From the NCBI GenBank assembly GCA_017624025.1, contig JAGANY010000041.1:1-61777 (forward strand): a DNA stretch of 61,777 bases. The letters are read 5' to 3'. This DNA comes from Ruminiclostridium sp. Lineage in GTDB: Bacteria; Bacillota; Clostridia; Oscillospirales; Ruminococcaceae. The notes under the pieces were generated by a model. That model was given only the letters and a program-made list of their open reading frames with translations. It was not told where the DNA came from and did no database searches. Shown piece after piece: positions 1-61,777 of this stretch. Every line of letters starts with the position of its first letter. Position 1 is the first letter of the stretch. The position numbers and the translations under genes were made by a program.

Positions 1-83
1 ACTACTGTTACGGGAACTACGTTACCCGCTTCATCGAAAATCTGGGTCATGCCGATTTTCTTTGCGATTAAACCCTTTTTCAT
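1..83 (-). CDS. rplC: 50S ribosomal protein L3 (N-terminal fragment, runs off the window)
   Basis: The minus strand encodes about 27 residues starting [18 protein letters not shown], the typical L3 N-terminus, before the window edge. L3 is an early-assembling protein of the large ribosomal subunit. It follows rpsJ, the usual first two genes of the S10 operon. The start is the ATG at 83, preceded by AGGAGG at a normal distance. Only the N-terminus is visible. Confidence 0.93.
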
Positions 84-228
84 GGTTTTCCTCCTAATTG
101 GTTATTGGTTGAGGTTTTCTCAACGTGACCAAGTGCAGCGTGTCTGCCTTGGTTAGTGGTTGGCCTGTGCCAACATAACTCGAAACTTCTACTTCGGTCG
201 CAATCTTTTTATGCAACACTGTGGGGAA

Positions 229-540
229 TTAGAATTCCATTGAAATTTCTACGCCCGCCGGTAATTCAAGACTCTGTAATGCTTCGATTGTCTTGTTTGT
301 GGGGCGGATTACGTCGATAAGACGCTTGTGGGTTCTGAGTTCGAACTGTTCACGGCTGTCCTTATACTTGTGAACTGCACGTAAGATTGTGATAACTTCC
401 TTGTTTGTGGGAAGCGGAATAGGACCTGCAACTCTGGAGCCTGTTCTCTTAGCGGTTTCAACAATCTTAGCTGCTGCAGCATCAACGATGGAATGCTCGT
501 AACCCTTGATCTTAACTCTTACCTTTTCCTTAACTGCCAC
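229..540 (-). CDS. rpsJ: 30S ribosomal protein S10
   Basis: The 103-residue product has the full S10 length and typical segments such as [15 protein letters not shown] and [13 protein letters not shown]10 belongs to the head of the small ribosomal subunit and also acts as the NusE antitermination factor. It is the first gene of the S10 operon, with rplC downstream. The start codon is GTG (540-538), with AAAGGGG about 10 nt upstream. A consensus-like promoter lies some 300 nt upstream, so the mRNA carries a long leader. Confidence 0.97.
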
Positions 541-837
541 TTTTCGTATCCCCTTTCATAGATTTGCACTCGGCGTGGTTGCCGATGTATTCCTGAAAGC
601 GAACAGAACCGGAATTTCAGTTACACACTATACCGTGTGTTCCCTTATAATCCATATCGGTTGTCACCTTGTCCCATTCAACGGGGGTGTCTGCCTCCGG
701 CAAACCCTTCCCAAGGACGGCGTACCGAACGGATTTTTCCTGTTTTCGACCGACTTTTAGTCGGACATGCTCCACCGGAATTACCGTCTGTCAAGCAGAC
801 GCAACCTCCGATTTCATCGCATTATTCGCAGTGTGCA
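541..837 (-). promoter_or_regulatory. Structured 5' leader of the S10 operon
   Basis: Between the likely transcription start near 837 and the rpsJ GTG lie about 300 nt without a credible gene. On the minus strand the RNA would form several short hairpins: CGTCTG/CAGACG (near 780-800), CCGAC/GTCGG (near 748-765), ACACAC/GTGTGT (near 622-640) and TCGGC/GCCGA (near 570-585). A long structured leader before rpsJ suggests autogenous control of the ribosomal-protein operon. I cannot match it to a named leader family. ORFs on the opposite strand look spurious. Confidence 0.5.
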
Positions 838-843
838 AGAATT

Positions 844-872
844 ATTATACAGCATTTTTGCCTTAATTACAA
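844..872 (-). promoter_or_regulatory. Sigma-A promoter of the S10 operon
   Basis: On the minus strand TTGTAA (872-867) and TATAAT (849-844) are separated by 17 nt. Predicted transcription start is near 837. It points at rpsJ. Confidence 0.75.
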
Positions 873-954
873 CAGTTTTTTGAAAATTTCTGGCTTTTTT
901 AGTGTAGAATTTGGATGAAAATTTTATGTCGATTTTGTGCAATATAACAATAGC

Positions 955-982
955 CCGCCGATAATATAATAATTATCGGCGG
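955..982 (-). terminator. Strong hairpin downstream of the lipoprotein gene
   Basis: An 11-bp inverted repeat (CCGCCGATAAT/ATTATCGGCGG) sits 24 nt past the stop of the lipoprotein gene. The T-tract that follows on the minus strand is poor (CTATTGTTAT), so it may terminate only partly. Confidence 0.45.
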
Positions 983-1005
983 TTATACCATTATAATATA
1001 TATTA

Positions 1006-1683
1006 TTATAATAAGACTTCTGTTCTTTCTATCTTTTCTATCCCGTTCATCTCTGAAATTTCTACCGTGTAGCTATAGTTTATATCATCCATAGTATAAT
1101 CATTGGTAAACCTTGTGCAGTATCCGTCAGAATCCAGGTTATATGTCATAGTGAATATTGCAATATCGCCCATTCCCTCGAATGCCTCATAATCCTTAAG
1201 TGCTTCTGCATTATACATATACGCATAGGTTTTACTTCCGTCTTCGCCCTCGGTCAGCACTGCATCAGAGATTGCTGTAGGATAAACAGCGAAAAGCTGG
1301 TCACCGTCAGCGAAATAATGACGGCTAAGCTTACTGTAGGTATAATACCCGTCGCTGCCCTTAGCTGCAAAGCTCCATTCCTTTTCATCGGGCAGTGTTA
1401 TAAAATCAAGCTCCGTACCGTTATTATATTCGTAATAGGTTTTCCCGCCGTCCTTGCCCATATACATATAAGTCATAACTTCTCCGGCAAAGAGATATTC
1501 AATTTCCTGGATAATCTCTCCCGAAATATTATCGGTCATAGTAAGCTTCGCACTTTCCAGACCTGTATGAAGCGAACGAGCTTTTTCGATATCCGTCTTT
1601 CCTGTGTATTCGGGAGTCTTACTGCATCCGTTCAGGCAAAGACAGACAACTATCATATATATAAAAAACTTTACTTTTTTCAT
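1006..1683 (-). CDS. Small secreted lipoprotein of unknown function
   Basis: The 225-residue product starts with a charged N-terminus, a hydrophobic stretch and the lipobox LNGC (cysteine near residue 20), so it should be lipid-anchored on the outer face of the membrane. The mature part is rich in aromatic and acidic residues (for example YYEYNNGTELDFITLPDEKEW) and looks like a beta-rich LolA/LppX-type or DUF lipoprotein, but I recognise no family. It stands alone, with HPr upstream on the same strand behind a terminator. No function is assigned. Confidence 0.75.
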   Translation of the reverse strand: MKKVKFFIYMIVVCLCLNGCSKTPEYTGKTDIEKARSLHTGLESAKLTMTDNISGEIIQEIEYLFAGEVMTYMYMGKDGGKTYYEYNNGTELDFITLPDEKEWSFAAKGSDGYYTYSKLSRHYFADGDQLFAVYPTAISDAVLTEGEDGSKTYAYMYNAEALKDYEAFEGMGDIAIFTMTYNLDSDGYCTRFTNDYTMDDINYSYTVEISEMNGIEKIERTEVLL

Positions 1684-1694
1684 ATTACCACCAA

Positions 1695-1731
1695 AATAAA
1701 TAAGCCGTGTAAAAGTTGCCTCTTACACGGC
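1695..1731 (-). terminator. Rho-independent terminator after HPr
   Basis: GCCGTGTAA/TTACACGGC (1704-1731) forms a 9-bp stem followed on the minus strand by TTATTTTG. It lies 18 nt past the HPr stop. Confidence 0.8.
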
Positions 1732-1748
1732 CTTTTGTTGCCGGGAAA

Positions 1749-2012
1749 TTATTCTTCAAAACCGCCTTCAATAAGCTTTGTTAAGCCTTCAACTGCAAGC
1801 TGTTCGTCAGCACCGTCAGCAATGATGCGGATAGGTGTGCCGCCTACGATACCGAGGGAAAGGATACCGAGTAAGCTCTTAGCGTTAACTCTTCTTTCTT
1901 CCTTTTCTACCCAGATAGAAGACTTGTATTCGTTAGCCTTCTGGATAAAGAATGTTGCAGGTCTTGCGTGAAGACCAACCTGGTTTTTAACTTCTACTTC
2001 TCTTACGAACAT
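1749..2012 (-). CDS. ptsH: HPr family phosphocarrier protein
   Basis: This 87-residue protein is the length of HPr. It carries the phosphorylatable histidine in GLHARPAT (His near 15) and a regulatory serine region, NAKSLLGILSLG, like that phosphorylated by HPr kinase in Firmicutes. HPr passes phosphate from enzyme I to sugar-specific PTS components, and its Ser-phosphorylated form is the CcpA co-effector. The start at 2012 (MFVREVEV) is preferred because GGAGG sits 8 nt upstream; a longer frame to 2027 would cover that site. The presence of His argues for HPr rather than Crh. It has its own promoter and terminator. Confidence 0.93.
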   Translation of the reverse strand: MFVREVEVKNQVGLHARPATFFIQKANEYKSSIWVEKEERRVNAKSLLGILSLGIVGGTPIRIIADGADEQLAVEGLTKLIEGGFEE

Positions 2013-2046
2013 AGATATATCCTCCATTGTTTTTTAGTCACCCTAA

Positions 2047-2105
2047 AGCGGTAACATAACCGCTATCTACTGTCTTAGTATATCCCCAAAAAAGATTTAA
2101 GTCAA
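2047..2105 (-). promoter_or_regulatory. HPr promoter and leader hairpin
   Basis: TTGACT (2105-2100) and TATACT (2082-2077) are 17 nt apart on the minus strand. Just downstream lies a hairpin with arms AGCGGTTA/TAACCGCT (2047-2064), in the short leader before the HPr ribosome binding site. Confidence 0.75.
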
Positions 2106-2177
2106 CAACTTTTTCGAGATTTTACGAGACTTTTGAAATAATTTTCCGTTTTTGTTCATTAAAACTCAATTTATCTG

Positions 2178-2246
2178 TTCAACCTTGTTTAATTTCAACA
2201 AATAGTTTTCAACATAGTATTCAACATCAACAAGAAGTTTTCAACA
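2178..2246. repeat. Cluster of TTCAACA motifs
   Basis: Six TCAAC-containing motifs occur in 69 nt (starts near 2179, 2195, 2209, 2221, 2227 and 2241), most 12-16 nt apart, with TTTTCAACA twice. The DNA lies between the trmD stop and the HPr promoter. The same motif recurs in the gene-free stretches near 15990-16176 and 46173-46428. Confidence 0.5.
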
Positions 2247-2251
2247 TTTCC

Positions 2252-2932
2252 TTATAAAAGGTCAGGACGTTTCTTTTCTGTAACCTTACGGGACATTTCT
2301 TCCTGCCACTTTTTTATGTTTGCGTGATGCCCCGAAATAAGAACCTCCGGTACTTTTCTTCCCATCCATTCTTCCGGTCTTGTATATTGCGGATGTTCGA
2401 GAAGCCCGTTATAGTGACTTTCGATAGAATATGCGTCTTCGTTGGGAAGTACGCCCTTCTGGAGTCTTGCAACCGAATCCGCAAGCATAAGTGCGGGAAG
2501 CTCTCCGCCCGTTACAACGTAATCGCCCGTTGATATCTCCTCGAATTCGAGTTCATCAAGCACACGCTGGTCAACACCCTCGTAATGACCGCAAAGAAGA
2601 ATAAGGTTTTCCTCCTTTGCAAGCTCCTTCACTATCTCCTGTGTAAGAGTTCTGCCCTGGGGAGACATATATATAAGTCTCGGCTTAGCGTTTTCAGAAA
2701 GCTGGCTTTTTATCGCCATAACACAGTCATAGATAGGCTGAGCCTGCATAACCATTCCCGTACCTCCGCCGTAAGCCTTATCATCAACATTTCTGTGCTT
2801 GTTAAGAGTATATGTACGGATATTATGACAGTTTATTTCTATATGTCCTGCTTTTCTTGCACGTCCGATTATGCTTTCGCCGAGAACCGCTTCACACATT
2901 TCGGGGAAAAGCGTCGCTATATCAATCCTCAT
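2252..2932 (-). CDS. trmD: tRNA (guanine37-N1)-methyltransferase TrmD
   Basis: The 226-residue product matches TrmD in length and motifs: YGGGTGMVMQ, LLCGHYEGVDQRV and ISTGDYVVTGGELPA, the last being the SAM-binding trefoil-knot region. TrmD methylates G37 next to the anticodon of tRNAs reading CNN codons and prevents +1 frameshifting. It overlaps the 3' end of rimM by 11 nt and is the last gene of a hydrolase-rimM-trmD operon. rpsP and rplS, which often flank this pair, are not here. Confidence 0.97.
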   Translation of the reverse strand: MRIDIATLFPEMCEAVLGESIIGRARKAGHIEINCHNIRTYTLNKHRNVDDKAYGGGTGMVMQAQPIYDCVMAIKSQLSENAKPRLIYMSPQGRTLTQEIVKELAKEENLILLCGHYEGVDQRVLDELEFEEISTGDYVVTGGELPALMLADSVARLQKGVLPNEDAYSIESHYNGLLEHPQYTRPEEWMGRKVPEVLISGHHANIKKWQEEMSRKVTEKKRPDLL

Positions 2933-3467
2933 CGCCGTTTTCTCCCTTACCTCTGTAAATGTCGAAAAGTCCGTCGAGGGGACGAATCTCTATTTTTCCG
3001 TTGTCAACATCTGTGTTTATAAGAACCTCGGGGATAGCGGGGAACATAAGCTGTTTTCCGTCGGAAGTCTTTATGGAATAAACATCTGCTCCGCCGTTCT
3101 GGTATATTTCGTCAACCTTTCCGTAAACTGTACCGTCATCAGCGTCAACAACCTCAAGACCGATTATATCCTGGATAAACCATACGTCTTCGGGAAGCTC
3201 AACGTCCTCACGGTTAAGATAAAGCATTTTCCCGATAAGCTTCTGTGCGTCCTCGGGGGTATCAATTCCCTTTATCTTTATAACCGCAACATCGCTTTTA
3301 AGATAACGGCTCTTTTCGATTTCAACCTCAGCCTTCTCCTTGCCCATATAAAGCACATCGAACTCTTCAAGCATATCGGGGCTGTCACAATAGTACTGCA
3401 TACGTACTTCACCCTTTAAGCCCTGTGTCTTTGTAATTTTTCCCATTTCGAGATACTGTTTTCTCAT
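2922..3467 (-). CDS. rimM: Ribosome maturation factor RimM
   Basis: The 181-residue protein starts MRKQYLEMGKITKTQGLKGEV, the RimM N-terminal beta-barrel signature, and ends in a PRC-barrel-like half (DIIGLEVVDADDGTVYGKV...). RimM helps late 30S assembly by binding S19 and the 16S 3' domain. The gene begins 2 nt after the upstream hydrolase stop and overlaps trmD, so the three are co-transcribed. Confidence 0.95.
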   Translation of the reverse strand: MRKQYLEMGKITKTQGLKGEVRMQYYCDSPDMLEEFDVLYMGKEKAEVEIEKSRYLKSDVAVIKIKGIDTPEDAQKLIGKMLYLNREDVELPEDVWFIQDIIGLEVVDADDGTVYGKVDEIYQNGGADVYSIKTSDGKQLMFPAIPEVLINTDVDNGKIEIRPLDGLFDIYRGKGENGDED

Positions 3468-3469
3468 TT

Positions 3470-4408
3470 TTACTTACCGTCACTTTCCTCAATGGTCTTT
3501 TTTATCCAATCATATAAATCGTTATAAACTCTTAACCTGTTCGTTTCGTGGAGAAGCATATGCCTTGCACCGCCGTAAAGACGAACCTTTATTTTTTTAC
3601 AGCCTGCACGTCTCATTCTTCTGTAAAGCCTTGCTACGCCCTTTCCACATTCGCCTACAGCGTCACAGTTTCCGCTCATAAGCATAATCGGCAAATCAAC
3701 AGGTATGCTGTATGCCCAGTCGGGAGCCGAAATAACATCAAGAAGCGTTATTATATCGCAATATGCACGGGCGGTATAATCGAAGCTATGACGGGCAACA
3801 AGCTCCTGGACATATTTATCTCTTGTAAGCCACGCCCATATAGTCTTATCCTTATTTTCCGCTGTTTTTCCGCTGAAAAAGGAACAGCCCGCTTTTAAAA
3901 TACAGGGAGCGTGATATGCACCCTTTTCATAAAGGCATAAGCCCTGTGCGAAAAGCTTAAGAAGCTTACGGGATTCGAAACCGTCGCTTGTTCCGACGAG
4001 TACGCAACCCGATATATCATCTCCGTACCAGGTCAGATACTCTCTCGTTGCGAAGCTTCCCATACTATGACCTACAAGTATTACGGGGATACCCTTAAAC
4101 TTATCGGAAACTATATCCGTAAGCATCTTCATATCCCTTATAATGCATCTCCAGCCGTTCTGTGAAGCAAAAAAGCCCACATCCTCGGGGCATTGAACCG
4201 ACCTTCCGTGACCTAAGAAATCGTTGGCACAAACGACACAGCCTCTTGCTGTAAGGAAATGCATAAGTCTTTTATAAAGAAGAGCGTTTTCACACATACC
4301 GTGTGCGAGCTGAACGATACAGGACGGTTTTCCGTCTGGCACGGTAATATAATAAGCTATTCTGTTGATACCGTTGGAGCTTGGGAAAAAGCCTTGTATT
4401 TTTTTCAT
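3470..4408 (-). CDS. Alpha/beta hydrolase (monoacylglycerol lipase / lysophospholipase type)
   Basis: The 312-residue protein has the fold's landmarks in order: HGMCE oxyanion-hole region (about 36), NDFLGHGRS (about 62-70), nucleophile elbow VGHSMGS (Ser115) and a late GARHMLLHE histidine. This places it in the serine-aminopeptidase S33/lysophospholipase group acting on small esters or lipids; the substrate is unknown. There is no signal peptide, so it is cytoplasmic. GAGGTG precedes the ATG. It shares a transcript with rimM and trmD, an unusual partner for these tRNA/ribosome genes. Confidence 0.85.
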   Translation of the reverse strand: MKKIQGFFPSSNGINRIAYYITVPDGKPSCIVQLAHGMCENALLYKRLMHFLTARGCVVCANDFLGHGRSVQCPEDVGFFASQNGWRCIIRDMKMLTDIVSDKFKGIPVILVGHSMGSFATREYLTWYGDDISGCVLVGTSDGFESRKLLKLFAQGLCLYEKGAYHAPCILKAGCSFFSGKTAENKDKTIWAWLTRDKYVQELVARHSFDYTARAYCDIITLLDVISAPDWAYSIPVDLPIMLMSGNCDAVGECGKGVARLYRRMRRAGCKKIKVRLYGGARHMLLHETNRLRVYNDLYDWIKKTIEESDGK

Positions 4409-4482
4409 TCAGACACCTCTCTTCGTTTTCTGTCTTTCATAGTATAACACAAAACACGCTAAAATAAAAGCAAAATAAAAAA

Positions 4483-4579
4483 TTCTCTCAAAAAAGCCGA
4501 GCGAAGCGAGCAAATAAAATTTTTGGTCAAGCTTTTTATAAAAAGCTTGTCAGGGGCAAGGGGCGGAAGCCCCAAAAAG
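4483..4579 (-). repeat. Dispersed structured repeat, family R2, copy A
   Basis: Read on the minus strand, this 97-nt stretch runs GGGGCTTCCGCCCC, then CAAGCTTTTT/AAAAAGCTTG, then TTGCTCGCTTCGCTCG and GAGAG. The same order recurs on the plus strand at 35377-35475. The second stem differs by a compensatory C-G to T-A change. It sits between the RHH gene 3' end and the hydrolase promoter. Confidence 0.7.
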
Positions 4580-4604
4580 TGAATAAATCCGCACCCGAAA
4601 TCAG

Positions 4605-4805
4605 TTATTCCTTCTCCTCGAACTCTATACCGTTTTCCATACAGTATTTTACGGAATTAACTATCATATTAGCTTTACTTATATTTTTAGCCTTACAATA
4701 TTCATCTATAGCCTCGTAATCGGAAATTTTTACGGAGACCTGTAAATTCTTGTAGGTTTTTGCAGAATATTTTCTGTTTGCTCTCTTTCTTGCTTCGCTT
4801 ACCAT
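4605..4805 (-). CDS. Ribbon-helix-helix DNA-binding protein
   Basis: The preferred start at 4805 gives a 66-residue product, MVSEARKRANRKYSAKTYKNL..., with GAGGG 8-9 nt upstream; longer frames extend into the promoter region. The short strand (NLQVSVKIS) followed by two helices (DYEAIDEYCKAKN, SKANMIVNSVKYCMENG) fits a small RHH regulator of the Arc/CopG kind, like antitoxins or plasmid copy regulators. It is divergent from a 92-residue gene, with overlapping promoters and inverted repeats between them, suggesting it represses both. No toxin is recognisable. Confidence 0.7.
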   Translation of the reverse strand: MVSEARKRANRKYSAKTYKNLQVSVKISDYEAIDEYCKAKNISKANMIVNSVKYCMENGIEFEEKE

Positions 4806-4841
4806 TTTCATCACCCTCACCGTAATTAACAATTGCTGTGT

Positions 4842-4904
4842 AATAAATGTATTGTATATTTGTGCATTGTTACAGTTGACAATGTAATACATTTATTGTA
4901 TAAT
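4842..4904. promoter_or_regulatory. Divergent promoters with nested inverted repeats
   Basis: A perfect consensus promoter faces right: TTGACA (4876-4881), 17 nt, TATAAT (4899-4904). A weaker leftward promoter (TTGTCA, 17-18 nt, TATAC) overlaps it. AATAAATGTATT (4842-4853) and AATACATTTATT (4886-4897) are exact inverted repeats, and CATTGT (4865-4870)/ACAATG (4879-4884) lie inside them. These look like operators for the RHH protein. Confidence 0.65.
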
Positions 4905-4999
4905 ATAATAAACACAGAAAGCCGAGCAACGCTCAGCTTTCATTAAAATATAATTATACCATACATTCATTATAACGTCAAGGCGGTGAAACAGGCTTT

Positions 5000-5278
5000 A
5001 TGCAGGAAATCGATGAACTTTTTAACGGAAATATCCGCCCCTTCGAAAATCTAAGCTTTAACCGAAGATATCATAATCTCAGAAACGAACTCGCCAAAGA
5101 CCTTTTATACATAAAGGAAAAGCTCGGAAAGGATGATAAAAGGCTCGTGGATAAAATAGAAGACAGCTTTCTTCTTATCGAAGAGGAAGCCTTTACACAA
5201 ACCTTCAGAAACGGCTTTTCATTAGGCGTAAGGCTTACTTCGGAAAGCTTTTTAAACAATGGGAATAAGACGGAATAG
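5000..5278 (+). CDS. Small conserved protein, resembles the DUF6809 family
   Basis: This 92-residue acidic helical protein begins MQEIDELFNGNIRPFENLS, similar in layout to the short Clostridia proteins (xxLxxGNixP...) grouped as DUF6809; I rely on memory for that name. Later segments (EEEAFTQTFRNGFSLGVRLTSE) form the family's typical C-terminal helix. Function is unknown. It is driven by a perfect consensus promoter facing it from the divergent RHH gene and ends with a terminator. Its stop is TAG, the only normal-looking TAG stop I found in the window. Confidence 0.75.
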   Translation: MQEIDELFNGNIRPFENLSFNRRYHNLRNELAKDLLYIKEKLGKDDKRLVDKIEDSFLLIEEEAFTQTFRNGFSLGVRLTSESFLNNGNKTE

Positions 5279-5280
5279 AA

Positions 5281-5309
5281 AAACGGACAGGCATTATGCT
5301 TGTCCGTTT
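5281..5309 (+). terminator. Hairpin terminator after the 92-residue gene
   Basis: AAACGGACA/TGTCCGTTT form a stem beginning 2 nt past the stop codon; the inner GCAT/ATGC extends it. Confidence 0.75.
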
Positions 5310-5379
5310 CAGTTTATCACTAAACCTTATTTTTATATCGTGCAGGTCTTTCACTGGCATTTTTAAATTAATAATTCAT

Positions 5380-5859
5380 TCAGCATCCCCTTACTCTCTC
5401 CGCAAATTCCTTAACCTTAGCAATATCATCGGGATTTTTATTTTTAAGCATATCCACAACCGAAAGACAAGGTACGTTTTCCGCACCTGTAAGCTTGTGC
5501 ATTTTCGCAAAGCGTTTCTTATCGCTTCCGCCTCCGCTTGATACGAAAAACGCAAGCTTCTTCCCCTTAAGGATGTTAGTGCTTATAAAGGTCTTTAAAG
5601 GCGGTGCCATTGTCCACGCCCAGAGAGGAGTACCTAAGATTACTGTATCATAATCATCGGGATTGAAGCTATATTCCTTTAAAGGAGGCTCGATACCTAA
5701 GGTTGCGTCCTTACCGCCCATTAAAAACTTCTTGTTGTCCGTAGGATAGGAAGTAACAGGCTCAAGCCGGAGCAAATCTGCACCCAGTTCATCCGCCAGA
5801 AGCTTTGCGGTATAGTCTGTGTTGCCCTCAAGGGAGTAGTAGATTATTATAGCTTTCAT
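5380..5859 (-). CDS. Flavodoxin
   Basis: The 159-residue protein starts MKAIIIYYSLEGNTDYTAKLL, the FMN-phosphate loop of flavodoxins (S/T-x-x-GNT). TVILGTPLWAWTMAPPLKTF matches the second FMN loop and AFFVSSGGGSDKKRF the third strand region. It should carry FMN and act as a low-potential electron carrier or a small NAD(P)H-linked reductase. It follows the transglutaminase-like gene by 13 nt on the same strand, so the two are likely co-transcribed. Confidence 0.88.
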   Translation of the reverse strand: MKAIIIYYSLEGNTDYTAKLLADELGADLLRLEPVTSYPTDNKKFLMGGKDATLGIEPPLKEYSFNPDDYDTVILGTPLWAWTMAPPLKTFISTNILKGKKLAFFVSSGGGSDKKRFAKMHKLTGAENVPCLSVVDMLKNKNPDDIAKVKEFAERVRGC

Positions 5860-5872
5860 AAAAAGTCCTTTC

Positions 5873-6757
5873 TTATACTAAAGGCGAAGCATTCCAGCTT
5901 TCCTCAGAAATAAGATACTCATAATCAGTACCTAAGTTTTCAGCAATAAGCATATACATTCTTTCTGTCTCGCCTACTGTCTGGCTGTCGCAACAGTAAA
6001 AGTACATCATATTCTTCATAATGTAAAGAAAATCGTCTATATGCTTTTCCTTAAGGGCTTCGAGGTCGTTTAAGCTGTCCCCTTCATATACAGGAGTACA
6101 GAATTCCTGCATAGCTCCCTTTTCACGTATTTCCGTTACTGATAAAGGAGTTTTGTTTTCATCCACCCAGTACTCGTTGTTTGTAATATCGAGCATTATC
6201 CATTTATTGTACTTTGTATCCCATACCTCGTTTACAACATGGCAGTCATTGTCATACACGGAATTGGGCAGTATCCAGACCTTTCTCGAATATATTCCGA
6301 GAGCAAGGCACATTTCATTTAAAATCTGTGCCTTGTTACGGCAGTTTATACCATTGTTCTTGTTGTCAAGGCTATGCTCGAGAAGAGAAAGAGCATTCAT
6401 TTCTACGCTGTTGTCATAATTGCTCTTGTGCTTTAGACGAGGCGCATATTCATTCATAAGTCGGAGCGCTTTTTCGAATTCGCTTCCCTCGCCCGCTGTC
6501 TTTTTAATATCATACTCCTCAAGAAGCAACGGATATTCAGCGTCCTCAAAATCATACACTATCTCATAATCCTCGCCCTCGGCATAGTTCATAGTATTAC
6601 GAAGCATACCCGATTCCATTATATATATTTCGCTTGTGTTCTGAAGATAGCTGTCGAAGCCGAAAAATCCGAGATAAATGTTTAAGCTTATGCTTATTGC
6701 TAAAAGTATAATAAAAATTATACGGAATGATTTTTCGGCTGTTTCCTTGTGTGCCAA
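5873..6757 (-). CDS. Membrane-anchored transglutaminase-like protein
   Basis: The 294-residue protein has one N-terminal membrane segment (about residues 13-32, IIFIILLAISISLNIYLGFF) and an extracellular part with the Cys-His-Asp triad of the transglutaminase/protease-like superfamily: GINCRNKAQ (Cys), NDCHVVNEVW (His) and WIMLDITNN (Asp). Function may be peptide-bond cleavage or crosslinking at the cell surface; the substrate is unknown. The start is TTG at 6757, with GGAGAGG 7 nt upstream and no nearby ATG. Confidence 0.85.
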   Translation of the reverse strand: MAHKETAEKSFRIIFIILLAISISLNIYLGFFGFDSYLQNTSEIYIMESGMLRNTMNYAEGEDYEIVYDFEDAEYPLLLEEYDIKKTAGEGSEFEKALRLMNEYAPRLKHKSNYDNSVEMNALSLLEHSLDNKNNGINCRNKAQILNEMCLALGIYSRKVWILPNSVYDNDCHVVNEVWDTKYNKWIMLDITNNEYWVDENKTPLSVTEIREKGAMQEFCTPVYEGDSLNDLEALKEKHIDDFLYIMKNMMYFYCCDSQTVGETERMYMLIAENLGTDYEYLISEESWNASPLV

Positions 6758-6792
6758 CTTAGTACCTCTCCTTTGTTCTTAAGATTTATTAA

Positions 6793-6995
6793 TCATATAT
6801 AATATCTGTCATTATCGGTTTTACGTATTACACCTGTTTCAACCAGTTTTTCAGTAATACGCTTAAAGCCCTTCGGATTAATAACGCCTGCTTCTGAAAG
6901 GGTCTTAGCAGTTTCAGCAGATAATGCTCCGCTTTTTTCAGTTTTTTAACTATCGTATTTCTTCTGATAAGCGGAATTGGCGGAAAAAAAGCCAT
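6793..6995 (-). pseudogene. Small winged-helix-like protein with a -1 frameshift
   Basis: From the ATG at 6995 (GAGGAGG 7 nt upstream) the frame reads MAFFPPIPLIRRNTIVKKLKK, then hits a six-A run (6933-6938 on the plus strand as T). In its frame the ORF continues to an unlikely tail ending at 6828. One base back, it reads SGALSAETAKTLSEAG, then VINPKGFKRITEKLVETG and DNDRYYI, ending at 6793. That gives a coherent 67-residue helical protein resembling a small winged helix. One A added to the run would restore it. It may be a natural frameshift, slippage or a sequencing error in the homopolymer. Confidence 0.7.
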
Positions 6996-7011
6996 ATTTA
7001 TGCCTCCTCTG

Positions 7012-8016
7012 TTAATTATGGATATAAACGTCACCGCTTACTAAGTCAATATTTACGTTCTGTACATTGTCTCCGCCGATTCTGCCTGTCTCGCTGTCGC
7101 CGGAAACCTTTACCTCGTCCTCGCCGAGTCTGACCTCTACATCCCCCGAAACAGCAGATAAGTCGATTTTAACGCCTGCGTCTTCAGGAAGAGTAATATC
7201 GAAGCTTCCGCTTACTGCGTCAAGATCGAGTGTATCTGTCCATTCAGCATAATCAATATAGATTTCGCCGGATATAATGTTTGCGTTTACTCTGCCGGAA
7301 ACTCTGTCAGCGTGAATTGTACCGCTTGTGCTGTTGAATTCGTATTTATCAGCCTTGAAGCCGGATATTCTGTGTTCGCCGGAAACAGAAGAAAGAACTA
7401 TAGTACCGGCCTTGTTTTCTGTGCAGTTAGTAACTGTGGAACCGCCCGAAGCAGAGTTTACCTCAATTCTGTCAGCAAAAACGTTATAGTTTATATAACC
7501 GCTTGCTGTGTTACAGGTAAGGTTCTTACATATTATTCCGTCAACAATACCTCCGCCGGAGGCTGTGTCGAATTCTACGTTGTTATATTCCTTTTCGGGA
7601 AGTACAACTTCAAGACGGGAATCTTTATCGTTAAGTCCAAAGAATATAAGATTGAATAAAAATCCGCTTTCTTCTTCGATATAAAGTGTTTCACCCATTA
7701 CATTTGCTGAGAAAGCATAACCGCCTGTTGTAGTGGTGTATTTTACGGTTATTTTATCTACATCAGCAGTCTTTATATCCATTTCTGCTGACATAACATC
7801 GATTTCAAGATTGTTTACGGTATTTTCAAAGGTGTATGTTTTTGTTTCTCCCTCTTTAACAACCTGAAGAGATTCACTAAAGCTCTGTATAAGCGGAATA
7901 CCGCTTATTGAAATACCGAAGCCGTTTTCGTTTACGCCTGTGGCTGCTACGGAAATTCCGAAAAGTACCGCTGCTATAACAAAAATAATAGTCGAGATAA
8001 TAAGTGCTTTTTTCAT
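7012..8016 (-). CDS. DUF4097 family beta-helix protein with N-terminal membrane anchor
   Basis: The 334-residue protein has one hydrophobic segment at residues 4-25 and then a repetitive body with recurring SG motifs (ASGGG, ASGYINYNVF, VSGEHRISGF, VSGDVEVRL), the hallmark of DUF4097 putative adhesins with a right-handed beta-helix. It starts within the stop region of the HAAS gene (1-nt overlap) and completes a PadR-HAAS-DUF4097 cassette often seen in Firmicutes and linked to envelope stress or antimicrobial sensing. The exact role is not known. Confidence 0.88.
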   Translation of the reverse strand: MKKALIISTIIFVIAAVLFGISVAATGVNENGFGISISGIPLIQSFSESLQVVKEGETKTYTFENTVNNLEIDVMSAEMDIKTADVDKITVKYTTTTGGYAFSANVMGETLYIEEESGFLFNLIFFGLNDKDSRLEVVLPEKEYNNVEFDTASGGGIVDGIICKNLTCNTASGYINYNVFADRIEVNSASGGSTVTNCTENKAGTIVLSSVSGEHRISGFKADKYEFNSTSGTIHADRVSGRVNANIISGEIYIDYAEWTDTLDLDAVSGSFDITLPEDAGVKIDLSAVSGDVEVRLGEDEVKVSGDSETGRIGGDNVQNVNIDLVSGDVYIHN

Positions 8017-8699
8017 TATACGTTTTCCTTTCCCTTAATAACACATACGTTTCTTCCTACGAAAGCTCTGCTGTGCCAGTTTACTATATGCTTAACGATA
8101 TTGATACAGCCCTTTGTTGCCGCAATACTTGCAATTACAAGAAGCGGGCAGGCTGCCATAAGCATTACACCGAAAAGAGCTGTGGATATGGGCGAGAAGG
8201 TTGTAAATAACCAGCTTGATGTATCAACTATTCCCATAAGCAAGCCAGCTATTGAAACCGCAATACCCGAACCGCCTATTGCTAATGTTACGCCGTAAAG
8301 CGAGAACACGAGGCTGAAGAGAGTAGGTAATGCCCAGGTAAAGATCAGAATATCAACAAGTAATATGCATACTATCTTACCAACATCAGGCTGGAAGCCT
8401 GTGTTCTGTACAGGCTGTACAGGAGGAGGAGTCTGGCTGTAATTGTTTGTATCGAAGGCTGACTGTTGAGTTGAAGCTTCTGTTTTCTTCTCAGTATAGC
8501 TTTCTTCGTTTTCAGACATATACTGCTTTGCGATTTCAACAGGATCGCCGAGCTTTTCATAAACCTGTTCTTCGGTAAGACCTGCCTTAGCTCCGTCTTC
8601 AAAATGCTGTTCAAAATCGAGAAGTATCTCTCTTGTATCATTAATTCCGTATCCCGAGAGACTCTCGTTAAGCTTATTCATAAATTCTGTTTTATTCAT
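8016..8699 (-). CDS. HAAS (DUF1700) domain membrane protein
   Basis: Residues 1-65 (MNKTEFMNKLNESLSGYG... EKLGDPVEIAKQYM) form the HAAS/DUF1700 helical domain that usually interacts with a partner PadR regulator. A Gln/Pro linker follows, then four likely membrane segments (about residues 105-205). The protein probably links an envelope signal to the PadR protein encoded just upstream. It overlaps the DUF4097 gene by 1 nt and follows PadR by 5 nt, so the three form one operon. Confidence 0.88.
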   Translation of the reverse strand: MNKTEFMNKLNESLSGYGINDTREILLDFEQHFEDGAKAGLTEEQVYEKLGDPVEIAKQYMSENEESYTEKKTEASTQQSAFDTNNYSQTPPPVQPVQNTGFQPDVGKIVCILLVDILIFTWALPTLFSLVFSLYGVTLAIGGSGIAVSIAGLLMGIVDTSSWLFTTFSPISTALFGVMLMAACPLLVIASIAATKGCINIVKHIVNWHSRAFVGRNVCVIKGKENV

Positions 8700-8704
8700 A
8701 GTGC

Positions 8705-9016
8705 TTAGTCCCCTTTTAATAATTTATTTATTGCTGTCGAAAAGCTGGTCCATTCAGCTTCCTGTTCTTCTTTTACTGTCCTGCCCATATCTGTTATGGT
8801 GTAATATTTTCTTGGCGGTCCTTCCTGTGATTCAACAATATATGAATCTATGAGCATATTATCCTTTAGTCTTTTTAAAAGCGGATAAACCGTACCTTCG
8901 GTAATCTGCATACAATCCGAAATCCTGTTTACAATTTCATATCCGTAGCAGTCGCCTCGCCAAAGGATAGAAAGCACACACAGTTCAAGAGTACCACGTT
9001 TAAGCTGTGATTTCAT
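8705..9016 (-). CDS. PadR family transcriptional regulator
   Basis: The 103-residue protein starts MKSQLKRGTLELCVLSIL and shows the PadR winged helix: GDCYGYEIVNRIS, ITEGTVYPLLKRLKD and GPPRKYYTITDMGR. The ATG at 9016 is chosen because GGAG lies 7 nt upstream; upstream ATGs fall on or before this site. It is the first gene of the cassette. Two palindromes in its promoter suggest that it represses its own operon until its ligand or the HAAS partner relieves it. Confidence 0.92.
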   Translation of the reverse strand: MKSQLKRGTLELCVLSILWRGDCYGYEIVNRISDCMQITEGTVYPLLKRLKDNMLIDSYIVESQEGPPRKYYTITDMGRTVKEEQEAEWTSFSTAINKLLKGD

Positions 9017-9038
9017 TTCCATTCTCCTTTCCTTACAT

Positions 9039-9108
9039 AGTACCTTGCGATACAAAGTACTTTGTTGTAACTTATTATAGCACAAGACACCTTGCGACGC
9101 AAGGTACT
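9039..9108 (-). promoter_or_regulatory. PadR operon promoter with two palindromic operators
   Basis: The -10 TATAAT is at 9079-9074, with a -35-like TTGCGT 17 nt upstream. A perfect palindrome, ACCTTGCG-A-CGCAAGGT (9089-9105), covers the -35, and a related one with arms AGTACnTTG/CAAnGTACT (9039-9061) lies between the transcription start and the RBS. The shared core is AGTACCTTGCG. This is the layout expected for steric autorepression. Confidence 0.8.
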
Positions 9109-9200
9109 ATGTGTACAAAAGTAATGTGATTTTTTTCATATATTATGTACGTATTATACAAAAAGAGACTGAAATAAAGATTTCAGCCTCGGATATAAGA

Positions 9201-9228
9201 AAAACCCACAGGTTTCCCTGTGGGTTTT
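9201..9228. terminator. Bidirectional terminator
   Basis: AAAACCCACAGG/CCTGTGGGTTTT is a 12-bp stem with A/T tracts on both sides, placed 12 nt past the end of the broken binding-protein gene. A second hairpin (CTGAAAT/ATTTCAG) lies at about 9171-9187. Confidence 0.85.
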
Positions 9229-9239
9229 AATATTTTTAA

Positions 9240-10724
9240 TTAGCCTGCCTTTGCGTTAGCTTCATCAATCTGAGTATTGATGATGTTTTCCCATTCAGCA
9301 CGGAGCTGTGTATAGGATTCTTCAGCAAATGTGTAAGGACGGCAGAGAACTGCTCTTGTAGGAGAATCATCCATACCGTCAGCAGCACAAGTTACGGATA
9401 CACCGTTCTTGAAGTCCCAAACAGAAGTCATAGATGTCTTGAGTTCCTGCATAAGATCAAGGTGTTCGTCTGTCCAAGCGAAGTCTCTCTTAGACTTTTC
9501 TCTCTGAGCTGCAACAACTGCTTCATCCTTGGAAGCTGCGAGTACACATTCTGTCCAAGCTGCAAAACCGTCGGGGTTAGGAGCACCGGAAACGAGCATG
9601 TAAGCGTCCTGCTTCATAGCCTGGTAGTATGTATCTGCGTTAGGATCGCGAGGATAAGGAACGAAGAATAATTCGGAATCATCCCAACCATATCTTGTCT
9701 TAGTCTTGATCCAAGCTTCAGATTCGTAAGCCCATGTACCTTCGAGGAAGAATAATGTATCGCCCATGAAGAATGCCTTCTGGTTTGTGGAGTAACCGTT
9801 AAGATCCCAAGGATAACGATAATCTTCGTCAGCGAGCTTTTCGATAAATGTCATACATCTTTCAACAGCGGGGTCGTTTAAGTTGGACTTAAGCTTACCG
9901 TCTTCGATAGATACGAGCGGAACACCTGTTGTAGCGAGGAAGCCGTCAGGAACGTTCCAGCCGTCGATAACGTACTTGTTTTCGCCGCTGTTCTGGAATG
10001 CGTCAGCGTATTCGAGGAACTTATCCCATGTCCATTCGCCGTTCTTGTATAATTCATAAGGATCCTGGAGACCTGCTTCATCAACAACAGTTCTTCTGTA
10101 CCATAATACGTAGTTTAAGTTGATATCTGTGATTGCACACCAGTTCTTGCCGTTCCACATGAACTGATCCATAACTGTACGATACTTGGACCAGTCTTCT
10201 GTTGTTGTATCAACGATACCATCGATAGGCTGGAACATGTTCATATATGCGGAAATGGGGAAGTAACCGATTTCGAAGGGGAAGATGTCAGGGGAGTCGC
10301 CAGCCTGTACTAACTTACCGAGCTGGTCGTAACGGTCGCCGTAAGCAACGTTCTGCCATACGAAGATTTCGTTAGCAAAGTCAGCACCGTAATCAGCGTT
10401 GCCTTCTTCAGGAATACCATACTTAGCCTTGAAGATTTCAGCTGCAGCCTGTGTTTCATCGATGTCCCACTAAGCGAGCCACTTGATCTTCTTGTCAACG
10501 GATTCTACTGTAGAAGCGATTTCGCCTGCTGCGTTAGCGGCAGCATCCTGTACAGCTGCGTCAGTATCGAGAGTTGTTGTTGCGACAGTTGTTGTTGTAG
10601 CAACAGCATCTGTACCTGCAACTGTCTGTTCACCTCTTCCGCCGCCTGTGTTACCACAGCTTGCTACAGAAAGAAGAGTAGCAAGGGCGAGAACAGATGA
10701 TACAATTTTCTTAGATGTTTTCAT
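9240..10724 (-). pseudogene. Carbohydrate ABC transporter substrate-binding protein, interrupted by an in-frame TAG
   Basis: Codons 1-84 encode a lipoprotein signal (MKTSKKIVSSVLALATLLSV, then ASCG lipobox) and a low-complexity Thr/Ala linker, ending KKIKWLA. A TAG at about 10470-10472 follows, and then the same frame runs on without a break for 409 codons (WDIDETQAAAEIFKAKYG... to 9240) through a complete family-1 solute-binding fold. Only one base (TGG to TAG) separates this from an intact 494-residue protein. No ribosome binding site precedes the internal ATG at 10244, so the C-terminal part is unlikely to be made alone. Its promoter looks intact. It is probably a recent nonsense allele. 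Confidence 0.85.
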
Positions 10725-10788
10725 CTTTTATCCTCCTTAGGTAATAATTACTTTTAAGTAAAAATACGGGCTAAATGCCTATAATATG

Positions 10789-10817
10789 ATTATACCAGTT
10801 ATAGAGACTTATGTCAA
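10789..10817 (-). promoter_or_regulatory. Consensus promoter of the interrupted binding-protein gene
   Basis: TTGACA (10817-10812) and TATAAT (10794-10789) are 17 nt apart on the minus strand, a perfect match. The strong promoter on a broken gene fits recent inactivation. Confidence 0.85.
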
Positions 10818-10867
10818 TCGTTATATATCTAAATTTTATAAACCACTTTTTGTTTAAAGGTCACAAA

Positions 10868-10908
10868 TTTACTTAAAAAAGTTACTTAAATTACTTTATT
10901 AGGCACAA
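10868..10908. promoter_or_regulatory. Candidate operator TTTA-CT-TAAA (site A)
   Basis: TTTACTTAAA (10868-10877) and GTTACTTAAA (10881-10890) sit about 60 nt upstream of the -35 of the interrupted binding-protein gene, followed by GCACAA (10903-10908). The same pair of motifs occurs upstream of the intact binding-protein gene and of the GH130 gene. Confidence 0.45.
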
Positions 10909-10916
10909 TTTAGCAC

Positions 10917-10946
10917 AAATGCCTCTGTAATAACACAGAGGCATTT
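10917..10946 (-). terminator. Hairpin overlapping the stop of the 236-residue gene
   Basis: AAATGCCTCTGT/ACAGAGGCATTT forms a 12-bp stem that overlaps the TAA at 10947-10945. The following bases are not T-rich, so termination may be weak. Confidence 0.5.
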
Positions 10947-11655
10947 ATATCATTGTATTCATAAGCGAAGAATAATATTCCGAAACTCCGTTATACGAAT
11001 TGTCCGGCTCCGATATGGCTGTTCCTGCGTAAGAAGAAATCATAGACGCTGTCGAAGCAACATTAGAAATAAATATCTCGGGCAGACTGCTGTCAGTTTT
11101 TCCCGAATAAGATAAAACTCCGTTATCAGAGGTTATTCCCGAAGCAGAAAGCTCGTCCGAAACAGCAGTGATTGTTGCCAAAAGTCCGTTTTTATACAGA
11201 TATGCAGACGAACTTGTTTCACAATTCAGTAAGGTAACAACCTTATTAAAATCAGTAACAAAATCTTCCACTGCTTCAGCGTTTACAACGTCACTCACGT
11301 TCAGTTCAGTAAGCTTTTTAGCTGAGGAAATAAGATTATCTGCCGCAATCTTAAGCTGTGAACCTGTTGTGTCTGAAGAGGTAAAACCGAGAGCAGATAA
11401 AACGGAACTTGCTGTCGTATCGCTTTCGCTGTTCTGCAACGCATACAGAAGGGTGCTTCCCGAAATCGAAGGAACGGAAGAACCGCCGCCGGTTGCCGAA
11501 ACGATTTTCTTATCCTTATCGGTCTTAGTAAGATAGGATTTTAGAACGTCTCCGAAGCTGTCGGATGTTTTCTCGCCGCTTCGAACAGATTGCTTGTATG
11601 CGGCAATCTTCGCACGGACGGCTTCGCCGATTGCTCCGTATGAATATTCGTACAT
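10945..11655 (-). CDS. Ser/Thr-rich protein of unknown function, weakly FliD-like
   Basis: The start at 11655 (MYEYSYGAIGEAVRAKIAAY) is set by AAGGAGGTG 5-8 nt upstream; the longer frame would translate this site. The 236-residue product has no signal peptide or membrane segment. Its middle (AVEDFVTDFNKVVTLL ... GLLATITAVSDELSASGIT-SDNGVLSY) recalls the C-terminal part of flagellar cap/hook-associated proteins, but no flagellar gene is nearby, so this is only a resemblance. It is convergent with nothing and divergent from rubrerythrin. Confidence 0.6.
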   Translation of the reverse strand: MYEYSYGAIGEAVRAKIAAYKQSVRSGEKTSDSFGDVLKSYLTKTDKDKKIVSATGGGSSVPSISGSTLLYALQNSESDTTASSVLSALGFTSSDTTGSQLKIAADNLISSAKKLTELNVSDVVNAEAVEDFVTDFNKVVTLLNCETSSSAYLYKNGLLATITAVSDELSASGITSDNGVLSYSGKTDSSLPEIFISNVASTASMISSYAGTAISEPDNSYNGVSEYYSSLMNTMI

Positions 11656-11772
11656 TCCGACACCTCCTTTTTTCACATTATATCACAATATAGCTTTGTT
11701 TTCAAGATATTATGTATAAAAAAATCTATTTGGGACAGAATAATATCAAAAAAAACGAAAGGAATGAATTTT

Positions 11773-12306
11773 ATGCAATTAGACGGTTCAAAAACACTGG
11801 AAAACCTCAAAACAGCAATCTCGGGCGAATCACAGGCACGTACAAAGTACACTATTTACGGTGAACTTGCCCGTAAAGAGGGTTACGAACAGATTGGTGA
11901 TATTTTCGACAGAACAGCGGCAAACGAAAAGGCACACGCTGAACTCTGGCTTTCACTTATAAGCGAAGGCATTCCCGAAAATACCCAGAAGGCACTGGAA
12001 AATGCAGCAGGCGGCGAGCATTACGAATGGACAGATATGTATTCAGGCTTCGCAAAAACAGCGCGTGAAGAAGGCTTCAACAATATTGCTACTCTTTTCG
12101 ATATGGTAGGTGCAATCGAACGTGACCACGAGGCAAGATACCGCAAATTTATCGAACAGCTCCAGTCGGGCAAGGTCTTTACCGAAGACGGAGAAGCTGT
12201 ATGGTTATGCAGAAATTGCGGTCATATTCATCACGGAAAATCCGCACCGCAAGTATGCCCTGTATGCAAAAAATCTCAGAGCTATTTCGAGAAAAAGTGT
12301 TGTTAA
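11773..12306 (+). CDS. rbr: Rubrerythrin
   Basis: The 177-residue product has a ferritin-like four-helix domain with diiron-binding glutamates (GESQARTKY, NEKAHAELW, IERDHEARYR) and a C-terminal rubredoxin-like FeS4 site (CRNCGHIHHGKSAPQVCPVC). It reduces hydrogen peroxide in anaerobes. The ATG at 11773 is preferred over 11764, because GAAAGGA is about 10 nt from the former and almost touches the latter. It is a single-gene unit with its own terminator. Confidence 0.95.
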   Translation: MQLDGSKTLENLKTAISGESQARTKYTIYGELARKEGYEQIGDIFDRTAANEKAHAELWLSLISEGIPENTQKALENAAGGEHYEWTDMYSGFAKTAREEGFNNIATLFDMVGAIERDHEARYRKFIEQLQSGKVFTEDGEAVWLCRNCGHIHHGKSAPQVCPVCKKSQSYFEKKCC

Positions 12307-12338
12307 AAAGTAAACGTTTTCAAATTCTGTAACCAAAA

Positions 12339-12364
12339 AGTCGGACAGTTGAACTGTCCGACTT
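12339..12364 (+). terminator. Terminator between rubrerythrin and the permease gene
   Basis: AAGTCGGACAGT/ACTGTCCGACTT is a 12-bp stem between two convergent genes, preceded by five A's and usable in both directions. Confidence 0.75.
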
Positions 12365-12401
12365 ATGAAAAAGATTTTCAGTTTTGGTGGGATAATCCCG
12401 A

Positions 12402-13286
12402 TTAGCCCTTTACAGAGCCGAGTGTTACACCCTGGATGATATTCTTCGAAACGAAGAAGTAAACAATAACAACAGGGATGATAGAAAGTAAGATAATCAT
12501 ATAGATTTCACCTAAGTCACCCATCTGTGAGTTCATCTTACTACGGAGTAATGAGAGAACTACAGGAACAGTAAGCTTACTCTGTGTACTTAAGATTAAG
12601 TTAGGAGTAAATAAGTTGTTCCAGGATGATACGAAGGAGAAGATTAACTGAACCGCCATAGCAGGTCTTAACATAGGAAGTGCTATAGTGTTGAATGTTC
12701 TGAATTCATTGGAACCATCAACTCTTGCAGCTTCAATTACTTCAAGCGGAAGCACACTCTCGATATATTGCTTCATATAGAAGAATACAGCAGGAGCAGC
12801 AATCGAAGGAATAATTAACGGAGCATAGTTATCCATTAAGTCAATTTTATAAAGAAGCTGGATAAAACCAACAGCAGAAACCTGTGTAGGAATTGTCATA
12901 ATTACCATGATAAAGGTAAATGCGGGCTTCTTAAGTTTAAAATCATATACATGAATACCATAAGCAGTAAGTGCAGAGCAATATGTACATAATAAAGACG
13001 AAAGACCTGCAACAGTGAAGCTGTTAAGGAGAGCACGGGGGATAGAAGGAATAGATTCATCATTCCATGCCTTCTTAAAGTTGTTAAAGAAATTTTCTCT
13101 TGGGAAAACTTCAAAACCAGCCTGGAGCTGTGCATTAGAACGGGTTGCGTTTATAATAAGCATATAGAACGCGAATAAACACAATACTGTTATAAATGCA
13201 AGGAAGGTATAGCTAAGAATACGGCCAATTATAGGCTTGCTACCTTCAGCCTTAACTTCTTCGTTAATTTCACGAGTTTTTGCCAT
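12402..13286 (-). CDS. Carbohydrate ABC transporter permease, MalG type
   Basis: The 294-residue membrane protein has six likely transmembrane helices and the ABC-permease EAA loop (EAARVDGSNEFRTFNTIALPML, near residue 195), which contacts the ATPase. It belongs to the MalG/CUT1 family for oligosaccharide uptake. It overlaps the preceding permease by one base (TAATG). No ATPase gene lies here, so a shared MsmK-type ATPase elsewhere is expected. Confidence 0.93.
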   Translation of the reverse strand: MAKTREINEEVKAEGSKPIIGRILSYTFLAFITVLCLFAFYMLIINATRSNAQLQAGFEVFPRENFFNNFKKAWNDESIPSIPRALLNSFTVAGLSSLLCTYCSALTAYGIHVYDFKLKKPAFTFIMVIMTIPTQVSAVGFIQLLYKIDLMDNYAPLIIPSIAAPAVFFYMKQYIESVLPLEVIEAARVDGSNEFRTFNTIALPMLRPAMAVQLIFSFVSSWNNLFTPNLILSTQSKLTVPVVLSLLRSKMNSQMGDLGEIYMIILLSIIPVVIVYFFVSKNIIQGVTLGSVKG

Positions 13287-14212
13287 TACTTCTTACCTCC
13301 TTTGGATTCATCTGTAACAAGAGAACGATATACGATAAAGCTTAAGATACCTGTAATGATAAAGAGAATTACAGAAAGTGCACCTGCCATACCGTAGTTC
13401 CTATAACCTGAAAGGAAACTGTTCAGATACATTACAAGCGTACAAGTAGTACCGTTAGGATCGCCTGAACCACCGCAAAGAAGCTGAGGTACGTCGAACA
13501 TCTGTAAACCACCGATGAGGGCAGTAATTAATGTATAAACGATGATAGGCATAAGTAAGGGTAATGTAACCTTGAAGAATACCTGTGTTGAAGTAGCACC
13601 GTCAATAGAAGCTGCTTCAAATAAGCTCTGATCGATACCCATAATACCAGCCATAAAGAGGATGGTAGTATTACCGAACCACATAAGGAAGTTTACAAAA
13701 GCAACAAGAGTTCTTGCTGACCAGGTATTACGGAAGAAGTTAAAGGTTTCACCTGTAATTCCCTGAATTATCTGGTTAACAGGACCTACATTGGAGAATA
13801 ATGTAAACATTAACATAGCGAAAGCAGACGCCATGATAAGGTTAGGCATATAGATAACGGTCTTAAAGAAACGCTGACCCTTTATCTTAAGACGTGTGCT
13901 TGTAAAGATAAGGGCGAGAACCATAGCAACAACAATCTGGGGAACAGCACCCATAATCCACATAATCATTGTATTATAGGTACAGTCAAGAAGCTTGATG
14001 TTACCGGATTTTGTAGGAGTAAAGAGAGCGATATAGTTATCAAATCCTGCAAAAGTAGGACCAATAACGTCTAAGCCGTTCTCATAGTACTCAAAGAAGC
14101 TGTAATAAAATGTTGAAAGTAAGGGGATTATAGAACAAATAAAATAAACGAGAAAGAATGGAATTATGAATATATATCCCCACTTTGCGTAACTGATACT
14201 CTTTTTCTTCAT
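13286..14212 (-). CDS. Carbohydrate ABC transporter permease, MalF type
   Basis: The 308-residue protein has about six membrane helices and an EAA loop (EAASIDGATSTQVFFKVTLPLL). It pairs with the MalG-type permease to form the channel of a CUT1 sugar importer. It sits 95 nt after the binding-protein gene; the gap holds a strong hairpin, likely to lower permease relative to binding-protein expression. The translation stop overlaps the next start. Confidence 0.93.
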   Translation of the reverse strand: MKKKSISYAKWGYIFIIPFFLVYFICSIIPLLSTFYYSFFEYYENGLDVIGPTFAGFDNYIALFTPTKSGNIKLLDCTYNTMIMWIMGAVPQIVVAMVLALIFTSTRLKIKGQRFFKTVIYMPNLIMASAFAMLMFTLFSNVGPVNQIIQGITGETFNFFRNTWSARTLVAFVNFLMWFGNTTILFMAGIMGIDQSLFEAASIDGATSTQVFFKVTLPLLMPIIVYTLITALIGGLQMFDVPQLLCGGSGDPNGTTCTLVMYLNSFLSGYRNYGMAGALSVILFIITGILSFIVYRSLVTDESKGGKK

Positions 14213-14259
14213 AAAAATAACCTCTATTTTTCTTAAAAATAAGCTAAAGGGTATAAAAT

Positions 14260-14285
14260 GGGCGAGGCAAGTGACTGCCTCGCCC
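14260..14285. terminator. Intercistronic GC-rich hairpin between binding protein and permeases
   Basis: GGGCGAGGCA/TGCCTCGCCC forms a 10-bp stem. In the operon's direction (minus) only ATTTTAT follows, so read-through should be substantial. On the plus strand it is followed by seven T's. Confidence 0.7.
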
Positions 14286-14307
14286 TTTTTTTAAAAGCTT
14301 ATATTAC

Positions 14308-15792
14308 TTAGGGAGTAACAATAGCAGGGTAATTTTCGTTTACGTACTGGTAGAATGCAGCGTAAGCTTCTTCTTCAGTAGCTGTACCTTCGAAGTAACC
14401 GAGGAACTGTCCCGGGAGACCTTCGTTGAGGAGCTGGTCGTAGATTGTGCTGTTTTCGAACTTGATGTTCTTAGCGAGTTCTACGAAGATAGCTGTATCG
14501 TTCTGGCCGCCTAAGAATGCATTACCATAGTTAGGATCGTCAGCGAACTTCTGGTTAACAGTTGTGTTGTTGGAGAACTGCTTTTCGTTCTGTACAAGTG
14601 CAGAGCAGATGTCTTCGTTGATTGTGAATGCGTTCATAATGTCAGCAACGAGTGTGGGGTTGTCTGTGCCTGTAGCTGCGAGTAACCATGTACCGCCCCA
14701 GAAGTGAGCCTGAGGTCCCTGGCAGATAGCCCAGTCACCGAAGCAACCAGCGTCAGGATCCTGTGCGTTACCCATGGAGAAGTTGTAGTACCAAGCAGGT
14801 CCAAAGAAGCACATTGTCTTACCGCCAGCGAACATCTGAGCGTTCTTTTCGTCGCCCCATATGCCGTCAGGAAGTGTCCAGCCGTTGTCCATGAACTTCT
14901 TAGCCTGTGCGATGTATTCCTTAACAACACCAGGAATTACGAGGTTGTTGTCAGCATCTACCCAAGCTTCAGTAGCGTTGTTGGAGAATGTTCTGTATGT
15001 TTCAGCGTAGGAAGCTGTCATGTAGTAGCCGAGGTCCTTAGCCTTAGCTGCAACTTCTTCGAACTTTGTCCAGTCAGAAAGAGCTGCCTGTACATCAGCA
15101 GGATCATCAGAACCGATAACTTCCTTAGCGATAGAACGTCTGTAGATTAATGCAGAAGGACAGCACTGGAAGGATACACCCTTCATCTTGCCGTTAGCAT
15201 CAGAAGCAGCCTGTGCTGTGTAGTTGTACATTGTGTCAGCCTGTGTTACACCGATTGTAGAAACGTCGAGAGTCTTATCGGAACCAGCGTACTTTAAGAT
15301 GTAGTCAGCTTCAGCAAGGAAGAAGTCAACCTTATCGTCAGCAGCAGCAGTTTCCTGAGCCTTTAACATTTCGTCAACCTTAGTCTGGTAAGCACCACCG
15401 TCAGAAGGAGTGATTGTCCAAACAACTTCTACGCCTTCAGGAATTCCAGGAGCCTTGTCGTAGTAAACGTCGTCAGCTGTGCCTTCTTCGCCGTCAGCAC
15501 CAGCGTTTACAGGCTTTGTACCAGCATAGTACTTTTCAAAGAAGCCCTTGAATTCTTCGTTCCAAGCGTGGATGTTGAGAACCTTACCTTCTTCAGCAGC
15601 AGCGTCACCACCAGCAGCAGGAGCGTCAGTAGCAGCAGCGTCACCACCAGCAGCGGGAGCGTCAGTAGCAGCAGCGTCACCACCAGCAGCGGGAGCAGTA
15701 GTTGTTGTGTCTTCAGCAGCCTTTTCGCCACAAGAAGCAGCAGAAAGGATCATAGCAGAAGCTAAGAGTGCTGTAAGTATTCTTTTCTTCAT
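14308..15792 (-). CDS. Carbohydrate ABC transporter substrate-binding lipoprotein
   Basis: The start at 15792 (MKKRILTALLASAMILSAASC) is fixed by GGAGG 10 nt upstream and gives 494 residues. A lipoprotein signal with lipobox SAASC is followed by a repeated Ala/Gly/Asp linker and a type I solute-binding domain (LNIHAWNEEFKGFFEKYYAG..., ...MCFFGPAWYYNFSMG). It captures an oligosaccharide outside the membrane for the two downstream permeases. The ligand cannot be read from sequence; a shared upstream motif with the GH130 gene hints at beta-mannosides. It is similar in length and layout to the interrupted paralogue at 9240-10724. Confidence 0.92.
   Translation of the reverse strand: MKKRILTALLASAMILSAASCGEKAAEDTTTTAPAAGGDAAATDAPAAGGDAAATDAPAAGGDAAAEEGKVLNIHAWNEEFKGFFEKYYAGTKPVNAGADGEEGTADDVYYDKAPGIPEGVEVVWTITPSDGGAYQTKVDEMLKAQETAAADDKVDFFLAEADYILKYAGSDKTLDVSTIGVTQADTMYNYTAQAASDANGKMKGVSFQCCPSALIYRRSIAKEVIGSDDPADVQAALSDWTKFEEVAAKAKDLGYYMTASYAETYRTFSNNATEAWVDADNNLVIPGVVKEYIAQAKKFMDNGWTLPDGIWGDEKNAQMFAGGKTMCFFGPAWYYNFSMGNAQDPDAGCFGDWAICQGPQAHFWGGTWLLAATGTDNPTLVADIMNAFTINEDICSALVQNEKQFSNNTTVNQKFADDPNYGNAFLGGQNDTAIFVELAKNIKFENSTIYDQLLNEGLPGQFLGYFEGTATEEEAYAAFYQYVNENYPAIVTP
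15597..15700 (-). repeat. 36-bp tandem repeat coding for the lipoprotein linker
   Basis: Nearly three copies of a 36-bp unit (copies begin near 15602, 15638 and 15674) encode DAPAAGGDAAAT repeats between the lipid anchor and the sugar-binding domain. Copies differ at single bases. The array could change length by slippage and alter the reach of the binding domain. Confidence 0.9.
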
Positions 15793-15913
15793 AACTTTTT
15801 TCCTCCAAAAATGTCGTGGTTTTAATAATAAAACCGTAGTTAGAATTAAATTTGACAGTAACAATCTGGTTCTGCCGGAGCGTCACCGGAATGTTCTGCA
15901 ATTTACATTTGTA

Positions 15914-15942
15914 ACTATATCATAATTTCAAATCTTTTGCAA
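15914..15942 (-). promoter_or_regulatory. Promoter of the sugar ABC operon
   Basis: TTGCAA (15942-15937), 17 nt, TATAGT (15919-15914), with an extended TGA before the -10. The leader is about 115 nt and contains a CCGG/CCGG hairpin. Confidence 0.7.
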
Positions 15943-15975
15943 GCCTTTTTTTCAAAATTTTTTCCATAGGCGATC

Positions 15976-15989
15976 AGAAAACGTTTTCA
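15976..15989. promoter_or_regulatory. cre-like site upstream of the sugar ABC promoter
   Basis: On the minus strand it reads TGAAAACGTTTTCT, one mismatch from the CcpA consensus TGWAANCGNTNWCA. It lies about 34 nt upstream of the -35, a position where CcpA or a LacI-type regulator can act. Confidence 0.5.
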
Positions 15990-16236
15990 TTCAACAGATT
16001 TTTTTGTGATTTTGGTTAAAATCACGAAGCTTTGAATTTGTTTTTTCCACTTTTCAACCGATTTGTTTTGATTTTAAAATTTCCTTTTAAAATCGCTTTT
16101 TTCTGTTGATTTTTTTTCTTAAAAAGCTTATTGTTTTCTCGTTTTTTCAACAATATGCAAATTTTATGTTGAAAACTCTTTGGTTAAATTGCCGAAAAAG
16201 TTTTTCTTGAGTTTGTAATCGTTATTTTTGCGTATT

Positions 16237-16250
16237 TGTAAGCGTTTTCA
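16237..16250. promoter_or_regulatory. Consensus cre-like site
   Basis: TGTAAGCGTTTTCA matches TGWAANCGNTNWCA at all defined positions. It lies between the divergent sugar ABC and purE promoters, about 170 nt from the latter. Confidence 0.5.
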
Positions 16251-16290
16251 AAAAATATGTACCTAAAAAGTAACTTATTTCTCGTTTATA

Positions 16291-16356
16291 TTTACTTAAA
16301 TACTCTTAAAATTGGCTAAATTTGTGCAAATTTTAGTTATTTTTGCCCTTTTGTGC
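16291..16356. promoter_or_regulatory. Candidate operator TTTA-CT-TAAA (site B)
   Basis: TATTTA-CT-TAAATA is a perfect inverted repeat around 16290-16301. TTGTGC follows at 16322-16327 and 16351-16356. Same arrangement as sites A and C. Confidence 0.45.
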
Positions 16357-16420
16357 AATATAAACTTTTTTAAAGGTATATTATTATAAAAAACTGGTTA
16401 AAAAATTTTTACGAAAAAGC

Positions 16421-16449
16421 TTGAATTTGCGTATAAAATATAGTAGAAT
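16421..16449 (+). promoter_or_regulatory. Promoter of the purine operon
   Basis: TTGAAT (16421-16426), 17 nt, TAGAAT (16444-16449). Predicted start near 16456, giving a leader of about 190 nt before purE. Confidence 0.65.
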
Positions 16450-16516
16450 ATAAGTGTACTTTTTATATCACTTTTACTGTCTATTATTAATAGTATATTA
16501 TGCGAGGTGTTCCGTT

Positions 16517-16618
16517 ATGTCATATATATCACACTCACATTATGAATATTCTTACATAAGACAGGATAATTGTAACCAGAATGGCTGTACGTTTCCGCAC
16601 AGCTGTTTATTTTTTTGA
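16517..16618 (+). CDS. Short leader ORF upstream of purE (33 residues)
   Basis: An ATG at 16517 has GAGGTG 7 nt upstream, a good ribosome binding site. The frame encodes 33 residues (MSYISHSHYEYSYIRQ, then DNCNQNGCTFPHSCLFF) and ends TGA at 16618. It is rich in Tyr, Ser, His and has three Cys. The last third of the ORF is the terminator hairpin itself, so translation and termination would compete. It could be an attenuator peptide for the purine operon or a genuine small protein whose terminator overlaps its stop. I know no homologue. Confidence 0.5.
   Translation: MSYISHSHYEYSYIRQDNCNQNGCTFPHSCLFF
16583..16616 (+). terminator. Terminator hairpin in the purE leader
   Basis: GCTGT-A-CG/CG-C-ACAGC with a TTTC loop (16584-16603) is followed by TTTATTTTTTT. 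It ends 31 nt before the purE ATG, leaving no room for another promoter, so purE must be reached by read-through. This implies regulated attenuation. Confidence 0.7.
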
Positions 16619-16647
16619 AACTAATATGGAAAGGATTGGATAAAAGT

Positions 16648-17148
16648 ATGAAAAAAGTTGGAATCGTTATGGGAAGCGACAGCGACTTTCCCGTTGTAAG
16701 AAAAGCAGCAGAGGCTTGTGCTGAATTCGGTGTTCCTTTTGAGCTCCATGTTATGTCTGCACACCGTTCTCCTGCTGAAGCGGCTGAATTTGCAAAGAAT
16801 GCACGCAAAAACGGCTTCGGTGTATTAATCGGTGCAGCAGGTATGGCTGCTCATCTTGCCGGTGCTCTCGCCGCAAATACAACTCTCCCCGTAATCGCTT
16901 TACCCGTAAAAGCAAAGGTTCTCGACGGAATGGACTCTCTCCTTTCCTCTGTTATGATGCCTCCCGGGGTTCCTGTTGCCTGTGTAGGAATCGACTGTGC
17001 AGCCAACGCCGGATACCTCGCTGTTCAGATTCTTTCCGTAAGCGACGATGAGCTTGCTGAAAAATACGCACAGTTCAAGGAAAAACAGCATAAGAAAAAC
17101 CTTGACGCTGAAGCAAAGATGCAGGAAACTGCTAAAGAAATAAAGTAA
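16648..17148 (+). CDS. purE: N5-carboxyaminoimidazole ribonucleotide mutase PurE (class I)
   Basis: The 166-residue product begins MKKVGIVMGSDSDFPVVRKA and has MSAHRSPAEAAEFA, the PurE substrate-binding loops, plus a short charged C-terminal tail. It interconverts N5-CAIR and CAIR in de novo purine synthesis. The ATG at 16648 is used; an upstream in-frame extension would overlap the terminator. It is the first enzyme gene of a long purine operon. Confidence 0.95.
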   Translation: MKKVGIVMGSDSDFPVVRKAAEACAEFGVPFELHVMSAHRSPAEAAEFAKNARKNGFGVLIGAAGMAAHLAGALAANTTLPVIALPVKAKVLDGMDSLLSSVMMPPGVPVACVGIDCAANAGYLAVQILSVSDDELAEKYAQFKEKQHKKNLDAEAKMQETAKEIK

Positions 17149-17174
17149 CCTAACAGAAGAAAGGAAAAATTATT

Positions 17175-18599
17175 ATGGGCGGTTTTTTCGGAGCAGCATC
17201 TAAAAATGACTGCGTAACCGACGTATTCTTCGGAACAGATTTCCACTCTCATCTCGGAACAAAGCGTGGCGGTATGACCGCATATTCCGAAGAGAAGGGA
17301 TTTCAAAGAGCTATTCACAGTATTGAAAATTCTCCGTTCCGTACCAAATTCGAAGGCGACGCTTCGGGTATGGAAGGAAAGCTTTGTATCGGTTGTATAA
17401 GCGACAGCGACCCACAGCCAATACTTGTACGCTCGAAATTCGGTATTTACGGAATTTGTAACATCGGTATCATCAACAACTACGAGGAGCTCGCAAACGA
17501 GCTTTTAAATACTGACTTTTCAAACTTTGAGACCATGAGCAGCGGTATGGTTAATTCAAGCTCGCTTATCGGTACTCTTATTGCACAGAAGCCGACGCTT
17601 GTTGAAGGCATTCGATATGCACAGGAAAAAATAACAGGAACATTATCTCTCGCTCTCCTCACAAAGGATGGCATAATTCTCGCAAGAGACAAGTGCGGCA
17701 GACTTCCGATAATCATAGGAAAACGTGATGATGGATATTGCTTTTCACTCGAATCCTTCGCTTTCCAGAAGCTCGGATATTCGACCTTCAAGGAGCTTGA
17801 GGCAGGCGAGATAGTTATGCTTACTCCTGACAGCTGTGAAATCCTTGCCGAAGGAAGCGGTAATTGTAAAAAAGTATGTTCCTTCCTCTGGACATATTAC
17901 GGTTATCCCAATGCTGTTTATGAGGGCGTTACCGTAGAAACGATGAGAACACGCAACGGTCAGATTATGGCGGAAATCGATATGGAAAACGGTACCCTCC
18001 CCGACGTTGACTATGTTTGCGGAGTTCCCGACTCGGGCATCCCCCACGCTATAGGATATTCAAACCGAAGCGGTATTCCTTTCGCAAGACCTTTTGTAAA
18101 ATATACACCAACCTGGGCAAGAAGCTTTATGCCCCAGAATCAGAATATGCGTAACCACGTAGCAAAAATGAAGCTTATCCCCGTTCACGAGCTTATTGAA
18201 GGAAAGAAGCTTCTTTTCGTTGACGACAGCATCGTTCGCGGCACTCAGATGAGAGAAACCGTAGAATTCCTCTATGAGAACGGTGCAAAGGAGGTACATA
18301 TGCGTTCGGCTTGTCCTCCTATAATGTACGGCTGTAAGTATCTTAACTTCTCTCGCGGAAATTCCGACCTCGACCTTATCGCAAGACAGATAATTCACGA
18401 AAAGGAAGGGGAAAAGGGTGTTGAATTCATTCTCGAATACTCCAACTCCCGTACCGAACGAGGAAAATATCTCCGTGATGAGATATGCCGCCGCTTAAAG
18501 CTCACATCCCTTGAATTCCAGTCTCTCGAAGGTACCGTAAGAGCAATAGGTCTCCCCGAATCCGACCTCTGCACTTACTGCTGGACAGGCAAACAGTAA
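17175..18599 (+). CDS. PurF-like phosphoribosyltransferase with a degenerate glutaminase domain
   Basis: The 474-residue protein has the PurF architecture. Its PRPP loop is intact (LLFVDDSIVRGTQMRETVE, about residue 350) and cysteines matching the 4Fe-4S ligands are kept (KKVCSF, YGCKYL, DLCTYCWTGK at the end). The N-terminus is MGGFFGA where PurF needs a catalytic Cys1 (CGxFG). The RY-T and HNGN glutamine-binding motifs are also replaced (IGCISDSDPQPI, CNIGIINNYEE). It could make phosphoribosylamine from ammonia, need a partner, or have a regulatory role. It lies between purE and purM. Confidence 0.85.
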   Translation: MGGFFGAASKNDCVTDVFFGTDFHSHLGTKRGGMTAYSEEKGFQRAIHSIENSPFRTKFEGDASGMEGKLCIGCISDSDPQPILVRSKFGIYGICNIGIINNYEELANELLNTDFSNFETMSSGMVNSSSLIGTLIAQKPTLVEGIRYAQEKITGTLSLALLTKDGIILARDKCGRLPIIIGKRDDGYCFSLESFAFQKLGYSTFKELEAGEIVMLTPDSCEILAEGSGNCKKVCSFLWTYYGYPNAVYEGVTVETMRTRNGQIMAEIDMENGTLPDVDYVCGVPDSGIPHAIGYSNRSGIPFARPFVKYTPTWARSFMPQNQNMRNHVAKMKLIPVHELIEGKKLLFVDDSIVRGTQMRETVEFLYENGAKEVHMRSACPPIMYGCKYLNFSRGNSDLDLIARQIIHEKEGEKGVEFILEYSNSRTERGKYLRDEICRRLKLTSLEFQSLEGTVRAIGLPESDLCTYCWTGKQ

Positions 18600-18629
18600 A
18601 AATATCCAAAAACAGAAAGGATTTTAATT

Positions 18630-19667
18630 ATGAAAAACAGTTTTTCCGAAAGCTATAAGGCAGCAGGCGTTGACGTAACTGCCGGCTATGAATCCGTTAA
18701 GCTTATGAAGAAGCACGTTGAACGCACAAATATCCCCGGTGTTATGGACGGTATCGGCGGTTTCGGCGGCCTCTTCGCACTTGATTTAAAGGGTATCGAA
18801 GAACCCGTACTCGTTTCCGGCACAGACGGCGTAGGCACAAAGCTCAAGCTTTCTATGCTCCTCGATAAGCACGATACTATCGGTATAGACGCTGTTGCTA
18901 TGTGTGTAAACGACATTATCTGCTGTGGTGCAAAGCCCCTTTTCTTCCTCGACTATATTGCTTGCGGAAGAAACTATCCCGAAAAGATTGCTGAAATCGT
19001 AAGCGGTGTTGCTGAAGGCTGTGTACAGTCCGGCTGTGCTCTTATCGGCGGCGAAACTGCTGAACACCCCGGTATGATGCCCGATGATGAATACGATATT
19101 GCCGGCTACTGCACAGGCGTTGTAGATAAAAAGAAGATTATCGACAACAACACTGTTGCTGATGGCGACGCTATTATCGGTCTCGCTTCTACAGGCGTTC
19201 ACTCCAACGGCTTCTCCCTCGTAAGAAAGGTATTTGACATCACAAATAAGGAAGTTCTTATGGAAGTTCTCCCCGACGGAAGAACCTTAGGCGAAGCTCT
19301 TCTCGCTCCTACAAAGATTTATGTAAAGGCTGTGCTTGCTCTTCTCGAAAAGGTACAGGTAAAGGCTATCAGCCACATCACAGGCGGCGGCTTCAACGAA
19401 AATATCCCACGTTCACTCCCCGACGGAAAGACTGCTAAAATCAAGAAAGACAGCTACGAAATCCCCTATATCTTCAAGCTTTTACAGGAACGTGGAAACG
19501 TAAACGAACACGATATGTACAACACATTCAATATGGGTATCGGTATGTCTATTGTAATCCCTAAGGAGAATGTTGCTGAAGCTATCGCTCTTATGAAAGA
19601 ATTCGATATTCCTGCTTACGAAATCGGCGAAATCGTAAACGGCGACGAAGGAATCATCATCGAATAA
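18630..19667 (+). CDS. purM: Phosphoribosylformylglycinamidine cyclo-ligase PurM
   Basis: The 345-residue product has PurM hallmarks: GVDVTAGYESVKLMK at the N-terminus, GTDGVGTKLKLS, DYIACGRNYPEKIAEIV, GCALIGGETAEHPGM and HITGGGFNENIPR. It converts FGAM to AIR with ATP. It follows purF-like by 30 nt and its stop overlaps the start of the next gene (TAATG), indicating translational coupling. Confidence 0.97.
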   Translation: MKNSFSESYKAAGVDVTAGYESVKLMKKHVERTNIPGVMDGIGGFGGLFALDLKGIEEPVLVSGTDGVGTKLKLSMLLDKHDTIGIDAVAMCVNDIICCGAKPLFFLDYIACGRNYPEKIAEIVSGVAEGCVQSGCALIGGETAEHPGMMPDDEYDIAGYCTGVVDKKKIIDNNTVADGDAIIGLASTGVHSNGFSLVRKVFDITNKEVLMEVLPDGRTLGEALLAPTKIYVKAVLALLEKVQVKAISHITGGGFNENIPRSLPDGKTAKIKKDSYEIPYIFKLLQERGNVNEHDMYNTFNMGIGMSIVIPKENVAEAIALMKEFDIPAYEIGEIVNGDEGIIIE

Positions 19668-20197
19668 TGGGTTTCTTCGATTTATTCAGAAAAAAGCCTG
19701 CCCTCGATACAAGCAGACTCGTTATAAATCTTACAGAAAACGGACTTGATGTAAACGGAACAAAAATAAAGCTGCCTTGCAATATAGACGCATTGAAATA
19801 CCTTTTCGGCACGCCCCGTAAAACCGTTCATCCTCCCGTTTTCGATAATGTAAAAACTTATAATTATACCTGGGATAAAATCGGCATCTACTGCTACAGC
19901 AAGGGCGGTACGATAGTACATAATATCTCCGTAAGAATGAACGGTGAGCAGGACCTTTCCTATTCTCCCTCCTCTCTTTTTGAAGGTTTTTATACCATAA
20001 ACGGCGAAAATTGGTTCGATGTGATGAAAAACGGCGAAACAGAGTGGCTGGAAGACGAAGGCTTTAAGATTCCGGTTTTCAAGCGTGTTGTACTCGGAAG
20101 CTACTCAGCTATAAGCGAATTTACCAACGAAGATACTTCCGACGGAACCGCAAAATGTTCCGAAGACCTTAAGAATATCGAAATCGATATAAAATAA
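19667..20197 (+). CDS. Conserved protein of unknown function in the purine operon
   Basis: The 176-residue cytoplasmic protein starts MGFFDLFRKKPALDTSRL and continues with a beta-rich body (VINLTENGLDVNGTKIKLP, then TPRKT, NYTWDKIGIYCYSKGGTIVHNISVRM). I do not recognise a function; the layout resembles small Firmicutes/Bacteroidetes proteins tied to housekeeping operons. It is translationally coupled to purM and precedes purN by 10 nt, so it is expressed with purine synthesis. Confidence 0.75.
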   Translation: MGFFDLFRKKPALDTSRLVINLTENGLDVNGTKIKLPCNIDALKYLFGTPRKTVHPPVFDNVKTYNYTWDKIGIYCYSKGGTIVHNISVRMNGEQDLSYSPSSLFEGFYTINGENWFDVMKNGETEWLEDEGFKIPVFKRVVLGSYSAISEFTNEDTSDGTAKCSEDLKNIEIDIK

Positions 20198-20207
20198 CGG
20201 AGGACTT

Positions 20208-20834
20208 ATGAAGAATATTGTTGTTCTTGTTTCCGGCGGCGGAACAAATTTACAGGCTCTTATCGACGCTGAAAAACGAGGCGAGCTCGGAAACGGCAAA
20301 ATTACCTGTGTTATTGCCTCCAAGGCTGACGCATACGCTCTCGAAAGAGCAAAGAATAACGGCATAAAGACAGTAACCCTCGTACGCAAGGACTACCCCG
20401 ACGTTACCGCTTACAGCAAGGCTATGACCGAAGTATTAAAAGCGGAAAATGCCGACCTCGTTGTGTATGCAGGCTTTATGACTATTCTTGATGAACAGGT
20501 ATGCAGTGCATTCCCTTATAAAATGATGAATGTACATCCTGCACTTATCCCCTCCTTCTGTGGAAAAGGCTTTTACGGGCTCCACGTTCACGAGGCTGCT
20601 CTCGAAAAGGGCGTTAAGTTAAGCGGTGCAACCGTACATTTTGTAACTGAAGAATGCGACGGCGGTCCTATAATATTACAAAAAGCCGTTGAGGTTAAAA
20701 ACGGCGACACTCCCGAAACTCTCCAGAAAAGAATTATGGAGGAAGCCGAATGGAAGATTCTTCCGAAGGCAGTACAGCTGTTCTGTGACGATAAAATCAC
20801 AGTTAAGGACGGAAAGGCTGTAATAAATGAATGA
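20208..20834 (+). CDS. purN: Phosphoribosylglycinamide formyltransferase PurN
   Basis: The 208-residue protein starts MKNIVVLVSGGGTNLQALIDA and keeps catalytic MNVHPALIPSF (Asn, His) and ECDGGPII (Asp). It transfers formyl from 10-formyl-THF to GAR. GGAGG lies 5 nt upstream of the ATG. Its end overlaps the following methyltransferase by 8 nt. Confidence 0.97.
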   Translation: MKNIVVLVSGGGTNLQALIDAEKRGELGNGKITCVIASKADAYALERAKNNGIKTVTLVRKDYPDVTAYSKAMTEVLKAENADLVVYAGFMTILDEQVCSAFPYKMMNVHPALIPSFCGKGFYGLHVHEAALEKGVKLSGATVHFVTEECDGGPIILQKAVEVKNGDTPETLQKRIMEEAEWKILPKAVQLFCDDKITVKDGKAVINE

Positions 20835-21594
20835 AGAACGGTTCACCGGTAAAGCTGATAACTACGACAAATACAGACCTTCGTATCCCGACGGACTTAT
20901 AAGATATCTTTACGGGATGACCCATTTACGCGAATATAATGCCGAAAACGTCATAGATATCGGTGCAGGAACAGGCAAGCTTACTGCTTGTCTTGCAACA
21001 AAGCCCTGGAAAATAACAGCGGTTGAGCCTAACGGAGATATGCTTGAAAAGCTTAAGCGGAATTTCCCCGATATTACAATAGTCAAGGCTTCAGCCGAAA
21101 ACACAGGTCTTCCCGATAATTCTGCTGACCTTATCACCGTTGCACAGGCTTTTCACTGGTTTGAAAAGGATAAATTCAAAGCTGAATGCAAACGTCTCCT
21201 AAGAGAGAACGGACGGCTCGCTATTATATGGAACGAACGCTGTCACGAAGGAATTTCTAAGGAACGTGATGAAATATGCTTGAAATTCTGTCCCGCTTAT
21301 CGCTCGGGTCACGTTATTACAGGAACCGAAATCCAGTCCTCTGCAAAAACAGACGATGATTATCTCGTAAACGAATTTTTTGAGAATTGCCTTGTTTTTA
21401 AGACTGAAAACAACATCCCTATGACAATGGAGCATTTCATAGGCGACACATTATCCCGCTCCTATGCACTTTGCGAGTGTGACGAAAACTATAACGAGTT
21501 TATCAAAGCACTCGAAGGTGTATTTAATAAATACGAAAAGGACGGAACCGTAATTCTGCCCTACGTAACATCCTGTTATTTCGGCACACTTTAA
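20827..21594 (+). CDS. Class I SAM-dependent methyltransferase
   Basis: The 255-residue protein contains the SAM-binding motif I (VIDIGAGTGKLTACLA, about residue 40), acidic motif II (ITAVEPNGDML) and the post-motif region NSADLITVAQAFHWFEK. This matches the methyltransferase type 11 family acting on small molecules; the substrate is unknown. It overlaps purN by 8 nt, so it is in the purine operon, but a direct role in purine synthesis is not implied. Confidence 0.88.
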   Translation: MNEERFTGKADNYDKYRPSYPDGLIRYLYGMTHLREYNAENVIDIGAGTGKLTACLATKPWKITAVEPNGDMLEKLKRNFPDITIVKASAENTGLPDNSADLITVAQAFHWFEKDKFKAECKRLLRENGRLAIIWNERCHEGISKERDEICLKFCPAYRSGHVITGTEIQSSAKTDDDYLVNEFFENCLVFKTENNIPMTMEHFIGDTLSRSYALCECDENYNEFIKALEGVFNKYEKDGTVILPYVTSCYFGTL

Positions 21595-21611
21595 GAAAGG
21601 AATGAAACACT

Positions 21612-22334
21612 ATGGAAACAATCGCTTTTGAAAAGGAACTCACAACTCTCCCCTATCACGGAAGAGGAATTATGCTCGGTAAGTCTGCCGACGGAAAGAA
21701 AGCAGTTATCGCTTACTTTATTATGGGAAGAAGCGAAAACAGCCGTAACCGTGTATTCGTAGAAGACGGAAACGGAATCAGAACACAGGCTTTCGACGAA
21801 TCCAAAATGGTTGACCCCCATCTTATTATCTATGCTCCCGTAAGAGTACTCGGCAACAAGACTATCGTTACCAACGGCGACCAGACCGATACAATCTACG
21901 AGCTTATGGATAAGCAGATGACTTTCGAGCAGTCTTTAAGAACAAGAGAATTCGAAGATGACAAGCCCAACTACACACCTCGTATCTCCGGTATTATCCG
22001 CCTCGAAAACGACGGTATGAACTATGCTATGTCTATCTTAAAGAGTGATGACGGAAATCCCGACTGCTGTATCAGAAATACCTACGCTTACAGCAATCCC
22101 GAAAACGGTATCGGCAGATTTATCCATACTTATGCACGTGACGAAGAAAACGGCAGACTCCCCAGCTTCGAAGGCGAACCCAAGAAGGTTATTGTTCCCG
22201 ACCTTGACATCGACGCTTTCACAAAGCTTGTTTGGGAAAACTTAAACGCTGACAATAAGGTTTCTCTCTTCACAAGATATATCGACCTCGAAACAGGCAA
22301 ATTCGAATCCCGCATCGTAAACAAGAACAATTGA
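21612..22334 (+). CDS. purO: IMP cyclohydrolase, PurO type
   Basis: The 240-residue protein (METIAFEKELTTLPYHGRGI..., ...YTPRISGIIRLEN, NPENGIGRFIHTYA) matches the PurO family best known from archaea and also found in Clostridia. It closes FAICAR to IMP, the last purine step, in place of the N-terminal half of the usual bifunctional PurH. The neighbouring gene supplies the transformylase half. GAAAGGAATG precedes the start. Confidence 0.85.
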   Translation: METIAFEKELTTLPYHGRGIMLGKSADGKKAVIAYFIMGRSENSRNRVFVEDGNGIRTQAFDESKMVDPHLIIYAPVRVLGNKTIVTNGDQTDTIYELMDKQMTFEQSLRTREFEDDKPNYTPRISGIIRLENDGMNYAMSILKSDDGNPDCCIRNTYAYSNPENGIGRFIHTYARDEENGRLPSFEGEPKKVIVPDLDIDAFTKLVWENLNADNKVSLFTRYIDLETGKFESRIVNKNN

Positions 22335-22364
22335 TTGCAGGGGCGGATATTATCCGCCCGCAAT
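22334..22364 (+). promoter_or_regulatory. Intercistronic hairpin between purO and the transformylase
   Basis: ATTGC...GCAAT encloses GGGCGGATA/TATCCGCCC. No T-tract follows, so it looks like an mRNA-stability or processing hairpin rather than a terminator. Confidence 0.55.
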
Positions 22365-22395
22365 TCACAATAAAAGCAATGAAAGGATTAAAAAA

Positions 22396-23571
22396 ATGAC
22401 AGAACTCGAACTCAAATACGGCTGTAACCCTAACCAGAAGCCCTCAAGAATATTTATGGAAAACGGCGAGCTTCCTATCGAAGTATTAAACGGCAAGCCC
22501 GGCTATATCAACTTTATGGACGCATTCAACGGCTGGCAGCTCGTAAAGGAATTAAAGAAGGCAACAGGTCTTCCTGCCGCAACATCCTTCAAGCACGTTT
22601 CTCCTGCAGGTGCTGCAGTTGGTCTTCCTCTTTCCAATACATTAAAGAAAATCTACTGGGTAGATGATTTAGGCGAACTCTCCCCCTTAGCTTGTGCTTA
22701 CGCAAGAGCAAGAGGTGCAGACAGAATGTCTTCCTACGGCGACTTTATCGCTCTTTCCGACGAATGTGACGCATGCACAGCAAAGATGATTCAGCGTGAA
22801 GTTTCCGACGGTGTTATCGCTCCCGGTTATACTTCTGAAGCTCTCGAAATCTTAAAGAGCAAGAGAAAGGGTACATACAACATCATCAAGATTGATGAAA
22901 ACTATGTTCCTGCCGCTCTCGAAAGAAAGCAGGTTTACGGTATTACCTTTGAACAGGGCAGAAACGAACTCGTTATCGATGAAAATCTTTTTGCAAATAT
23001 GGTTACAGATAACAAGGAGCTTACCGAATCCGCAAAGATCGACCTTGCTATTGCTCTTATCACATTAAAGTACACACAGTCCAACTCCGTAGCTTATGCT
23101 TGCGGCGGCCAGGCTATCGGTATCGGTGCAGGTCAGCAGTCAAGAATCCATTGCACACGTTTAGCAGGTCAGAAGGCTGACAACTGGTACCTCCGTCAGT
23201 CTCCCCAGGTTCTCGGCTTACAGTTTGTTGACGACATCAGAAGAGCAGACCGTGACAATACTATCGACCTTTACATCGGCGATGACTATATGGACGTTCT
23301 TGCTGAAGGCGAATGGCAGAAATGGTTCAAGGTTAAGCCCGAAGTATTCACACGTGAAGCTAAGCGTGAATGGCTCGATACAATGAAGGGCGTTTCCCTC
23401 GGTTCCGACGCATTCTTCCCCTTCGGCGACAATATCGAAAGAGCTCACAAGAGCGGCGTTGAATTTATCGCACAGCCCGGCGGCTCTATCCGTGATGACA
23501 ACGTTATCGAAACCTGCAACAAGTATGGTATCGCTATGGCGTTTACAGGTATCAGACTTTTCCATCACTGA
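22396..23571 (+). CDS. purH: Stand-alone AICAR transformylase (C-terminal PurH domain)
   Basis: The 391-residue protein begins MTELELKYGCNPNQKPSRIF, a start typical of the AICAR formyltransferase domain, and has the catalytic FKHVSPAGAA (Lys-His). It lacks the MGS-like IMP cyclohydrolase domain that precedes this part in bifunctional PurH. It formylates AICAR with 10-formyl-THF; the PurO just upstream completes IMP formation. The pair is a split replacement of PurH. The RBS is GAAAGGA. Confidence 0.9.
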   Translation: MTELELKYGCNPNQKPSRIFMENGELPIEVLNGKPGYINFMDAFNGWQLVKELKKATGLPAATSFKHVSPAGAAVGLPLSNTLKKIYWVDDLGELSPLACAYARARGADRMSSYGDFIALSDECDACTAKMIQREVSDGVIAPGYTSEALEILKSKRKGTYNIIKIDENYVPAALERKQVYGITFEQGRNELVIDENLFANMVTDNKELTESAKIDLAIALITLKYTQSNSVAYACGGQAIGIGAGQQSRIHCTRLAGQKADNWYLRQSPQVLGLQFVDDIRRADRDNTIDLYIGDDYMDVLAEGEWQKWFKVKPEVFTREAKREWLDTMKGVSLGSDAFFPFGDNIERAHKSGVEFIAQPGGSIRDDNVIETCNKYGIAMAFTGIRLFHH

Positions 23572-23592
23572 TAGATTAAGAAAGGACATATC

Positions 23593-24009
23593 ATGAACAA
23601 GACAAAGCTCGGCATCTCCACAAATCTTTACGCTTTCATTGCGATCTTTGTTACCCTCTGGAGCGGGTTAATTCCCGCTCTTCTCGTTACGGGCTACGCT
23701 TTGATAAAGGAGGAAGATATCTGGCTCAAGAAAACCGTTACTAAGGGTCTCATTGTTGTCCTTTTGTTCTCTCTTGCTACTGCCCTTATCGGTTTCCTGC
23801 CCAATATCATAGACCTTATCAATGATATCTTCAACCTTTGGAGCGGATACTTCGACATCCGCATTTTAAACGCTGTCGCAAGACTTTTCAACACTATCCT
23901 CAACATAGCTGAAAAGGTTATTATGCTTCTTATGGCATTATTCGCTTTAAAAGGAAAATGGTTTAACCTCGGTTTCGTTGATAAATTTATAGTTAAGCAT
24001 TTCGAATAA
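23593..24009 (+). CDS. Small membrane protein of unknown function
   Basis: The 138-residue protein has about three to four hydrophobic helices (residues 13-33, 50-70, 75-95, 105-125) and a layout like DUF4870 membrane proteins, but I see no diagnostic motif. It follows the AICAR transformylase by 21 nt with GAAAGGA. A hairpin (TTCAAGGGTA/TACCCTTGAA, near 24012-24043) separates it from the next gene. Confidence 0.75.
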   Translation: MNKTKLGISTNLYAFIAIFVTLWSGLIPALLVTGYALIKEEDIWLKKTVTKGLIVVLLFSLATALIGFLPNIIDLINDIFNLWSGYFDIRILNAVARLFNTILNIAEKVIMLLMALFALKGKWFNLGFVDKFIVKHFE

Positions 24010-24072
24010 ACTTCAAGGGTATTCCTAAGGGAGTACCCTTGAATAATACAACATTAAAAGGAACGTATAATA

Positions 24073-25233
24073 ATGAAAACCCCTCAAATTATTGATAAAA
24101 TTCTTTCCATTATCGGATATATCCTTTCCTTTCTCCCTTATATAGCTCTCGGAGGATATGCCGCAAGTGCCGCAACAGGCTATTTCGAAGAAGAAAATAT
24201 AGGCGGAGAGCTTATAATAATGGGAATTCTCGTTTTTCTCGGAGTATTGTTTCTTTATGCCCATATTATTATCCACGAGGGCGGACATCTTGTAATGGGA
24301 CTTTTATCGGGATGGAAATATTCTTCCTTCCGCGTAGGAAATCTTACCCTCGTAAAACAGGACGGAAAAATGAAATGGAAAAAGACAACAGTAGCCGGTA
24401 CAGGCGGACAGTGTCTTATGATACCGCCCGAATGTGAGCCCGAAAAATGTCCCTTTTTCCTTTATCTTTTAGGCGGCGGTCTTTTTAATATAGTTACAGG
24501 CTGTATCGCATTGCTTATTGCTTTTTACGTTCACAGCATTGCCGCTTCGGTGCTTACTGTTTTTGCTATTATCGGTATCGGCTTAGGCTTATCCAACCTT
24601 TTTCCTGCAAAAATGGGCGGTACTATGAATGACGGCTACCAGATTTTTATTGAATTCCCGCGTAACAAGGAATCAAAAAAATACAACTACCTGCTCTTAT
24701 CTTCCCACGCTGCACTTACTAATGCCGAAACCACAAAGGATATCCCCGAAAAACTCAGAAACGCTGTTTTAAGTGCTGATTATAGCGACCTTTCCGATAC
24801 AGGCTGTGCAAATCTCTATTGTGTAAAGGCTTCGCTTTTACAGGATGACGGCAGATACGAAGAATGTAGAGAGATATATCAGCACATTGCCGACAGCTCC
24901 GATACACTTGAGATTTTTAAGAACGAAGCTAAGTGTGAGCTTATGTATTTTGAAATAATGGATGAATGCAATGCTGAAAAAATCGACGCATTATACGATA
25001 AGAAGCTTGCCGAATATATAAAGGTTACTGCTCTTTATCCTTCCCGTAAGCGTCTTATGTACGCATACTATTTAATATATAAGAAGGACGAGGCTAAAGC
25101 AGAAGAAGAATACAACGCACTGATAAAAGCAGCTCAGACTCATCCTGTAAAGGCTGAGGGTGCTATTGACCTTAAAGAAGCAGAAAGAGTGAAGAAGCAT
25201 TATGAAAACAGAAGAAATCAACAGGAAGCTTGA
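24073..25233 (+). CDS. Membrane metallopeptidase-like protein of the M50 type with TPR-like tail
   Basis: The 386-residue protein has membrane segments at about 13-33 and 47-65, then HEGGH (His68, Glu69, His72) inside a helix, and after two more segments NLFPAKMGGTMNDGYQI, the second M50 motif (N-x-x-P ... D-G). This is the site-2-protease layout for cleaving in or near the membrane. The C-terminal half (from about 215) is helical with TPR-like repeats (YCVKASLLQDDGRYEECREIY...). The substrate is unknown. It overlaps the next gene by 32 nt. Confidence 0.75.
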   Translation: MKTPQIIDKILSIIGYILSFLPYIALGGYAASAATGYFEEENIGGELIIMGILVFLGVLFLYAHIIIHEGGHLVMGLLSGWKYSSFRVGNLTLVKQDGKMKWKKTTVAGTGGQCLMIPPECEPEKCPFFLYLLGGGLFNIVTGCIALLIAFYVHSIAASVLTVFAIIGIGLGLSNLFPAKMGGTMNDGYQIFIEFPRNKESKKYNYLLLSSHAALTNAETTKDIPEKLRNAVLSADYSDLSDTGCANLYCVKASLLQDDGRYEECREIYQHIADSSDTLEIFKNEAKCELMYFEIMDECNAEKIDALYDKKLAEYIKVTALYPSRKRLMYAYYLIYKKDEAKAEEEYNALIKAAQTHPVKAEGAIDLKEAERVKKHYENRRNQQEA

Positions 25234-25558
25234 GGAACATATCCTTTCATTCAAGGGCATACATACCGAAGAACAGTACGGCGGAAAGGTCTTTTACCTC
25301 GTATCAAAACCTTTTGCGGCAATTTTTTCCGAAACTATTGAAATTAAGGCGAAAAACGATTATAATGAAACTATCCGTATTCTCCACGATGAAATAAGCG
25401 AAGGAAAAATTATGGGGAAGGACTGGAATGAAATCAGATACAGCGAAAACCTGCCCTTTGAAGTAATTTCCGATATGGCTGACAGAGGATACAGAATGAC
25501 TTACGCAAGTCTTCCTAAAAAGGTTCAGCGTGAGATTGAAGAATACTACCACGGATAA
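25202..25558 (+). CDS. Small conserved protein, possibly YjbR-like
   Basis: The 118-residue protein (MKTEEINRKLEEHILSFKGI...) contains EEQYGGKVFYLVSKPFAAIF, GKDWNEIRYSENLP and a C-terminal LPKKVQREIEEYY. The spacing of a Lys-Phe region, a K-x-W segment and a late Tyr recalls MmcQ/YjbR proteins, but the similarity is weak. It starts inside the 3' end of the peptidase gene and precedes purD by 21 nt, so it is co-expressed with both. Confidence 0.65.
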   Translation: MKTEEINRKLEEHILSFKGIHTEEQYGGKVFYLVSKPFAAIFSETIEIKAKNDYNETIRILHDEISEGKIMGKDWNEIRYSENLPFEVISDMADRGYRMTYASLPKKVQREIEEYYHG

Positions 25559-25579
25559 AATACGAAAGGAATAAATAAA

Positions 25580-26860
25580 ATGAACATTTTAGTAGTAGGC
25601 GGTGGCGGTCGTGAACACGCTATTATTACCGCTCTCGCAAAATCATCAAAAGTTGACAAGATTTATGCCGCTCCCGGCAACGGCGGTATATCTGCCTTAG
25701 CAGAATGTCATCCCGTAAAGGCAACCGATATTGACGGTATGGTAGAGCTTGCGAAAAAGCTTAATCCCGACTATGTCTTTGTAGCTCCCGATGACCCCCT
25801 TGTGCTCGGTATGGTTGATAAGCTTAACGAAAACGGCTTCAAGACTTTCGGACCCCGTGCGAATGCCGCTATCTTAGAAGGCAGCAAGGTATTCTCAAAG
25901 TCCCTTATGAAGAAATACAATATTCCTACCGCTGCTTACGAAACCTTTACCGATTCCGAAAAGGCAATCGCTTATGTAAAGGAACAGAACAGCTATCCCG
26001 CTGTTATAAAGTGTGATGGTCTCGCTTTAGGCAAGGGCGTTATTATCGCCAAGGATTTTGATGAAGCTAAGGAAGCAATCGAATCTATGCTTCTAGGAGG
26101 AAAGTTCGGAAAGAGCGGAAGCGAAATCGTTATCGAAGAGTTTATGACAGGTCCCGAAGTAACCGTCCTCGCTTTTACAGACGGCGTTACAGTAAAGCCT
26201 ATGGTTTCCTCTATGGACCATAAGAGAGCTTACGACAACGACGAAGGTCTTAACACAGGCGGTATGGGTACTATCGCTCCCAACCCCCTCTATACCCCCG
26301 AAATTGCCGCTGAATGTATGGAAAATATCTTCCTCCCTACAATAAAGGCTATGGCTTCCGAAGGACGTCCCTTTAAGGGCTGTCTCTACTTCGGCCTTAT
26401 GCTTACTCCTAAGGGTGCGAGGGTTATTGAGTATAACTGCCGTTTCGGCGACCCCGAAACACAGGTAGTTCTTCCGCTTCTCGATACCGATTTAATGGAT
26501 ATTATTGAAGCAATCTGGAACGAAAAGCTTTCTGAACTCGATATAAACTGGAAAAACGAAGCTTGTGCCTGTGTTGTTATGGCGAGCGGCGGTTATCCCG
26601 AAAAATATCCCACAGGTCTCGAAATAAGCGGCTTCAATGCTGAAGGACAGCTTGAAAGCGGTGAAGCCTTCGTTTACCACGCCGGAACAAAGCTCGAAAA
26701 CGGCAAATATCTTACAGCAGGCGGAAGAGTTCTCGGCATTACCGCTACAGCAGACAGCCTCCAGGCCGCCCTCGATAAATCCTACAAAGCTGTAAGCAAG
26801 ATAAGCTTTGAAAATGCACATTACCGCAAGGATATCGGTAAGAGAGCATTAAACGGCTGA
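25580..26860 (+). CDS. purD: Phosphoribosylamine-glycine ligase PurD
   Basis: The 426-residue ATP-grasp enzyme has MNILVVGGGGREHAIITAL, the glycine-rich ATP loop, FMTGPEVTVLAFTDG, GMGTIAPNPLYTPE and FGDPETQVVLPLL. It joins PRA and glycine to give GAR, directly after PurF in the pathway. GAAAGGA precedes the ATG. It is the last purine gene here; purC, purB, purL and purQ must lie elsewhere. Confidence 0.97.
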   Translation: MNILVVGGGGREHAIITALAKSSKVDKIYAAPGNGGISALAECHPVKATDIDGMVELAKKLNPDYVFVAPDDPLVLGMVDKLNENGFKTFGPRANAAILEGSKVFSKSLMKKYNIPTAAYETFTDSEKAIAYVKEQNSYPAVIKCDGLALGKGVIIAKDFDEAKEAIESMLLGGKFGKSGSEIVIEEFMTGPEVTVLAFTDGVTVKPMVSSMDHKRAYDNDEGLNTGGMGTIAPNPLYTPEIAAECMENIFLPTIKAMASEGRPFKGCLYFGLMLTPKGARVIEYNCRFGDPETQVVLPLLDTDLMDIIEAIWNEKLSELDINWKNEACACVVMASGGYPEKYPTGLEISGFNAEGQLESGEAFVYHAGTKLENGKYLTAGGRVLGITATADSLQAALDKSYKAVSKISFENAHYRKDIGKRALNG

Positions 26861-26872
26861 TAATATAAAACA

Positions 26873-26929
26873 GGCGAGTTCGTAACCATCCTCGCTTTTG
26901 CAATTTGCAATAAATCAAAACTAAGGAGA
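26873..26929 (+). promoter_or_regulatory. PreQ1-I-like riboswitch upstream of queT
   Basis: GCGAG/CTCGC (26875-26878 region with 26890-26895) form stem P1 around a loop reading GTTCGTAACCATCC, close to the preQ1-I loop pattern. An A-rich tail follows and ends AAAACTAAGGAG (26917-26928), where the riboswitch 3' end pairs back and covers the Shine-Dalgarno. A small TTGCAA/TTGCAA hairpin is inserted in the tail. The gene behind encodes the queuosine-precursor transporter QueT, which fits translation control by preQ1. Confidence 0.75.
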
Positions 26930-26941
26930 AAATTTAATATC

Positions 26942-27436
26942 ATGAAAAGAAATATCAAGGCATTATTCATCACTCATGCAGCAATTATTGCCGCTATTTA
27001 CGTTGTACTTACTTATTTTGCGTCAATCCTCGGTCTTTCAAACGGAGCTATCCAGGTTCGTTTCTCGGAAGCTCTTACTATCCTTCCGTTCTTTACGCCG
27101 GCCGCTATACCCGGACTTTTTATAGGCTGTATAATCTCGAATATTATTTCGGGAGCGGTTATATGGGATATAGTTTTCGGAAGCCTTGCGACGCTTATAG
27201 GGGCAGCAGGAACATATCTGCTCCGCAAAAAAACGAAGTGGCTTGCTCCGGTTCCGCCGATACTCGCAAATACGGTTATCGTTCCCTTTGTGCTTGTATA
27301 TGCTTACGGAGTACCCGACGGACTTCCGTTTCTTATGATGACAGTGGGAATAGGCGAGGTAATATCCTGTGGTGTACTCGGAATGACGCTGCTTAAATGC
27401 CTTGAAAAGTACAGAAATCACATTTTCGGAAGCTGA
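26942..27436 (+). CDS. queT: QueT family queuosine-precursor transporter
   Basis: The 164-residue membrane protein has about five hydrophobic helices and the QueT pattern (NGAIQVRFSEALTILPFFTPAAIPGLFIGC, NIISG). QueT is the substrate-binding S component of an ECF transporter for preQ1 or queuine. The start ATG is 12 nt after AAGGAG, which is part of the preQ1-like riboswitch. Energy-coupling EcfA/T genes are not in the window. Confidence 0.93.
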   Translation: MKRNIKALFITHAAIIAAIYVVLTYFASILGLSNGAIQVRFSEALTILPFFTPAAIPGLFIGCIISNIISGAVIWDIVFGSLATLIGAAGTYLLRKKTKWLAPVPPILANTVIVPFVLVYAYGVPDGLPFLMMTVGIGEVISCGVLGMTLLKCLEKYRNHIFGS

Positions 27437-27492
27437 AACCCCTTGAAATGCAGTAAAACCGCATAAAAATTGATTTTTCGGGCAAAAATCTA

Positions 27493-27608
27493 TTGACAAA
27501 AGGGGTCAGCTGTGATAAAATAATAAAGCCGCATGTGACGGGCTTTTTTAAGTGCGTTTAAAACGCCGCCCCAGAACACAGCGAGATTACAAAAAAGAGG
27601 TAAAAAAT
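27493..27608 (+). promoter_or_regulatory. rplU promoter and likely L21 leader
   Basis: TTGACA (27493-27498), 17 nt, TAAAAT (27516-27521) with an extended TGA form a strong promoter. The roughly 80-nt leader contains AAGCC...GGCTT with ATGTGACG, then GCGTTT/AAACGC and GCCGCCCC, typical in position and style of L21 leaders that bind the ribosomal protein. The assignment to the Rfam family is from memory. Confidence 0.65.
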
Positions 27609-27917
27609 ATGTACGCAGTTATTGAAACAGGCGGAAAGCAGTATCAGGTTAAGGAAGGCGACGAAATCTTCGTAGAAAAGCTCGGTATCGAAGAAGGCGA
27701 AGTTAGCTTCGATAAGGTTATCTTAATCGGTAACGACAGCGAAGTTAAGGTTGGCGCTCCTTATGTTGACGGTGCAGTTGTTAAGGGCACTCTTATCAAG
27801 AACGGTAAGGGCAAGAAAATCACAGTATTTACTTACAAGCCTAAGAAGAGCTCCAAGCGCACAAAGGGTCACAGACAGCCTTACAGCAAGGTTAAAATCG
27901 ACTCTATCGTAGCGTAA
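27609..27917 (+). CDS. rplU: 50S ribosomal protein L21
   Basis: From the ATG at 27609, with AGAGG 8 nt upstream, the product is 102 residues: [20 protein letters not shown]..., a standard L21. L21 binds 23S rRNA near L20. An upstream in-frame extension to 27552 lies in the leader and is rejected. The gene is followed by prp after 1 nt and rpmA, the conserved rplU-prp-rpmA order of Firmicutes. Confidence 0.97.
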
Positions 27918-27918
27918 A

Positions 27919-28263
27919 ATGATTAAAGCCGAATTTTTAAAATATGACGGTGCACTTATCGGTTTCTCGGTTTCGGGACACGCCGGTGCAGGAGAATATG
28001 GGCACGATATCGTATGCTCCGCTGTCACATCAGCAGTTATGCTGACGGCTAACACAATCACAGACTTTTTATACGCAGGTGCGGATGTCCAGGTCAAGAA
28101 CAATAAGGTTCTTTTAGTCCTTAAGGATCCCGACTCTGCAATGTCCATAGCAGCGAAACAGGTTATCGCCTCGTTCCATAAACATCTCGGAATAATCGCT
28201 GAGGACGCAACAGGAAAAATCCAAATAACCGTAAAAGAGGTCAAAGCTCGGAAAGGAAAATAA
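27919..28263 (+). CDS. prp: Ribosomal-processing cysteine protease Prp
   Basis: The 114-residue protein has the catalytic His and Cys of Prp: [25 protein letters not shown] (His22-like, Cys33-like). In Firmicutes, Prp removes the N-terminal extension of L27, an essential step in ribosome assembly. It sits exactly between rplU and rpmA, and the L27 encoded next carries the matching cleavage site. Confidence 0.95.
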
Positions 28264-28265
28264 CC

Positions 28266-28547
28266 ATGATTTTATTAAACTTACAGTACTTTGCTCATAA
28301 AAAAGGTATGGGCTCCACAAAGAACGGCCGTGACTCCGAATCCAAGAGACTCGGTGCTAAGCGTGCTGATGGTCAGTTCGTTCTCGCAGGTAACATTCTC
28401 TACAAGCAGAGAGGTACACACATTCACCCCGGCAAGAACGTTATGAGAGGTTCCGACGATACATTATTTGCTACAATCGACGGCACAGTAAAGTTCGAAC
28501 GCCTCGGCAGAGACCGCAAGCAGGTAAGCGTTTACCCTGCTGAATAA
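28266..28547 (+). CDS. rpmA: 50S ribosomal protein L27 precursor
   Basis: The 93-residue product begins [20 protein letters not shown]. The [10 protein letters not shown] stretch is the Prp recognition site; cleavage before AHKKG leaves the mature N-terminus that reaches the peptidyl-transferase centre. The body ([24 protein letters not shown]) is standard L27. A terminator follows. Confidence 0.97.
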
Positions 28548-28563
28548 TTCGCATAGCAGTGTA

Positions 28564-28603
28564 TGGGCGGAAATAAGGGATACCCTTATTCCGCCCTTTC
28601 ATT
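28564..28603 (+). terminator. Terminator after rpmA
   Basis: GGGCGGAAATAAGGG/CCCTTATTCCGCCC forms a long stem followed by TTTCATTTTAAT. Confidence 0.85.
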
Positions 28604-28705
28604 TTAATTAATCTCTTAGAAAATTCTTATTAAAATAATAATCCTATGTTTCAGAAATGAGAATAATTTAAATACAATATATTAATAAAAAGAAAGGACT
28701 GATAA

Positions 28706-29986
<1,281 letters not shown>

Positions 29987-29994
29987 TGTCCCCT

Positions 29995-30019
29995 TTATAA
30001 GACTTTTTTCGTCTTATAA
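29995..30019 (+). promoter_or_regulatory. Hairpin between obg and mrnC
   Basis: TTATAAGAC/GTCTTATAA, a 9-bp stem with a TTTTTTC loop, sits between obg and the mrnC ribosome binding site. No T-tract follows the stem. It may be a processing or stability element. Confidence 0.5.
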
Positions 30020-30045
30020 TCGGACAGTGAGGAGGTACCATAAAT

Positions 30046-30438
30046 ATGGAACCTATAACAAAGGCACAGGCAAAACAGCTGAGTCCCCTTACTCTTGCAT
30101 TTTACGGCGATTGTGTATATGAAATGCTGGTACGGAGAATGATAGTAATCGAAGGCAGCCGTCCGTCAAACGAACTGCATCGTTTAGCTGTAGAGAAGGT
30201 TCGTGCTTCTTTCCAGTCGGCAGCCTATGAAAAGCTTCTTCCTATCTTAGCCGAAGAGGAAACGGATATTCTTAAGCGAGGCAGAAATGCCACAGGCCTT
30301 AATCCGCCTAAGTCCAGTAATCCCCGTGATTACCACAGGGCAACGGCAGTAGAGGTGCTTTTCGGATACCTTGACCTTATCGGAGAAAAGGAACGCATTG
30401 AAGAATTATTCGAGGTGATTTGCCGTGAAGAAGGCTAA
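30046..30438 (+). CDS. mrnC: Mini-ribonuclease 3
   Basis: The 130-residue protein (LSPLTLAFYGDCVYEMLVRRMIV..., RGRNATGLNPPKSSNPRDYHRATAVEVLFGYLDLIG) has the RNase III catalytic helix with the acidic signature but no double-stranded RNA-binding domain, as in Mini-III. It trims 23S rRNA ends in Firmicutes. GGAGG precedes the ATG and the end overlaps the yitT-like gene by 14 nt. Confidence 0.95.
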   Translation: MEPITKAQAKQLSPLTLAFYGDCVYEMLVRRMIVIEGSRPSNELHRLAVEKVRASFQSAAYEKLLPILAEEETDILKRGRNATGLNPPKSSNPRDYHRATAVEVLFGYLDLIGEKERIEELFEVICREEG

Positions 30439-31318
30439 GGCAGAAAAGAAAACAGCAAAGAAAAAATCTCTTAAGTGGCTTATTGATATTCCGCTTATTA
30501 TTCTCGGTGCATTGGTGTTTTCGGCAGGTATAAACTGTTTTACCGCTCCTAATGATATTGCTCCCGGTGGCGTCGGCGGTCTCGCAACCGTTATAAGCTT
30601 TTTAAGCGGTCATAAGCTCGGAATAGGTCTTATTTTCGGACTTATCAACATTCCGCTGGTTATTGCGGGCTTTATACGTCTCGGAAGACCACTTATGGTA
30701 AGAACGCTTCTTGCCGTTGTTGTTACAACGCTCGCAACCGACTATCTGAACGGTCTCTTTCCCGTTTATGTAGGAGACAGGATTATTGCCGCTGTGTTCG
30801 GCGGAGTTCTTATCGGCTCGGGTATCGGTCTCGTTTACCTTAGAGACGGAACAACAGGCGGTACTGATATCATCAATAAGCTTATCCAGAAAGCAAAGCC
30901 GCATTTAAGCCTCGGCTCAATAATGATGATAACCGACGCATTCGTTGTTATTATTTCAATCCTTGCGTTCGGAAATCTCGAATCGGGTCTGTATGCAATT
31001 ATAACTATCTTCGTAAGCGGTAGAATTATGGATGTAATTCTTTACGGCGGAAGAGAGGGAAAATCCGTTCTTATCTTCTCGGAAAAATCCGAAGAAATAG
31101 GCCAGGCTATTATCCACAGTATTTCAAGAGGTGCTACATTTTTAAAAGCCCAGGGCGTTTATACCCATAAAGATAAAAATGTAATATGCTGTGCGGTTCA
31201 TAAAAACGAATATGTGAAGCTGAAACGCCTTGTAAAAGAAATTGATGAACACGCCTTTATCATCACTGCCACAGCTGATGAAGTCCTCGGTGAGGGCTTT
31301 TTAGAAATAGACCAGTGA
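30425..31318 (+). CDS. YitT family membrane protein (DUF161/DUF2179)
   Basis: The 297-residue protein has five to six membrane helices beginning at about residue 17 and the YitT signature TAPNDIAPGGVGGLATVISFL, then a cytosolic DUF2179 domain at about 220-295 (SRGATFLKAQGVYTHKDKNVICCAV). The function of the family is not known. The start is GTG at 30425 with GAGGTG upstream, inside the 3' end of mrnC. Confidence 0.9.
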   Translation: MKKAKAEKKTAKKKSLKWLIDIPLIILGALVFSAGINCFTAPNDIAPGGVGGLATVISFLSGHKLGIGLIFGLINIPLVIAGFIRLGRPLMVRTLLAVVVTTLATDYLNGLFPVYVGDRIIAAVFGGVLIGSGIGLVYLRDGTTGGTDIINKLIQKAKPHLSLGSIMMITDAFVVIISILAFGNLESGLYAIITIFVSGRIMDVILYGGREGKSVLIFSEKSEEIGQAIIHSISRGATFLKAQGVYTHKDKNVICCAVHKNEYVKLKRLVKEIDEHAFIITATADEVLGEGFLEIDQ

Positions 31319-31335
31319 AAGGATAACTAAAAACT

Positions 31336-33060
31336 ATGAAAAAAATTCTATCCCTTGTACTTGCTCTTGTAATGCTTATCCCCTGCATCAATATAAACGC
31401 TTATGCGGATGCGGTAACTACTCTTGACGCTAAGTACGAGAGAAAAATGAAGCTTGTTTCCGAGCTTCTTATGAAGGATGAAAAAACACTGAAAAAAGTT
31501 GAGGAGCTGGACCGTGCTGTTGTCTATATCTCTGTTTCAAACGGAAGACAGCAGGCTGTTACAGTAAGCTCTTCGATGAAAAATATCGACAACGCACTCG
31601 ACGCAACCTTTGAAAAGGCAAGAAAAACCGATATAAGCCCTCTCTGGTTCAAGCTCGATGTGGTTACAGAGGTTGAGGAGATTTCTTACGCCGACTTTAC
31701 GGGAAAGTATAAGGAAGGCGTAGGCGGTTCTTTAAGACAGGGTATCTCCTTCAACAATTATTTCGGACGCTCTCTCCTCGAAGCACAGATAAACAGCAAC
31801 GGTATTCTTTCTTATGAAACAGGGGAGCTTGACCTGAAAAAAATCAACAGCATTTTCTCTGCAAGCGGAAAGAAGCTTCTTTCTTCTATCCCCGAAACGC
31901 TCTATCTTTTTAAAGCACAGGGTTATTTCTCCGATACTGTTTCCGACGCATACAAGCTTTATTCGGGCAGATATGCCGAATACGGCACAAGAAAGCACGA
32001 TATCGACCGTTACGCAATGGTCGAGCTTGCCGAAAACGCTTCAAAGTATCTTGCAAAAATGTGCGGACCCGACGGTAAATTTGTATATGGTTACTATCCT
32101 ATTGACAACGAAGAGCTCGAGGGGTATAATATTATAAGACATGCAGGAACAGTATGGAACCTTATTCTCCAGTATGATATGACAGGAGACAGAACCCTTA
32201 TTCCTGCAATCGAAAGAGCCTTAAAATACCTCGAAAAGAATATCCACTACAAGGATGCAAAAACCGCTTTCCTTAACGACAGAGGCACTCTCAATGTAGG
32301 CGGAAACGGTATTTCTCTCTTAGCTTATGTAAGCTATGCAGAGATAATGAACTCAAGAAAATTCGATAAGCTTATTGCCGCTCTCTGTAACGGTATTATG
32401 TATCTCCAGAAGGAAGACGGAAGCTTTATACATACTATTTATAAATCCGATTACTCCGTTCATAAGGAATATATAACCGTTTTCTATGACGGAGAGGCAA
32501 CCTACGGTCTTTTAAGAGCTTACGGTCTCCTCGGCAACCCGAAGTATCTTACTGCCGGAGAAAAGGCCTGTGACTACTTTATCGCAAACAACTACGAGAC
32601 ATTAAACAGCCACTGGATTGCTTACAGCTTCAACGAGGTTACAAAGTTCTCGCCTAAGGCCGAATACTTCAGCTTCGGGCTTAAAAACGTACACGGATAT
32701 ACCGATAAGGTAAACCGTACAGTTACCGCCGCACATACCACCTGTGAAACTATGGGTGCGACCTTTGAGCTTTATGACCGCCTTTTAAAAAGCGGTATTG
32801 AGTGTGAAATGCTCGAAGAATTTGACGGCAATTTACTCATTGAAGCTTTTGAAAAGCGTGTAAAGTACGGCTTCAACTACTTTGTACAGCCCGAACAGGC
32901 TATGTACTTCAAGAACCCTCAGCTTGTCCTTAACAGCTTCGTGGTTCGTGAAGACAATTACAGAATAAGAATTGACGATATCCAGCATTTTATGGGCGGA
33001 TATTATCTCTATTATAAAAACTATAAAACGGTTAAATCATACACCGAAAATCAGCAATAA
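31336..33060 (+). CDS. Secreted protein with a six-hairpin (alpha/alpha) toroid-like domain
   Basis: The 574-residue protein has a signal peptide ending near NAYADA. The N-terminal 150 residues are of unknown type. From about 215 on, repeated helical pairs (VWNLILQYDMTGDRTLIPAIERALKYLEKN, GNGISLLAYVSYAEIMN, GEATYGLLRAYGLLGNPKYLTAG) form the six-hairpin glycosidase pattern, as in C5-epimerases and GH88/GH105-like folds. It may act on a cell-wall or exopolysaccharide glycan. I cannot name catalytic residues with confidence. It lies between yitT-like and yebC genes. Confidence 0.75.
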   Translation: MKKILSLVLALVMLIPCININAYADAVTTLDAKYERKMKLVSELLMKDEKTLKKVEELDRAVVYISVSNGRQQAVTVSSSMKNIDNALDATFEKARKTDISPLWFKLDVVTEVEEISYADFTGKYKEGVGGSLRQGISFNNYFGRSLLEAQINSNGILSYETGELDLKKINSIFSASGKKLLSSIPETLYLFKAQGYFSDTVSDAYKLYSGRYAEYGTRKHDIDRYAMVELAENASKYLAKMCGPDGKFVYGYYPIDNEELEGYNIIRHAGTVWNLILQYDMTGDRTLIPAIERALKYLEKNIHYKDAKTAFLNDRGTLNVGGNGISLLAYVSYAEIMNSRKFDKLIAALCNGIMYLQKEDGSFIHTIYKSDYSVHKEYITVFYDGEATYGLLRAYGLLGNPKYLTAGEKACDYFIANNYETLNSHWIAYSFNEVTKFSPKAEYFSFGLKNVHGYTDKVNRTVTAAHTTCETMGATFELYDRLLKSGIECEMLEEFDGNLLIEAFEKRVKYGFNYFVQPEQAMYFKNPQLVLNSFVVREDNYRIRIDDIQHFMGGYYLYYKNYKTVKSYTENQQ

Positions 33061-33088
33061 AAAACAACAGAAAGGTTAGGTCATTTTT

Positions 33089-33817
33089 ATGTCAGGACAT
33101 TCCAAATGGAGCACCATTAAGAGAAAAAAGGGTGAAAAGGACGGTGCAAGAGCAAAGGTTTTCACCAAAATCAGCCGTGAAATTATCGTTGCAGTAAAGG
33201 AAGGCGGTGCTGACCCCTCCTCTAACTCAAAGCTTGCACAGCTCATTCAGAAGGCAAAGTCAAACAACATCCCCAACGATAACATCGACAGACTTTTAAA
33301 GAAGGCAAGCGGTGACGCTGAAAAGACAAACTACGAGGACTGTGTATATGAAGGCTACGGCCCTAACGGTGTAGCGCTTATCGTAGAATGTCTCACCGAT
33401 AACAGAAACAGAACAGCAGGCGAAATCCGCCACTATTTCGACAAGTTCGGCGGTAACCTCGGTACATCCGGCTGTGTATCCTTTATGTTCAGCACAAAGG
33501 GTATTGTTGTTCTCGATAACGAGGACGGAGATATTGACGAGGATAAGGCTATGGAAGATATCCTCGAGGCAGGCGGCGACGACTTCTCCTTTGAAGACGG
33601 CTGTGTTGAAATCACAACAGAACCCACAGAAGCTGCTGCAGTAGGCGAAGCTCTCGCTGGTATGGGTTATAAGGTGCTTTCCGCCGAACCCGCAAAAATC
33701 CCCGCTACCTACACAGCTTTAACAGACGAAGACCACATCAAGAAGATGACATTACTCTTAGAAACACTCGAAGATAACGACGATGTCCAGAACGTGTGGC
33801 ATAACTGGGAAGAATGA
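33089..33817 (+). CDS. yebC: YebC/PmpR family protein (ribosome-associated translation factor)
   Basis: The 242-residue protein begins SGHSKWSTIKRKKGEKDGAR after Met and matches the YebC family throughout (EGYGPNGVALIVECLTDNRNRTAGEIRH, FGGNLGTSGCVSFMF). Long considered a transcriptional regulator, it is now also linked to relieving ribosome stalling at prolines. GAAAGG lies upstream. A short hairpin, GAGGCGA/TCGCCTC, follows the stop. Confidence 0.93.
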   Translation: MSGHSKWSTIKRKKGEKDGARAKVFTKISREIIVAVKEGGADPSSNSKLAQLIQKAKSNNIPNDNIDRLLKKASGDAEKTNYEDCVYEGYGPNGVALIVECLTDNRNRTAGEIRHYFDKFGGNLGTSGCVSFMFSTKGIVVLDNEDGDIDEDKAMEDILEAGGDDFSFEDGCVEITTEPTEAAAVGEALAGMGYKVLSAEPAKIPATYTALTDEDHIKKMTLLLETLEDNDDVQNVWHNWEE

Positions 33818-33838
33818 GGCGAATCGCCTCTGATAGTT

Positions 33839-33886
33839 CCGCCTTTTGCGATAAATGCTTAATTTAAAGGCATTTGTTGACGGCGG
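33839..33886 (+). promoter_or_regulatory. Structured spacer after yebC
   Basis: CCGCC (33839) pairs with GGCGG near 33885, enclosing AAATGC/GCATTT. This nested stem lies between the yebC stop and the island's first hairpin. Role unknown. Confidence 0.35.
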
Positions 33887-33907
33887 ATAAATCACTTGAA
33901 TAAGAAT

Positions 33908-33936
33908 AACGGCAGGTGCAATTTGTACCTGCCGTT
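33908..33936. terminator. Hairpin bounding the lipoprotein/XRE island (left)
   Basis: AACGGCAGGT/ACCTGCCGTT with a short loop and a T-tract on the plus strand. Nearly the same 28-nt sequence recurs at 35308-35335 on the other side of the island. Confidence 0.75.
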
Positions 33937-33944
33937 TTGCTTTA

Positions 33945-34916
33945 TTAAAAATTTAATTTTATTATTTCTGTATCTATTATAGTATCCCAGTTTTCTGAAT
34001 CAAAAACATGAAAAGATAATTCTACTTCTTCAACTTTTTGAATATCATTTTCTTCAAGTTCAGAATTAATAAATGTAATTTCGTCAACTATATGTTTACC
34101 TGGAGTTATATCCGATGATAGCATGGCAGTTACCATAAAACCGTTGATTGATACATCTCTTGTCTGAACTGTAATATTTTTTTCGCTATTGTTTTCAACA
34201 TACAATTCAATATTGGGTCCTAAAAATGAACTACTCTCATCTAAACCCTTTATAATAATCTTTATATCATTTCCCTCATAGATAAGTTCTCCTGTATGAT
34301 TAAAACTATATTCATAGATTTCCGCTATTGATGTCTTTATCTGAATCATATCTGTGTCAAGATAATCATCCCAATTTTCAGAATCGAATATATGAAAGGA
34401 AAACTCAATATCAGCAATATCTTCAATTCCGCTTTTTTCAAAATCACTATCAATAAATGATATACTGTCATTAGCTTTTTTACCACTTGCAACATCTGCT
34501 GATAGCATTGCATTTATCATATAACCATTTACTGAAACATCTCGGCATTGAACTGTCAAATTCTTTTCTGTATTATTTTCAATAAGTAGTTTAAGTTCTG
34601 TTCCAAATATACCCATTCCACTTACTAATTCTTTTGCGGTTATTTTTATTCCTGCTTCATCTACTATAACAGTTTCTTCAATTATCACTTCTTCATCTAT
34701 AGTTGGCAATTCGATTTCAAACAAATCTTCCATTGCTAAAGTTGTACCTTGTTCAGTATGTTCTGATAGTGTTTCTTTAGGTGTGATAGATGTCACAGTA
34801 CTAGTCGTTGTCTCAATAATTGATTGTGTTGTCTCTGCTTGGTATGATGAACTATTATCACTACAACCAGACAATAATACTGAACATAGAATTAAAGAAA
34901 ATATTTTTTTCTTCAT
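33945..34916 (-). CDS. Lipoprotein with an internal domain duplication
   Basis: The start at 34916 (MKKKIFSLILCSVLLSGCS) follows GGAGG by 7 nt and gives 323 residues with lipobox LSGC. After a Thr-rich linker come two copies of one domain of about 110 residues. Repeat 1 has NLTVQCRDVSVNGYMINAML and FHIFDSENWDDYLDTD; repeat 2 has NITVQTRDVSINGFMVTAML and FHVFDSENWDTIIDTE. Each looks like an Ig-like or DUF4352-type beta sandwich. Codon use is more AT-rich than in neighbouring operons. It is divergent from an XRE regulator. Function unknown. Confidence 0.82.
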   Translation of the reverse strand: MKKKIFSLILCSVLLSGCSDNSSSYQAETTQSIIETTTSTVTSITPKETLSEHTEQGTTLAMEDLFEIELPTIDEEVIIEETVIVDEAGIKITAKELVSGMGIFGTELKLLIENNTEKNLTVQCRDVSVNGYMINAMLSADVASGKKANDSISFIDSDFEKSGIEDIADIEFSFHIFDSENWDDYLDTDMIQIKTSIAEIYEYSFNHTGELIYEGNDIKIIIKGLDESSSFLGPNIELYVENNSEKNITVQTRDVSINGFMVTAMLSSDITPGKHIVDEITFINSELEENDIQKVEEVELSFHVFDSENWDTIIDTEIIKLNF

Positions 34917-34945
34917 ATCAAATCCTCCAAACCGCATTTAGTTAT

Positions 34946-35010
34946 TTTTTAACTATAGCGCTTATATTATATATTATTTTCGACATTTTGTCAATACTGA
35001 TAGTTAAAAA
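34946..35010. promoter_or_regulatory. Consensus promoter and inverted repeats between lipoprotein and XRE genes
   Basis: The lipoprotein promoter on the minus strand is TTGACA (34994-34989), 17 nt, TATAAT (34971-34966), perfect. It is bracketed by an 11-bp inverted repeat, TTTTTAACTAT (34946-34956) and ATAGTTAAAAA (35000-35010), likely the XRE protein's operator pair. Confidence 0.65.
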
Positions 35011-35039
35011 TGCCATAATAATTTTATGGAGGTATTGAT

Positions 35040-35309
35040 ATGACTTTAGGAGAAAAAATACGTAATGCACGAGAAGATATGGATCTTTTACAATCGGATA
35101 TGGCAAAGCTTATCCCTATGAATCAATCCAACTACTCAAAAATAGAACGCGATATTCAAGAGCCAAATATAGAACAGCTCAGAAGAATCTGCCAGATTTT
35201 AAAATTAGATCCTCGTTACCTCTTGGAAATCGGTGAACTGGATTTTATTTCCGCTTCGGATATGAAGCTTTTAAATGATATAAAAATTTTTATAGAAAAC
35301 CATAAATAA
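35040..35309 (+). CDS. XRE family transcriptional regulator
   Basis: The 89-residue protein consists of a Cro/CI-type helix-turn-helix (LGEKIRNAREDMDLLQSDMAKLI, then NQSNYSKIERDIQEPNIEQL, about residues 3-60) and a short tail. No sensor domain is present. It is divergent from the duplicated-domain lipoprotein, with inverted repeats in between, so it likely controls that gene. ATG follows GGAGG. Confidence 0.88.
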   Translation: MTLGEKIRNAREDMDLLQSDMAKLIPMNQSNYSKIERDIQEPNIEQLRRICQILKLDPRYLLEIGELDFISASDMKLLNDIKIFIENHK

Positions 35310-35335
35310 ACGGCAGGTATTTGTACCTGCCGTTT
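35308..35335. terminator. Hairpin bounding the lipoprotein/XRE island (right)
   Basis: AAACGGCAGGT/ACCTGCCGTTT overlaps the XRE stop and matches the left-hand hairpin at 33908-33936. Confidence 0.75.
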
Positions 35336-35376
35336 ATGTTTAAACCCTATAATTATAAAGTGCGGACTTTTAACGA

Positions 35377-35475
35377 GCATTTTTGGGGCTGCCGCCCCTT
35401 TCCCCTGCCAAGCCTTTGAAAAGGCTTGACCTAAACTTCTTTTTTTGCTCGCTTCGCTCGTTGTTTTTAAGAGAG
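35377..35475 (+). repeat. Dispersed structured repeat, family R2, copy B
   Basis: On the plus strand: GGGGCTGCCGCCCC, CAAGCCTTT/AAAGGCTTG, a T-rich spacer, TTGCTCGCTTCGCTCG and GAGAG. Same order as copy A at 4483-4579 on the other strand. GCGGACT and AGTCCGC flank this copy as short inverted repeats. Confidence 0.7.
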
Positions 35476-35486
35476 TCCGCCTTTTA

Positions 35487-36644
35487 TCATTCCTTAAATA
35501 TCTTCATTGCTTCTTCTGCCATTCTTTCGTACGCCTTAAGGCTCGGATGTAAGTGGTCGCCGCTGTCATAGCCCTCAGCAAAGGCTTTGGGGTCGTCGGG
35601 GTCACAGACTGCCTTATCGAAATCTATAAATCCGTCTGCCTCGTCTGTTGTTCTTATCCATTCGTTTACCTCATTCTTGAGAACCTCTCTGAAATCCTCG
35701 TAGGTTCTCCATCCCTTTATAGGAAGAAGTGTTCCGAGATAAACCTTAAGCCCCTTTTCCCGTGCAAGCTTTATATACCATCTTAATCCGTCAATCATCT
35801 CTTCCGCTGTCGGAAGGTCGCTCCAGGGTCTGAACTTGTTGACCTCCTCTCCGACAGGATGAATAATATCGTTTATTCCGTGCTGGATAATAACCGTATC
35901 CGCTCCCGTGACATCAGTTTCGTGGGGAAAACGGGTCTCGCCCTTAAGTCCGTATGAATCGTAGGTAATGTTGTCATACTGGCGGAGAATACGTGTTCCG
36001 CTCGCTGCCTTTCTTATAACGGCTGTATCGGTTATTCCTGCCTCTAAAACCTTTTCCATAAAAAAGTCCGGCCACGCCTGTGCGGTTATTGAGTCGCCGT
36101 AACAGATTACTGTTCGCTTTTCTTCTGTTGTAAGCACCTCGATATCGCTTAGAAAGTAGAAACAGCTTGTGGCTTTCGAGGTGTCCATATCGAAGGGCGA
36201 ATTTTCGGTCTGGTCGCCTATTCCGAAATAGCCTCGTGATAACGGGCCTGTTATAATAACGCCCGAACGCATTTCGGTATAGTCCGCAAGATATATGCTT
36301 ATTGCAAGCTCCTCGCCTCTTGATACTGAAAACTCTACGGGGTCGCTTACAGCTTTTTCTCCTGCAGGAATAGTTACGCTTTCTTTTCCGCCGAATGTGA
36401 ATGTTTTTATTGTTGCAGCGTCAATCCTGTCTTCCCCTAAGGAACGGGCTGCTTTAACAGAAGCTATAGTTACCGCTTCTGTTCCACAGAAATTATCCAG
36501 TGTTATTCTTAATCCTTCGCCGTCAAGCATCATCTTTATCGGATAGCGAAGAGTTATATTTTTTGCATAGCTTGCGGGACGGCGTTTTGCAGCTGATACC
36601 GCATTACCCCAAGCCGTTACCCATTTTTTATTTTCTCCTGTCAT
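35487..36644 (-). CDS. SGNH/GDSL hydrolase
   Basis: The 385-residue protein has an N-terminal beta-rich domain (about 1-175) and a C-terminal SGNH catalytic domain: VICYGDSITAQAW (Ser), QHGINDI (Asn block) and GDHLHPS (Asp-x-x-His). Enzymes of this layout remove acetyl or acyl groups from polysaccharides or lipids. No signal peptide is evident, so it may act on imported oligosaccharides. It has no close operon partner. Confidence 0.9.
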   Translation of the reverse strand: MTGENKKWVTAWGNAVSAAKRRPASYAKNITLRYPIKMMLDGEGLRITLDNFCGTEAVTIASVKAARSLGEDRIDAATIKTFTFGGKESVTIPAGEKAVSDPVEFSVSRGEELAISIYLADYTEMRSGVIITGPLSRGYFGIGDQTENSPFDMDTSKATSCFYFLSDIEVLTTEEKRTVICYGDSITAQAWPDFFMEKVLEAGITDTAVIRKAASGTRILRQYDNITYDSYGLKGETRFPHETDVTGADTVIIQHGINDIIHPVGEEVNKFRPWSDLPTAEEMIDGLRWYIKLAREKGLKVYLGTLLPIKGWRTYEDFREVLKNEVNEWIRTTDEADGFIDFDKAVCDPDDPKAFAEGYDSGDHLHPSLKAYERMAEEAMKIFKE

Positions 36645-36821
36645 TTTTATCCCCTTTTCTTCGACATTTTGTATATTTTATCTTATATATTACTTTTTGT
36701 ATTTAAAAACACGCTGTTTTTGTTCATAATTCGTCAAAGCTGAACAAAAAACAATGTTCATAATCCGAACACCGATTTATAGTATAACACATTTTATCAA
36801 ACACTGCAATATAATAAAAGC

Positions 36822-37005
36822 ATTTATGAGCATTATTGAGGAAATCTCTTTTGAAAAAGGGGTATTCCTCAAACTCTTTTTCTAAAACTTTCAGTTTAAA
36901 TTCAAGACCCACAGGGTAATACCTTGTGGGTCTTGAATTTATATTAAAAGTCTTTGTAAGTGAGTTCGGGAGAAAGCCTTTCTTCAGAAAGGTTTCTCCC
37001 GATAA
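36822..37005 (+). repeat. Dispersed structured repeat, family R1, copy 1
   Basis: About 184 nt with three hairpins: A, TTGAGGAA/TTCCTCAA with inner CTCTTT/AAAGGG (36836-36872); B, a 17-bp stem over AAATTCAAGACCC/GGGTCTTGAATTT (36898-36940); C, CGGGAGAAA.../...TTTCTCCCG (36967-37001). A second copy lies at 61587-61766, with compensatory base changes in A and B. Spacers such as AAAACTTTCAGTTT and TATATTAAAAGTCTTTG are also conserved. It fills most of the gap between the SGNH and chemoreceptor genes. Confidence 0.85.
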
Positions 37006-37012
37006 TACTGGT

Positions 37013-38989
37013 TTAATCTCTTAAGTTAAATGCGCCGATTAAGTCCTTAAGCATAGCCGACTGGCTTGAAAGCTCTTCGGATGCTGCAGCACTTTCTTCT
37101 GCAGTAGCGGAGTTAGTCTGGACAACGCCGGAAATCTGGTCGATACCGACAGTAACCTGGCCTGCAGAAGCAGCCTGTTCCTTACTTGCTTCAGCAATGC
37201 TGTTTACAAGCTGGTTTACCTTTAATGTAGCTTCTGAAACCTTATTCATAAGCTCAGCAGTTTCTTCTACTATAGCACTGCCATTCTTAACAGCTTCAAC
37301 AGATTCTTCGATAAGAACGGTGGTATCGCTTGCTGCTTCAGCGGACTTAGAAGCAAGGTTTCTTACTTCGTCTGCTACAACGGCAAAGCCCTTACCGGCG
37401 TCTCCAGCTCTTGCAGCTTCAACTGCAGCATTAAGAGCGAGGATATTGGTCTGGAATGCGATATCTTCAATAGCCTTGATAATCTTGCTGATTTCTTCGG
37501 AAGAGCGGTTTATCTTATCCATAGCTTCGATAAGCTTCTTCATATGCTCGTTAGCACGCTGCATAGCTTCGTTTGTTTCGTTTGTGCTTATCTTTGCTAT
37601 TTCACAGCTTCCTGAAGTGCTGTTGATATGTTGGGAAATTTCGGTAAGTGTTGCAGCAAGTTCCTGAATTGAGCTTGCCTGTTCAGTTGCACCCTGTGAA
37701 AGAGACTGTGCACCGGCAGAAACCTGTTCGGAACCGCTCGATACCTGGTCAGCGGCAAGATTTATCTGTGCGAGAGTGTCGCTTAACTGTGTATTAATCT
37801 TCTTTACGGATTCATAAAGATTTGCATAATCTCCGGCATAAATAGAAGCGTTACAATCTGTATCAACGTTGAAGTTGCCTTCTGCCATAGAAGCGAGGAT
37901 ACGGTCAATGTCACGGATAATAGCATTCATACCTGTAACAAGCTCACCTGTTGCTTCGGCGAGGATATGTGTTTCGTCTCTTGTTTTTACTGTAGGAACT
38001 TCGCTTGTAAGGTCGCCTGCAACAACGCTCTTAAGTCTTTTGGAAACAGCCTTTATAGGATTGCCGATTGTAGTTCCGATAAATGTTGCGAGTACTATTG
38101 CAAGAGCTATGCCTACAACTACAATAATTACAACAACGAGTATTATTTCATATACTTCTGTAAGGAAGTCGGAAGCGTCGGCTCTTATTATAAGCGACCA
38201 GCCGTTTGTGTTTTCAACGGGAGCAAAGGCAACGATATTGTCCTTACCCTGGATTTTTGTCTTTTCATATCCGTGTTCACCGTGTTCCATCTTATCGTGG
38301 ATATCAGCGAGATTCTTAAGGGAAGAATCTGTTTCGGCAAGTATCTGGATATTTTCTGTTTCAGCGACCTTTGTGCCGTCCTTATGTGCAATCGTATTGC
38401 CTGCCGCGTCTATCAAATATGCCTGACAGCTATTGCTGAGATGAATCTGTGAAACGATGTCGTTAAGGAATGTTTCAGTAGGAACAACATATACGCATCC
38501 GATAACGTTAGTCCCTGATTCGCCGTTTTCCCAGAGAGGAGCAGCGATAATAATACTGATGTCTCCTGTAACTCTTGAAACAACAGGCTCAGAGATAGTA
38601 GCTTCGCCCTTCATTGCGTTTTTAAAATACTGACGGTCGGACATATCTGCACCGGTAGTTATATTTTTACCGCTTGCATCAAGAACAACACCTCGTATCA
38701 TTCCGTGTGCCTTTGCATGCTGTGTTACGAGTTCAACCTTTTGTTCGGGGGTAAATTCATCACCTGCAATAGCTTTAGAACTGCCAAGCTCAACTGCTAC
38801 GTTAAGATATGCTTCCATCTCCCATCTTACACGCTGTGCGGTAAGCTCTACGAGTTCGGTCATATCTTCTTCAAGACGAGTGTTGATACCCACGGTAGAA
38901 AGCGATGCAGAAACTACACCGAGTATAACGAGAGTAACGGCTACGAGGGTAATCATACTTACGATAATTGTGTGTTTTACAGATTTCAT
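37013..38989 (-). CDS. Methyl-accepting chemotaxis protein with dCache sensor
   Basis: The 658-residue receptor has membrane segments near 9-31 and 283-307, an extracellular dCache-like domain between them ([18 protein letters not shown]..., [19 protein letters not shown]), a HAMP region (about 308-360) and a long cytoplasmic signalling coil with the conserved tip [20 protein letters not shown]. The sensor type often binds amino acids or small organic acids. No flagellar or che genes are nearby; the pilus cluster is an alternative output. Confidence 0.95.
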
Positions 38990-39059
38990 TAGTTATGTAC
39001 CACCATTCTTTTTTGTTCTTCTCTCCCAAAAATATGAACTTTTTTATGTCTGTCTTTTT

Positions 39060-39088
39060 ATAATACCACTTTTTTCAATAAAAGTCAA
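39060..39088 (-). promoter_or_regulatory. Promoter of the chemoreceptor gene
   Basis: TTGACT (39088-39083), 17 nt, TATTAT (39065-39060) on the minus strand. Confidence 0.65.
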
Positions 39089-39199
39089 TTAAACACTTTA
39101 CTTAGTTATCGGTTTTCTATATTTTAAATAAAAAACCTTTCGTTTTTCTTGCCTTTGCCCTTTTAAATTGTGTAAATTGTTAAAAATTGTTTTTAATAT

Positions 39200-39228
39200 T
39201 GAATTATAATTTCATATATGTTATAATG
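39200..39228 (+). promoter_or_regulatory. Promoter of the GGDEF gene
   Basis: TTGAAT (39200-39205), 17 nt, TATAAT (39223-39228) with an extended TGT. The divergent gap 38990-39288 otherwise shows only AT-rich DNA. Confidence 0.65.
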
Positions 39229-39288
39229 TTTGTAATAGTATAGCTTCTTGTTATATTAAAATATTATGACTCCTAGAAGGAGGTAAAA

Positions 39289-41244
39289 ATGCTTAATAAG
39301 GGAAATATGAAAATAATCGGAGTTGTTCTTTGCGGAGCCCAGGATGAAGCTACTGCTGAACATATAACTCATATATCACACTATGCGGAAGAGCTTAACT
39401 ATAAGCTTCTTATATTCAATTCCTTTGCTGACTATTTTATGGACAACACTCCCGACAATCCCACAAAGGTTATCTATAAAATCATAAATTATGACATTCT
39501 CGACGGTATTATTCTTCTTTCGGAATCGATAAAAAGCAACGCTGTTATCGAAGAAGTCGTTGCGAGTGCAACCGCAAGAAATATACCTGTCGTTTCTATT
39601 CTAACGCCTGTAAAGGGGTGTTATAACATTACCTTCGATTTCCGCGAAAACTTCAAGCGTATTATCGACCACGTAATCGAAGAGCATAACTGTAAGCGTA
39701 TATATTTTGTAAGCGGTATAAAGGGTAATGATTTTGCCGAGGACAGGCTTAACTGTTACCGCGAATCTATGACCGAGCACGGTCTCGAAATAGATGAACG
39801 AGGAATAGGCTACGGCGATTTCTGGGACAGACCTACCTATGAGGTTGTTGAAAGATGGATTACCAACGACGCACTTCCTAAGCCCGACGCTATTATCTGT
39901 GCCAATGACTCTATGGCTATTGCAACCTGTATAAAGCTTTCCGAATTCGGATATAAGGTGCCCGACGATATTATTGTTACGGGTCACGACGGAATAGACG
40001 CTGAAAAATGTCATTCTCCGAGACTTACTACCGCTATAACAGATATAGAGGGTGCTTGTAAACGTGCCGTAAATGTTCTCGATGAGGTTATTAACGGCGG
40101 TGAACCCGATAAGGATATTGTTATCCCCTCTACTCTTATTACCTCCGAATCCTGTGGATGTAAGGAAATCTCAAACCTCGCTCTTAACCAGAAGATTTCC
40201 GAACTCTCTTCGAAGCTCGGTGAACAGTCGGGGTTTGAAAACCACCTTAATATGATGGCTATGATGCTTTCAGAGGATAACGATTTTGATGTATTCCGCA
40301 CCCATCTTGCTCAGTATATGGAATCTGCCTGGGCACACAGTGCGTGGATATGTCTTGCTCCGGGATGTATGAATCCGAGACCCCTTACAGCCGATGAGCT
40401 TGCTGACGATACTACCTATGAACCGCCCGAAACAAGATTCTTTGACGGCGATAAGCTTATGAACGTTCTCGCCTGGGAAAAAGGACAAACTTACGTTCCC
40501 AACAATATTGAATTTGACAGAAGCGATATACTGCCGAATCTTATTGAAAAGCTTGAAAAGCACAATATGATCTTCTTCTGTCCGATTTATTTCCGAAACT
40601 TAGCACAGGGATATATAGGTCTTTGCTGTCAGCCCGAATATGCTCCGTTCAAATTCACACAGACATTTATGAGCTACCTCAATATGATTCTTGAGGTAAT
40701 GAAGCAGAAGCTGTTCATCAATGCTGCCGTATCACAGCTTAAATCTATGTATATTCTCGACTTTATGACCTCACTTTACAACAGAAGAGGCTTTTACTCA
40801 AAGATTAAGCCGAGGCTCGAAAACTGTATAACCCTCCGCCACGATCTTGTGGTTGTATCAGTAGATATGGACGGGCTTAAATCGATAAACGATACATACG
40901 GTCATCGTGAAGGCGACTATGCAATAAAATCAATTTCAAACCTTCTTACTCTTGCGTCAGATGATAACTCCATTGTTGCACGTTTCGGCGGCGATGAATT
41001 TGTTGTTGCGGGAGTTTTCCCCAACGGCGAAGAGGTTGCAAAGCGTTTCGAAGAATCTCTTAAGAGAAAAATCGAAGCCTTCAACGAAATTTCCAATAAG
41101 CCTTATAAGATTTCCGCAAGCGTTGGTATCTCTATAACCAAGCCCGACGAAACAACAAATCTTGATGAGCTTATTGAGCTTGCAGACGAGATAATGTACC
41201 GTGAAAAGGAAACAAGAAAGCGTTTAAGAGGCACAAGAACCTAA
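39289..41244 (+). CDS. Diguanylate cyclase with a LacI-type periplasmic-binding sensor domain
   Basis: Residues 8-290 form a Peripla_BP_3-like sugar-binding domain like that of LacI regulators (GIILLSESI, DAIICANDSMAIATCIKLSEFGYKVPDDIIVTGHDG), ending in the SESCGC motif, but without a helix-turn-helix. A linker/GAF-like region follows, then a GGDEF domain with ARFGGDEFVVAG near residue 565. It should make c-di-GMP in response to a ligand bound in the cytoplasm. AAGGAGG lies 6 nt before the ATG. Two small genes follow closely. Confidence 0.93.
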   Translation: MLNKGNMKIIGVVLCGAQDEATAEHITHISHYAEELNYKLLIFNSFADYFMDNTPDNPTKVIYKIINYDILDGIILLSESIKSNAVIEEVVASATARNIPVVSILTPVKGCYNITFDFRENFKRIIDHVIEEHNCKRIYFVSGIKGNDFAEDRLNCYRESMTEHGLEIDERGIGYGDFWDRPTYEVVERWITNDALPKPDAIICANDSMAIATCIKLSEFGYKVPDDIIVTGHDGIDAEKCHSPRLTTAITDIEGACKRAVNVLDEVINGGEPDKDIVIPSTLITSESCGCKEISNLALNQKISELSSKLGEQSGFENHLNMMAMMLSEDNDFDVFRTHLAQYMESAWAHSAWICLAPGCMNPRPLTADELADDTTYEPPETRFFDGDKLMNVLAWEKGQTYVPNNIEFDRSDILPNLIEKLEKHNMIFFCPIYFRNLAQGYIGLCCQPEYAPFKFTQTFMSYLNMILEVMKQKLFINAAVSQLKSMYILDFMTSLYNRRGFYSKIKPRLENCITLRHDLVVVSVDMDGLKSINDTYGHREGDYAIKSISNLLTLASDDNSIVARFGGDEFVVAGVFPNGEEVAKRFEESLKRKIEAFNEISNKPYKISASVGISITKPDETTNLDELIELADEIMYREKETRKRLRGTRT

Positions 41245-41254
41245 GGAGGAGTAT

Positions 41255-41500
41255 ATGGCAAAATGGATAGACAAAAGCATTGACATTTCTTCTTTTTATG
41301 ACCGTTTAAGCAACGATTTAAAGGAGCTTATAGAAGAAGCAGAGCTTGCTGAAAAAGAAGAAAACGAAGGAAAATATATGGCTTTATGTGACAGCATCGA
41401 GGTTATCGGAAAGCTTCACGTTACGAGCGGACATATTTCCGAGTATGAATGGTGGAATATGCTTTGCAGCAGATATTTCCCGAGGGATTTAGGAGATTGA
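41255..41500 (+). CDS. Small acidic protein of unknown function
   Basis: The 81-residue protein (MAKWIDKSIDISSFYDRLSNDL..., ...GHISEYEWWNMLCSRYF) is helical and acidic. I do not recognise a family. It lies 10 nt after the GGDEF gene and 1 nt before the propeller gene, and has AGGAGG upstream, so the three are co-expressed. Confidence 0.75.
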   Translation: MAKWIDKSIDISSFYDRLSNDLKELIEEAELAEKEENEGKYMALCDSIEVIGKLHVTSGHISEYEWWNMLCSRYFPRDLGD

Positions 41501-41501
41501 T

Positions 41502-43271
41502 ATGAGTAAAAACAAAACAGGAAACGGTTTAAAGATAATTATTATAGTCCTCGCTTTATTACTTGTTATAGCTGTAGGCGTAATAGCGGTTTTACTTATT
41601 AATAATGATAAAGACAATATTTCCGATAAGAGCGATGATGAAATTGTAACGGAAGCCGAAGAAGAAGAAAAAGACCCCGAAGACGAGGATAATAAAAAAG
41701 ATAAAGACGAAGAAAAAACGGATTCGGTTTTTGAAGATATTTTTTCAAAGGAAGTAGAAAAAAGCGAGCTGCAATTTTTCTATAACGAAAAAGAAGGAAA
41801 AACTTATCTTATACTTAATGGTGAAGTGCTTGAGGATACGGTTGATGAAAAATTTACACCTGGAAGCTATAACAATTATTTGACAAAATCGCTACACAAC
41901 GATGTCTATTTTCTCGGATGTTACGCTATTAAGGATAAGAAACTGTATAAATTCACCGATGATATTTTGCAAGAAGTTATTTCATTTGTAAGATTCTCAA
42001 ATTATGGAGAGGGTGCTGCATTTATTTGTGATGACGGATTTGTACTTTACCGCTTCGATACAGGTAAAAAAGAAGTAATTTACGGCGAAGATGATGCTTC
42101 TGATTATATTCACACCTTTGCAATTTCTCCAGATGCTAAAACTGTTTTATATATGACTTATGATTATGAGTTGTATCTTTATAAAGACGGAAAAAGCCAA
42201 AAACTTGACGATGGATTTCAGGAATATGCAACAGTGGTCGCTGTATCAAATGATGGTGAATTCTGCTATGTTTTTGACGTATTTAGTGAAAACAAAACTT
42301 TTTACTGTTATAACTCCAACGGTGACAGAGATATAATATTTAATGCGAACGAATCTGGTCGTAGTTATGCTGTTGCTCCTATTGCTTTAAATATTGATAA
42401 TACACAGGTTTCTTGCTGTTTTCGTGATATTGGAGAAATGCTTGTTTATGATAGTACTACTAGTGTGAAAAATAAGTATTATTTCGAGCCGTCTGAACAT
42501 TCATCGAGCAGAGGTCTTGTCCCATCCGGAGAATACTGGTTTCAGCCACAAGAATATCTGAAAGAAGGCGACAGATATACAAATATAATCTTTACAGATG
42601 TTGAGAATTTAAACAATTGTTTTTATACAGGCGACAGAAATTCCTGTAGGTCTTACTATATTGATGGTGATGTGCTTAAAAAAATTTCTGAAAATAACTG
42701 CTGTCTCGATATTTCATCAGACAAAAGCGAATTATTCTGCTTTGATTACACAGATAATGTTCTTTATTATACAAATCTCAGTGAAAAAACCGTAGAAAAG
42801 GTCATTGATGAAATAATCTGCTTTGGCGTTACTCCAGATTTTACTCATATCTTCTATGTAACAAAAGATAATGAATTATATATTACTAATGCTGACGGAA
42901 GCGATAAGAAAAAGCTTGATAGTGATGTATGCGGAGAAAATTATTTTGAATCAAGTTCATTTGAAAACATAGGGGTTATATATCCTCGTATTCTTGGGAA
43001 TGAATATATAATCTACGGCACAAATGACGGTGATATTTATATGTGCGATATTGATGGCGAAAGAACAAGAATTAAAGCTGAACTTGATTTTAGAGATTCA
43101 GATTACTATGTTAACGACTATTCTAATTTATATGGAAGAATAATGGGTAACAGCTATAATCATTCGTTTTTATTCTCCAACCGTGATTTCATAACCTACA
43201 CAAACAACGGCAACCTTTATAAAATCGACAGCAACGGTAAAACCTCTCTTCTTTTAGAGAATGTTGAATAA
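41502..43271 (+). CDS. Membrane-anchored beta-propeller-like protein
   Basis: The 589-residue protein has one N-terminal membrane helix (about 12-33), an acidic Lys/Glu/Asp linker (about 37-80) and an extracellular body of repeated four-stranded blade-like units (YIHTFAISPDAKTVLYMTYDYELYLY, VAVSNDGEFCYVFD, ITNADGSDKKKLD) as in TolB/DPP-IV-type propellers. Function unknown; a role in surface binding is possible. Sequence is more AT-rich than neighbours in its middle. A strong terminator follows. Confidence 0.78.
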   Translation: MSKNKTGNGLKIIIIVLALLLVIAVGVIAVLLINNDKDNISDKSDDEIVTEAEEEEKDPEDEDNKKDKDEEKTDSVFEDIFSKEVEKSELQFFYNEKEGKTYLILNGEVLEDTVDEKFTPGSYNNYLTKSLHNDVYFLGCYAIKDKKLYKFTDDILQEVISFVRFSNYGEGAAFICDDGFVLYRFDTGKKEVIYGEDDASDYIHTFAISPDAKTVLYMTYDYELYLYKDGKSQKLDDGFQEYATVVAVSNDGEFCYVFDVFSENKTFYCYNSNGDRDIIFNANESGRSYAVAPIALNIDNTQVSCCFRDIGEMLVYDSTTSVKNKYYFEPSEHSSSRGLVPSGEYWFQPQEYLKEGDRYTNIIFTDVENLNNCFYTGDRNSCRSYYIDGDVLKKISENNCCLDISSDKSELFCFDYTDNVLYYTNLSEKTVEKVIDEIICFGVTPDFTHIFYVTKDNELYITNADGSDKKKLDSDVCGENYFESSSFENIGVIYPRILGNEYIIYGTNDGDIYMCDIDGERTRIKAELDFRDSDYYVNDYSNLYGRIMGNSYNHSFLFSNRDFITYTNNGNLYKIDSNGKTSLLLENVE

Positions 43272-43276
43272 AAAAT

Positions 43277-43308
43277 AAGGACTGTACAAAAAGTACAGTC
43301 CTCTTTTT
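43277..43308 (+). terminator. Terminator after the propeller gene
   Basis: AGGACTGTAC/GTACAGTCCT followed by seven T's. Confidence 0.9.
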
Positions 43309-44337
43309 TTATCCTCTTACGCCGAAAGCATAGATTGTAGTAAACTTGTATTCTTCGCCTGCCTTAAGGGTACAGTCGGGGAAGTTTGGCTGGTTGGGAG
43401 AGTCGGGAGCGTACTGGCTCTCTAAACAAAGTCCTGTCTGGAACTCTAATTTCTTTCCGTCCTTGCCGATTTCGCTTCCGTCAAGACCAATGGATGTGTA
43501 AAGCTGGATAGCGGGCTTGTCGGTATGTACTGTCATTTCGATACCCGTCTTTTCGCAATAAGCAACGGCCGCCTTTCTCATAACGTGAGGTTCGCCAAGC
43601 ATATAGTTGTGGTCGTAGCCTCTTAATATTTCGCCGTCAACATCCTTGCCGATAAGCTTAGCTGTTCTGAAATCAAAGGGAGTTCCTGTAACATCAGCAA
43701 GCTCGCCTGTAGGAATGAGTGCGGAATTTACGGGAGTATAGTAATCAGCGAAAAGCTGTAATTCGTGGCCGAGAACATCACCGCTGTGAATACCGCCGAG
43801 GTTGAAATAAGAATGGTTTGTAAGGTTAAGAACTGTGTCCTTGTCGCTTACACCCGTATATTCGAGCTTAAGCTCGTTGTCGTTTGTAAGTGTGTATGTA
43901 CAGGTTACTTTTACTGTGCCGGGGAAGTTTTCTTCACAGTCGGGGCTTAAATATCCGAATGTTACGCTGTTATCGGTTACCGCGTCAACAGTCCATACTC
44001 TCTTATTGAAGCCAACCATTCCGCCGTGGAGAGTATTTGTGTTTTCATTTGCAAAAAGTCTGTGTTCTTCGCCGTTTAAGGTGAACTTTGCGTTTGCGAT
44101 ACGGTTAGCATATCTGCCTACTAAAGCACCGTGTGAGGATGTGCCGTTAACATAGCCGTCGAGGTCATCATAACCGAGAACAACATCTTCGAATATGCCG
44201 TTTCTGTCGGGCACAAAAAGACTTACAACAGCACCGCTGAAGTTTGTAAGCTCAACCTTCATACCGTTTTCGTTTTCGATAGTGAAGAGCCACACCTTGT
44301 AGCCATTAAAAAAACCGTAATCTTTTCTTTCTACCAT
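43309..44337 (-). CDS. galM: Aldose 1-epimerase
   Basis: The 342-residue protein has the GalM catalytic histidine in LNLTNHSYFNLGG and the catalytic glutamate near FQTGLCLESQYAPDSPNQPNFP, plus the early motif VGRYANRIANAKFTLNG. It interconverts alpha and beta anomers of hexoses such as galactose or glucose. It lies downstream of the MBOAT gene on the same strand, 30 nt apart. Confidence 0.95.
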   Translation of the reverse strand: MVERKDYGFFNGYKVWLFTIENENGMKVELTNFSGAVVSLFVPDRNGIFEDVVLGYDDLDGYVNGTSSHGALVGRYANRIANAKFTLNGEEHRLFANENTNTLHGGMVGFNKRVWTVDAVTDNSVTFGYLSPDCEENFPGTVKVTCTYTLTNDNELKLEYTGVSDKDTVLNLTNHSYFNLGGIHSGDVLGHELQLFADYYTPVNSALIPTGELADVTGTPFDFRTAKLIGKDVDGEILRGYDHNYMLGEPHVMRKAAVAYCEKTGIEMTVHTDKPAIQLYTSIGLDGSEIGKDGKKLEFQTGLCLESQYAPDSPNQPNFPDCTLKAGEEYKFTTIYAFGVRG

Positions 44338-44367
44338 TGTTTTTACTCCTTTTAAAATATTGATTTA

Positions 44368-45771
44368 TCAGAACTGCCAATAAAGGAACGGGTTGTTGGT
44401 ATTCTCAACAAGGAGAATAGTACATATAATAAGTATTGCTATATTCGATATAATTGTTACGAAGCCGACAGCGTTTTCGCCTGCCGAGGTCTTCTGTAAA
44501 AGCATCTTAAGCTTCGGGATAACAGGAGTAGATACCGCTGCTGCAAAAAGAATAATAAAGATATTATTCATAAACGAGGTTTCCACGGAAATATCGGAAA
44601 ATGCGTTTCCGTTAGCACCTACAAGATTTCCGAAGAAAATTCCAAGTCTCGAAATATCAGTAAAATAGAAAATACCGAAACCGACTATTATTACTATTTT
44701 ATTATATATATGCATTATTACCTCGGGTATCTTTTTAAGACGCTTGCTTCCGAGAAGGCGTTCACCGAGAATAAACAAGCCATAGTAAAGACCCCAGATT
44801 ATATAGTTCCAGCTTGCACCGTGCCAGAAGCCTGTGCAGAACCATACAAGGAAAAGTCCGCCGTAAGGACGTCTCTTGCCGAAAATCGGAACATATAATA
44901 AGTAGTCACGGAAGAATGAACCGAGGGATATATGCCATCTCTGCCAGAATTCCGTTATGTTTTTACAGATAAAGGGATAGTTGAAGTTTTCGTCGAAATG
45001 AAAACCGAAAATTCGTCCGAGACCAATCGCCATATCCGAATATCCTGAGAAATCAAAATAAACATAGAGCGAATAGAGTATTACGCCGTACCAGGTTCCT
45101 AAAACAGATACATTAAGCAAATCACCGCCTAAGAACTGTTCAACGATAACGTGAAGTCCGTTAGCAAGAATTACTTTTTTTCCGAGACCTGTTATAAAAC
45201 GGGTTATTCCTTCGCTTGCATCAGAAACAGAAGTCGAACGATTATCTATTTCCCCGGAAATAGTGCTGTAACGGACAATTGGACCGGCAACAAGCTGCGG
45301 GAAGAGGGAAATATACATTAGAAGCTTGAAATAATTCTTCTGTACGGGAACCTTGCCCCAGTATGCGTCCATTATGTAGGAGATAATCTGGAAGGTATAA
45401 AAGCTTATACCGATTGGAAGCTCTATTCCCGTAAGCGGAATCTCTGTTCCGAGTACCCCGTTTATGTTTGTAATAAAAAAGTCTGTGTATTTAAAAACGA
45501 TAAGCATTCCAAGACTAAGTACAAGGGAACAAGCTACACCAATCTTTGCTTTTCCCGTACCCTTCCACTTATCTATAAGAAGACCACATAAATAGTTACC
45601 TGTTACACTTACAAGAAGCAGTAACAACCATACAGGACTGCTCCACGCATAGAAGATAAGCGAAAAAACTACAAGCACTATGTTTCGGTAAATCGTCTTT
45701 TTACTTATAAAATAGACAGGAATACAAAGTGCAAGAAATATATATAAAAAGAATAAATCCGAAAAAACCAT
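44368..45771 (-). CDS. MBOAT family O-acyltransferase (AlgI/DltB-like)
   Basis: The 467-residue polytopic protein has the MBOAT signature with the catalytic histidine region GFWHGASWNYIIWGLYYG (about residue 325) and the upstream WQRWHISLGSFFRDYLLYVP. It should transfer acetyl groups across the membrane to an exopolysaccharide or cell-wall polymer. The usual extracellular AlgJ/DltD-type partner is not adjacent. It is transcribed with galM. Its upstream side faces the large gene-free region. Confidence 0.92.
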   Translation of the reverse strand: MVFSDLFFLYIFLALCIPVYFISKKTIYRNIVLVVFSLIFYAWSSPVWLLLLLVSVTGNYLCGLLIDKWKGTGKAKIGVACSLVLSLGMLIVFKYTDFFITNINGVLGTEIPLTGIELPIGISFYTFQIISYIMDAYWGKVPVQKNYFKLLMYISLFPQLVAGPIVRYSTISGEIDNRSTSVSDASEGITRFITGLGKKVILANGLHVIVEQFLGGDLLNVSVLGTWYGVILYSLYVYFDFSGYSDMAIGLGRIFGFHFDENFNYPFICKNITEFWQRWHISLGSFFRDYLLYVPIFGKRRPYGGLFLVWFCTGFWHGASWNYIIWGLYYGLFILGERLLGSKRLKKIPEVIMHIYNKIVIIVGFGIFYFTDISRLGIFFGNLVGANGNAFSDISVETSFMNNIFIILFAAAVSTPVIPKLKMLLQKTSAGENAVGFVTIISNIAILIICTILLVENTNNPFLYWQF

Positions 45772-46525
45772 CTATAACTCTCCAAAAATTTTCTACGTAA
45801 ATAATTATACTATACTCCCACTCTTTTTGCAACCGATTTTTGAAAAAATCCAAATTTTTACCGCTTTTTTTGCTGATTTTTTGCACTGGAAAATTTGTAA
45901 AATCTTATCACCGAATTTTTCACATTTAATGTAAACTTTGGTTGCGAAAAGCATTATTATACGTTTTGACATTCAATTAATGTGAAAATTTTAATCATCA
46001 GATTTTTCACAATAGCTGAGCATTCATCCTGTTTAAAACTAACCAAAAAGATGACATTATTTTTCGATTTCGCACCAAAAAAGCCTCTCGTAACATCCCG
46101 TAACTGCTTCCGAGAAGGTGTATGATTTCTGCCTAAGAAACTATGGCTTCCTTTTTAGGCATAATAACGGATTTTTCAACATAATGTGTTGAAAAATCCG
46201 TTTTATACGATAGTTTTCAACAATTTATTGCCAGAATTACTAAAAATCGGGTCACTTTATTTTTTAAAAAATCTGATGGAGCGATTATTTTAAAAGCACC
46301 ATCAGAAGCAAGGATGACGTTTTTATTCAGAGGATGATGGGTATTTTTCTGAAAAAATAATTTGAATTCAAGGCTTTGTTATCACACTTTTCAACTTTTC
46401 AACATTTACTCGCTCCGCTGTTGAAAAAGACACCATACGATTTTAGTCTGTGAAAAAAATCGAATGATGTCATTTTTGGATATTTTGCACACAAAAATAG
46501 CAGAATTCACCCAAAACAGCCTAAA
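45772..46525. other. Long gene-free region rich in hairpins
   Basis: No ORF with coding character is visible in about 750 nt. It contains a 16-bp perfect hairpin AACGGATTTTTCAACA/TGTTGAAAAATCCGTT (46166-46202), TCTGATGG/CCATCAGA (46272-46306), GCCTAA/TTAGGC (46131-46160) and six TTTTCAACA motifs. Imperfect inverted repeats CCAAAAAGATGACAT... (46043-46070) and AAATCGAATGATGTCAT... (46458-46479) bracket a 437-nt block, which may be a degenerate mobile element or a structured RNA. Confidence 0.45.
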
Positions 46526-46559
46526 AAAGCGGAGCAAACTTACGTTTACTCCGCTTTTC
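46526..46559 (-). terminator. Terminator after the membrane XRE gene
   Basis: AAAAGCGGAG/CTCCGCTTTT with inner AAAC/GTTT forms a long stem with T's on the minus strand after the gene stop. Confidence 0.8.
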
Positions 46560-46578
46560 TGAACTTGTTGTCTTCCTG

Positions 46579-47031
46579 TTACGCTTGGGGCGAATCTTCC
46601 GCTTCTTCCTCGATATATTCAACCATACCCTCTTCTACAACCGTTTCCTCGCTGAAGGTCAACGAATTGAACGCAATTGCACCGCAAATCGCAAGAATAA
46701 TATTAATCACCAGAATAGATAACAGGGATATACCTATAATCTTCCATATACGCCTGCTTCGCTTATTTTTTATTATAAGCTGTTCGTTTATACGCGAAAG
46801 CTGTTCTGCTATTTCATCAGTGTTTTCTTTTGTTTCAATCGTACTTCCGAGAAGCTTGCTTACGTCTGTCTCAAAAAGGTCTGCTATTTTTTTAAGCATC
46901 TCGGCGTCGGGAACCGAATATCCTTTTTCCCATTTTGAAACCGTCTGTCTTACAACGTTTAATCTTACGGCAACTTCTTCCTGTGTAAGACCTTTGTTTT
47001 TTCTGCAATTCTTTATGTTTTCGTTTAGCAT
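46579..47031 (-). CDS. XRE family regulator with a membrane anchor
   Basis: The 150-residue protein has an N-terminal Cro/CI helix-turn-helix (KNKGLTQEEVAVRLNVVRQTVSKWEKG, about 10-37), a middle helical part, one membrane segment (about 98-121) and an acidic external tail. The layout suggests a membrane-tethered transcription factor that senses an envelope signal. It lies next to pilT, on the same strand, but downstream of it. GGAGG precedes the start. Confidence 0.88.
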   Translation of the reverse strand: MLNENIKNCRKNKGLTQEEVAVRLNVVRQTVSKWEKGYSVPDAEMLKKIADLFETDVSKLLGSTIETKENTDEIAEQLSRINEQLIIKNKRSRRIWKIIGISLLSILVINIILAICGAIAFNSLTFSEETVVEEGMVEYIEEEAEDSPQA

Positions 47032-47153
47032 ATCAATGCCCTCCTTAATATTCTGTGCCCTTATTATAACAAAGCATCCCCCGTTACCTCAAGCAACGCA
47101 TATTAACATCCGTAAAAAAGCCTCCCGTTATCCGAGAGGCTTTTAAACATTCA

Positions 47154-48227
47154 TTATGTAATATTAAGGAATCTCTTGTATTCAGCAGGGTTCTGACACT
47201 TGGACTGTGCAAGTTCGTCTGTAATCTTACCATTACGTACGAGTCTTGCGAGATCCTGGTCGAGAGAGAACATTCCGTCTGCTTTACCTGTTGCGATAGC
47301 ACTAGGAATCTGGAAGATTTTACCTTCACGGATATTCGCACGGATAGGAGCAGTAGCGTTCATAATTTCGAGAGCAGCTACTCGTCCCTTACCGTCTGCT
47401 GTAGCACAAAGTGTCTGGGAAATAACCGCTACCATTGCGTTAGCAAGCTGTGAACGAACCTGACCCTGTGAATGAGGGGGATAAACGTCGATGATACGGT
47501 CGAGGGTTTCAGCAGCACCTGTTGTATGAAGTGTTGAAAGCACTAAGTGACCTGTTTCAGCGGCGGTAATAGCGGCGTTAATAGTTTCGAAGTCACGCAT
47601 TTCACCTACGAGGATTACGTCAGGGTCTTCACGAAGTGCGGCTCTTAACGCACCGGCGAAGCTGTCAACGTCAACGCCTACTTCACGCTGGTTAAGCATA
47701 GACTGCTTATGGTTGTGAAGATATTCGATAGGGTCTTCGATTGTAATAATGTGGCAGTTCTTCTGACGGTTAATGTGGTCAATCATAGCCGCAAGAGTTG
47801 TAGATTTACCGGAACCTGTAGGTCCTGTTACAAGAACAAGTCCTCTGGGTCTTAAAGCAAAGTCACCTAAGATGGGCGGGAGGTAAAGGTCTTTTAAGGT
47901 AGGAATATCGTTTCTTAAAAGACGCATAGCAACCGCATGGTAACCTCTCTGACGATATACGTTTACACGGTGTCTGTGACCGGAAGCGGAAACGTAAGAG
48001 AAGTCGGCGTCGAGACCCTTCTGAATGGTCTGCTTATGCTTGATTGAAGTAATCTGGTTGATTACGTTAACGATAATCGGTTCTGTACAGTCCGGATAAC
48101 CGGAAAGCTTTTTTATATTACCGTGAAGACGAACGATAGGGGGAAGACCTGCAGTAAAATGCAAGTCTGATGCACCCATATCTCTTACTTCGTCGAGTAT
48201 TGCATTAATGTCAAGTGTATTAGTCAT
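47154..48227 (-). CDS. pilT: Type IV pilus retraction ATPase PilT
   Basis: The 357-residue protein has the PilT N-terminus (MGASDLHFTAGLPPIVRLHG), Walker A GPTGSGKST, Walker B ILVGEMRD and the His box TGHLVLSTLHTTGAAETLDR. It depolymerises the pilus for retraction and twitching. It follows pilB by 21 nt on the same strand. Its presence implies a dynamic pilus rather than a pure secretion system. Confidence 0.95.
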   Translation of the reverse strand: MTNTLDINAILDEVRDMGASDLHFTAGLPPIVRLHGNIKKLSGYPDCTEPIIVNVINQITSIKHKQTIQKGLDADFSYVSASGHRHRVNVYRQRGYHAVAMRLLRNDIPTLKDLYLPPILGDFALRPRGLVLVTGPTGSGKSTTLAAMIDHINRQKNCHIITIEDPIEYLHNHKQSMLNQREVGVDVDSFAGALRAALREDPDVILVGEMRDFETINAAITAAETGHLVLSTLHTTGAAETLDRIIDVYPPHSQGQVRSQLANAMVAVISQTLCATADGKGRVAALEIMNATAPIRANIREGKIFQIPSAIATGKADGMFSLDQDLARLVRNGKITDELAQSKCQNPAEYKRFLNIT

Positions 48228-48248
48228 TTTTTAATTTCCTCCTTATTA

Positions 48249-49934
48249 TTATACTGAATATGTTGCCTTTACTAACTCGTCCATAGTGGTCTTACCTTCA
48301 AGTACCATATCAGTAACGTTGTCACGGAGGAGTCTTGTACCATTCTTACGAGCCTGGATACCGATTTCTTCTGCTGTGGCATTTCTTGCGATAAGCTCTT
48401 TAATATCGTTTGTAGAAACGATGATTTCGTGAATAGCTGTTCTTCCCTTATAACCGGAGTTGTGGCAAGAACGACAGCCACCGATGTGGTGCTGATAGAT
48501 TTCAACAGGCTGATCCTTACCAACAAGCTTTAAGTCAGCAGGGTCAGTAAGAAGAATCTTTTCACGGCAATCGGGACAGAGAAGCTTAACAAGTCGCTGT
48601 GCGATAACGCCTACAAGAGAAGAAGCAACCATGTAAGGAGCAACACCCATATCTACGAGACGGAGGATTGTTGAAGCAGCGTCATTAGTATGGAGTGTGG
48701 AAAGTACCAAGTGTCCTGTGATAGCAGCACGGATAGCGATGTCGGCTGTTTCACCGTCACGGATTTCTCCGACCATTACGATATCAGGGTCCTGACGGAG
48801 GATAGAACGAAGAGCAGCAGCAAATGTCATACCTGCCTTTTCGTTCATCTGACACTGGTTTACGCCATCGATTTTCTTTTCGACAGGGTCTTCGGCTGTA
48901 ACGATATTTACGTTAGGCTTTGAAAGTTCGCCAAGGGTTGCGTAAAGAGTTGTAGATTTACCGGAACCTGTAGGTCCAGTTACAAGCATAACGCCGTTAG
49001 GACAACGAATAATCTGTCTGAACATTTCATAGTTATAATCTGTCATACCGAGGTCGGTAATCTTTCTTGCCTTTTCATCACCTGTAGCAAGAAGACGGAT
49101 AACGCACTTTTCGCCGTAAACAGTAGGAATTGTAGAAATACGTAAGTCCTGGTTTACGCCGTCGATTACAGCAGAAGAACGACCGTCAAGAGGAATACGC
49201 TTTTCGGCAATATTCATACCGCCTAAGATCTTGATACGAGTAATGAGAGAGTTATGAACTGCAGGCTTAACTGCCATCTTCTCCACACACTCGCCGTCGA
49301 TACGGAAACGAATACGTGTTCTGTCCTTAAATGCTTCGATATGAATATCTGATGCTCTGTCGCGGTAAGCGGATTCGATAATTGTATTAACGAGCTTAAC
49401 AACAGGAGCGTTATCGATACGTTCTTCAGAAGCGTCGTCTTCCTGCATAAGTGCAGCGTTAGCGTCATATTCACTATCGATATCGTCCATAACCTTAGAC
49501 ACGGTATTAGCGGAATAAACCTTACCGATAGATTCAAGGATTGAAGACTTTGTAGCAAGCATGGGGTGGATTTCCATACCTGTCTGGATCTTTAATTCTT
49601 CGAAGATATAGAAGTTTACCGGGTCATTTGTAGCAACATAAAGACGACCGTTATTGATCTTGAATGCGATAACGGTGTTCTTCTTAGCAACAGCCTCAGG
49701 AATCTTCTTTACGGCTTCGCCCTCAATCTTTGTTGTTGTAAGGTCGATAAACGGAACCTTTAAACGCTGGGAGAGAGCCTGTGCGAGCTGGGTTTCGGAA
49801 ACATAACCCAGGTCGAGGAGCATATCGCCGAGTTTTTTTCCTGTTTCCTTCTGTTTTACGAGTGCATCTTCAAGGTGCTGCTTAGTGATGTAGCCGTTTT
49901 CGAGAAGGATTTGTCCTATTGGTACATTCTTCAT
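48249..49934 (-). CDS. pilB: Type IV pilus assembly ATPase PilB
   Basis: The 561-residue protein has a T2SSE N-terminal domain (IGQILLENGYITKQHLEDAL), Walker A GPTGSGKSTT, Walker B VGEIRDGETADIAI and the zinc-binding tetracysteine CPDC...CRSC near residues 455-495. It powers pilus extension. GGAGG lies 7 nt before the ATG. It is divergent from pilD; pilT follows it. Confidence 0.96.
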   Translation of the reverse strand: MKNVPIGQILLENGYITKQHLEDALVKQKETGKKLGDMLLDLGYVSETQLAQALSQRLKVPFIDLTTTKIEGEAVKKIPEAVAKKNTVIAFKINNGRLYVATNDPVNFYIFEELKIQTGMEIHPMLATKSSILESIGKVYSANTVSKVMDDIDSEYDANAALMQEDDASEERIDNAPVVKLVNTIIESAYRDRASDIHIEAFKDRTRIRFRIDGECVEKMAVKPAVHNSLITRIKILGGMNIAEKRIPLDGRSSAVIDGVNQDLRISTIPTVYGEKCVIRLLATGDEKARKITDLGMTDYNYEMFRQIIRCPNGVMLVTGPTGSGKSTTLYATLGELSKPNVNIVTAEDPVEKKIDGVNQCQMNEKAGMTFAAALRSILRQDPDIVMVGEIRDGETADIAIRAAITGHLVLSTLHTNDAASTILRLVDMGVAPYMVASSLVGVIAQRLVKLLCPDCREKILLTDPADLKLVGKDQPVEIYQHHIGGCRSCHNSGYKGRTAIHEIIVSTNDIKELIARNATAEEIGIQARKNGTRLLRDNVTDMVLEGKTTMDELVKATYSV

Positions 49935-50056
49935 GGGTAAACCTCCATATTTATGAAAATTCTCATAATAAACAAATATTACAACTGAAAACAGTTGATA
50001 TTAACTTAAAAATGTGTTAAAATGGTATAAAATAAATTACAGAAAGGAAATTTAAA
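49935..50056. promoter_or_regulatory. Divergent promoter region pilB/pilD
   Basis: About 120 nt of AT-rich DNA hold a CAACTG/CAGTTG inverted repeat (49982-49997) and TTAAAATGGTATAAAA on the pilD side. I cannot fix exact promoter boxes. Confidence 0.4.
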
Positions 50057-51103
50057 ATGTTTAACATTTTCGAACTCCCTCTTTCTTATACGATAACCTT
50101 TATCGTAATGGCATTTATCTTAGGTTCGGTTATCGGAAGCTTTTTAAACGTTGTAATTTTACGTACTCCGCTTAAACAGTCTATTGTTGTGAACCGAAGC
50201 CACTGTATGACTTGTGGAAATCAGCTTAAGAATATCGACCTTATCCCGATTTTCAGCTACATATTCTTAGGCGGAAAATGTAGATTCTGTAAGTCGAAGA
50301 TTTCGCCGAGATACTGGATAGTTGAACTTACAACAGCTGTTATGTACACTATCTCGATATGTACTCTCGGAGTAAGTATTGAGCTTCTTTACGCAATCGT
50401 CCTTATCCCTGTGCTTATAGTTGCGAGCGGTATCGACATCGACCATATGCAGATTCCATATACCTGCAGTGCTATAATAGCAGTTCTCGGTATAATCTCA
50501 ATCTTTACTGACGGTCGTCCCTGGCACGAGCATTTACTCGGAGCTGTTGTTGTAGGAGTACCGTTTGCAATCTTTGCAATGGTTGGCGCTATGGGAGGCG
50601 GCGACCTTCACCTTATGGCTGCAGCAGGATTACTTCTCGGTTGGAGAATCATTCCGGCAGCGGCTATCGGTATTGTTCTCGGAGCTATCGGTGGAGGAAT
50701 TACTCTTCTTTCTGTTCCTAAGAAGCTTAAAGCCGAAACTAAAGATGCTGTAGAAAAGATTGCGGTTGAATGGTATGAAAATCAAAAAGAAAACGGATTT
50801 ACCGTTGCTGAAGGTAAAAGCGACGTCCTTTTCGGTAATATATTCAAAGGCAAATGCGATATATCTGTTGAATGTATCGATGAAAAACTCTGGAGCGGTA
50901 AACCCGATGTTGACGCTCTTAACGAACATATAAACGAGCTTGCTGCTAAGGATTTTGCAATTTCAATCGTTATTGAGGGCGACCAGATAAAGAGCGTTAA
51001 TTGTAAAAAACAAATTGTCTTTGGACCTTATCTTTCAGTCGGTATTGCTGCCGGTTATCTTTTCGGACAGCAGATTATTGACTGGTACCTCGGATTGATG
51101 TAA
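50057..51103 (+). CDS. pilD: Prepilin peptidase PilD with an internal insert
   Basis: The 348-residue protein has the zinc-binding CMTCGN...CRFCKS pair in the first cytoplasmic loop and the two catalytic aspartates in SGIDIDHMQIP and MGGGDLHLM. It cleaves and N-methylates prepilins. Unlike typical members of about 250 residues, a hydrophilic block of about 85 residues (around 233-320) sits before the last membrane helix. It is divergent from pilB, within the pilus cluster. Confidence 0.93.
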   Translation: MFNIFELPLSYTITFIVMAFILGSVIGSFLNVVILRTPLKQSIVVNRSHCMTCGNQLKNIDLIPIFSYIFLGGKCRFCKSKISPRYWIVELTTAVMYTISICTLGVSIELLYAIVLIPVLIVASGIDIDHMQIPYTCSAIIAVLGIISIFTDGRPWHEHLLGAVVVGVPFAIFAMVGAMGGGDLHLMAAAGLLLGWRIIPAAAIGIVLGAIGGGITLLSVPKKLKAETKDAVEKIAVEWYENQKENGFTVAEGKSDVLFGNIFKGKCDISVECIDEKLWSGKPDVDALNEHINELAAKDFAISIVIEGDQIKSVNCKKQIVFGPYLSVGIAAGYLFGQQIIDWYLGLM

Positions 51104-51111
51104 TAAACAAA

Positions 51112-51181
51112 ACAGGGATTAGCACACAGCTTGTATGTGCTAATCGCTGTCCCCCGGTGCAAAAGCACCGGGGATTTTTTT
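51112..51181 (+). terminator. Two tandem terminator hairpins after pilD
   Basis: GATTAGCACA/TGTGCTAATC (51117-51146) and CCCCGGTGC/GCACCGGGG (51152-51173) follow the pilD stop. The second is followed by seven T's. Confidence 0.88.
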
Positions 51182-51185
51182 GCGA

Positions 51186-52139
51186 TTAATAGTGGGGGAT
51201 ATAGTAATAAATTATAATATCCGAACCATTTGCGCCACCGGGGTAAATGGGATTCCAACCGCTTACAACAGGAGAGAGGGTGTCGTCTGCTGTGTCGAGC
51301 AATCCGTCAGCACCGGGAAGCTTCGTGTAGTTGGAAATTTCCATATTTCTTAATTCAAAAGTAATATTTTCAATTGCTCCTGAACGCTGAGGTGCAATGC
51401 TGTCAAGTCCGAATGACTTGTCGGGATAGAGAGCAGGGTTTGATAAATGATTTTCCTGATACTCGTAATAATAATCAAGGGTATCATTCTTGATATAAAG
51501 GCTGCTTGTAGGGTCAACTACGCCGCCGCTATATACAAGATAATCATCTTCACAGTCGTAAGGAATAATCTTGAATTCAGCAAAGAGCGAGCCTCTTAAC
51601 TTATTGGAAGATACTGCTGTAGGAGCAATAATGAGGTTCTGGCTGTTTACATAGAATGCATCGTCAAAAACCTCTCCTCTTAACTCTCCGCTGTCAAATA
51701 CAGTGGATGAGAAAGCACCGCTGGACGGAATCGGAATATCATAAAGCTTGTATGTTGACTTTTCCGGTTCATTCGTATCCTCGGCATAATGGAAAATAAG
51801 CATACCTGCTTTATCTTTTGTTCCTGAACCAGCGTTGTTATAGAGAGTCTGGAAAGCTGTAAATGTATCGCCGAGCTGTGATAAACCGCTCGTAAGGTCA
51901 ACAGCATAGATTGTATCAATTCTGTTTGCAAAAGCAAGACGGTTTTCGATATAATCGCCGATAATCTTGTTTGCGGTAAGAGCGTCTGTAGATGCTGCAG
52001 TCTTATTAACCATTTCACGTACAGGAGTAGCAAATGCAGCAACACAAGCCATAAGTAAACCGAGTATTGCTACTACGATTATAAGCTCTGTAAGAGTAAA
52101 GCCCTTACGATGGCGTAATTTCATTAAATATTTCAACAT
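51186..52139 (-). CDS. Type IV prepilin-like protein (large)
   Basis: The 317-residue protein has a class III prepilin leader: after basic residues, KGFTLTELIIVVAILGLLMA with cleavage after Gly and Glu at mature position 5. A long globular domain follows (Asp/Ser/Tyr-rich). It is far larger than a major pilin (about 150 residues), so it may be a minor or initiating pilin, or an adhesin. It is last in the operon starting at pilC; a major pilin of normal size is not seen in the window. Confidence 0.9.
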   Translation of the reverse strand: MLKYLMKLRHRKGFTLTELIIVVAILGLLMACVAAFATPVREMVNKTAASTDALTANKIIGDYIENRLAFANRIDTIYAVDLTSGLSQLGDTFTAFQTLYNNAGSGTKDKAGMLIFHYAEDTNEPEKSTYKLYDIPIPSSGAFSSTVFDSGELRGEVFDDAFYVNSQNLIIAPTAVSSNKLRGSLFAEFKIIPYDCEDDYLVYSGGVVDPTSSLYIKNDTLDYYYEYQENHLSNPALYPDKSFGLDSIAPQRSGAIENITFELRNMEISNYTKLPGADGLLDTADDTLSPVVSGWNPIYPGGANGSDIIIYYYIPHY

Positions 52140-52153
52140 AATATTACGCCTCC

Positions 52154-53335
52154 TTATGCATTAGAATTATCGATATTTCCGGACGCGTTAAGATGTGTAA
52201 CATATCCTGCACCGTCACGGGAAGGTGTGGATACGTTAAGACCGAACCAGTATCCTGCAAGACCCTGGTCATCAGCAACAGGATTGTTGTAGTCGTACTC
52301 AAAAGAGAAACCACTCTTGTAATTTACAAGCTGGAACTGTACTTTATACTGTCCCGAAGCTGAGAAATTAAACTTGAGGTATCCGCTGTTGTCTGATTCA
52401 TCGCCGCTCTTATAAGTACTTGTACCGCTTGTTGTAACTTCCTTATAGTTCTTTACAACATAGTGGGGAGGTAATCTTAAATCGAGGCTGAAATTTGAAG
52501 TATCGATACCTGTGGGTGCGGGATTAGGCTGGATTGTAAGAGTATATGTACCCGGGATAGACTGGTTAGAGGATGCTGTATATTCAACATTTAAAAGAAC
52601 AGAACCATTACCATTATCAAAGCTCGGGTTTGCGGAGTCGCTGTACTTTGCGAGTGTTGTAATCGGAACAACATCACCGTAAAGAATTGCGTTAGGATAT
52701 AAACCACTTACAGAAATCTTAGCGTCAGCTACGATTGCTTCATCAATATTAGCACCCTTAACAGCAAATCCGCCACAGGAGTTACAAGCGTAACCGCCGC
52801 TTCCGCCGTCATAGGTAAATTTAGTTGTATCATCGTGTGTTCCTGTTTCTTCACAGTCTTCACAGAAGAGAGTCTGATAGAAAGTCATACCACAGGACGG
52901 GCAAATATAAGGTGATGTCTGCACGAAATCCTCCGGCTTTGTAGTTCCCATAAAGTCAGTGTTGTTTGCAAAATGACCGCAGCCTAAGCCACCGGCAAAA
53001 TTACAGTAAACGAAGTTCTTATAACCGTCAACCTTGTTGTATGAGATATCAAAAGTTTGAGACTGTCCTTCGACATTAAGTTTAAGAATGTTAAGACGGT
53101 TACCTGCTGCGTCAGTTTCTTCTCTGTACTTTCTATAGGTTTCGTCGCTTACAACGTTATTGATGAGATGGTTTAAATCTTCTTCTGATTTATTTGCGAT
53201 TTCTGCCTGAGTTCTTGCGTTTGCAAGAATCATAAATATAACCATTATCAGAGCTGCAAAGACCGCAATAGCAACAATACACTCTACAAGAGTAAAGCCT
53301 TTTCGTCTGTTAAGACGTTTCAAAAATTTATTCAT
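52154..53335 (-). CDS. Type IV prepilin-like protein with zinc-ribbon-like cysteine pairs
   Basis: The 393-residue protein starts with a prepilin leader (RRKGFTLVECIVAIAVFAAL, Glu at mature position 5). Residues 111-187 hold Cys111, Cys119, then CPSC (145-148), CEDC (158-161) and CNSC (184-187), resembling rubredoxin or zinc-ribbon knuckles. I know of no pilin with such an insert. The C-terminal half looks like a beta-sandwich. It may bind metal to stabilise the tip or sense metal. It sits between the PilX-like gene and the other prepilin. Confidence 0.88.
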   Translation of the reverse strand: MNKFLKRLNRRKGFTLVECIVAIAVFAALIMVIFMILANARTQAEIANKSEEDLNHLINNVVSDETYRKYREETDAAGNRLNILKLNVEGQSQTFDISYNKVDGYKNFVYCNFAGGLGCGHFANNTDFMGTTKPEDFVQTSPYICPSCGMTFYQTLFCEDCEETGTHDDTTKFTYDGGSGGYACNSCGGFAVKGANIDEAIVADAKISVSGLYPNAILYGDVVPITTLAKYSDSANPSFDNGNGSVLLNVEYTASSNQSIPGTYTLTIQPNPAPTGIDTSNFSLDLRLPPHYVVKNYKEVTTSGTSTYKSGDESDNSGYLKFNFSASGQYKVQFQLVNYKSGFSFEYDYNNPVADDQGLAGYWFGLNVSTPSRDGAGYVTHLNASGNIDNSNA

Positions 53336-53357
53336 TGCGTTATCCTTTCTTTTAATT

Positions 53358-53379
53358 ACCCGCCCGTTTAAGGGCGGGT
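53358..53379 (-). promoter_or_regulatory. Intercistronic hairpin in the pilus operon
   Basis: ACCCGCCC/GGGCGGGT, an 8-bp GC-rich stem, lies between the PilX-like and the zinc-ribbon prepilin genes, with AATTAAAAG after it on the minus strand. It may act as mRNA stabiliser or partial terminator. Confidence 0.6.
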
Positions 53380-53388
53380 ATTAAGAAA

Positions 53389-56082
53389 TCAGCCGATATA
53401 GTTGCTTCCTGCTACATCCCAGATATCAACGTGGGAAGGAGAGGAATAAGTGCCTGTTCCGGGAGGAGCGGTAGGAGGTGTACCGGGTGTGCCGGGTGTA
53501 CCGCCGCCGGGTTTTCCGCCTGTTAAGGATCCGGTCATAGCCGAAATTCTTGAAGGCTTGGGTTCAGCGTAGTAAATATAGGAAGTACCTGCACGATATG
53601 TTGAACAGATCATAGCTCCGAAGAGAGGATTTGTACCACCGGCAAGCTCCTTGTTGTTAACTTCGCCGTTAGGAGCATAGATAAATCCACAGAATGTATT
53701 CTGGATTCTTGTCATATCAATAGCTATTGCATTGTTAGCGTTAGAGATAAGCATAAACTGGTTTTCATACTGGGGAAGGGGAGTATTTGTACCTGGCTGG
53801 CACATAGTGGCTGCCTTGCTGTCACTCATATTGCCGTCTGTACCAATAACACCAATCTGTGCAGCGTTACCTACTACTTCCTTATATCCAGCGATATAAA
53901 GAGCAGTTGCTGTTGTTGCATAGTTGTTATAGTTGTAAGGAGCATAGGTTGCAGAGGGAGCATATACAGGCTGCATAATCTCAAACCATTCGCCTTCAGC
54001 ATCCTGTGCCCACTGACCTGTACCAACTTCACCGACCTGAACCTGAGTAAGTGTACTCGGATCATAGTTAGCCATTTCAAGTGTTACGTTACCGTCGCCT
54101 ACTGCAACTACCTGACCCCAGCTACCATTGTTATTGTAGTTGGTGCCCTGCCAAGCAAAAGCAGGATCATCAGCAGTTGTATCTGTATCGTCGGGATTAG
54201 CGTCAACAAGAATGTTGGGAAGAAGAACAACAGGCATTGTTCCAGCAGTACCTGAAGCATCTTCAGTATGGATGTTGTAAACAATCTGAGCACTGCCGCC
54301 GCCGATGCTGGATACACTGGAGGCAACAATATTAAGTGCACAGCCGTTAGCATTATAGGGAATATCAACAGTAACCACACTGCTGGGGCTAGAGGTTGCG
54401 GTTCTTATAGTAAGACCGTTAGGACCTGTGTAACCCCAATAATCAGTTACATCGTCACCGTCAGTATCAATTTCAGAAAGAAGGCTGAAATCGATAGTAA
54501 GAACATTAGCATATGCAGTTGCAGGGCTGGTATAGTTTTCATAAACGACATTTTCGCCTGCCTGCTGTTCAATAGCACCGCTTACGGATGTATTGTTTGT
54601 TACAGTTTCAAAGCTGTCTGATGTTGAATTAGGAACACGGTTAGTAACAGTAACCTGAATATCATCGGCATTGAATGTTCCGATAGCATTTCCTGCTGTG
54701 CTGGCAGAAGCACCACTGCTGATAGAATTGCTTGTGCCGCCGTTTACTGTAATAGTTGCTGTATCAGTTACAGGTGTTCCGTTAGGAAGGAATAATGTTC
54801 CGTTACAGTCGAAATCACCGGATACCTTAAATGTGTCATTAGAATCGGCACTATCATACTTAGGAGGATATCCTTCTGTAGTTGCGTTAGCTAAAGCAGA
54901 AGCAACGGGATTACCATCTTCATCTAAAACTGTATCGCCCATCTGGTAGTAGATATTGCCTGTAACGTGGAGATTGCCGTTAATTGTGGGAGAACCGTGA
55001 GATATGATATAAAGGTCGCCCTCAACATAGATATCAGTAGCAGTTATCTGTGCACCGTCGCCGGAGAGTACCAAATCTCCGCCTACATAAAGGTTATTGT
55101 CGTACTGGTTGTTATTGTTAAGGTCAAAGCTGTTGGCATTTGAGCCTAACATAACGAAGTCACCGCCGATATACCAGTCGTTACCGCTGCCCTGGATATT
55201 TGTTGTAAACTTATCGAGGTAGATAGAACCTGTAGATGTAACAGAACCTAAGAAGGTATTGTTATTACCGTTTACAAAGAAGGTATGATCGTTCTGGTAG
55301 AAAGCGTCATCGTTGATCTGATGAGCCTTGATTTCTACGATACGGGAAGTACGTACGATACCTGTACCGCCGTTGTTTTCGCCGATTACCTGACCTGTGG
55401 AGGTGAAGTATCTGTCAAATAATCCGCCGCCAGGTCCGGGAGTAGGAGGTGTAGGAGGTGTTCCGGGAGAACCGGGGTCGGGAGTCCAGACCTTAGACTT
55501 TACAGTCATTATGGAGTCCTGTACCGAAATAGTATTATTACGATAATATGCGGTTGTTGTAAATGTGTACTCATACTTAAAGAAGAATGTGTACTGACCT
55601 AAAGATGTATCAGGACCTGCAACAGGTGCAGAATACTGCTGTGTATTATCTTTAAGTTCGATTTCAATTTTTACGCCGTCAATTACGCCTGATATAATGG
55701 AATCAGCGTTTACAAGCTGAGAAAGAATTGTTTCGTCGCTTGCAGACGGTGTGGAAATGTTCTGGCTGGAAGCAGTAATCTTATCGCCGATCGTTTCCAT
55801 AGTTAAAACTGCGTCACGGAGAGGCTGATAATTGTTAACACCTACACCGTTTGCCGAACCGATAGGATCATTACCTACAGCGGACGCAACCATATCAGAA
55901 ACGGAGATAGCGGAAAGATAAAGCTGGGAGTAGTTATAGTTGCTTACAACGGAGTTATAAGCACTTCTTGCTGTATAATATGCGGTTGACGCCATAGTAA
56001 TAAGCAATGCCATAACAGCGATAACAGCAAAAAGAACTGCACCCTTTTTCTGCTTCATTCTGCCAATACGCTTCATCAGCAT
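53389..56082 (-). CDS. Large PilX-like pilus protein with a bactofilin-like beta-helix
   Basis: The 897-residue protein has a PilX-like N-terminus (KQKKGAVLFAVIAVMALLITMAS) without a clear prepilin E5. A Pro/Gly linker (GSPGTPPTPPTPGPGGG, about 205-222) leads to a beta-helix-like stretch (GDFVMLGSNANS, NLYVGGDLVLSGDG, VEGDLYIISHG, VTGNIYYQ) as in bactofilins. Another Ser/Thr/Asp-rich part and a second Pro/Gly tail follow. It is a plausible pilus-tip adhesin or scaffold. GGAGGT is 7 nt before the start. Confidence 0.82.
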   Translation of the reverse strand: MLMKRIGRMKQKKGAVLFAVIAVMALLITMASTAYYTARSAYNSVVSNYNYSQLYLSAISVSDMVASAVGNDPIGSANGVGVNNYQPLRDAVLTMETIGDKITASSQNISTPSASDETILSQLVNADSIISGVIDGVKIEIELKDNTQQYSAPVAGPDTSLGQYTFFFKYEYTFTTTAYYRNNTISVQDSIMTVKSKVWTPDPGSPGTPPTPPTPGPGGGLFDRYFTSTGQVIGENNGGTGIVRTSRIVEIKAHQINDDAFYQNDHTFFVNGNNNTFLGSVTSTGSIYLDKFTTNIQGSGNDWYIGGDFVMLGSNANSFDLNNNNQYDNNLYVGGDLVLSGDGAQITATDIYVEGDLYIISHGSPTINGNLHVTGNIYYQMGDTVLDEDGNPVASALANATTEGYPPKYDSADSNDTFKVSGDFDCNGTLFLPNGTPVTDTATITVNGGTSNSISSGASASTAGNAIGTFNADDIQVTVTNRVPNSTSDSFETVTNNTSVSGAIEQQAGENVVYENYTSPATAYANVLTIDFSLLSEIDTDGDDVTDYWGYTGPNGLTIRTATSSPSSVVTVDIPYNANGCALNIVASSVSSIGGGSAQIVYNIHTEDASGTAGTMPVVLLPNILVDANPDDTDTTADDPAFAWQGTNYNNNGSWGQVVAVGDGNVTLEMANYDPSTLTQVQVGEVGTGQWAQDAEGEWFEIMQPVYAPSATYAPYNYNNYATTATALYIAGYKEVVGNAAQIGVIGTDGNMSDSKAATMCQPGTNTPLPQYENQFMLISNANNAIAIDMTRIQNTFCGFIYAPNGEVNNKELAGGTNPLFGAMICSTYRAGTSYIYYAEPKPSRISAMTGSLTGGKPGGGTPGTPGTPPTAPPGTGTYSSPSHVDIWDVAGSNYIG

Positions 56083-56121
56083 GGGTATGACCTCCTTTCG
56101 TGGGTCTGTGTGTCAAAAAAC

Positions 56122-57051
56122 TTACTGGTTAACTACGATGGATACGCCGGAAGCATCAATTGTTTCGAGCTCTTCCATCTGTTCAACGCCGAAGAACATA
56201 ATTTCAACAGGAACAGTAACTTCTGTTTCGTCTGTACAAGGTGTAGCTGTATCTATTTTTTCGCCAGCAGCATTTTCAATCTGTTCTTCTTCTTCTTCAA
56301 CTTCAACAGTCATAGGAATTTCAACAGTTTCCATATATGTTGCTCTGTCAAGGCCGTAAATGTAGTCAAGGAATGCGAGGTAGTCCTTGTATGTACCTGT
56401 TACTTCAAGAGAAACAGAAATAACGCTGACTGTCTGGACTGTATCTGTTGATACTGCAAGCTTACATAAAGCTTCCTTATAAGCCTTCTTCATTGTGTCG
56501 GAATACTTGCTTACTTCAACAGTATTGCCTTCTTCGTCAAGAATAGAGATGCTTGTGATTTTATCGGCAACGATTGTGTACTTCTTGTCGCCGTCCTTGA
56601 ATTCGCCTTCTAAGAGTACTTCTCCTTCTGTACCTCTTGCAGACTGTGAATAAGCCTTAAGGTCATAGATTACAGGAGTTTCTTCGTAGATTTCGAGTTC
56701 AAGGTCTTCAGTTGTAAGAAGCTCAGCTTCAATTTCAAGAGTGGTAAGATTGCTCTTAGCAAGATGAGCGTGTACGATTTCTACTGCTTCGTATGTTGTA
56801 AGGTCAGGATAGAATCCGCCTTCGAGTGTTTCAGCACTCTTCTTTGCTTCCTTGATTTCATCATCGATTGTTGCTTCACGGGAAAGCTCAGCATTAAGCT
56901 CTTCTTCTTCCTTCTGGATAGCTGTAAGCTTGTTTTTGGAAGCATCAATGCCATCCTTGGCAGGCTTAATAAAGAGGAAAATACCTCCGGCAATAATTGC
57001 ACCTACTACAAGAATAATAATAATTGCTTTTTCGATTTTACTTAAGTTCAA
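56122..57051 (-). CDS. pilO: Type IV pilus assembly protein PilO-like
   Basis: The 309-residue protein has a short cytoplasmic start, one membrane helix (about 9-29), a coiled coil (about 35-75, ...KNKLTAIQKEEEELNAELSREATIDDE) and a globular C-terminal part with VTGTYKDYLAFLDYIYGLDRATYMETVEI, similar to PilO. It aligns the inner-membrane platform with PilM/N. It overlaps the PilM-PilN gene by 14 nt. Length is above the usual 200. Confidence 0.85.
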   Translation of the reverse strand: MNLSKIEKAIIIILVVGAIIAGGIFLFIKPAKDGIDASKNKLTAIQKEEEELNAELSREATIDDEIKEAKKSAETLEGGFYPDLTTYEAVEIVHAHLAKSNLTTLEIEAELLTTEDLELEIYEETPVIYDLKAYSQSARGTEGEVLLEGEFKDGDKKYTIVADKITSISILDEEGNTVEVSKYSDTMKKAYKEALCKLAVSTDTVQTVSVISVSLEVTGTYKDYLAFLDYIYGLDRATYMETVEIPMTVEVEEEEEQIENAAGEKIDTATPCTDETEVTVPVEIMFFGVEQMEELETIDASGVSIVVNQ

Positions 57052-58573
57052 CGTTGTTACCTCCCTTTATTCTCATTGTAAGTTCACATTCATAGAAGAT
57101 ATCGGGTTCAACTTCCTGACCGTTTTCAGATTCAGCACCTTCGTTGATATCTTCGCCCTTATAGCCTGTAAATACAATGCCTTCAAAATAATCCTGTTCA
57201 ATAAGATTTCTTACATACTTTGTAGGAATAGACTGATCCTTTGTCTGGAGTTTAACGGTTACGTTATAACCGGAAACAGCAATCTTATCGATAAGGTAAG
57301 TAGTTTCGTCGAATTCGGCAAGAGCCTTAAGGAGATTATCTCTTACAGCTGTTGTTGTCTTAGGGAGATATTCGAAGAGGGTGTTTGCTGTAAGGAGGTT
57401 ATCCTGATAAAGCTGGATGTTATCACATACTGTAATCTTTTCTTTAAGTGCAGCTCTTCTTGCATCAATTTCAGCATTGTGGATTCTTGCGTCAATTTCT
57501 GCCCATTCTTCATCATAACCCTTAGCAATGTTATTCATAGCGAAGGTTACTGCTGCAACAGCTGCAGCGGATGCAACAGCGATAAGAACAACAGCAATAA
57601 GGAACTTACTTGTGCCCTTCTTTTCCTTAACAGCAGAAGAATCGAGAAGGTTGATGTGGTCGAGATCCTTTCTTACTTTAAAGAACGCACCGATTGCATT
57701 AGCATATTCAGAGAAGTCAAAGTCACAGAATGTAACAATGTTGTTGGGCATATTAAGAATATGTGCAGGAACATTGAAAGAAGATACTGCGTTGGAAAGA
57801 GCGATAAAGTCTCTTACCTGACCATAGAACATAATTTCCTTGAGAGGTCTTGCGTCCTTTCTCTGAGAAATAAACTGAATTGTACGGAATACGTTATCGT
57901 AAACAGCCTGGTTTACGTAATCTTCGTCATTACCGTAGTCATAGGGGTCGATTCTTACGTAACGGTTAAGTGTAACCTGGCCGTTTTCATAGAGGTTGAT
58001 ATTTACGAAGTCGTTATCAACCTGTACAAGCATAAGAGGCATAGCTGACTCGAGCTTGGGAGTGTTGAGGATTAAACGGGAAATACAGTTGTTGGAAATG
58101 TTGATCTGCTTTAAGTTAAGACCGAGCTGAGTGAAAAGACGGATATAACCATCAACCATTCTCTGGGGGCAGGCTGTAGCAAGAAGCTGGAGCATAGGAG
58201 CGTCATTTTCGTCCTTTGTTTCGCCTACGATGGAATATGATATATTATATTCCTTTGTGATACCCATTGTGTTGAGGATCATAGCTTCGATAGCCGCGGA
58301 GTTTGAAATTTTCTTAGGCTTCGGAATTGTAAGTTCCTTATAAAGGATAGAACCGGAGTTGATACAAACGATTGCTTCCTTTTCCTTGATATTCTTTGTT
58401 GCGATAATATCGGTAATTTCACCTGCAACCATAGGAATATCGGTAATATAGCCGTTGCTTACGCTTCCGACAGTTAAATCTCTTGTTTCAACCTCAAGAA
58501 CACGGATTTTGTTACCGCTTAAGGTTCCGCGGACAAGCTTCACCTGCTTGTCGGTAATATCAATAGATAACAT
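57038..58573 (-). CDS. pilM: PilM-PilN fusion protein
   Basis: Residues 1-300 are PilM-like (actin fold: MLSIDITDKQVKLVRG, TQLGLNLKQINISNNCISRL, MLVQVDNDFVNINLYENGQV). INLL at 307-310 matches the start of PilN proteins, and a membrane helix at 323-346 and a periplasmic coiled-coil region follow. PilM and PilN normally are separate but bind each other (PilN's INLLP tail docks in PilM), so this fusion makes the contact permanent. It lies between pilC and pilO. Confidence 0.88.
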   Translation of the reverse strand: MLSIDITDKQVKLVRGTLSGNKIRVLEVETRDLTVGSVSNGYITDIPMVAGEITDIIATKNIKEKEAIVCINSGSILYKELTIPKPKKISNSAAIEAMILNTMGITKEYNISYSIVGETKDENDAPMLQLLATACPQRMVDGYIRLFTQLGLNLKQINISNNCISRLILNTPKLESAMPLMLVQVDNDFVNINLYENGQVTLNRYVRIDPYDYGNDEDYVNQAVYDNVFRTIQFISQRKDARPLKEIMFYGQVRDFIALSNAVSSFNVPAHILNMPNNIVTFCDFDFSEYANAIGAFFKVRKDLDHINLLDSSAVKEKKGTSKFLIAVVLIAVASAAAVAAVTFAMNNIAKGYDEEWAEIDARIHNAEIDARRAALKEKITVCDNIQLYQDNLLTANTLFEYLPKTTTAVRDNLLKALAEFDETTYLIDKIAVSGYNVTVKLQTKDQSIPTKYVRNLIEQDYFEGIVFTGYKGEDINEGAESENGQEVEPDIFYECELTMRIKGGNNVELK

Positions 58574-58640
58574 TTATGTGACCATTCCTTTCCTGAAAGA
58601 GGGATTTCCTCTCTGATTTGAATTTTTGATTTTTGTTGGA

Positions 58641-59834
58641 TTATGCACCCATGTTGCCCATACCGCCGTAGAGAATCGGGAATACACCGGCAAGGATCAT
58701 ACCGATCATAATACCCATAAAGATAATCATACACGGTTCAAGTAAGCCTACGAGCTTGCTGATAGCTGTATCTGCTTCGTCTTCGTAATAGTCAGCAGAC
58801 TTGGAAAGAATATCATCAAGTGCACCGGATTCCTCACCTACCATTATAATAGAGGTAAAGATACCGGGGAAGATACCTGTTTTCGCAATAGCAGCGGAGA
58901 GAGATTCACCGTGCTTAACGTCTTCAACAACATGTTCGTGGAAGGTTGTCTGAATATATGAGTTGTTAAGTGTATCAACTGATTTTTCAATACAGTCAAC
59001 CATCTGAAGACCTGAAGCGAAAAGGTTTGCCATTGTTCTCGCAAAACGGGAAACATAGATTGTCGAAAGAAGAGGACCTACCTTAGGGAACTTAATCAAC
59101 ATCTGGTCAACCTTATATCCGATCTTAGGGTTCTTGACAAGAACTCTTATAATGAAAATAAGAACAACCGCTACAAGAATAATAACCCACCAGTAACCAA
59201 TCATAAAGTCAGAGATACCGAACATTGCCGCTGAAAGCGGAGGAAGTTCGTCTCCGGCAAGGTCGCGGAACATCGGCATGATGAAGATAAACAGACCGAA
59301 GAATACACCTATTAAGAGGATACCGAGGATCATAGGATATGTCATAGCACCCTTGATCTTGTTGTTTGTTTTGTTTTCATTTGCATAGTGGTCAGCTACA
59401 CGGGTCATGATAGAGTCAAGGTTACCTGACGCTTCACCGGCAGCAACCATACTTACGAAAAGGTTCGGGAAAACACCCGGACGGGACTGGATCGCTTCAG
59501 AGAACGAACGACCCTTCTGAACATCTTCGTAGATTTCGAGGAGAACCGCTTTCGCTTTTTTGTTTTCCTCCTGTGAGTAAAGAATATGTAAGCTTTTTAC
59601 AAGGCTGATACCCGCTGTAAGCATTGATGCAAGCTGTCTGCACATAAATGCTAAATCGGCGGTTTTAAATTTGTACTTTGCGTCCTGCTGCTTTTCTTCG
59701 ATCTGGGTATATTGAGTACAGAAAAGATTTTTCTCTCTTAATTTCGAGGTTAAGTCGAGATAATCATCCGCATACTCTTTTCCTTTTACCTTAACACCAT
59801 TGGCATCAGTCGCAACGTATGAGAAATATGCCAT
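58641..59834 (-). CDS. pilC: Type IV pilus inner-membrane platform protein PilC
   Basis: The 397-residue protein (MAYFSYVATDANGVKVKGKE...) has two T2SSF domains with FMCRQLASMLTAGISLVKSL and SRFARTMANLFASGLQMVDC and three to four membrane helices. It is the polytopic platform turned by PilB/PilT. The ATG at 59834 is chosen over a GTG at 59840, because GGAGG is 6 nt from the former. It is the first gene of the long pilus operon. Confidence 0.95.
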   Translation of the reverse strand: MAYFSYVATDANGVKVKGKEYADDYLDLTSKLREKNLFCTQYTQIEEKQQDAKYKFKTADLAFMCRQLASMLTAGISLVKSLHILYSQEENKKAKAVLLEIYEDVQKGRSFSEAIQSRPGVFPNLFVSMVAAGEASGNLDSIMTRVADHYANENKTNNKIKGAMTYPMILGILLIGVFFGLFIFIMPMFRDLAGDELPPLSAAMFGISDFMIGYWWVIILVAVVLIFIIRVLVKNPKIGYKVDQMLIKFPKVGPLLSTIYVSRFARTMANLFASGLQMVDCIEKSVDTLNNSYIQTTFHEHVVEDVKHGESLSAAIAKTGIFPGIFTSIIMVGEESGALDDILSKSADYYEDEADTAISKLVGLLEPCMIIFMGIMIGMILAGVFPILYGGMGNMGA

Positions 59835-59885
59835 GTACACCCTCCGTTCATGTTTATTTATTAATGCGCCTATGTATGTAATTAT

Positions 59886-59914
59886 ATTATATCATAGTAA
59901 AACTTATATAACAA
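59886..59914 (-). promoter_or_regulatory. Promoter of the pilus operon
   Basis: TTGTTA (59914-59909), 17 nt, TATAAT (59891-59886) with extended TGA. The leader is only about 45 nt, too short for a riboswitch. Confidence 0.75.
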
Positions 59915-60077
59915 TAGTGTAGTCTTACAAAATTATAACTTTTATTTTGTGAAAAAAGTATTATTTAATGGTTACTAAGTTACATTTTTGTTACCATTTT
60001 TATTAAAAAAAGGCTCTTTTTAAGCAAAAATTTGCCTTTTTAAAAGATATTGTTACCGCTCTCGAAAACGATTCCAG

Positions 60078-60111
60078 CTTAATTTACTTAAATTAAGTTA
60101 ATCGCTTGTGC
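60078..60111. promoter_or_regulatory. Candidate operator TTTA-CT-TAAA (site C)
   Basis: CTTAATTTA-CT-TAAATTAAG is a perfect 9+2+9 inverted repeat, centred near 60088, about 65 nt upstream of the GH130 promoter. TTGTGC follows at 60106-60111. Sites A and B have the same core and neighbour motif. Confidence 0.5.
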
Positions 60112-60154
60112 ATTTTTACCTAAATCCGGATTTTTATTTGTTTATTTTAGCGTA

Positions 60155-60183
60155 TTGACATTAACAGTTTTATTCTATATAAT
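60155..60183 (+). promoter_or_regulatory. Consensus promoter of the GH130 gene
   Basis: TTGACA (60155-60160), 17 nt, TATAAT (60178-60183), a perfect match. Confidence 0.85.
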
Positions 60184-60266
60184 GAATATGTAAAGCGGAA
60201 TATTACCGCACATTAATTAAGGAACAACACCCGTTGTGTCTGTTCCCGATGAAAGGACGAAAACCA

Positions 60267-61274
60267 ATGAACGTAAAGATTTTTAACCAGCCTTCTCTCC
60301 CCAATATGCCCTGGCAGGACAGACCCGAAGGCTGCAAGGATGTAGTATGGCGTTACGATGCTAACCCCATTATCCCCAGAGATTTACTCCCCACAAGCAA
60401 CTCTATTTTCAATAGTGCTGTTGTTCCTTTTGAAAAGGGCGACTATAAGTTTGCAGGTGTATTCCGTGTTGACGACAAGGAAAGAAACATGGCTATCCAC
60501 GCTGGTTTCTCCAAGGACGGTATCCACTGGGATATCAACGAAAAGAAGGTTGAATGGATAAACGACGATCCCGAAACTGCTGAAGCTAATCCCTGGCAGT
60601 ACGGCTACGACCCCAGATGTGTATGGATCGAAGACAGATTCTGGATCACATGGTGTAACGCTTACGGCTGGAAGCCCACAATCGGTATGGGCTGGACAAA
60701 GGATTTCGTAGAATTCCACCAGATCGAAAACGCTTACCTCCCCTTCAACAGAAACGGCGTTCTTTTCCCCAGAAAGATCAACGGCGAATACGTAATGTTC
60801 TCCCGTCCTTCTGACAGCGGTCACACACCTTTCGGCGATATGTACCTCTCTCACTCCAAGGATATGACATACTGGGGCAAGCACAGACACGTTATGGCTC
60901 CTAACAAGGGTTGGGAATCCAAGAAGATTGGTGCCGGTCCTATCCCGATTGAAACAAGCGAAGGCTGGCTCGTATTCTACCACGGCGTTCTCGAAAGCTG
61001 TAACGGTTTCGTATATAGCTTCGGCGCTGCTATCCTCGATATTGACAAGCCCTGGGTTGTTAAGTATCGTTGCGGCGAATATCTCCTTAACCCCCGTGAG
61101 TACTACGAATGTGTAGGCGACGTTCAGAACGTAACATTCCCCTGTGCTGCTCTTTGCGACGGCGATACAGGTAGAATTGCTATCTACTACGGCTGTGCTG
61201 ATACTTGTGTATCTATGGCATTCTGTACAGTAGATGAAGTTGTTGAATACGTTAAGTCTCACTCCTGCATCTAA
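60267..61274 (+). CDS. GH130 beta-mannoside phosphorylase
   Basis: The start at 60267 ([20 protein letters not shown]) follows AAAGGA by about 10 nt and yields 335 residues, the usual GH130 length. Segments such as [51 protein letters not shown] and [19 protein letters not shown] match the GH130 beta-propeller. It should phosphorolyse beta-1,4-mannosyl linkages of mannooligosaccharides, giving mannose-1-phosphate; 4-O-beta-mannosylglucose is an alternative substrate. The enzyme is cytoplasmic and would act on sugars brought in by an ABC importer. Confidence 0.92.
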
Positions 61275-61289
61275 TTAAACATATTTTTA

Positions 61290-61317
61290 AGGGCAGTCCG
61301 CAAGGGCTGCCCTTATT
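61290..61317 (+). terminator. Terminator after GH130
   Basis: AAGGGCAG/CTGCCCTT encloses TCCGCAAGGG; TATTATTTTAT follows. Confidence 0.75.
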
Positions 61318-61346
61318 ATTTTATATGATTTATTACAAAAGAATAA

Positions 61347-61372
61347 GTCATCTCATAAGAGATGACTTTTTA
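61347..61372 (-). terminator. Terminator of tRNA-Gln
   Basis: AAGTCATCTC/GAGATGACTT with ATAA loop, followed on the minus strand by TTATTCTTTT, just after the tRNA 3' end. Confidence 0.75.
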
Positions 61373-61377
61373 ATGTT

Positions 61378-61453
61378 TGGTTGGGGTGGAAGGATTTGAA
61401 CCCTCGAAATGGCGGAGTCAGAGTCCGATGCCTTACCACTTGGCGACACCCCA
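61378..61453 (-). tRNA. tRNA-Gln (anticodon CTG)
   Basis: On the minus strand TGGGGTG pairs with CACCCCA, a D arm (CGCCAAGTGGTAAGGC) and an anticodon loop CTCTGAC (anticodon CUG, reads CAG) are present, and the T arm has TTCAAAT. CCA is encoded. The first base pair of the anticodon stem appears to be a mismatch. Length is 76 nt. A terminator follows. Confidence 0.93.
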
Positions 61454-61586
61454 ATATTTACTTGCTTCATTCAGCTTATATATAATATCACATTTTTATC
61501 TGCTTGTCAATACTTTTTTAAAAATTTTTTTAAAAACTTTTTATATATACCATTATAATATATACCTGTGTTGTTGTCACAGTAGT

Positions 61587-61766
61587 ATTTATGAGTATTA
61601 CCGAGGGAAACCCTTTTGAAAAAGGGCTTCCCTCGGGCTCCCTTCCGAAAACTTTCAGTTTAAATTAAAGAACCACAGGATTAACCTGTGGTTCTTTAAT
61701 TTATATTAAAAGTCTTTGGAAGAGGGTTCGGGAGAAAGCCTTTCTTCAGAAAGGTTTCTCCCGATA
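61587..61766 (+). repeat. Dispersed structured repeat, family R1, copy 2
   Basis: About 180 nt. Hairpin A is CCGAGGGAA/TTCCCTCGG (61601-61636), B AAATTAAAGAACCACAGG/CCTGTGGTTCTTTAATTT (61662-61702), C CGGGAGAAA/TTTCTCCCG (61729-61763). The spacers and hairpin C match copy 1 at 36822-37005; stems A and B differ from it by paired changes. The window ends 11 nt later. Confidence 0.85.
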
Positions 61767-61777
61767 AATACCTATAA

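Follow-up and report, generated by a model that had tools for sequence, protein, structure and literature searches.

The window, by which we mean the whole stretch of 61,777 nucleotides analysed here, contains two copies of a repeat on the + strand, copy 1 at 36822–37005 and copy 2 at 61587–61766. Copy 1 is a three-hairpin core whose outer arms lack complementarity. The 3' end of a gene for a methyl-accepting chemotaxis protein abuts it (37013–38989, − strand; an ORF with Pfam MCPsignal and dCache_1 matches), and a gene for a GDSL-like lipase/acylhydrolase lies on its other side (35487–36644, − strand; an ORF with a Pfam Lipase_GDSL_2 match). Copy 2 adjoins a tRNA-Gln (61378–61453, − strand), and its right arm is unreadable because the contig ends at 61777 and cuts the copy.

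According to the MFE structures, hairpin A, which forms the left end module, occupies 36836–36872 in copy 1 and 61601–61636 in copy 2 (all these parts being on the + strand). It is followed by a central stem-loop B with its closing stem (36873–36965 and 61637–61727, respectively) and then by hairpin C, the right end module (36966–37002 and 61728–61764). The closing stem of B is long and had been overlooked in the preliminary description of this DNA. The fold z-scores of the two copies were −11.5 and −11.2, and none of 200 shuffled sequences was equally stable in either case. Both copies are atypical of the family, copy 2 because the contig end truncates it and copy 1 in that the two genes around it lie on the same strand and its arms are unpaired (arm-pairing score 8).

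The two stretches had been presented as having three hairpins in common, with order and orientation preserved and paired substitutions in two of them, and all of this could be reproduced. They can be aligned from one end to the other without reversing either copy; the outer stem of hairpin A reads TTGAGGAA/TTCCTCAA in one copy and CCGAGGGAA/TTCCCTCGG in the other; in hairpin B, TTCAAG/CTTGAA corresponds to TTAAAG/CTTTAA and GACCC/GGGTC to GAACC/GGTTC; hairpin C is identical. An Rfam scan of the window returned only tRNAs and the S10 leader above threshold, both outside the repeat, and all matches of the repeat itself to Rfam families fell below the gathering cut-off. The leader that exceeded the Rfam cut-off is an S10-Clostridia ribosomal protein leader at 746–825 (− strand).

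Architecture of the Repeat Unit

Two further features had escaped the preliminary description. The first is that hairpin C is an inverted copy of hairpin A, which makes the unit near-palindromic. This relationship, visible in copy 1 from both-strand matching as well as from the MFE structure, is supported by opposite-strand matches at 72–80% for 38 of 40 scored places in the genome from which the window comes (hereafter the source genome). In each end module the hairpin (A or C) is accompanied by a linear segment that is conserved around CTCCCTTCC-AAAACTT, and the two inverted modules enclose stem-loop B, which varies freely.

The second feature is that many copies have outer arms that are complementary to one another, with a pairing specific to the locus. 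When they are included, the unit grows from about 180 bases (the core) to about 265. Of 51 source-genome copies, 26 had an own-pair arm score above the 99th percentile for 2550 cross-pairs, and in 37 the own partner was the best or tied; these counts come from the n = 51 window setting, and the settings with an offset of at least 20 (n = 53) were left out because of two artefact rows from cut copies. Many arms carry visible A-tracts and T-tracts. Judged by eye, the arms also show a weak family consensus, which recurs in a relative, genome G022. Given the paired outer arms, such a unit could be extruded over its full length of about 265 bp to form a single branched cruciform. A copy from R. flavefaciens YRD2003 (L240:1858–2135) has additional sequence inserted within hairpin A; its folding energy, computed with 60-nt flanks on each side, is −257 kcal/mol.

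Copy Number and Distribution

The source genome is that of a gut bacterium (1.6 Mb, 58% complete). With positions 36815–37010 as the query, 40 of 40 scored places in this genome matched at 85–100%, the query itself included (scoring covered 40 of the 108 first-look candidates). A covariance model, R1, built from 34 source-genome copies, identified 85 distinct places in the same genome, a figure that counts contig-end fragments and weak matches and for which 150 of 1310 first-look candidates were scored. Several contigs of the source genome terminate inside copies of the repeat. One contig (C57, L127:1533–5078) contains three weak model matches, with 85–102 bits, within about 3.5 kb.

A DNA search detected the repeat in nine of 60 genomes, the source genome included, and all nine belong to the same genus; repeats of the same architecture are thus present in congeners. 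A second model, R2, which combined 22 sequences from six species, was applied with stricter filters. It was positive in ten of 118 genomes of the family, again including the source genome, and in two of 196 genomes across the class, namely the source genome and one genome of the same family. A pattern scan of named genomes returned at least 113 stretches. Among the 80 matches listed, 67 came from Ruminococcus, 25 of these 67 being from R. flavefaciens (including FD-1, XPD3002, YAD2003, YRD2003, Y1 and ND2009), and model R1 matched 78 of the 80 loci. On this basis, the bacterium that carries the window is probably a Ruminococcus close to R. flavefaciens. Similar folded cores occurred in sequences whose titles do not name Ruminococcus (L271, L243, L272, L222, L281; one Desulfovibrionaceae), for which bin contamination may be the explanation. 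An exact-pattern scan of viral sequences with hairpin C gave no match.

The suggestion that the two window stretches belong to a dispersed family was therefore borne out by covariance-model searches, which found further copies in the source genome and in relatives. An absence of further copies and stem changes that are not compensatory had been named as the findings that would speak against it, and neither occurred. Searches of the open-licence PMC literature for a Ruminococcus repeat agree with the earlier statement that no described family with this pattern was known: among the matches listed, this repeat of R. flavefaciens-group bacteria was found in none of the libraries or open-licence papers that we searched.

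Position Relative to Genes

We extracted 56 source-genome copies with their flanks and used the 50 that had 600 nt or more on each side to assess gene context. Most of them (34 of 50) lay between convergent ORFs, 15 lay at a single 3' end and one lay at none. By comparison, of the 52 pairs of adjacent ORFs counted in the window, seven are convergent (Fisher p = 1.2e-8, with a small background and crude ORF calls). The preference recurred in two relatives, with 14 of 19 copies between convergent ORFs in G022 and five of eight in G009; in the low-copy genomes G029, G005, G035 and G011, just three of ten copies were so placed. The distances from stop codon to hairpin formed a main cluster near 47–55 nt and a second one at 35–38 nt, and in some copies of the second cluster a TAA within the arm itself serves as the stop codon. 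Four other convergent gaps in the window, of 37–127 nt, are filled by short hairpins with T-tracts.

Orthologous gaps were sought in five congeners with two chimeric protein queries, composed of pieces, some incomplete, that came from at most 18 of the 27 convergent pairs that were eligible. By eye, and among the matches listed, at least two convergent gene pairs were conserved. The repeat was absent at the L004 pair in G022 and G004, and at the L007 pair in G004. All three repeat-free gaps contained a short hairpin followed by a T-tract, a predicted terminator-like arrangement that is clearly bidirectional in two of them. The simpler reading is that the repeat at L004 and L007 was gained in the lineage of the source genome, loss elsewhere being the alternative. 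Checking the boundaries against relatives that lack the copy, as had been recommended, succeeded to the extent that these three sites were found; the gap sequence at all three proved to be replaced, and no target-site duplication could be read. Moreover, the hairpin stem present in the relatives is missing from the filled L004 site, so that the junction there is not explained by a simple insertion into a terminator loop. This site, together with the weak arm consensus that recurs in G022, weakens the idea that the repeat inserted into terminator loops whose stems were kept as its outer arms. For the IspF site, none of the 29 congener loci examined yielded the convergent neighbour; in the case of another copy, a homologue of the neighbouring gene was found in one of 39 congeners.

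The repeat might be a host-adapted bidirectional terminator or 3'-end stabiliser, with a fold selected for the convergent transcripts and the spread of the family being only its origin. The bias towards convergent gaps and the narrow distance from both stops would suit such a role, as would the A- and T-tracts at many arms and the terminator-like hairpins that occupy the same place at the three orthologous repeat-free sites. We nevertheless regard this explanation as unlikely. In the window copies no T-run follows hairpin A or hairpin C, and short T-tract hairpins fill four convergent gaps elsewhere in the window; the repeat is missing in most of the sampled congeners and family members; and some copies, copy 1 among them, are neither convergently flanked nor provided with paired arms. 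Selection for termination could still be a cause of the arm pairing.

Relationships among Copies and Inversions

In the source genome, G022 and G009, copies group by species. The nearest relative of a copy was another copy of the same species in 55 of 55 cases in the source genome, 20 of 20 in G022 and ten of ten in G009. The counts were four of five in G029, none of two in G005 and one of two in G035, and in the close pair formed by G029 and G005 such grouping is lacking. Four sites are shared by the source genome and G022. At three of them the two occupants were not closer to each other than the mean to other G022 copies, and at the fourth they were closer by 0.9 points. The grouping by species, along with the lack of closeness at shared sites, suggests that copies have been overwritten inside their genomes or else inserted anew at preferred sites. 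Each of the five G029 copies examined shares its site with a partner in G005 (one partner being cut by a contig end), so that recent movement is not seen in this pair of genomes.

In one of the four complete orthologous pairs between G029 and G005, the core is inverted in place (score of 160 when inverted vs 88). Opposite orientation was also recorded at three of four checked sites shared by the source genome and G022, as judged from the better-scoring model strand and with about 12 flank matches in all; here, independent insertion is another possible cause. A segment of about 2.3 kb between two source-genome copies (L118, contig C9) appears inverted in G022 (L170). Comparison of L189 with L059 showed that, beside a shared repeat, G029 has about 500 bases that are absent from G005.

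Covariation and Strand Preference

Among the 34 source-genome copies, changes on both sides of a pair were found at 8 pairs and in 49 cells, compared with 4.3 and 15.1 after shuffling. For 22 copies from six species the corresponding figures were 22 pairs and 118 cells, vs 14.9 and 37.5, and 96.6% of the cells in this set were paired. A measure of further pair types gave no excess over shuffles in either set. The stems, as had been claimed from the two window copies, thus keep pairing while their sequence drifts, and they do so with true covariation both within the genome and between six species.

The strand on which the fold is more stable differed among genomes. It was the + strand in 20 of 20 G022 copies and the − strand in five of five G029 copies (copies of the same species not being independent of each other), and in the source genome the + strand was more stable in 35 of 51 copies by a mean of 1.2 kcal/mol, meaning that the strands are nearly equal. 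Arm mismatches displayed no consistent G-U or strand bias, with counts of 117 vs 129 in the source genome, 64 vs 41 in G022 and 38 vs 48 in the others; the counts refer to arms at least 60% alike, and the positional arm statistics are ungapped and blurred by indels. The absence of a consistent strand and of a consistent mismatch bias argues against a single conserved functional RNA strand and fit a process at the DNA level.

These observations bear on the two identities that had been offered for the repeat. Its description as MITE-like agrees with a short unit that has inverted repeats at both ends and occurs in many copies. The other identity was a repeated non-coding RNA. Taken as a structured RNA whose functional molecule is one of the two strands, it draws on the strong covariation, on an architecture conserved in six species and on fold z-scores of about −11, and it is very doubtful in view of a stable strand that changes from G022 to G029 and is not clearly either one in the source genome, of mismatches without consistent strand bias, of cores inverted in place and of the lack of any Rfam family at the cut-off.

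Template switching between inverted repeats has been described in yeast genes, where it reportedly homogenises arms and inverts spacers (PMC8604942), and template switching has been reported to create and maintain RNA hairpins (PMC8794818). The conserved fold on which the preliminary description insisted is real. Its further argument, that the paired changes point to selection on the fold, is weakened by these reported effects of template switching and by the in-place inversion of a core found here.

Mobility

No long version of the repeat and no parent element with matching ends emerged from a search in which a right end was sought within 4 kb of each left end or up to the contig end. Where both ends were present (54 cases), they were separated by 25–125 nt; for 27 of the 81 left-end matches no right end was found, and several of these had ample room for one. 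Inspection by eye of the ORFs surrounding five copies (in G011, G029 and G035) revealed no transposase-like gene. Full matches to PF01797 were obtained in the source genome, G009 and G011, and G029 gave a partial match with an internal stop. The domain was not found in the remaining five of the eight other carriers, namely G022, G005, G034 and G035 (96–100% complete) and G007 (80% complete). The sole Y1 gene found in the source genome (L061, contig C60) encodes 161 aa, is of the IS200 type and has ends unrelated to the repeat; it looks like an ordinary IS200.

REPINs and BIMEs are inverted pairs of REPs that are associated with RAYTs, and typical REPINs are several times shorter than the present unit. 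That the repeat is a true REPIN moved by a RAYT (a Y1 HuH transposase) is hardly tenable, despite its two inverted, extragenic hairpin modules in high copy number and its species-specific populations in the source genome, G022 and G009, given the length of the unit, the IS200-like nature of the source genome's own Y1 gene (in a genome 58% complete) and the five carriers without a PF01797 match, on account of which RAYT mobilisation was rejected.

Interpretation and Comparison with Known Systems

On balance, the two window stretches are probably copies of a non-autonomous, near-palindromic repeat of the MITE/REPIN kind, belonging to the Ruminococcus lineage, whose arms are kept complementary largely by template switching. 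Copies would spread or be overwritten within a genome with the aid of an enzyme encoded elsewhere, and they would survive mainly in the 3' gaps of convergent genes, where the outer stem could serve as a terminator. Most paired changes would arise when the DNA polymerase switches template between the arms during replication, an event that would rewrite one arm from the other and occasionally invert the core. Selection would act only by removing copies in which the fold is broken.

A bolder proposal is that the repeat represents a new class of mobile DNA, a self-correcting cruciform that replaces bidirectional terminators between convergent genes and moves without a Y1 enzyme, template switching during replication rebuilding its arms and inverting its core so that dozens of copies in a genome stay paired while drifting. 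We consider this quite improbable.

Covariation is commonly read as a sign of a selected RNA. The present family pairs clear covariation with signs of a DNA-level process, namely copy-specific arms, in-place inversion of the core and no favoured strand. The family could serve to test how far template switching imitates selection, as a genome can hold dozens of copies and some of these occupy orthologous sites in related species. Contigs end at the repeat, at least one small inversion appears to coincide with it, and it may supply terminators.

Several known systems resemble the repeat in part. It shares with REPINs and BIMEs the two inverted hairpin modules, the extragenic location and the high copy number. 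It differs from them in being much longer, in having a central stem and outer arms that pair, and in that five of its eight other carriers lack a PF01797 match. The paper PMC3733652, whose title names GTAG/CGTC tags, likewise places REPs mainly between unidirectional and convergent ORFs.

Bacterial MITEs, including the pneumococcal BOX, RUP and SPRITE elements, are likewise small, have inverted repeats, fold tightly and are enriched in convergent gaps; according to PMC3049150, the pneumococcal repeats are over-represented between convergent genes, and SPRITE lies near 3' ends and may terminate transcription. Unlike these elements, the present repeat was found with neither a target-site duplication nor a parent IS, its arms are locus-specific and complementary, and both its sequence and its host are different.

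Quasi-palindromes that evolve by template switching share with the repeat the homogenisation of arms and the inversion of the spacer (PMC8604942; PMC8794818). The subjects of those studies are inverted repeats of yeast genes and of RNA genes, whereas here template switching would act on a dispersed family that occupies about 85 places in one genome.
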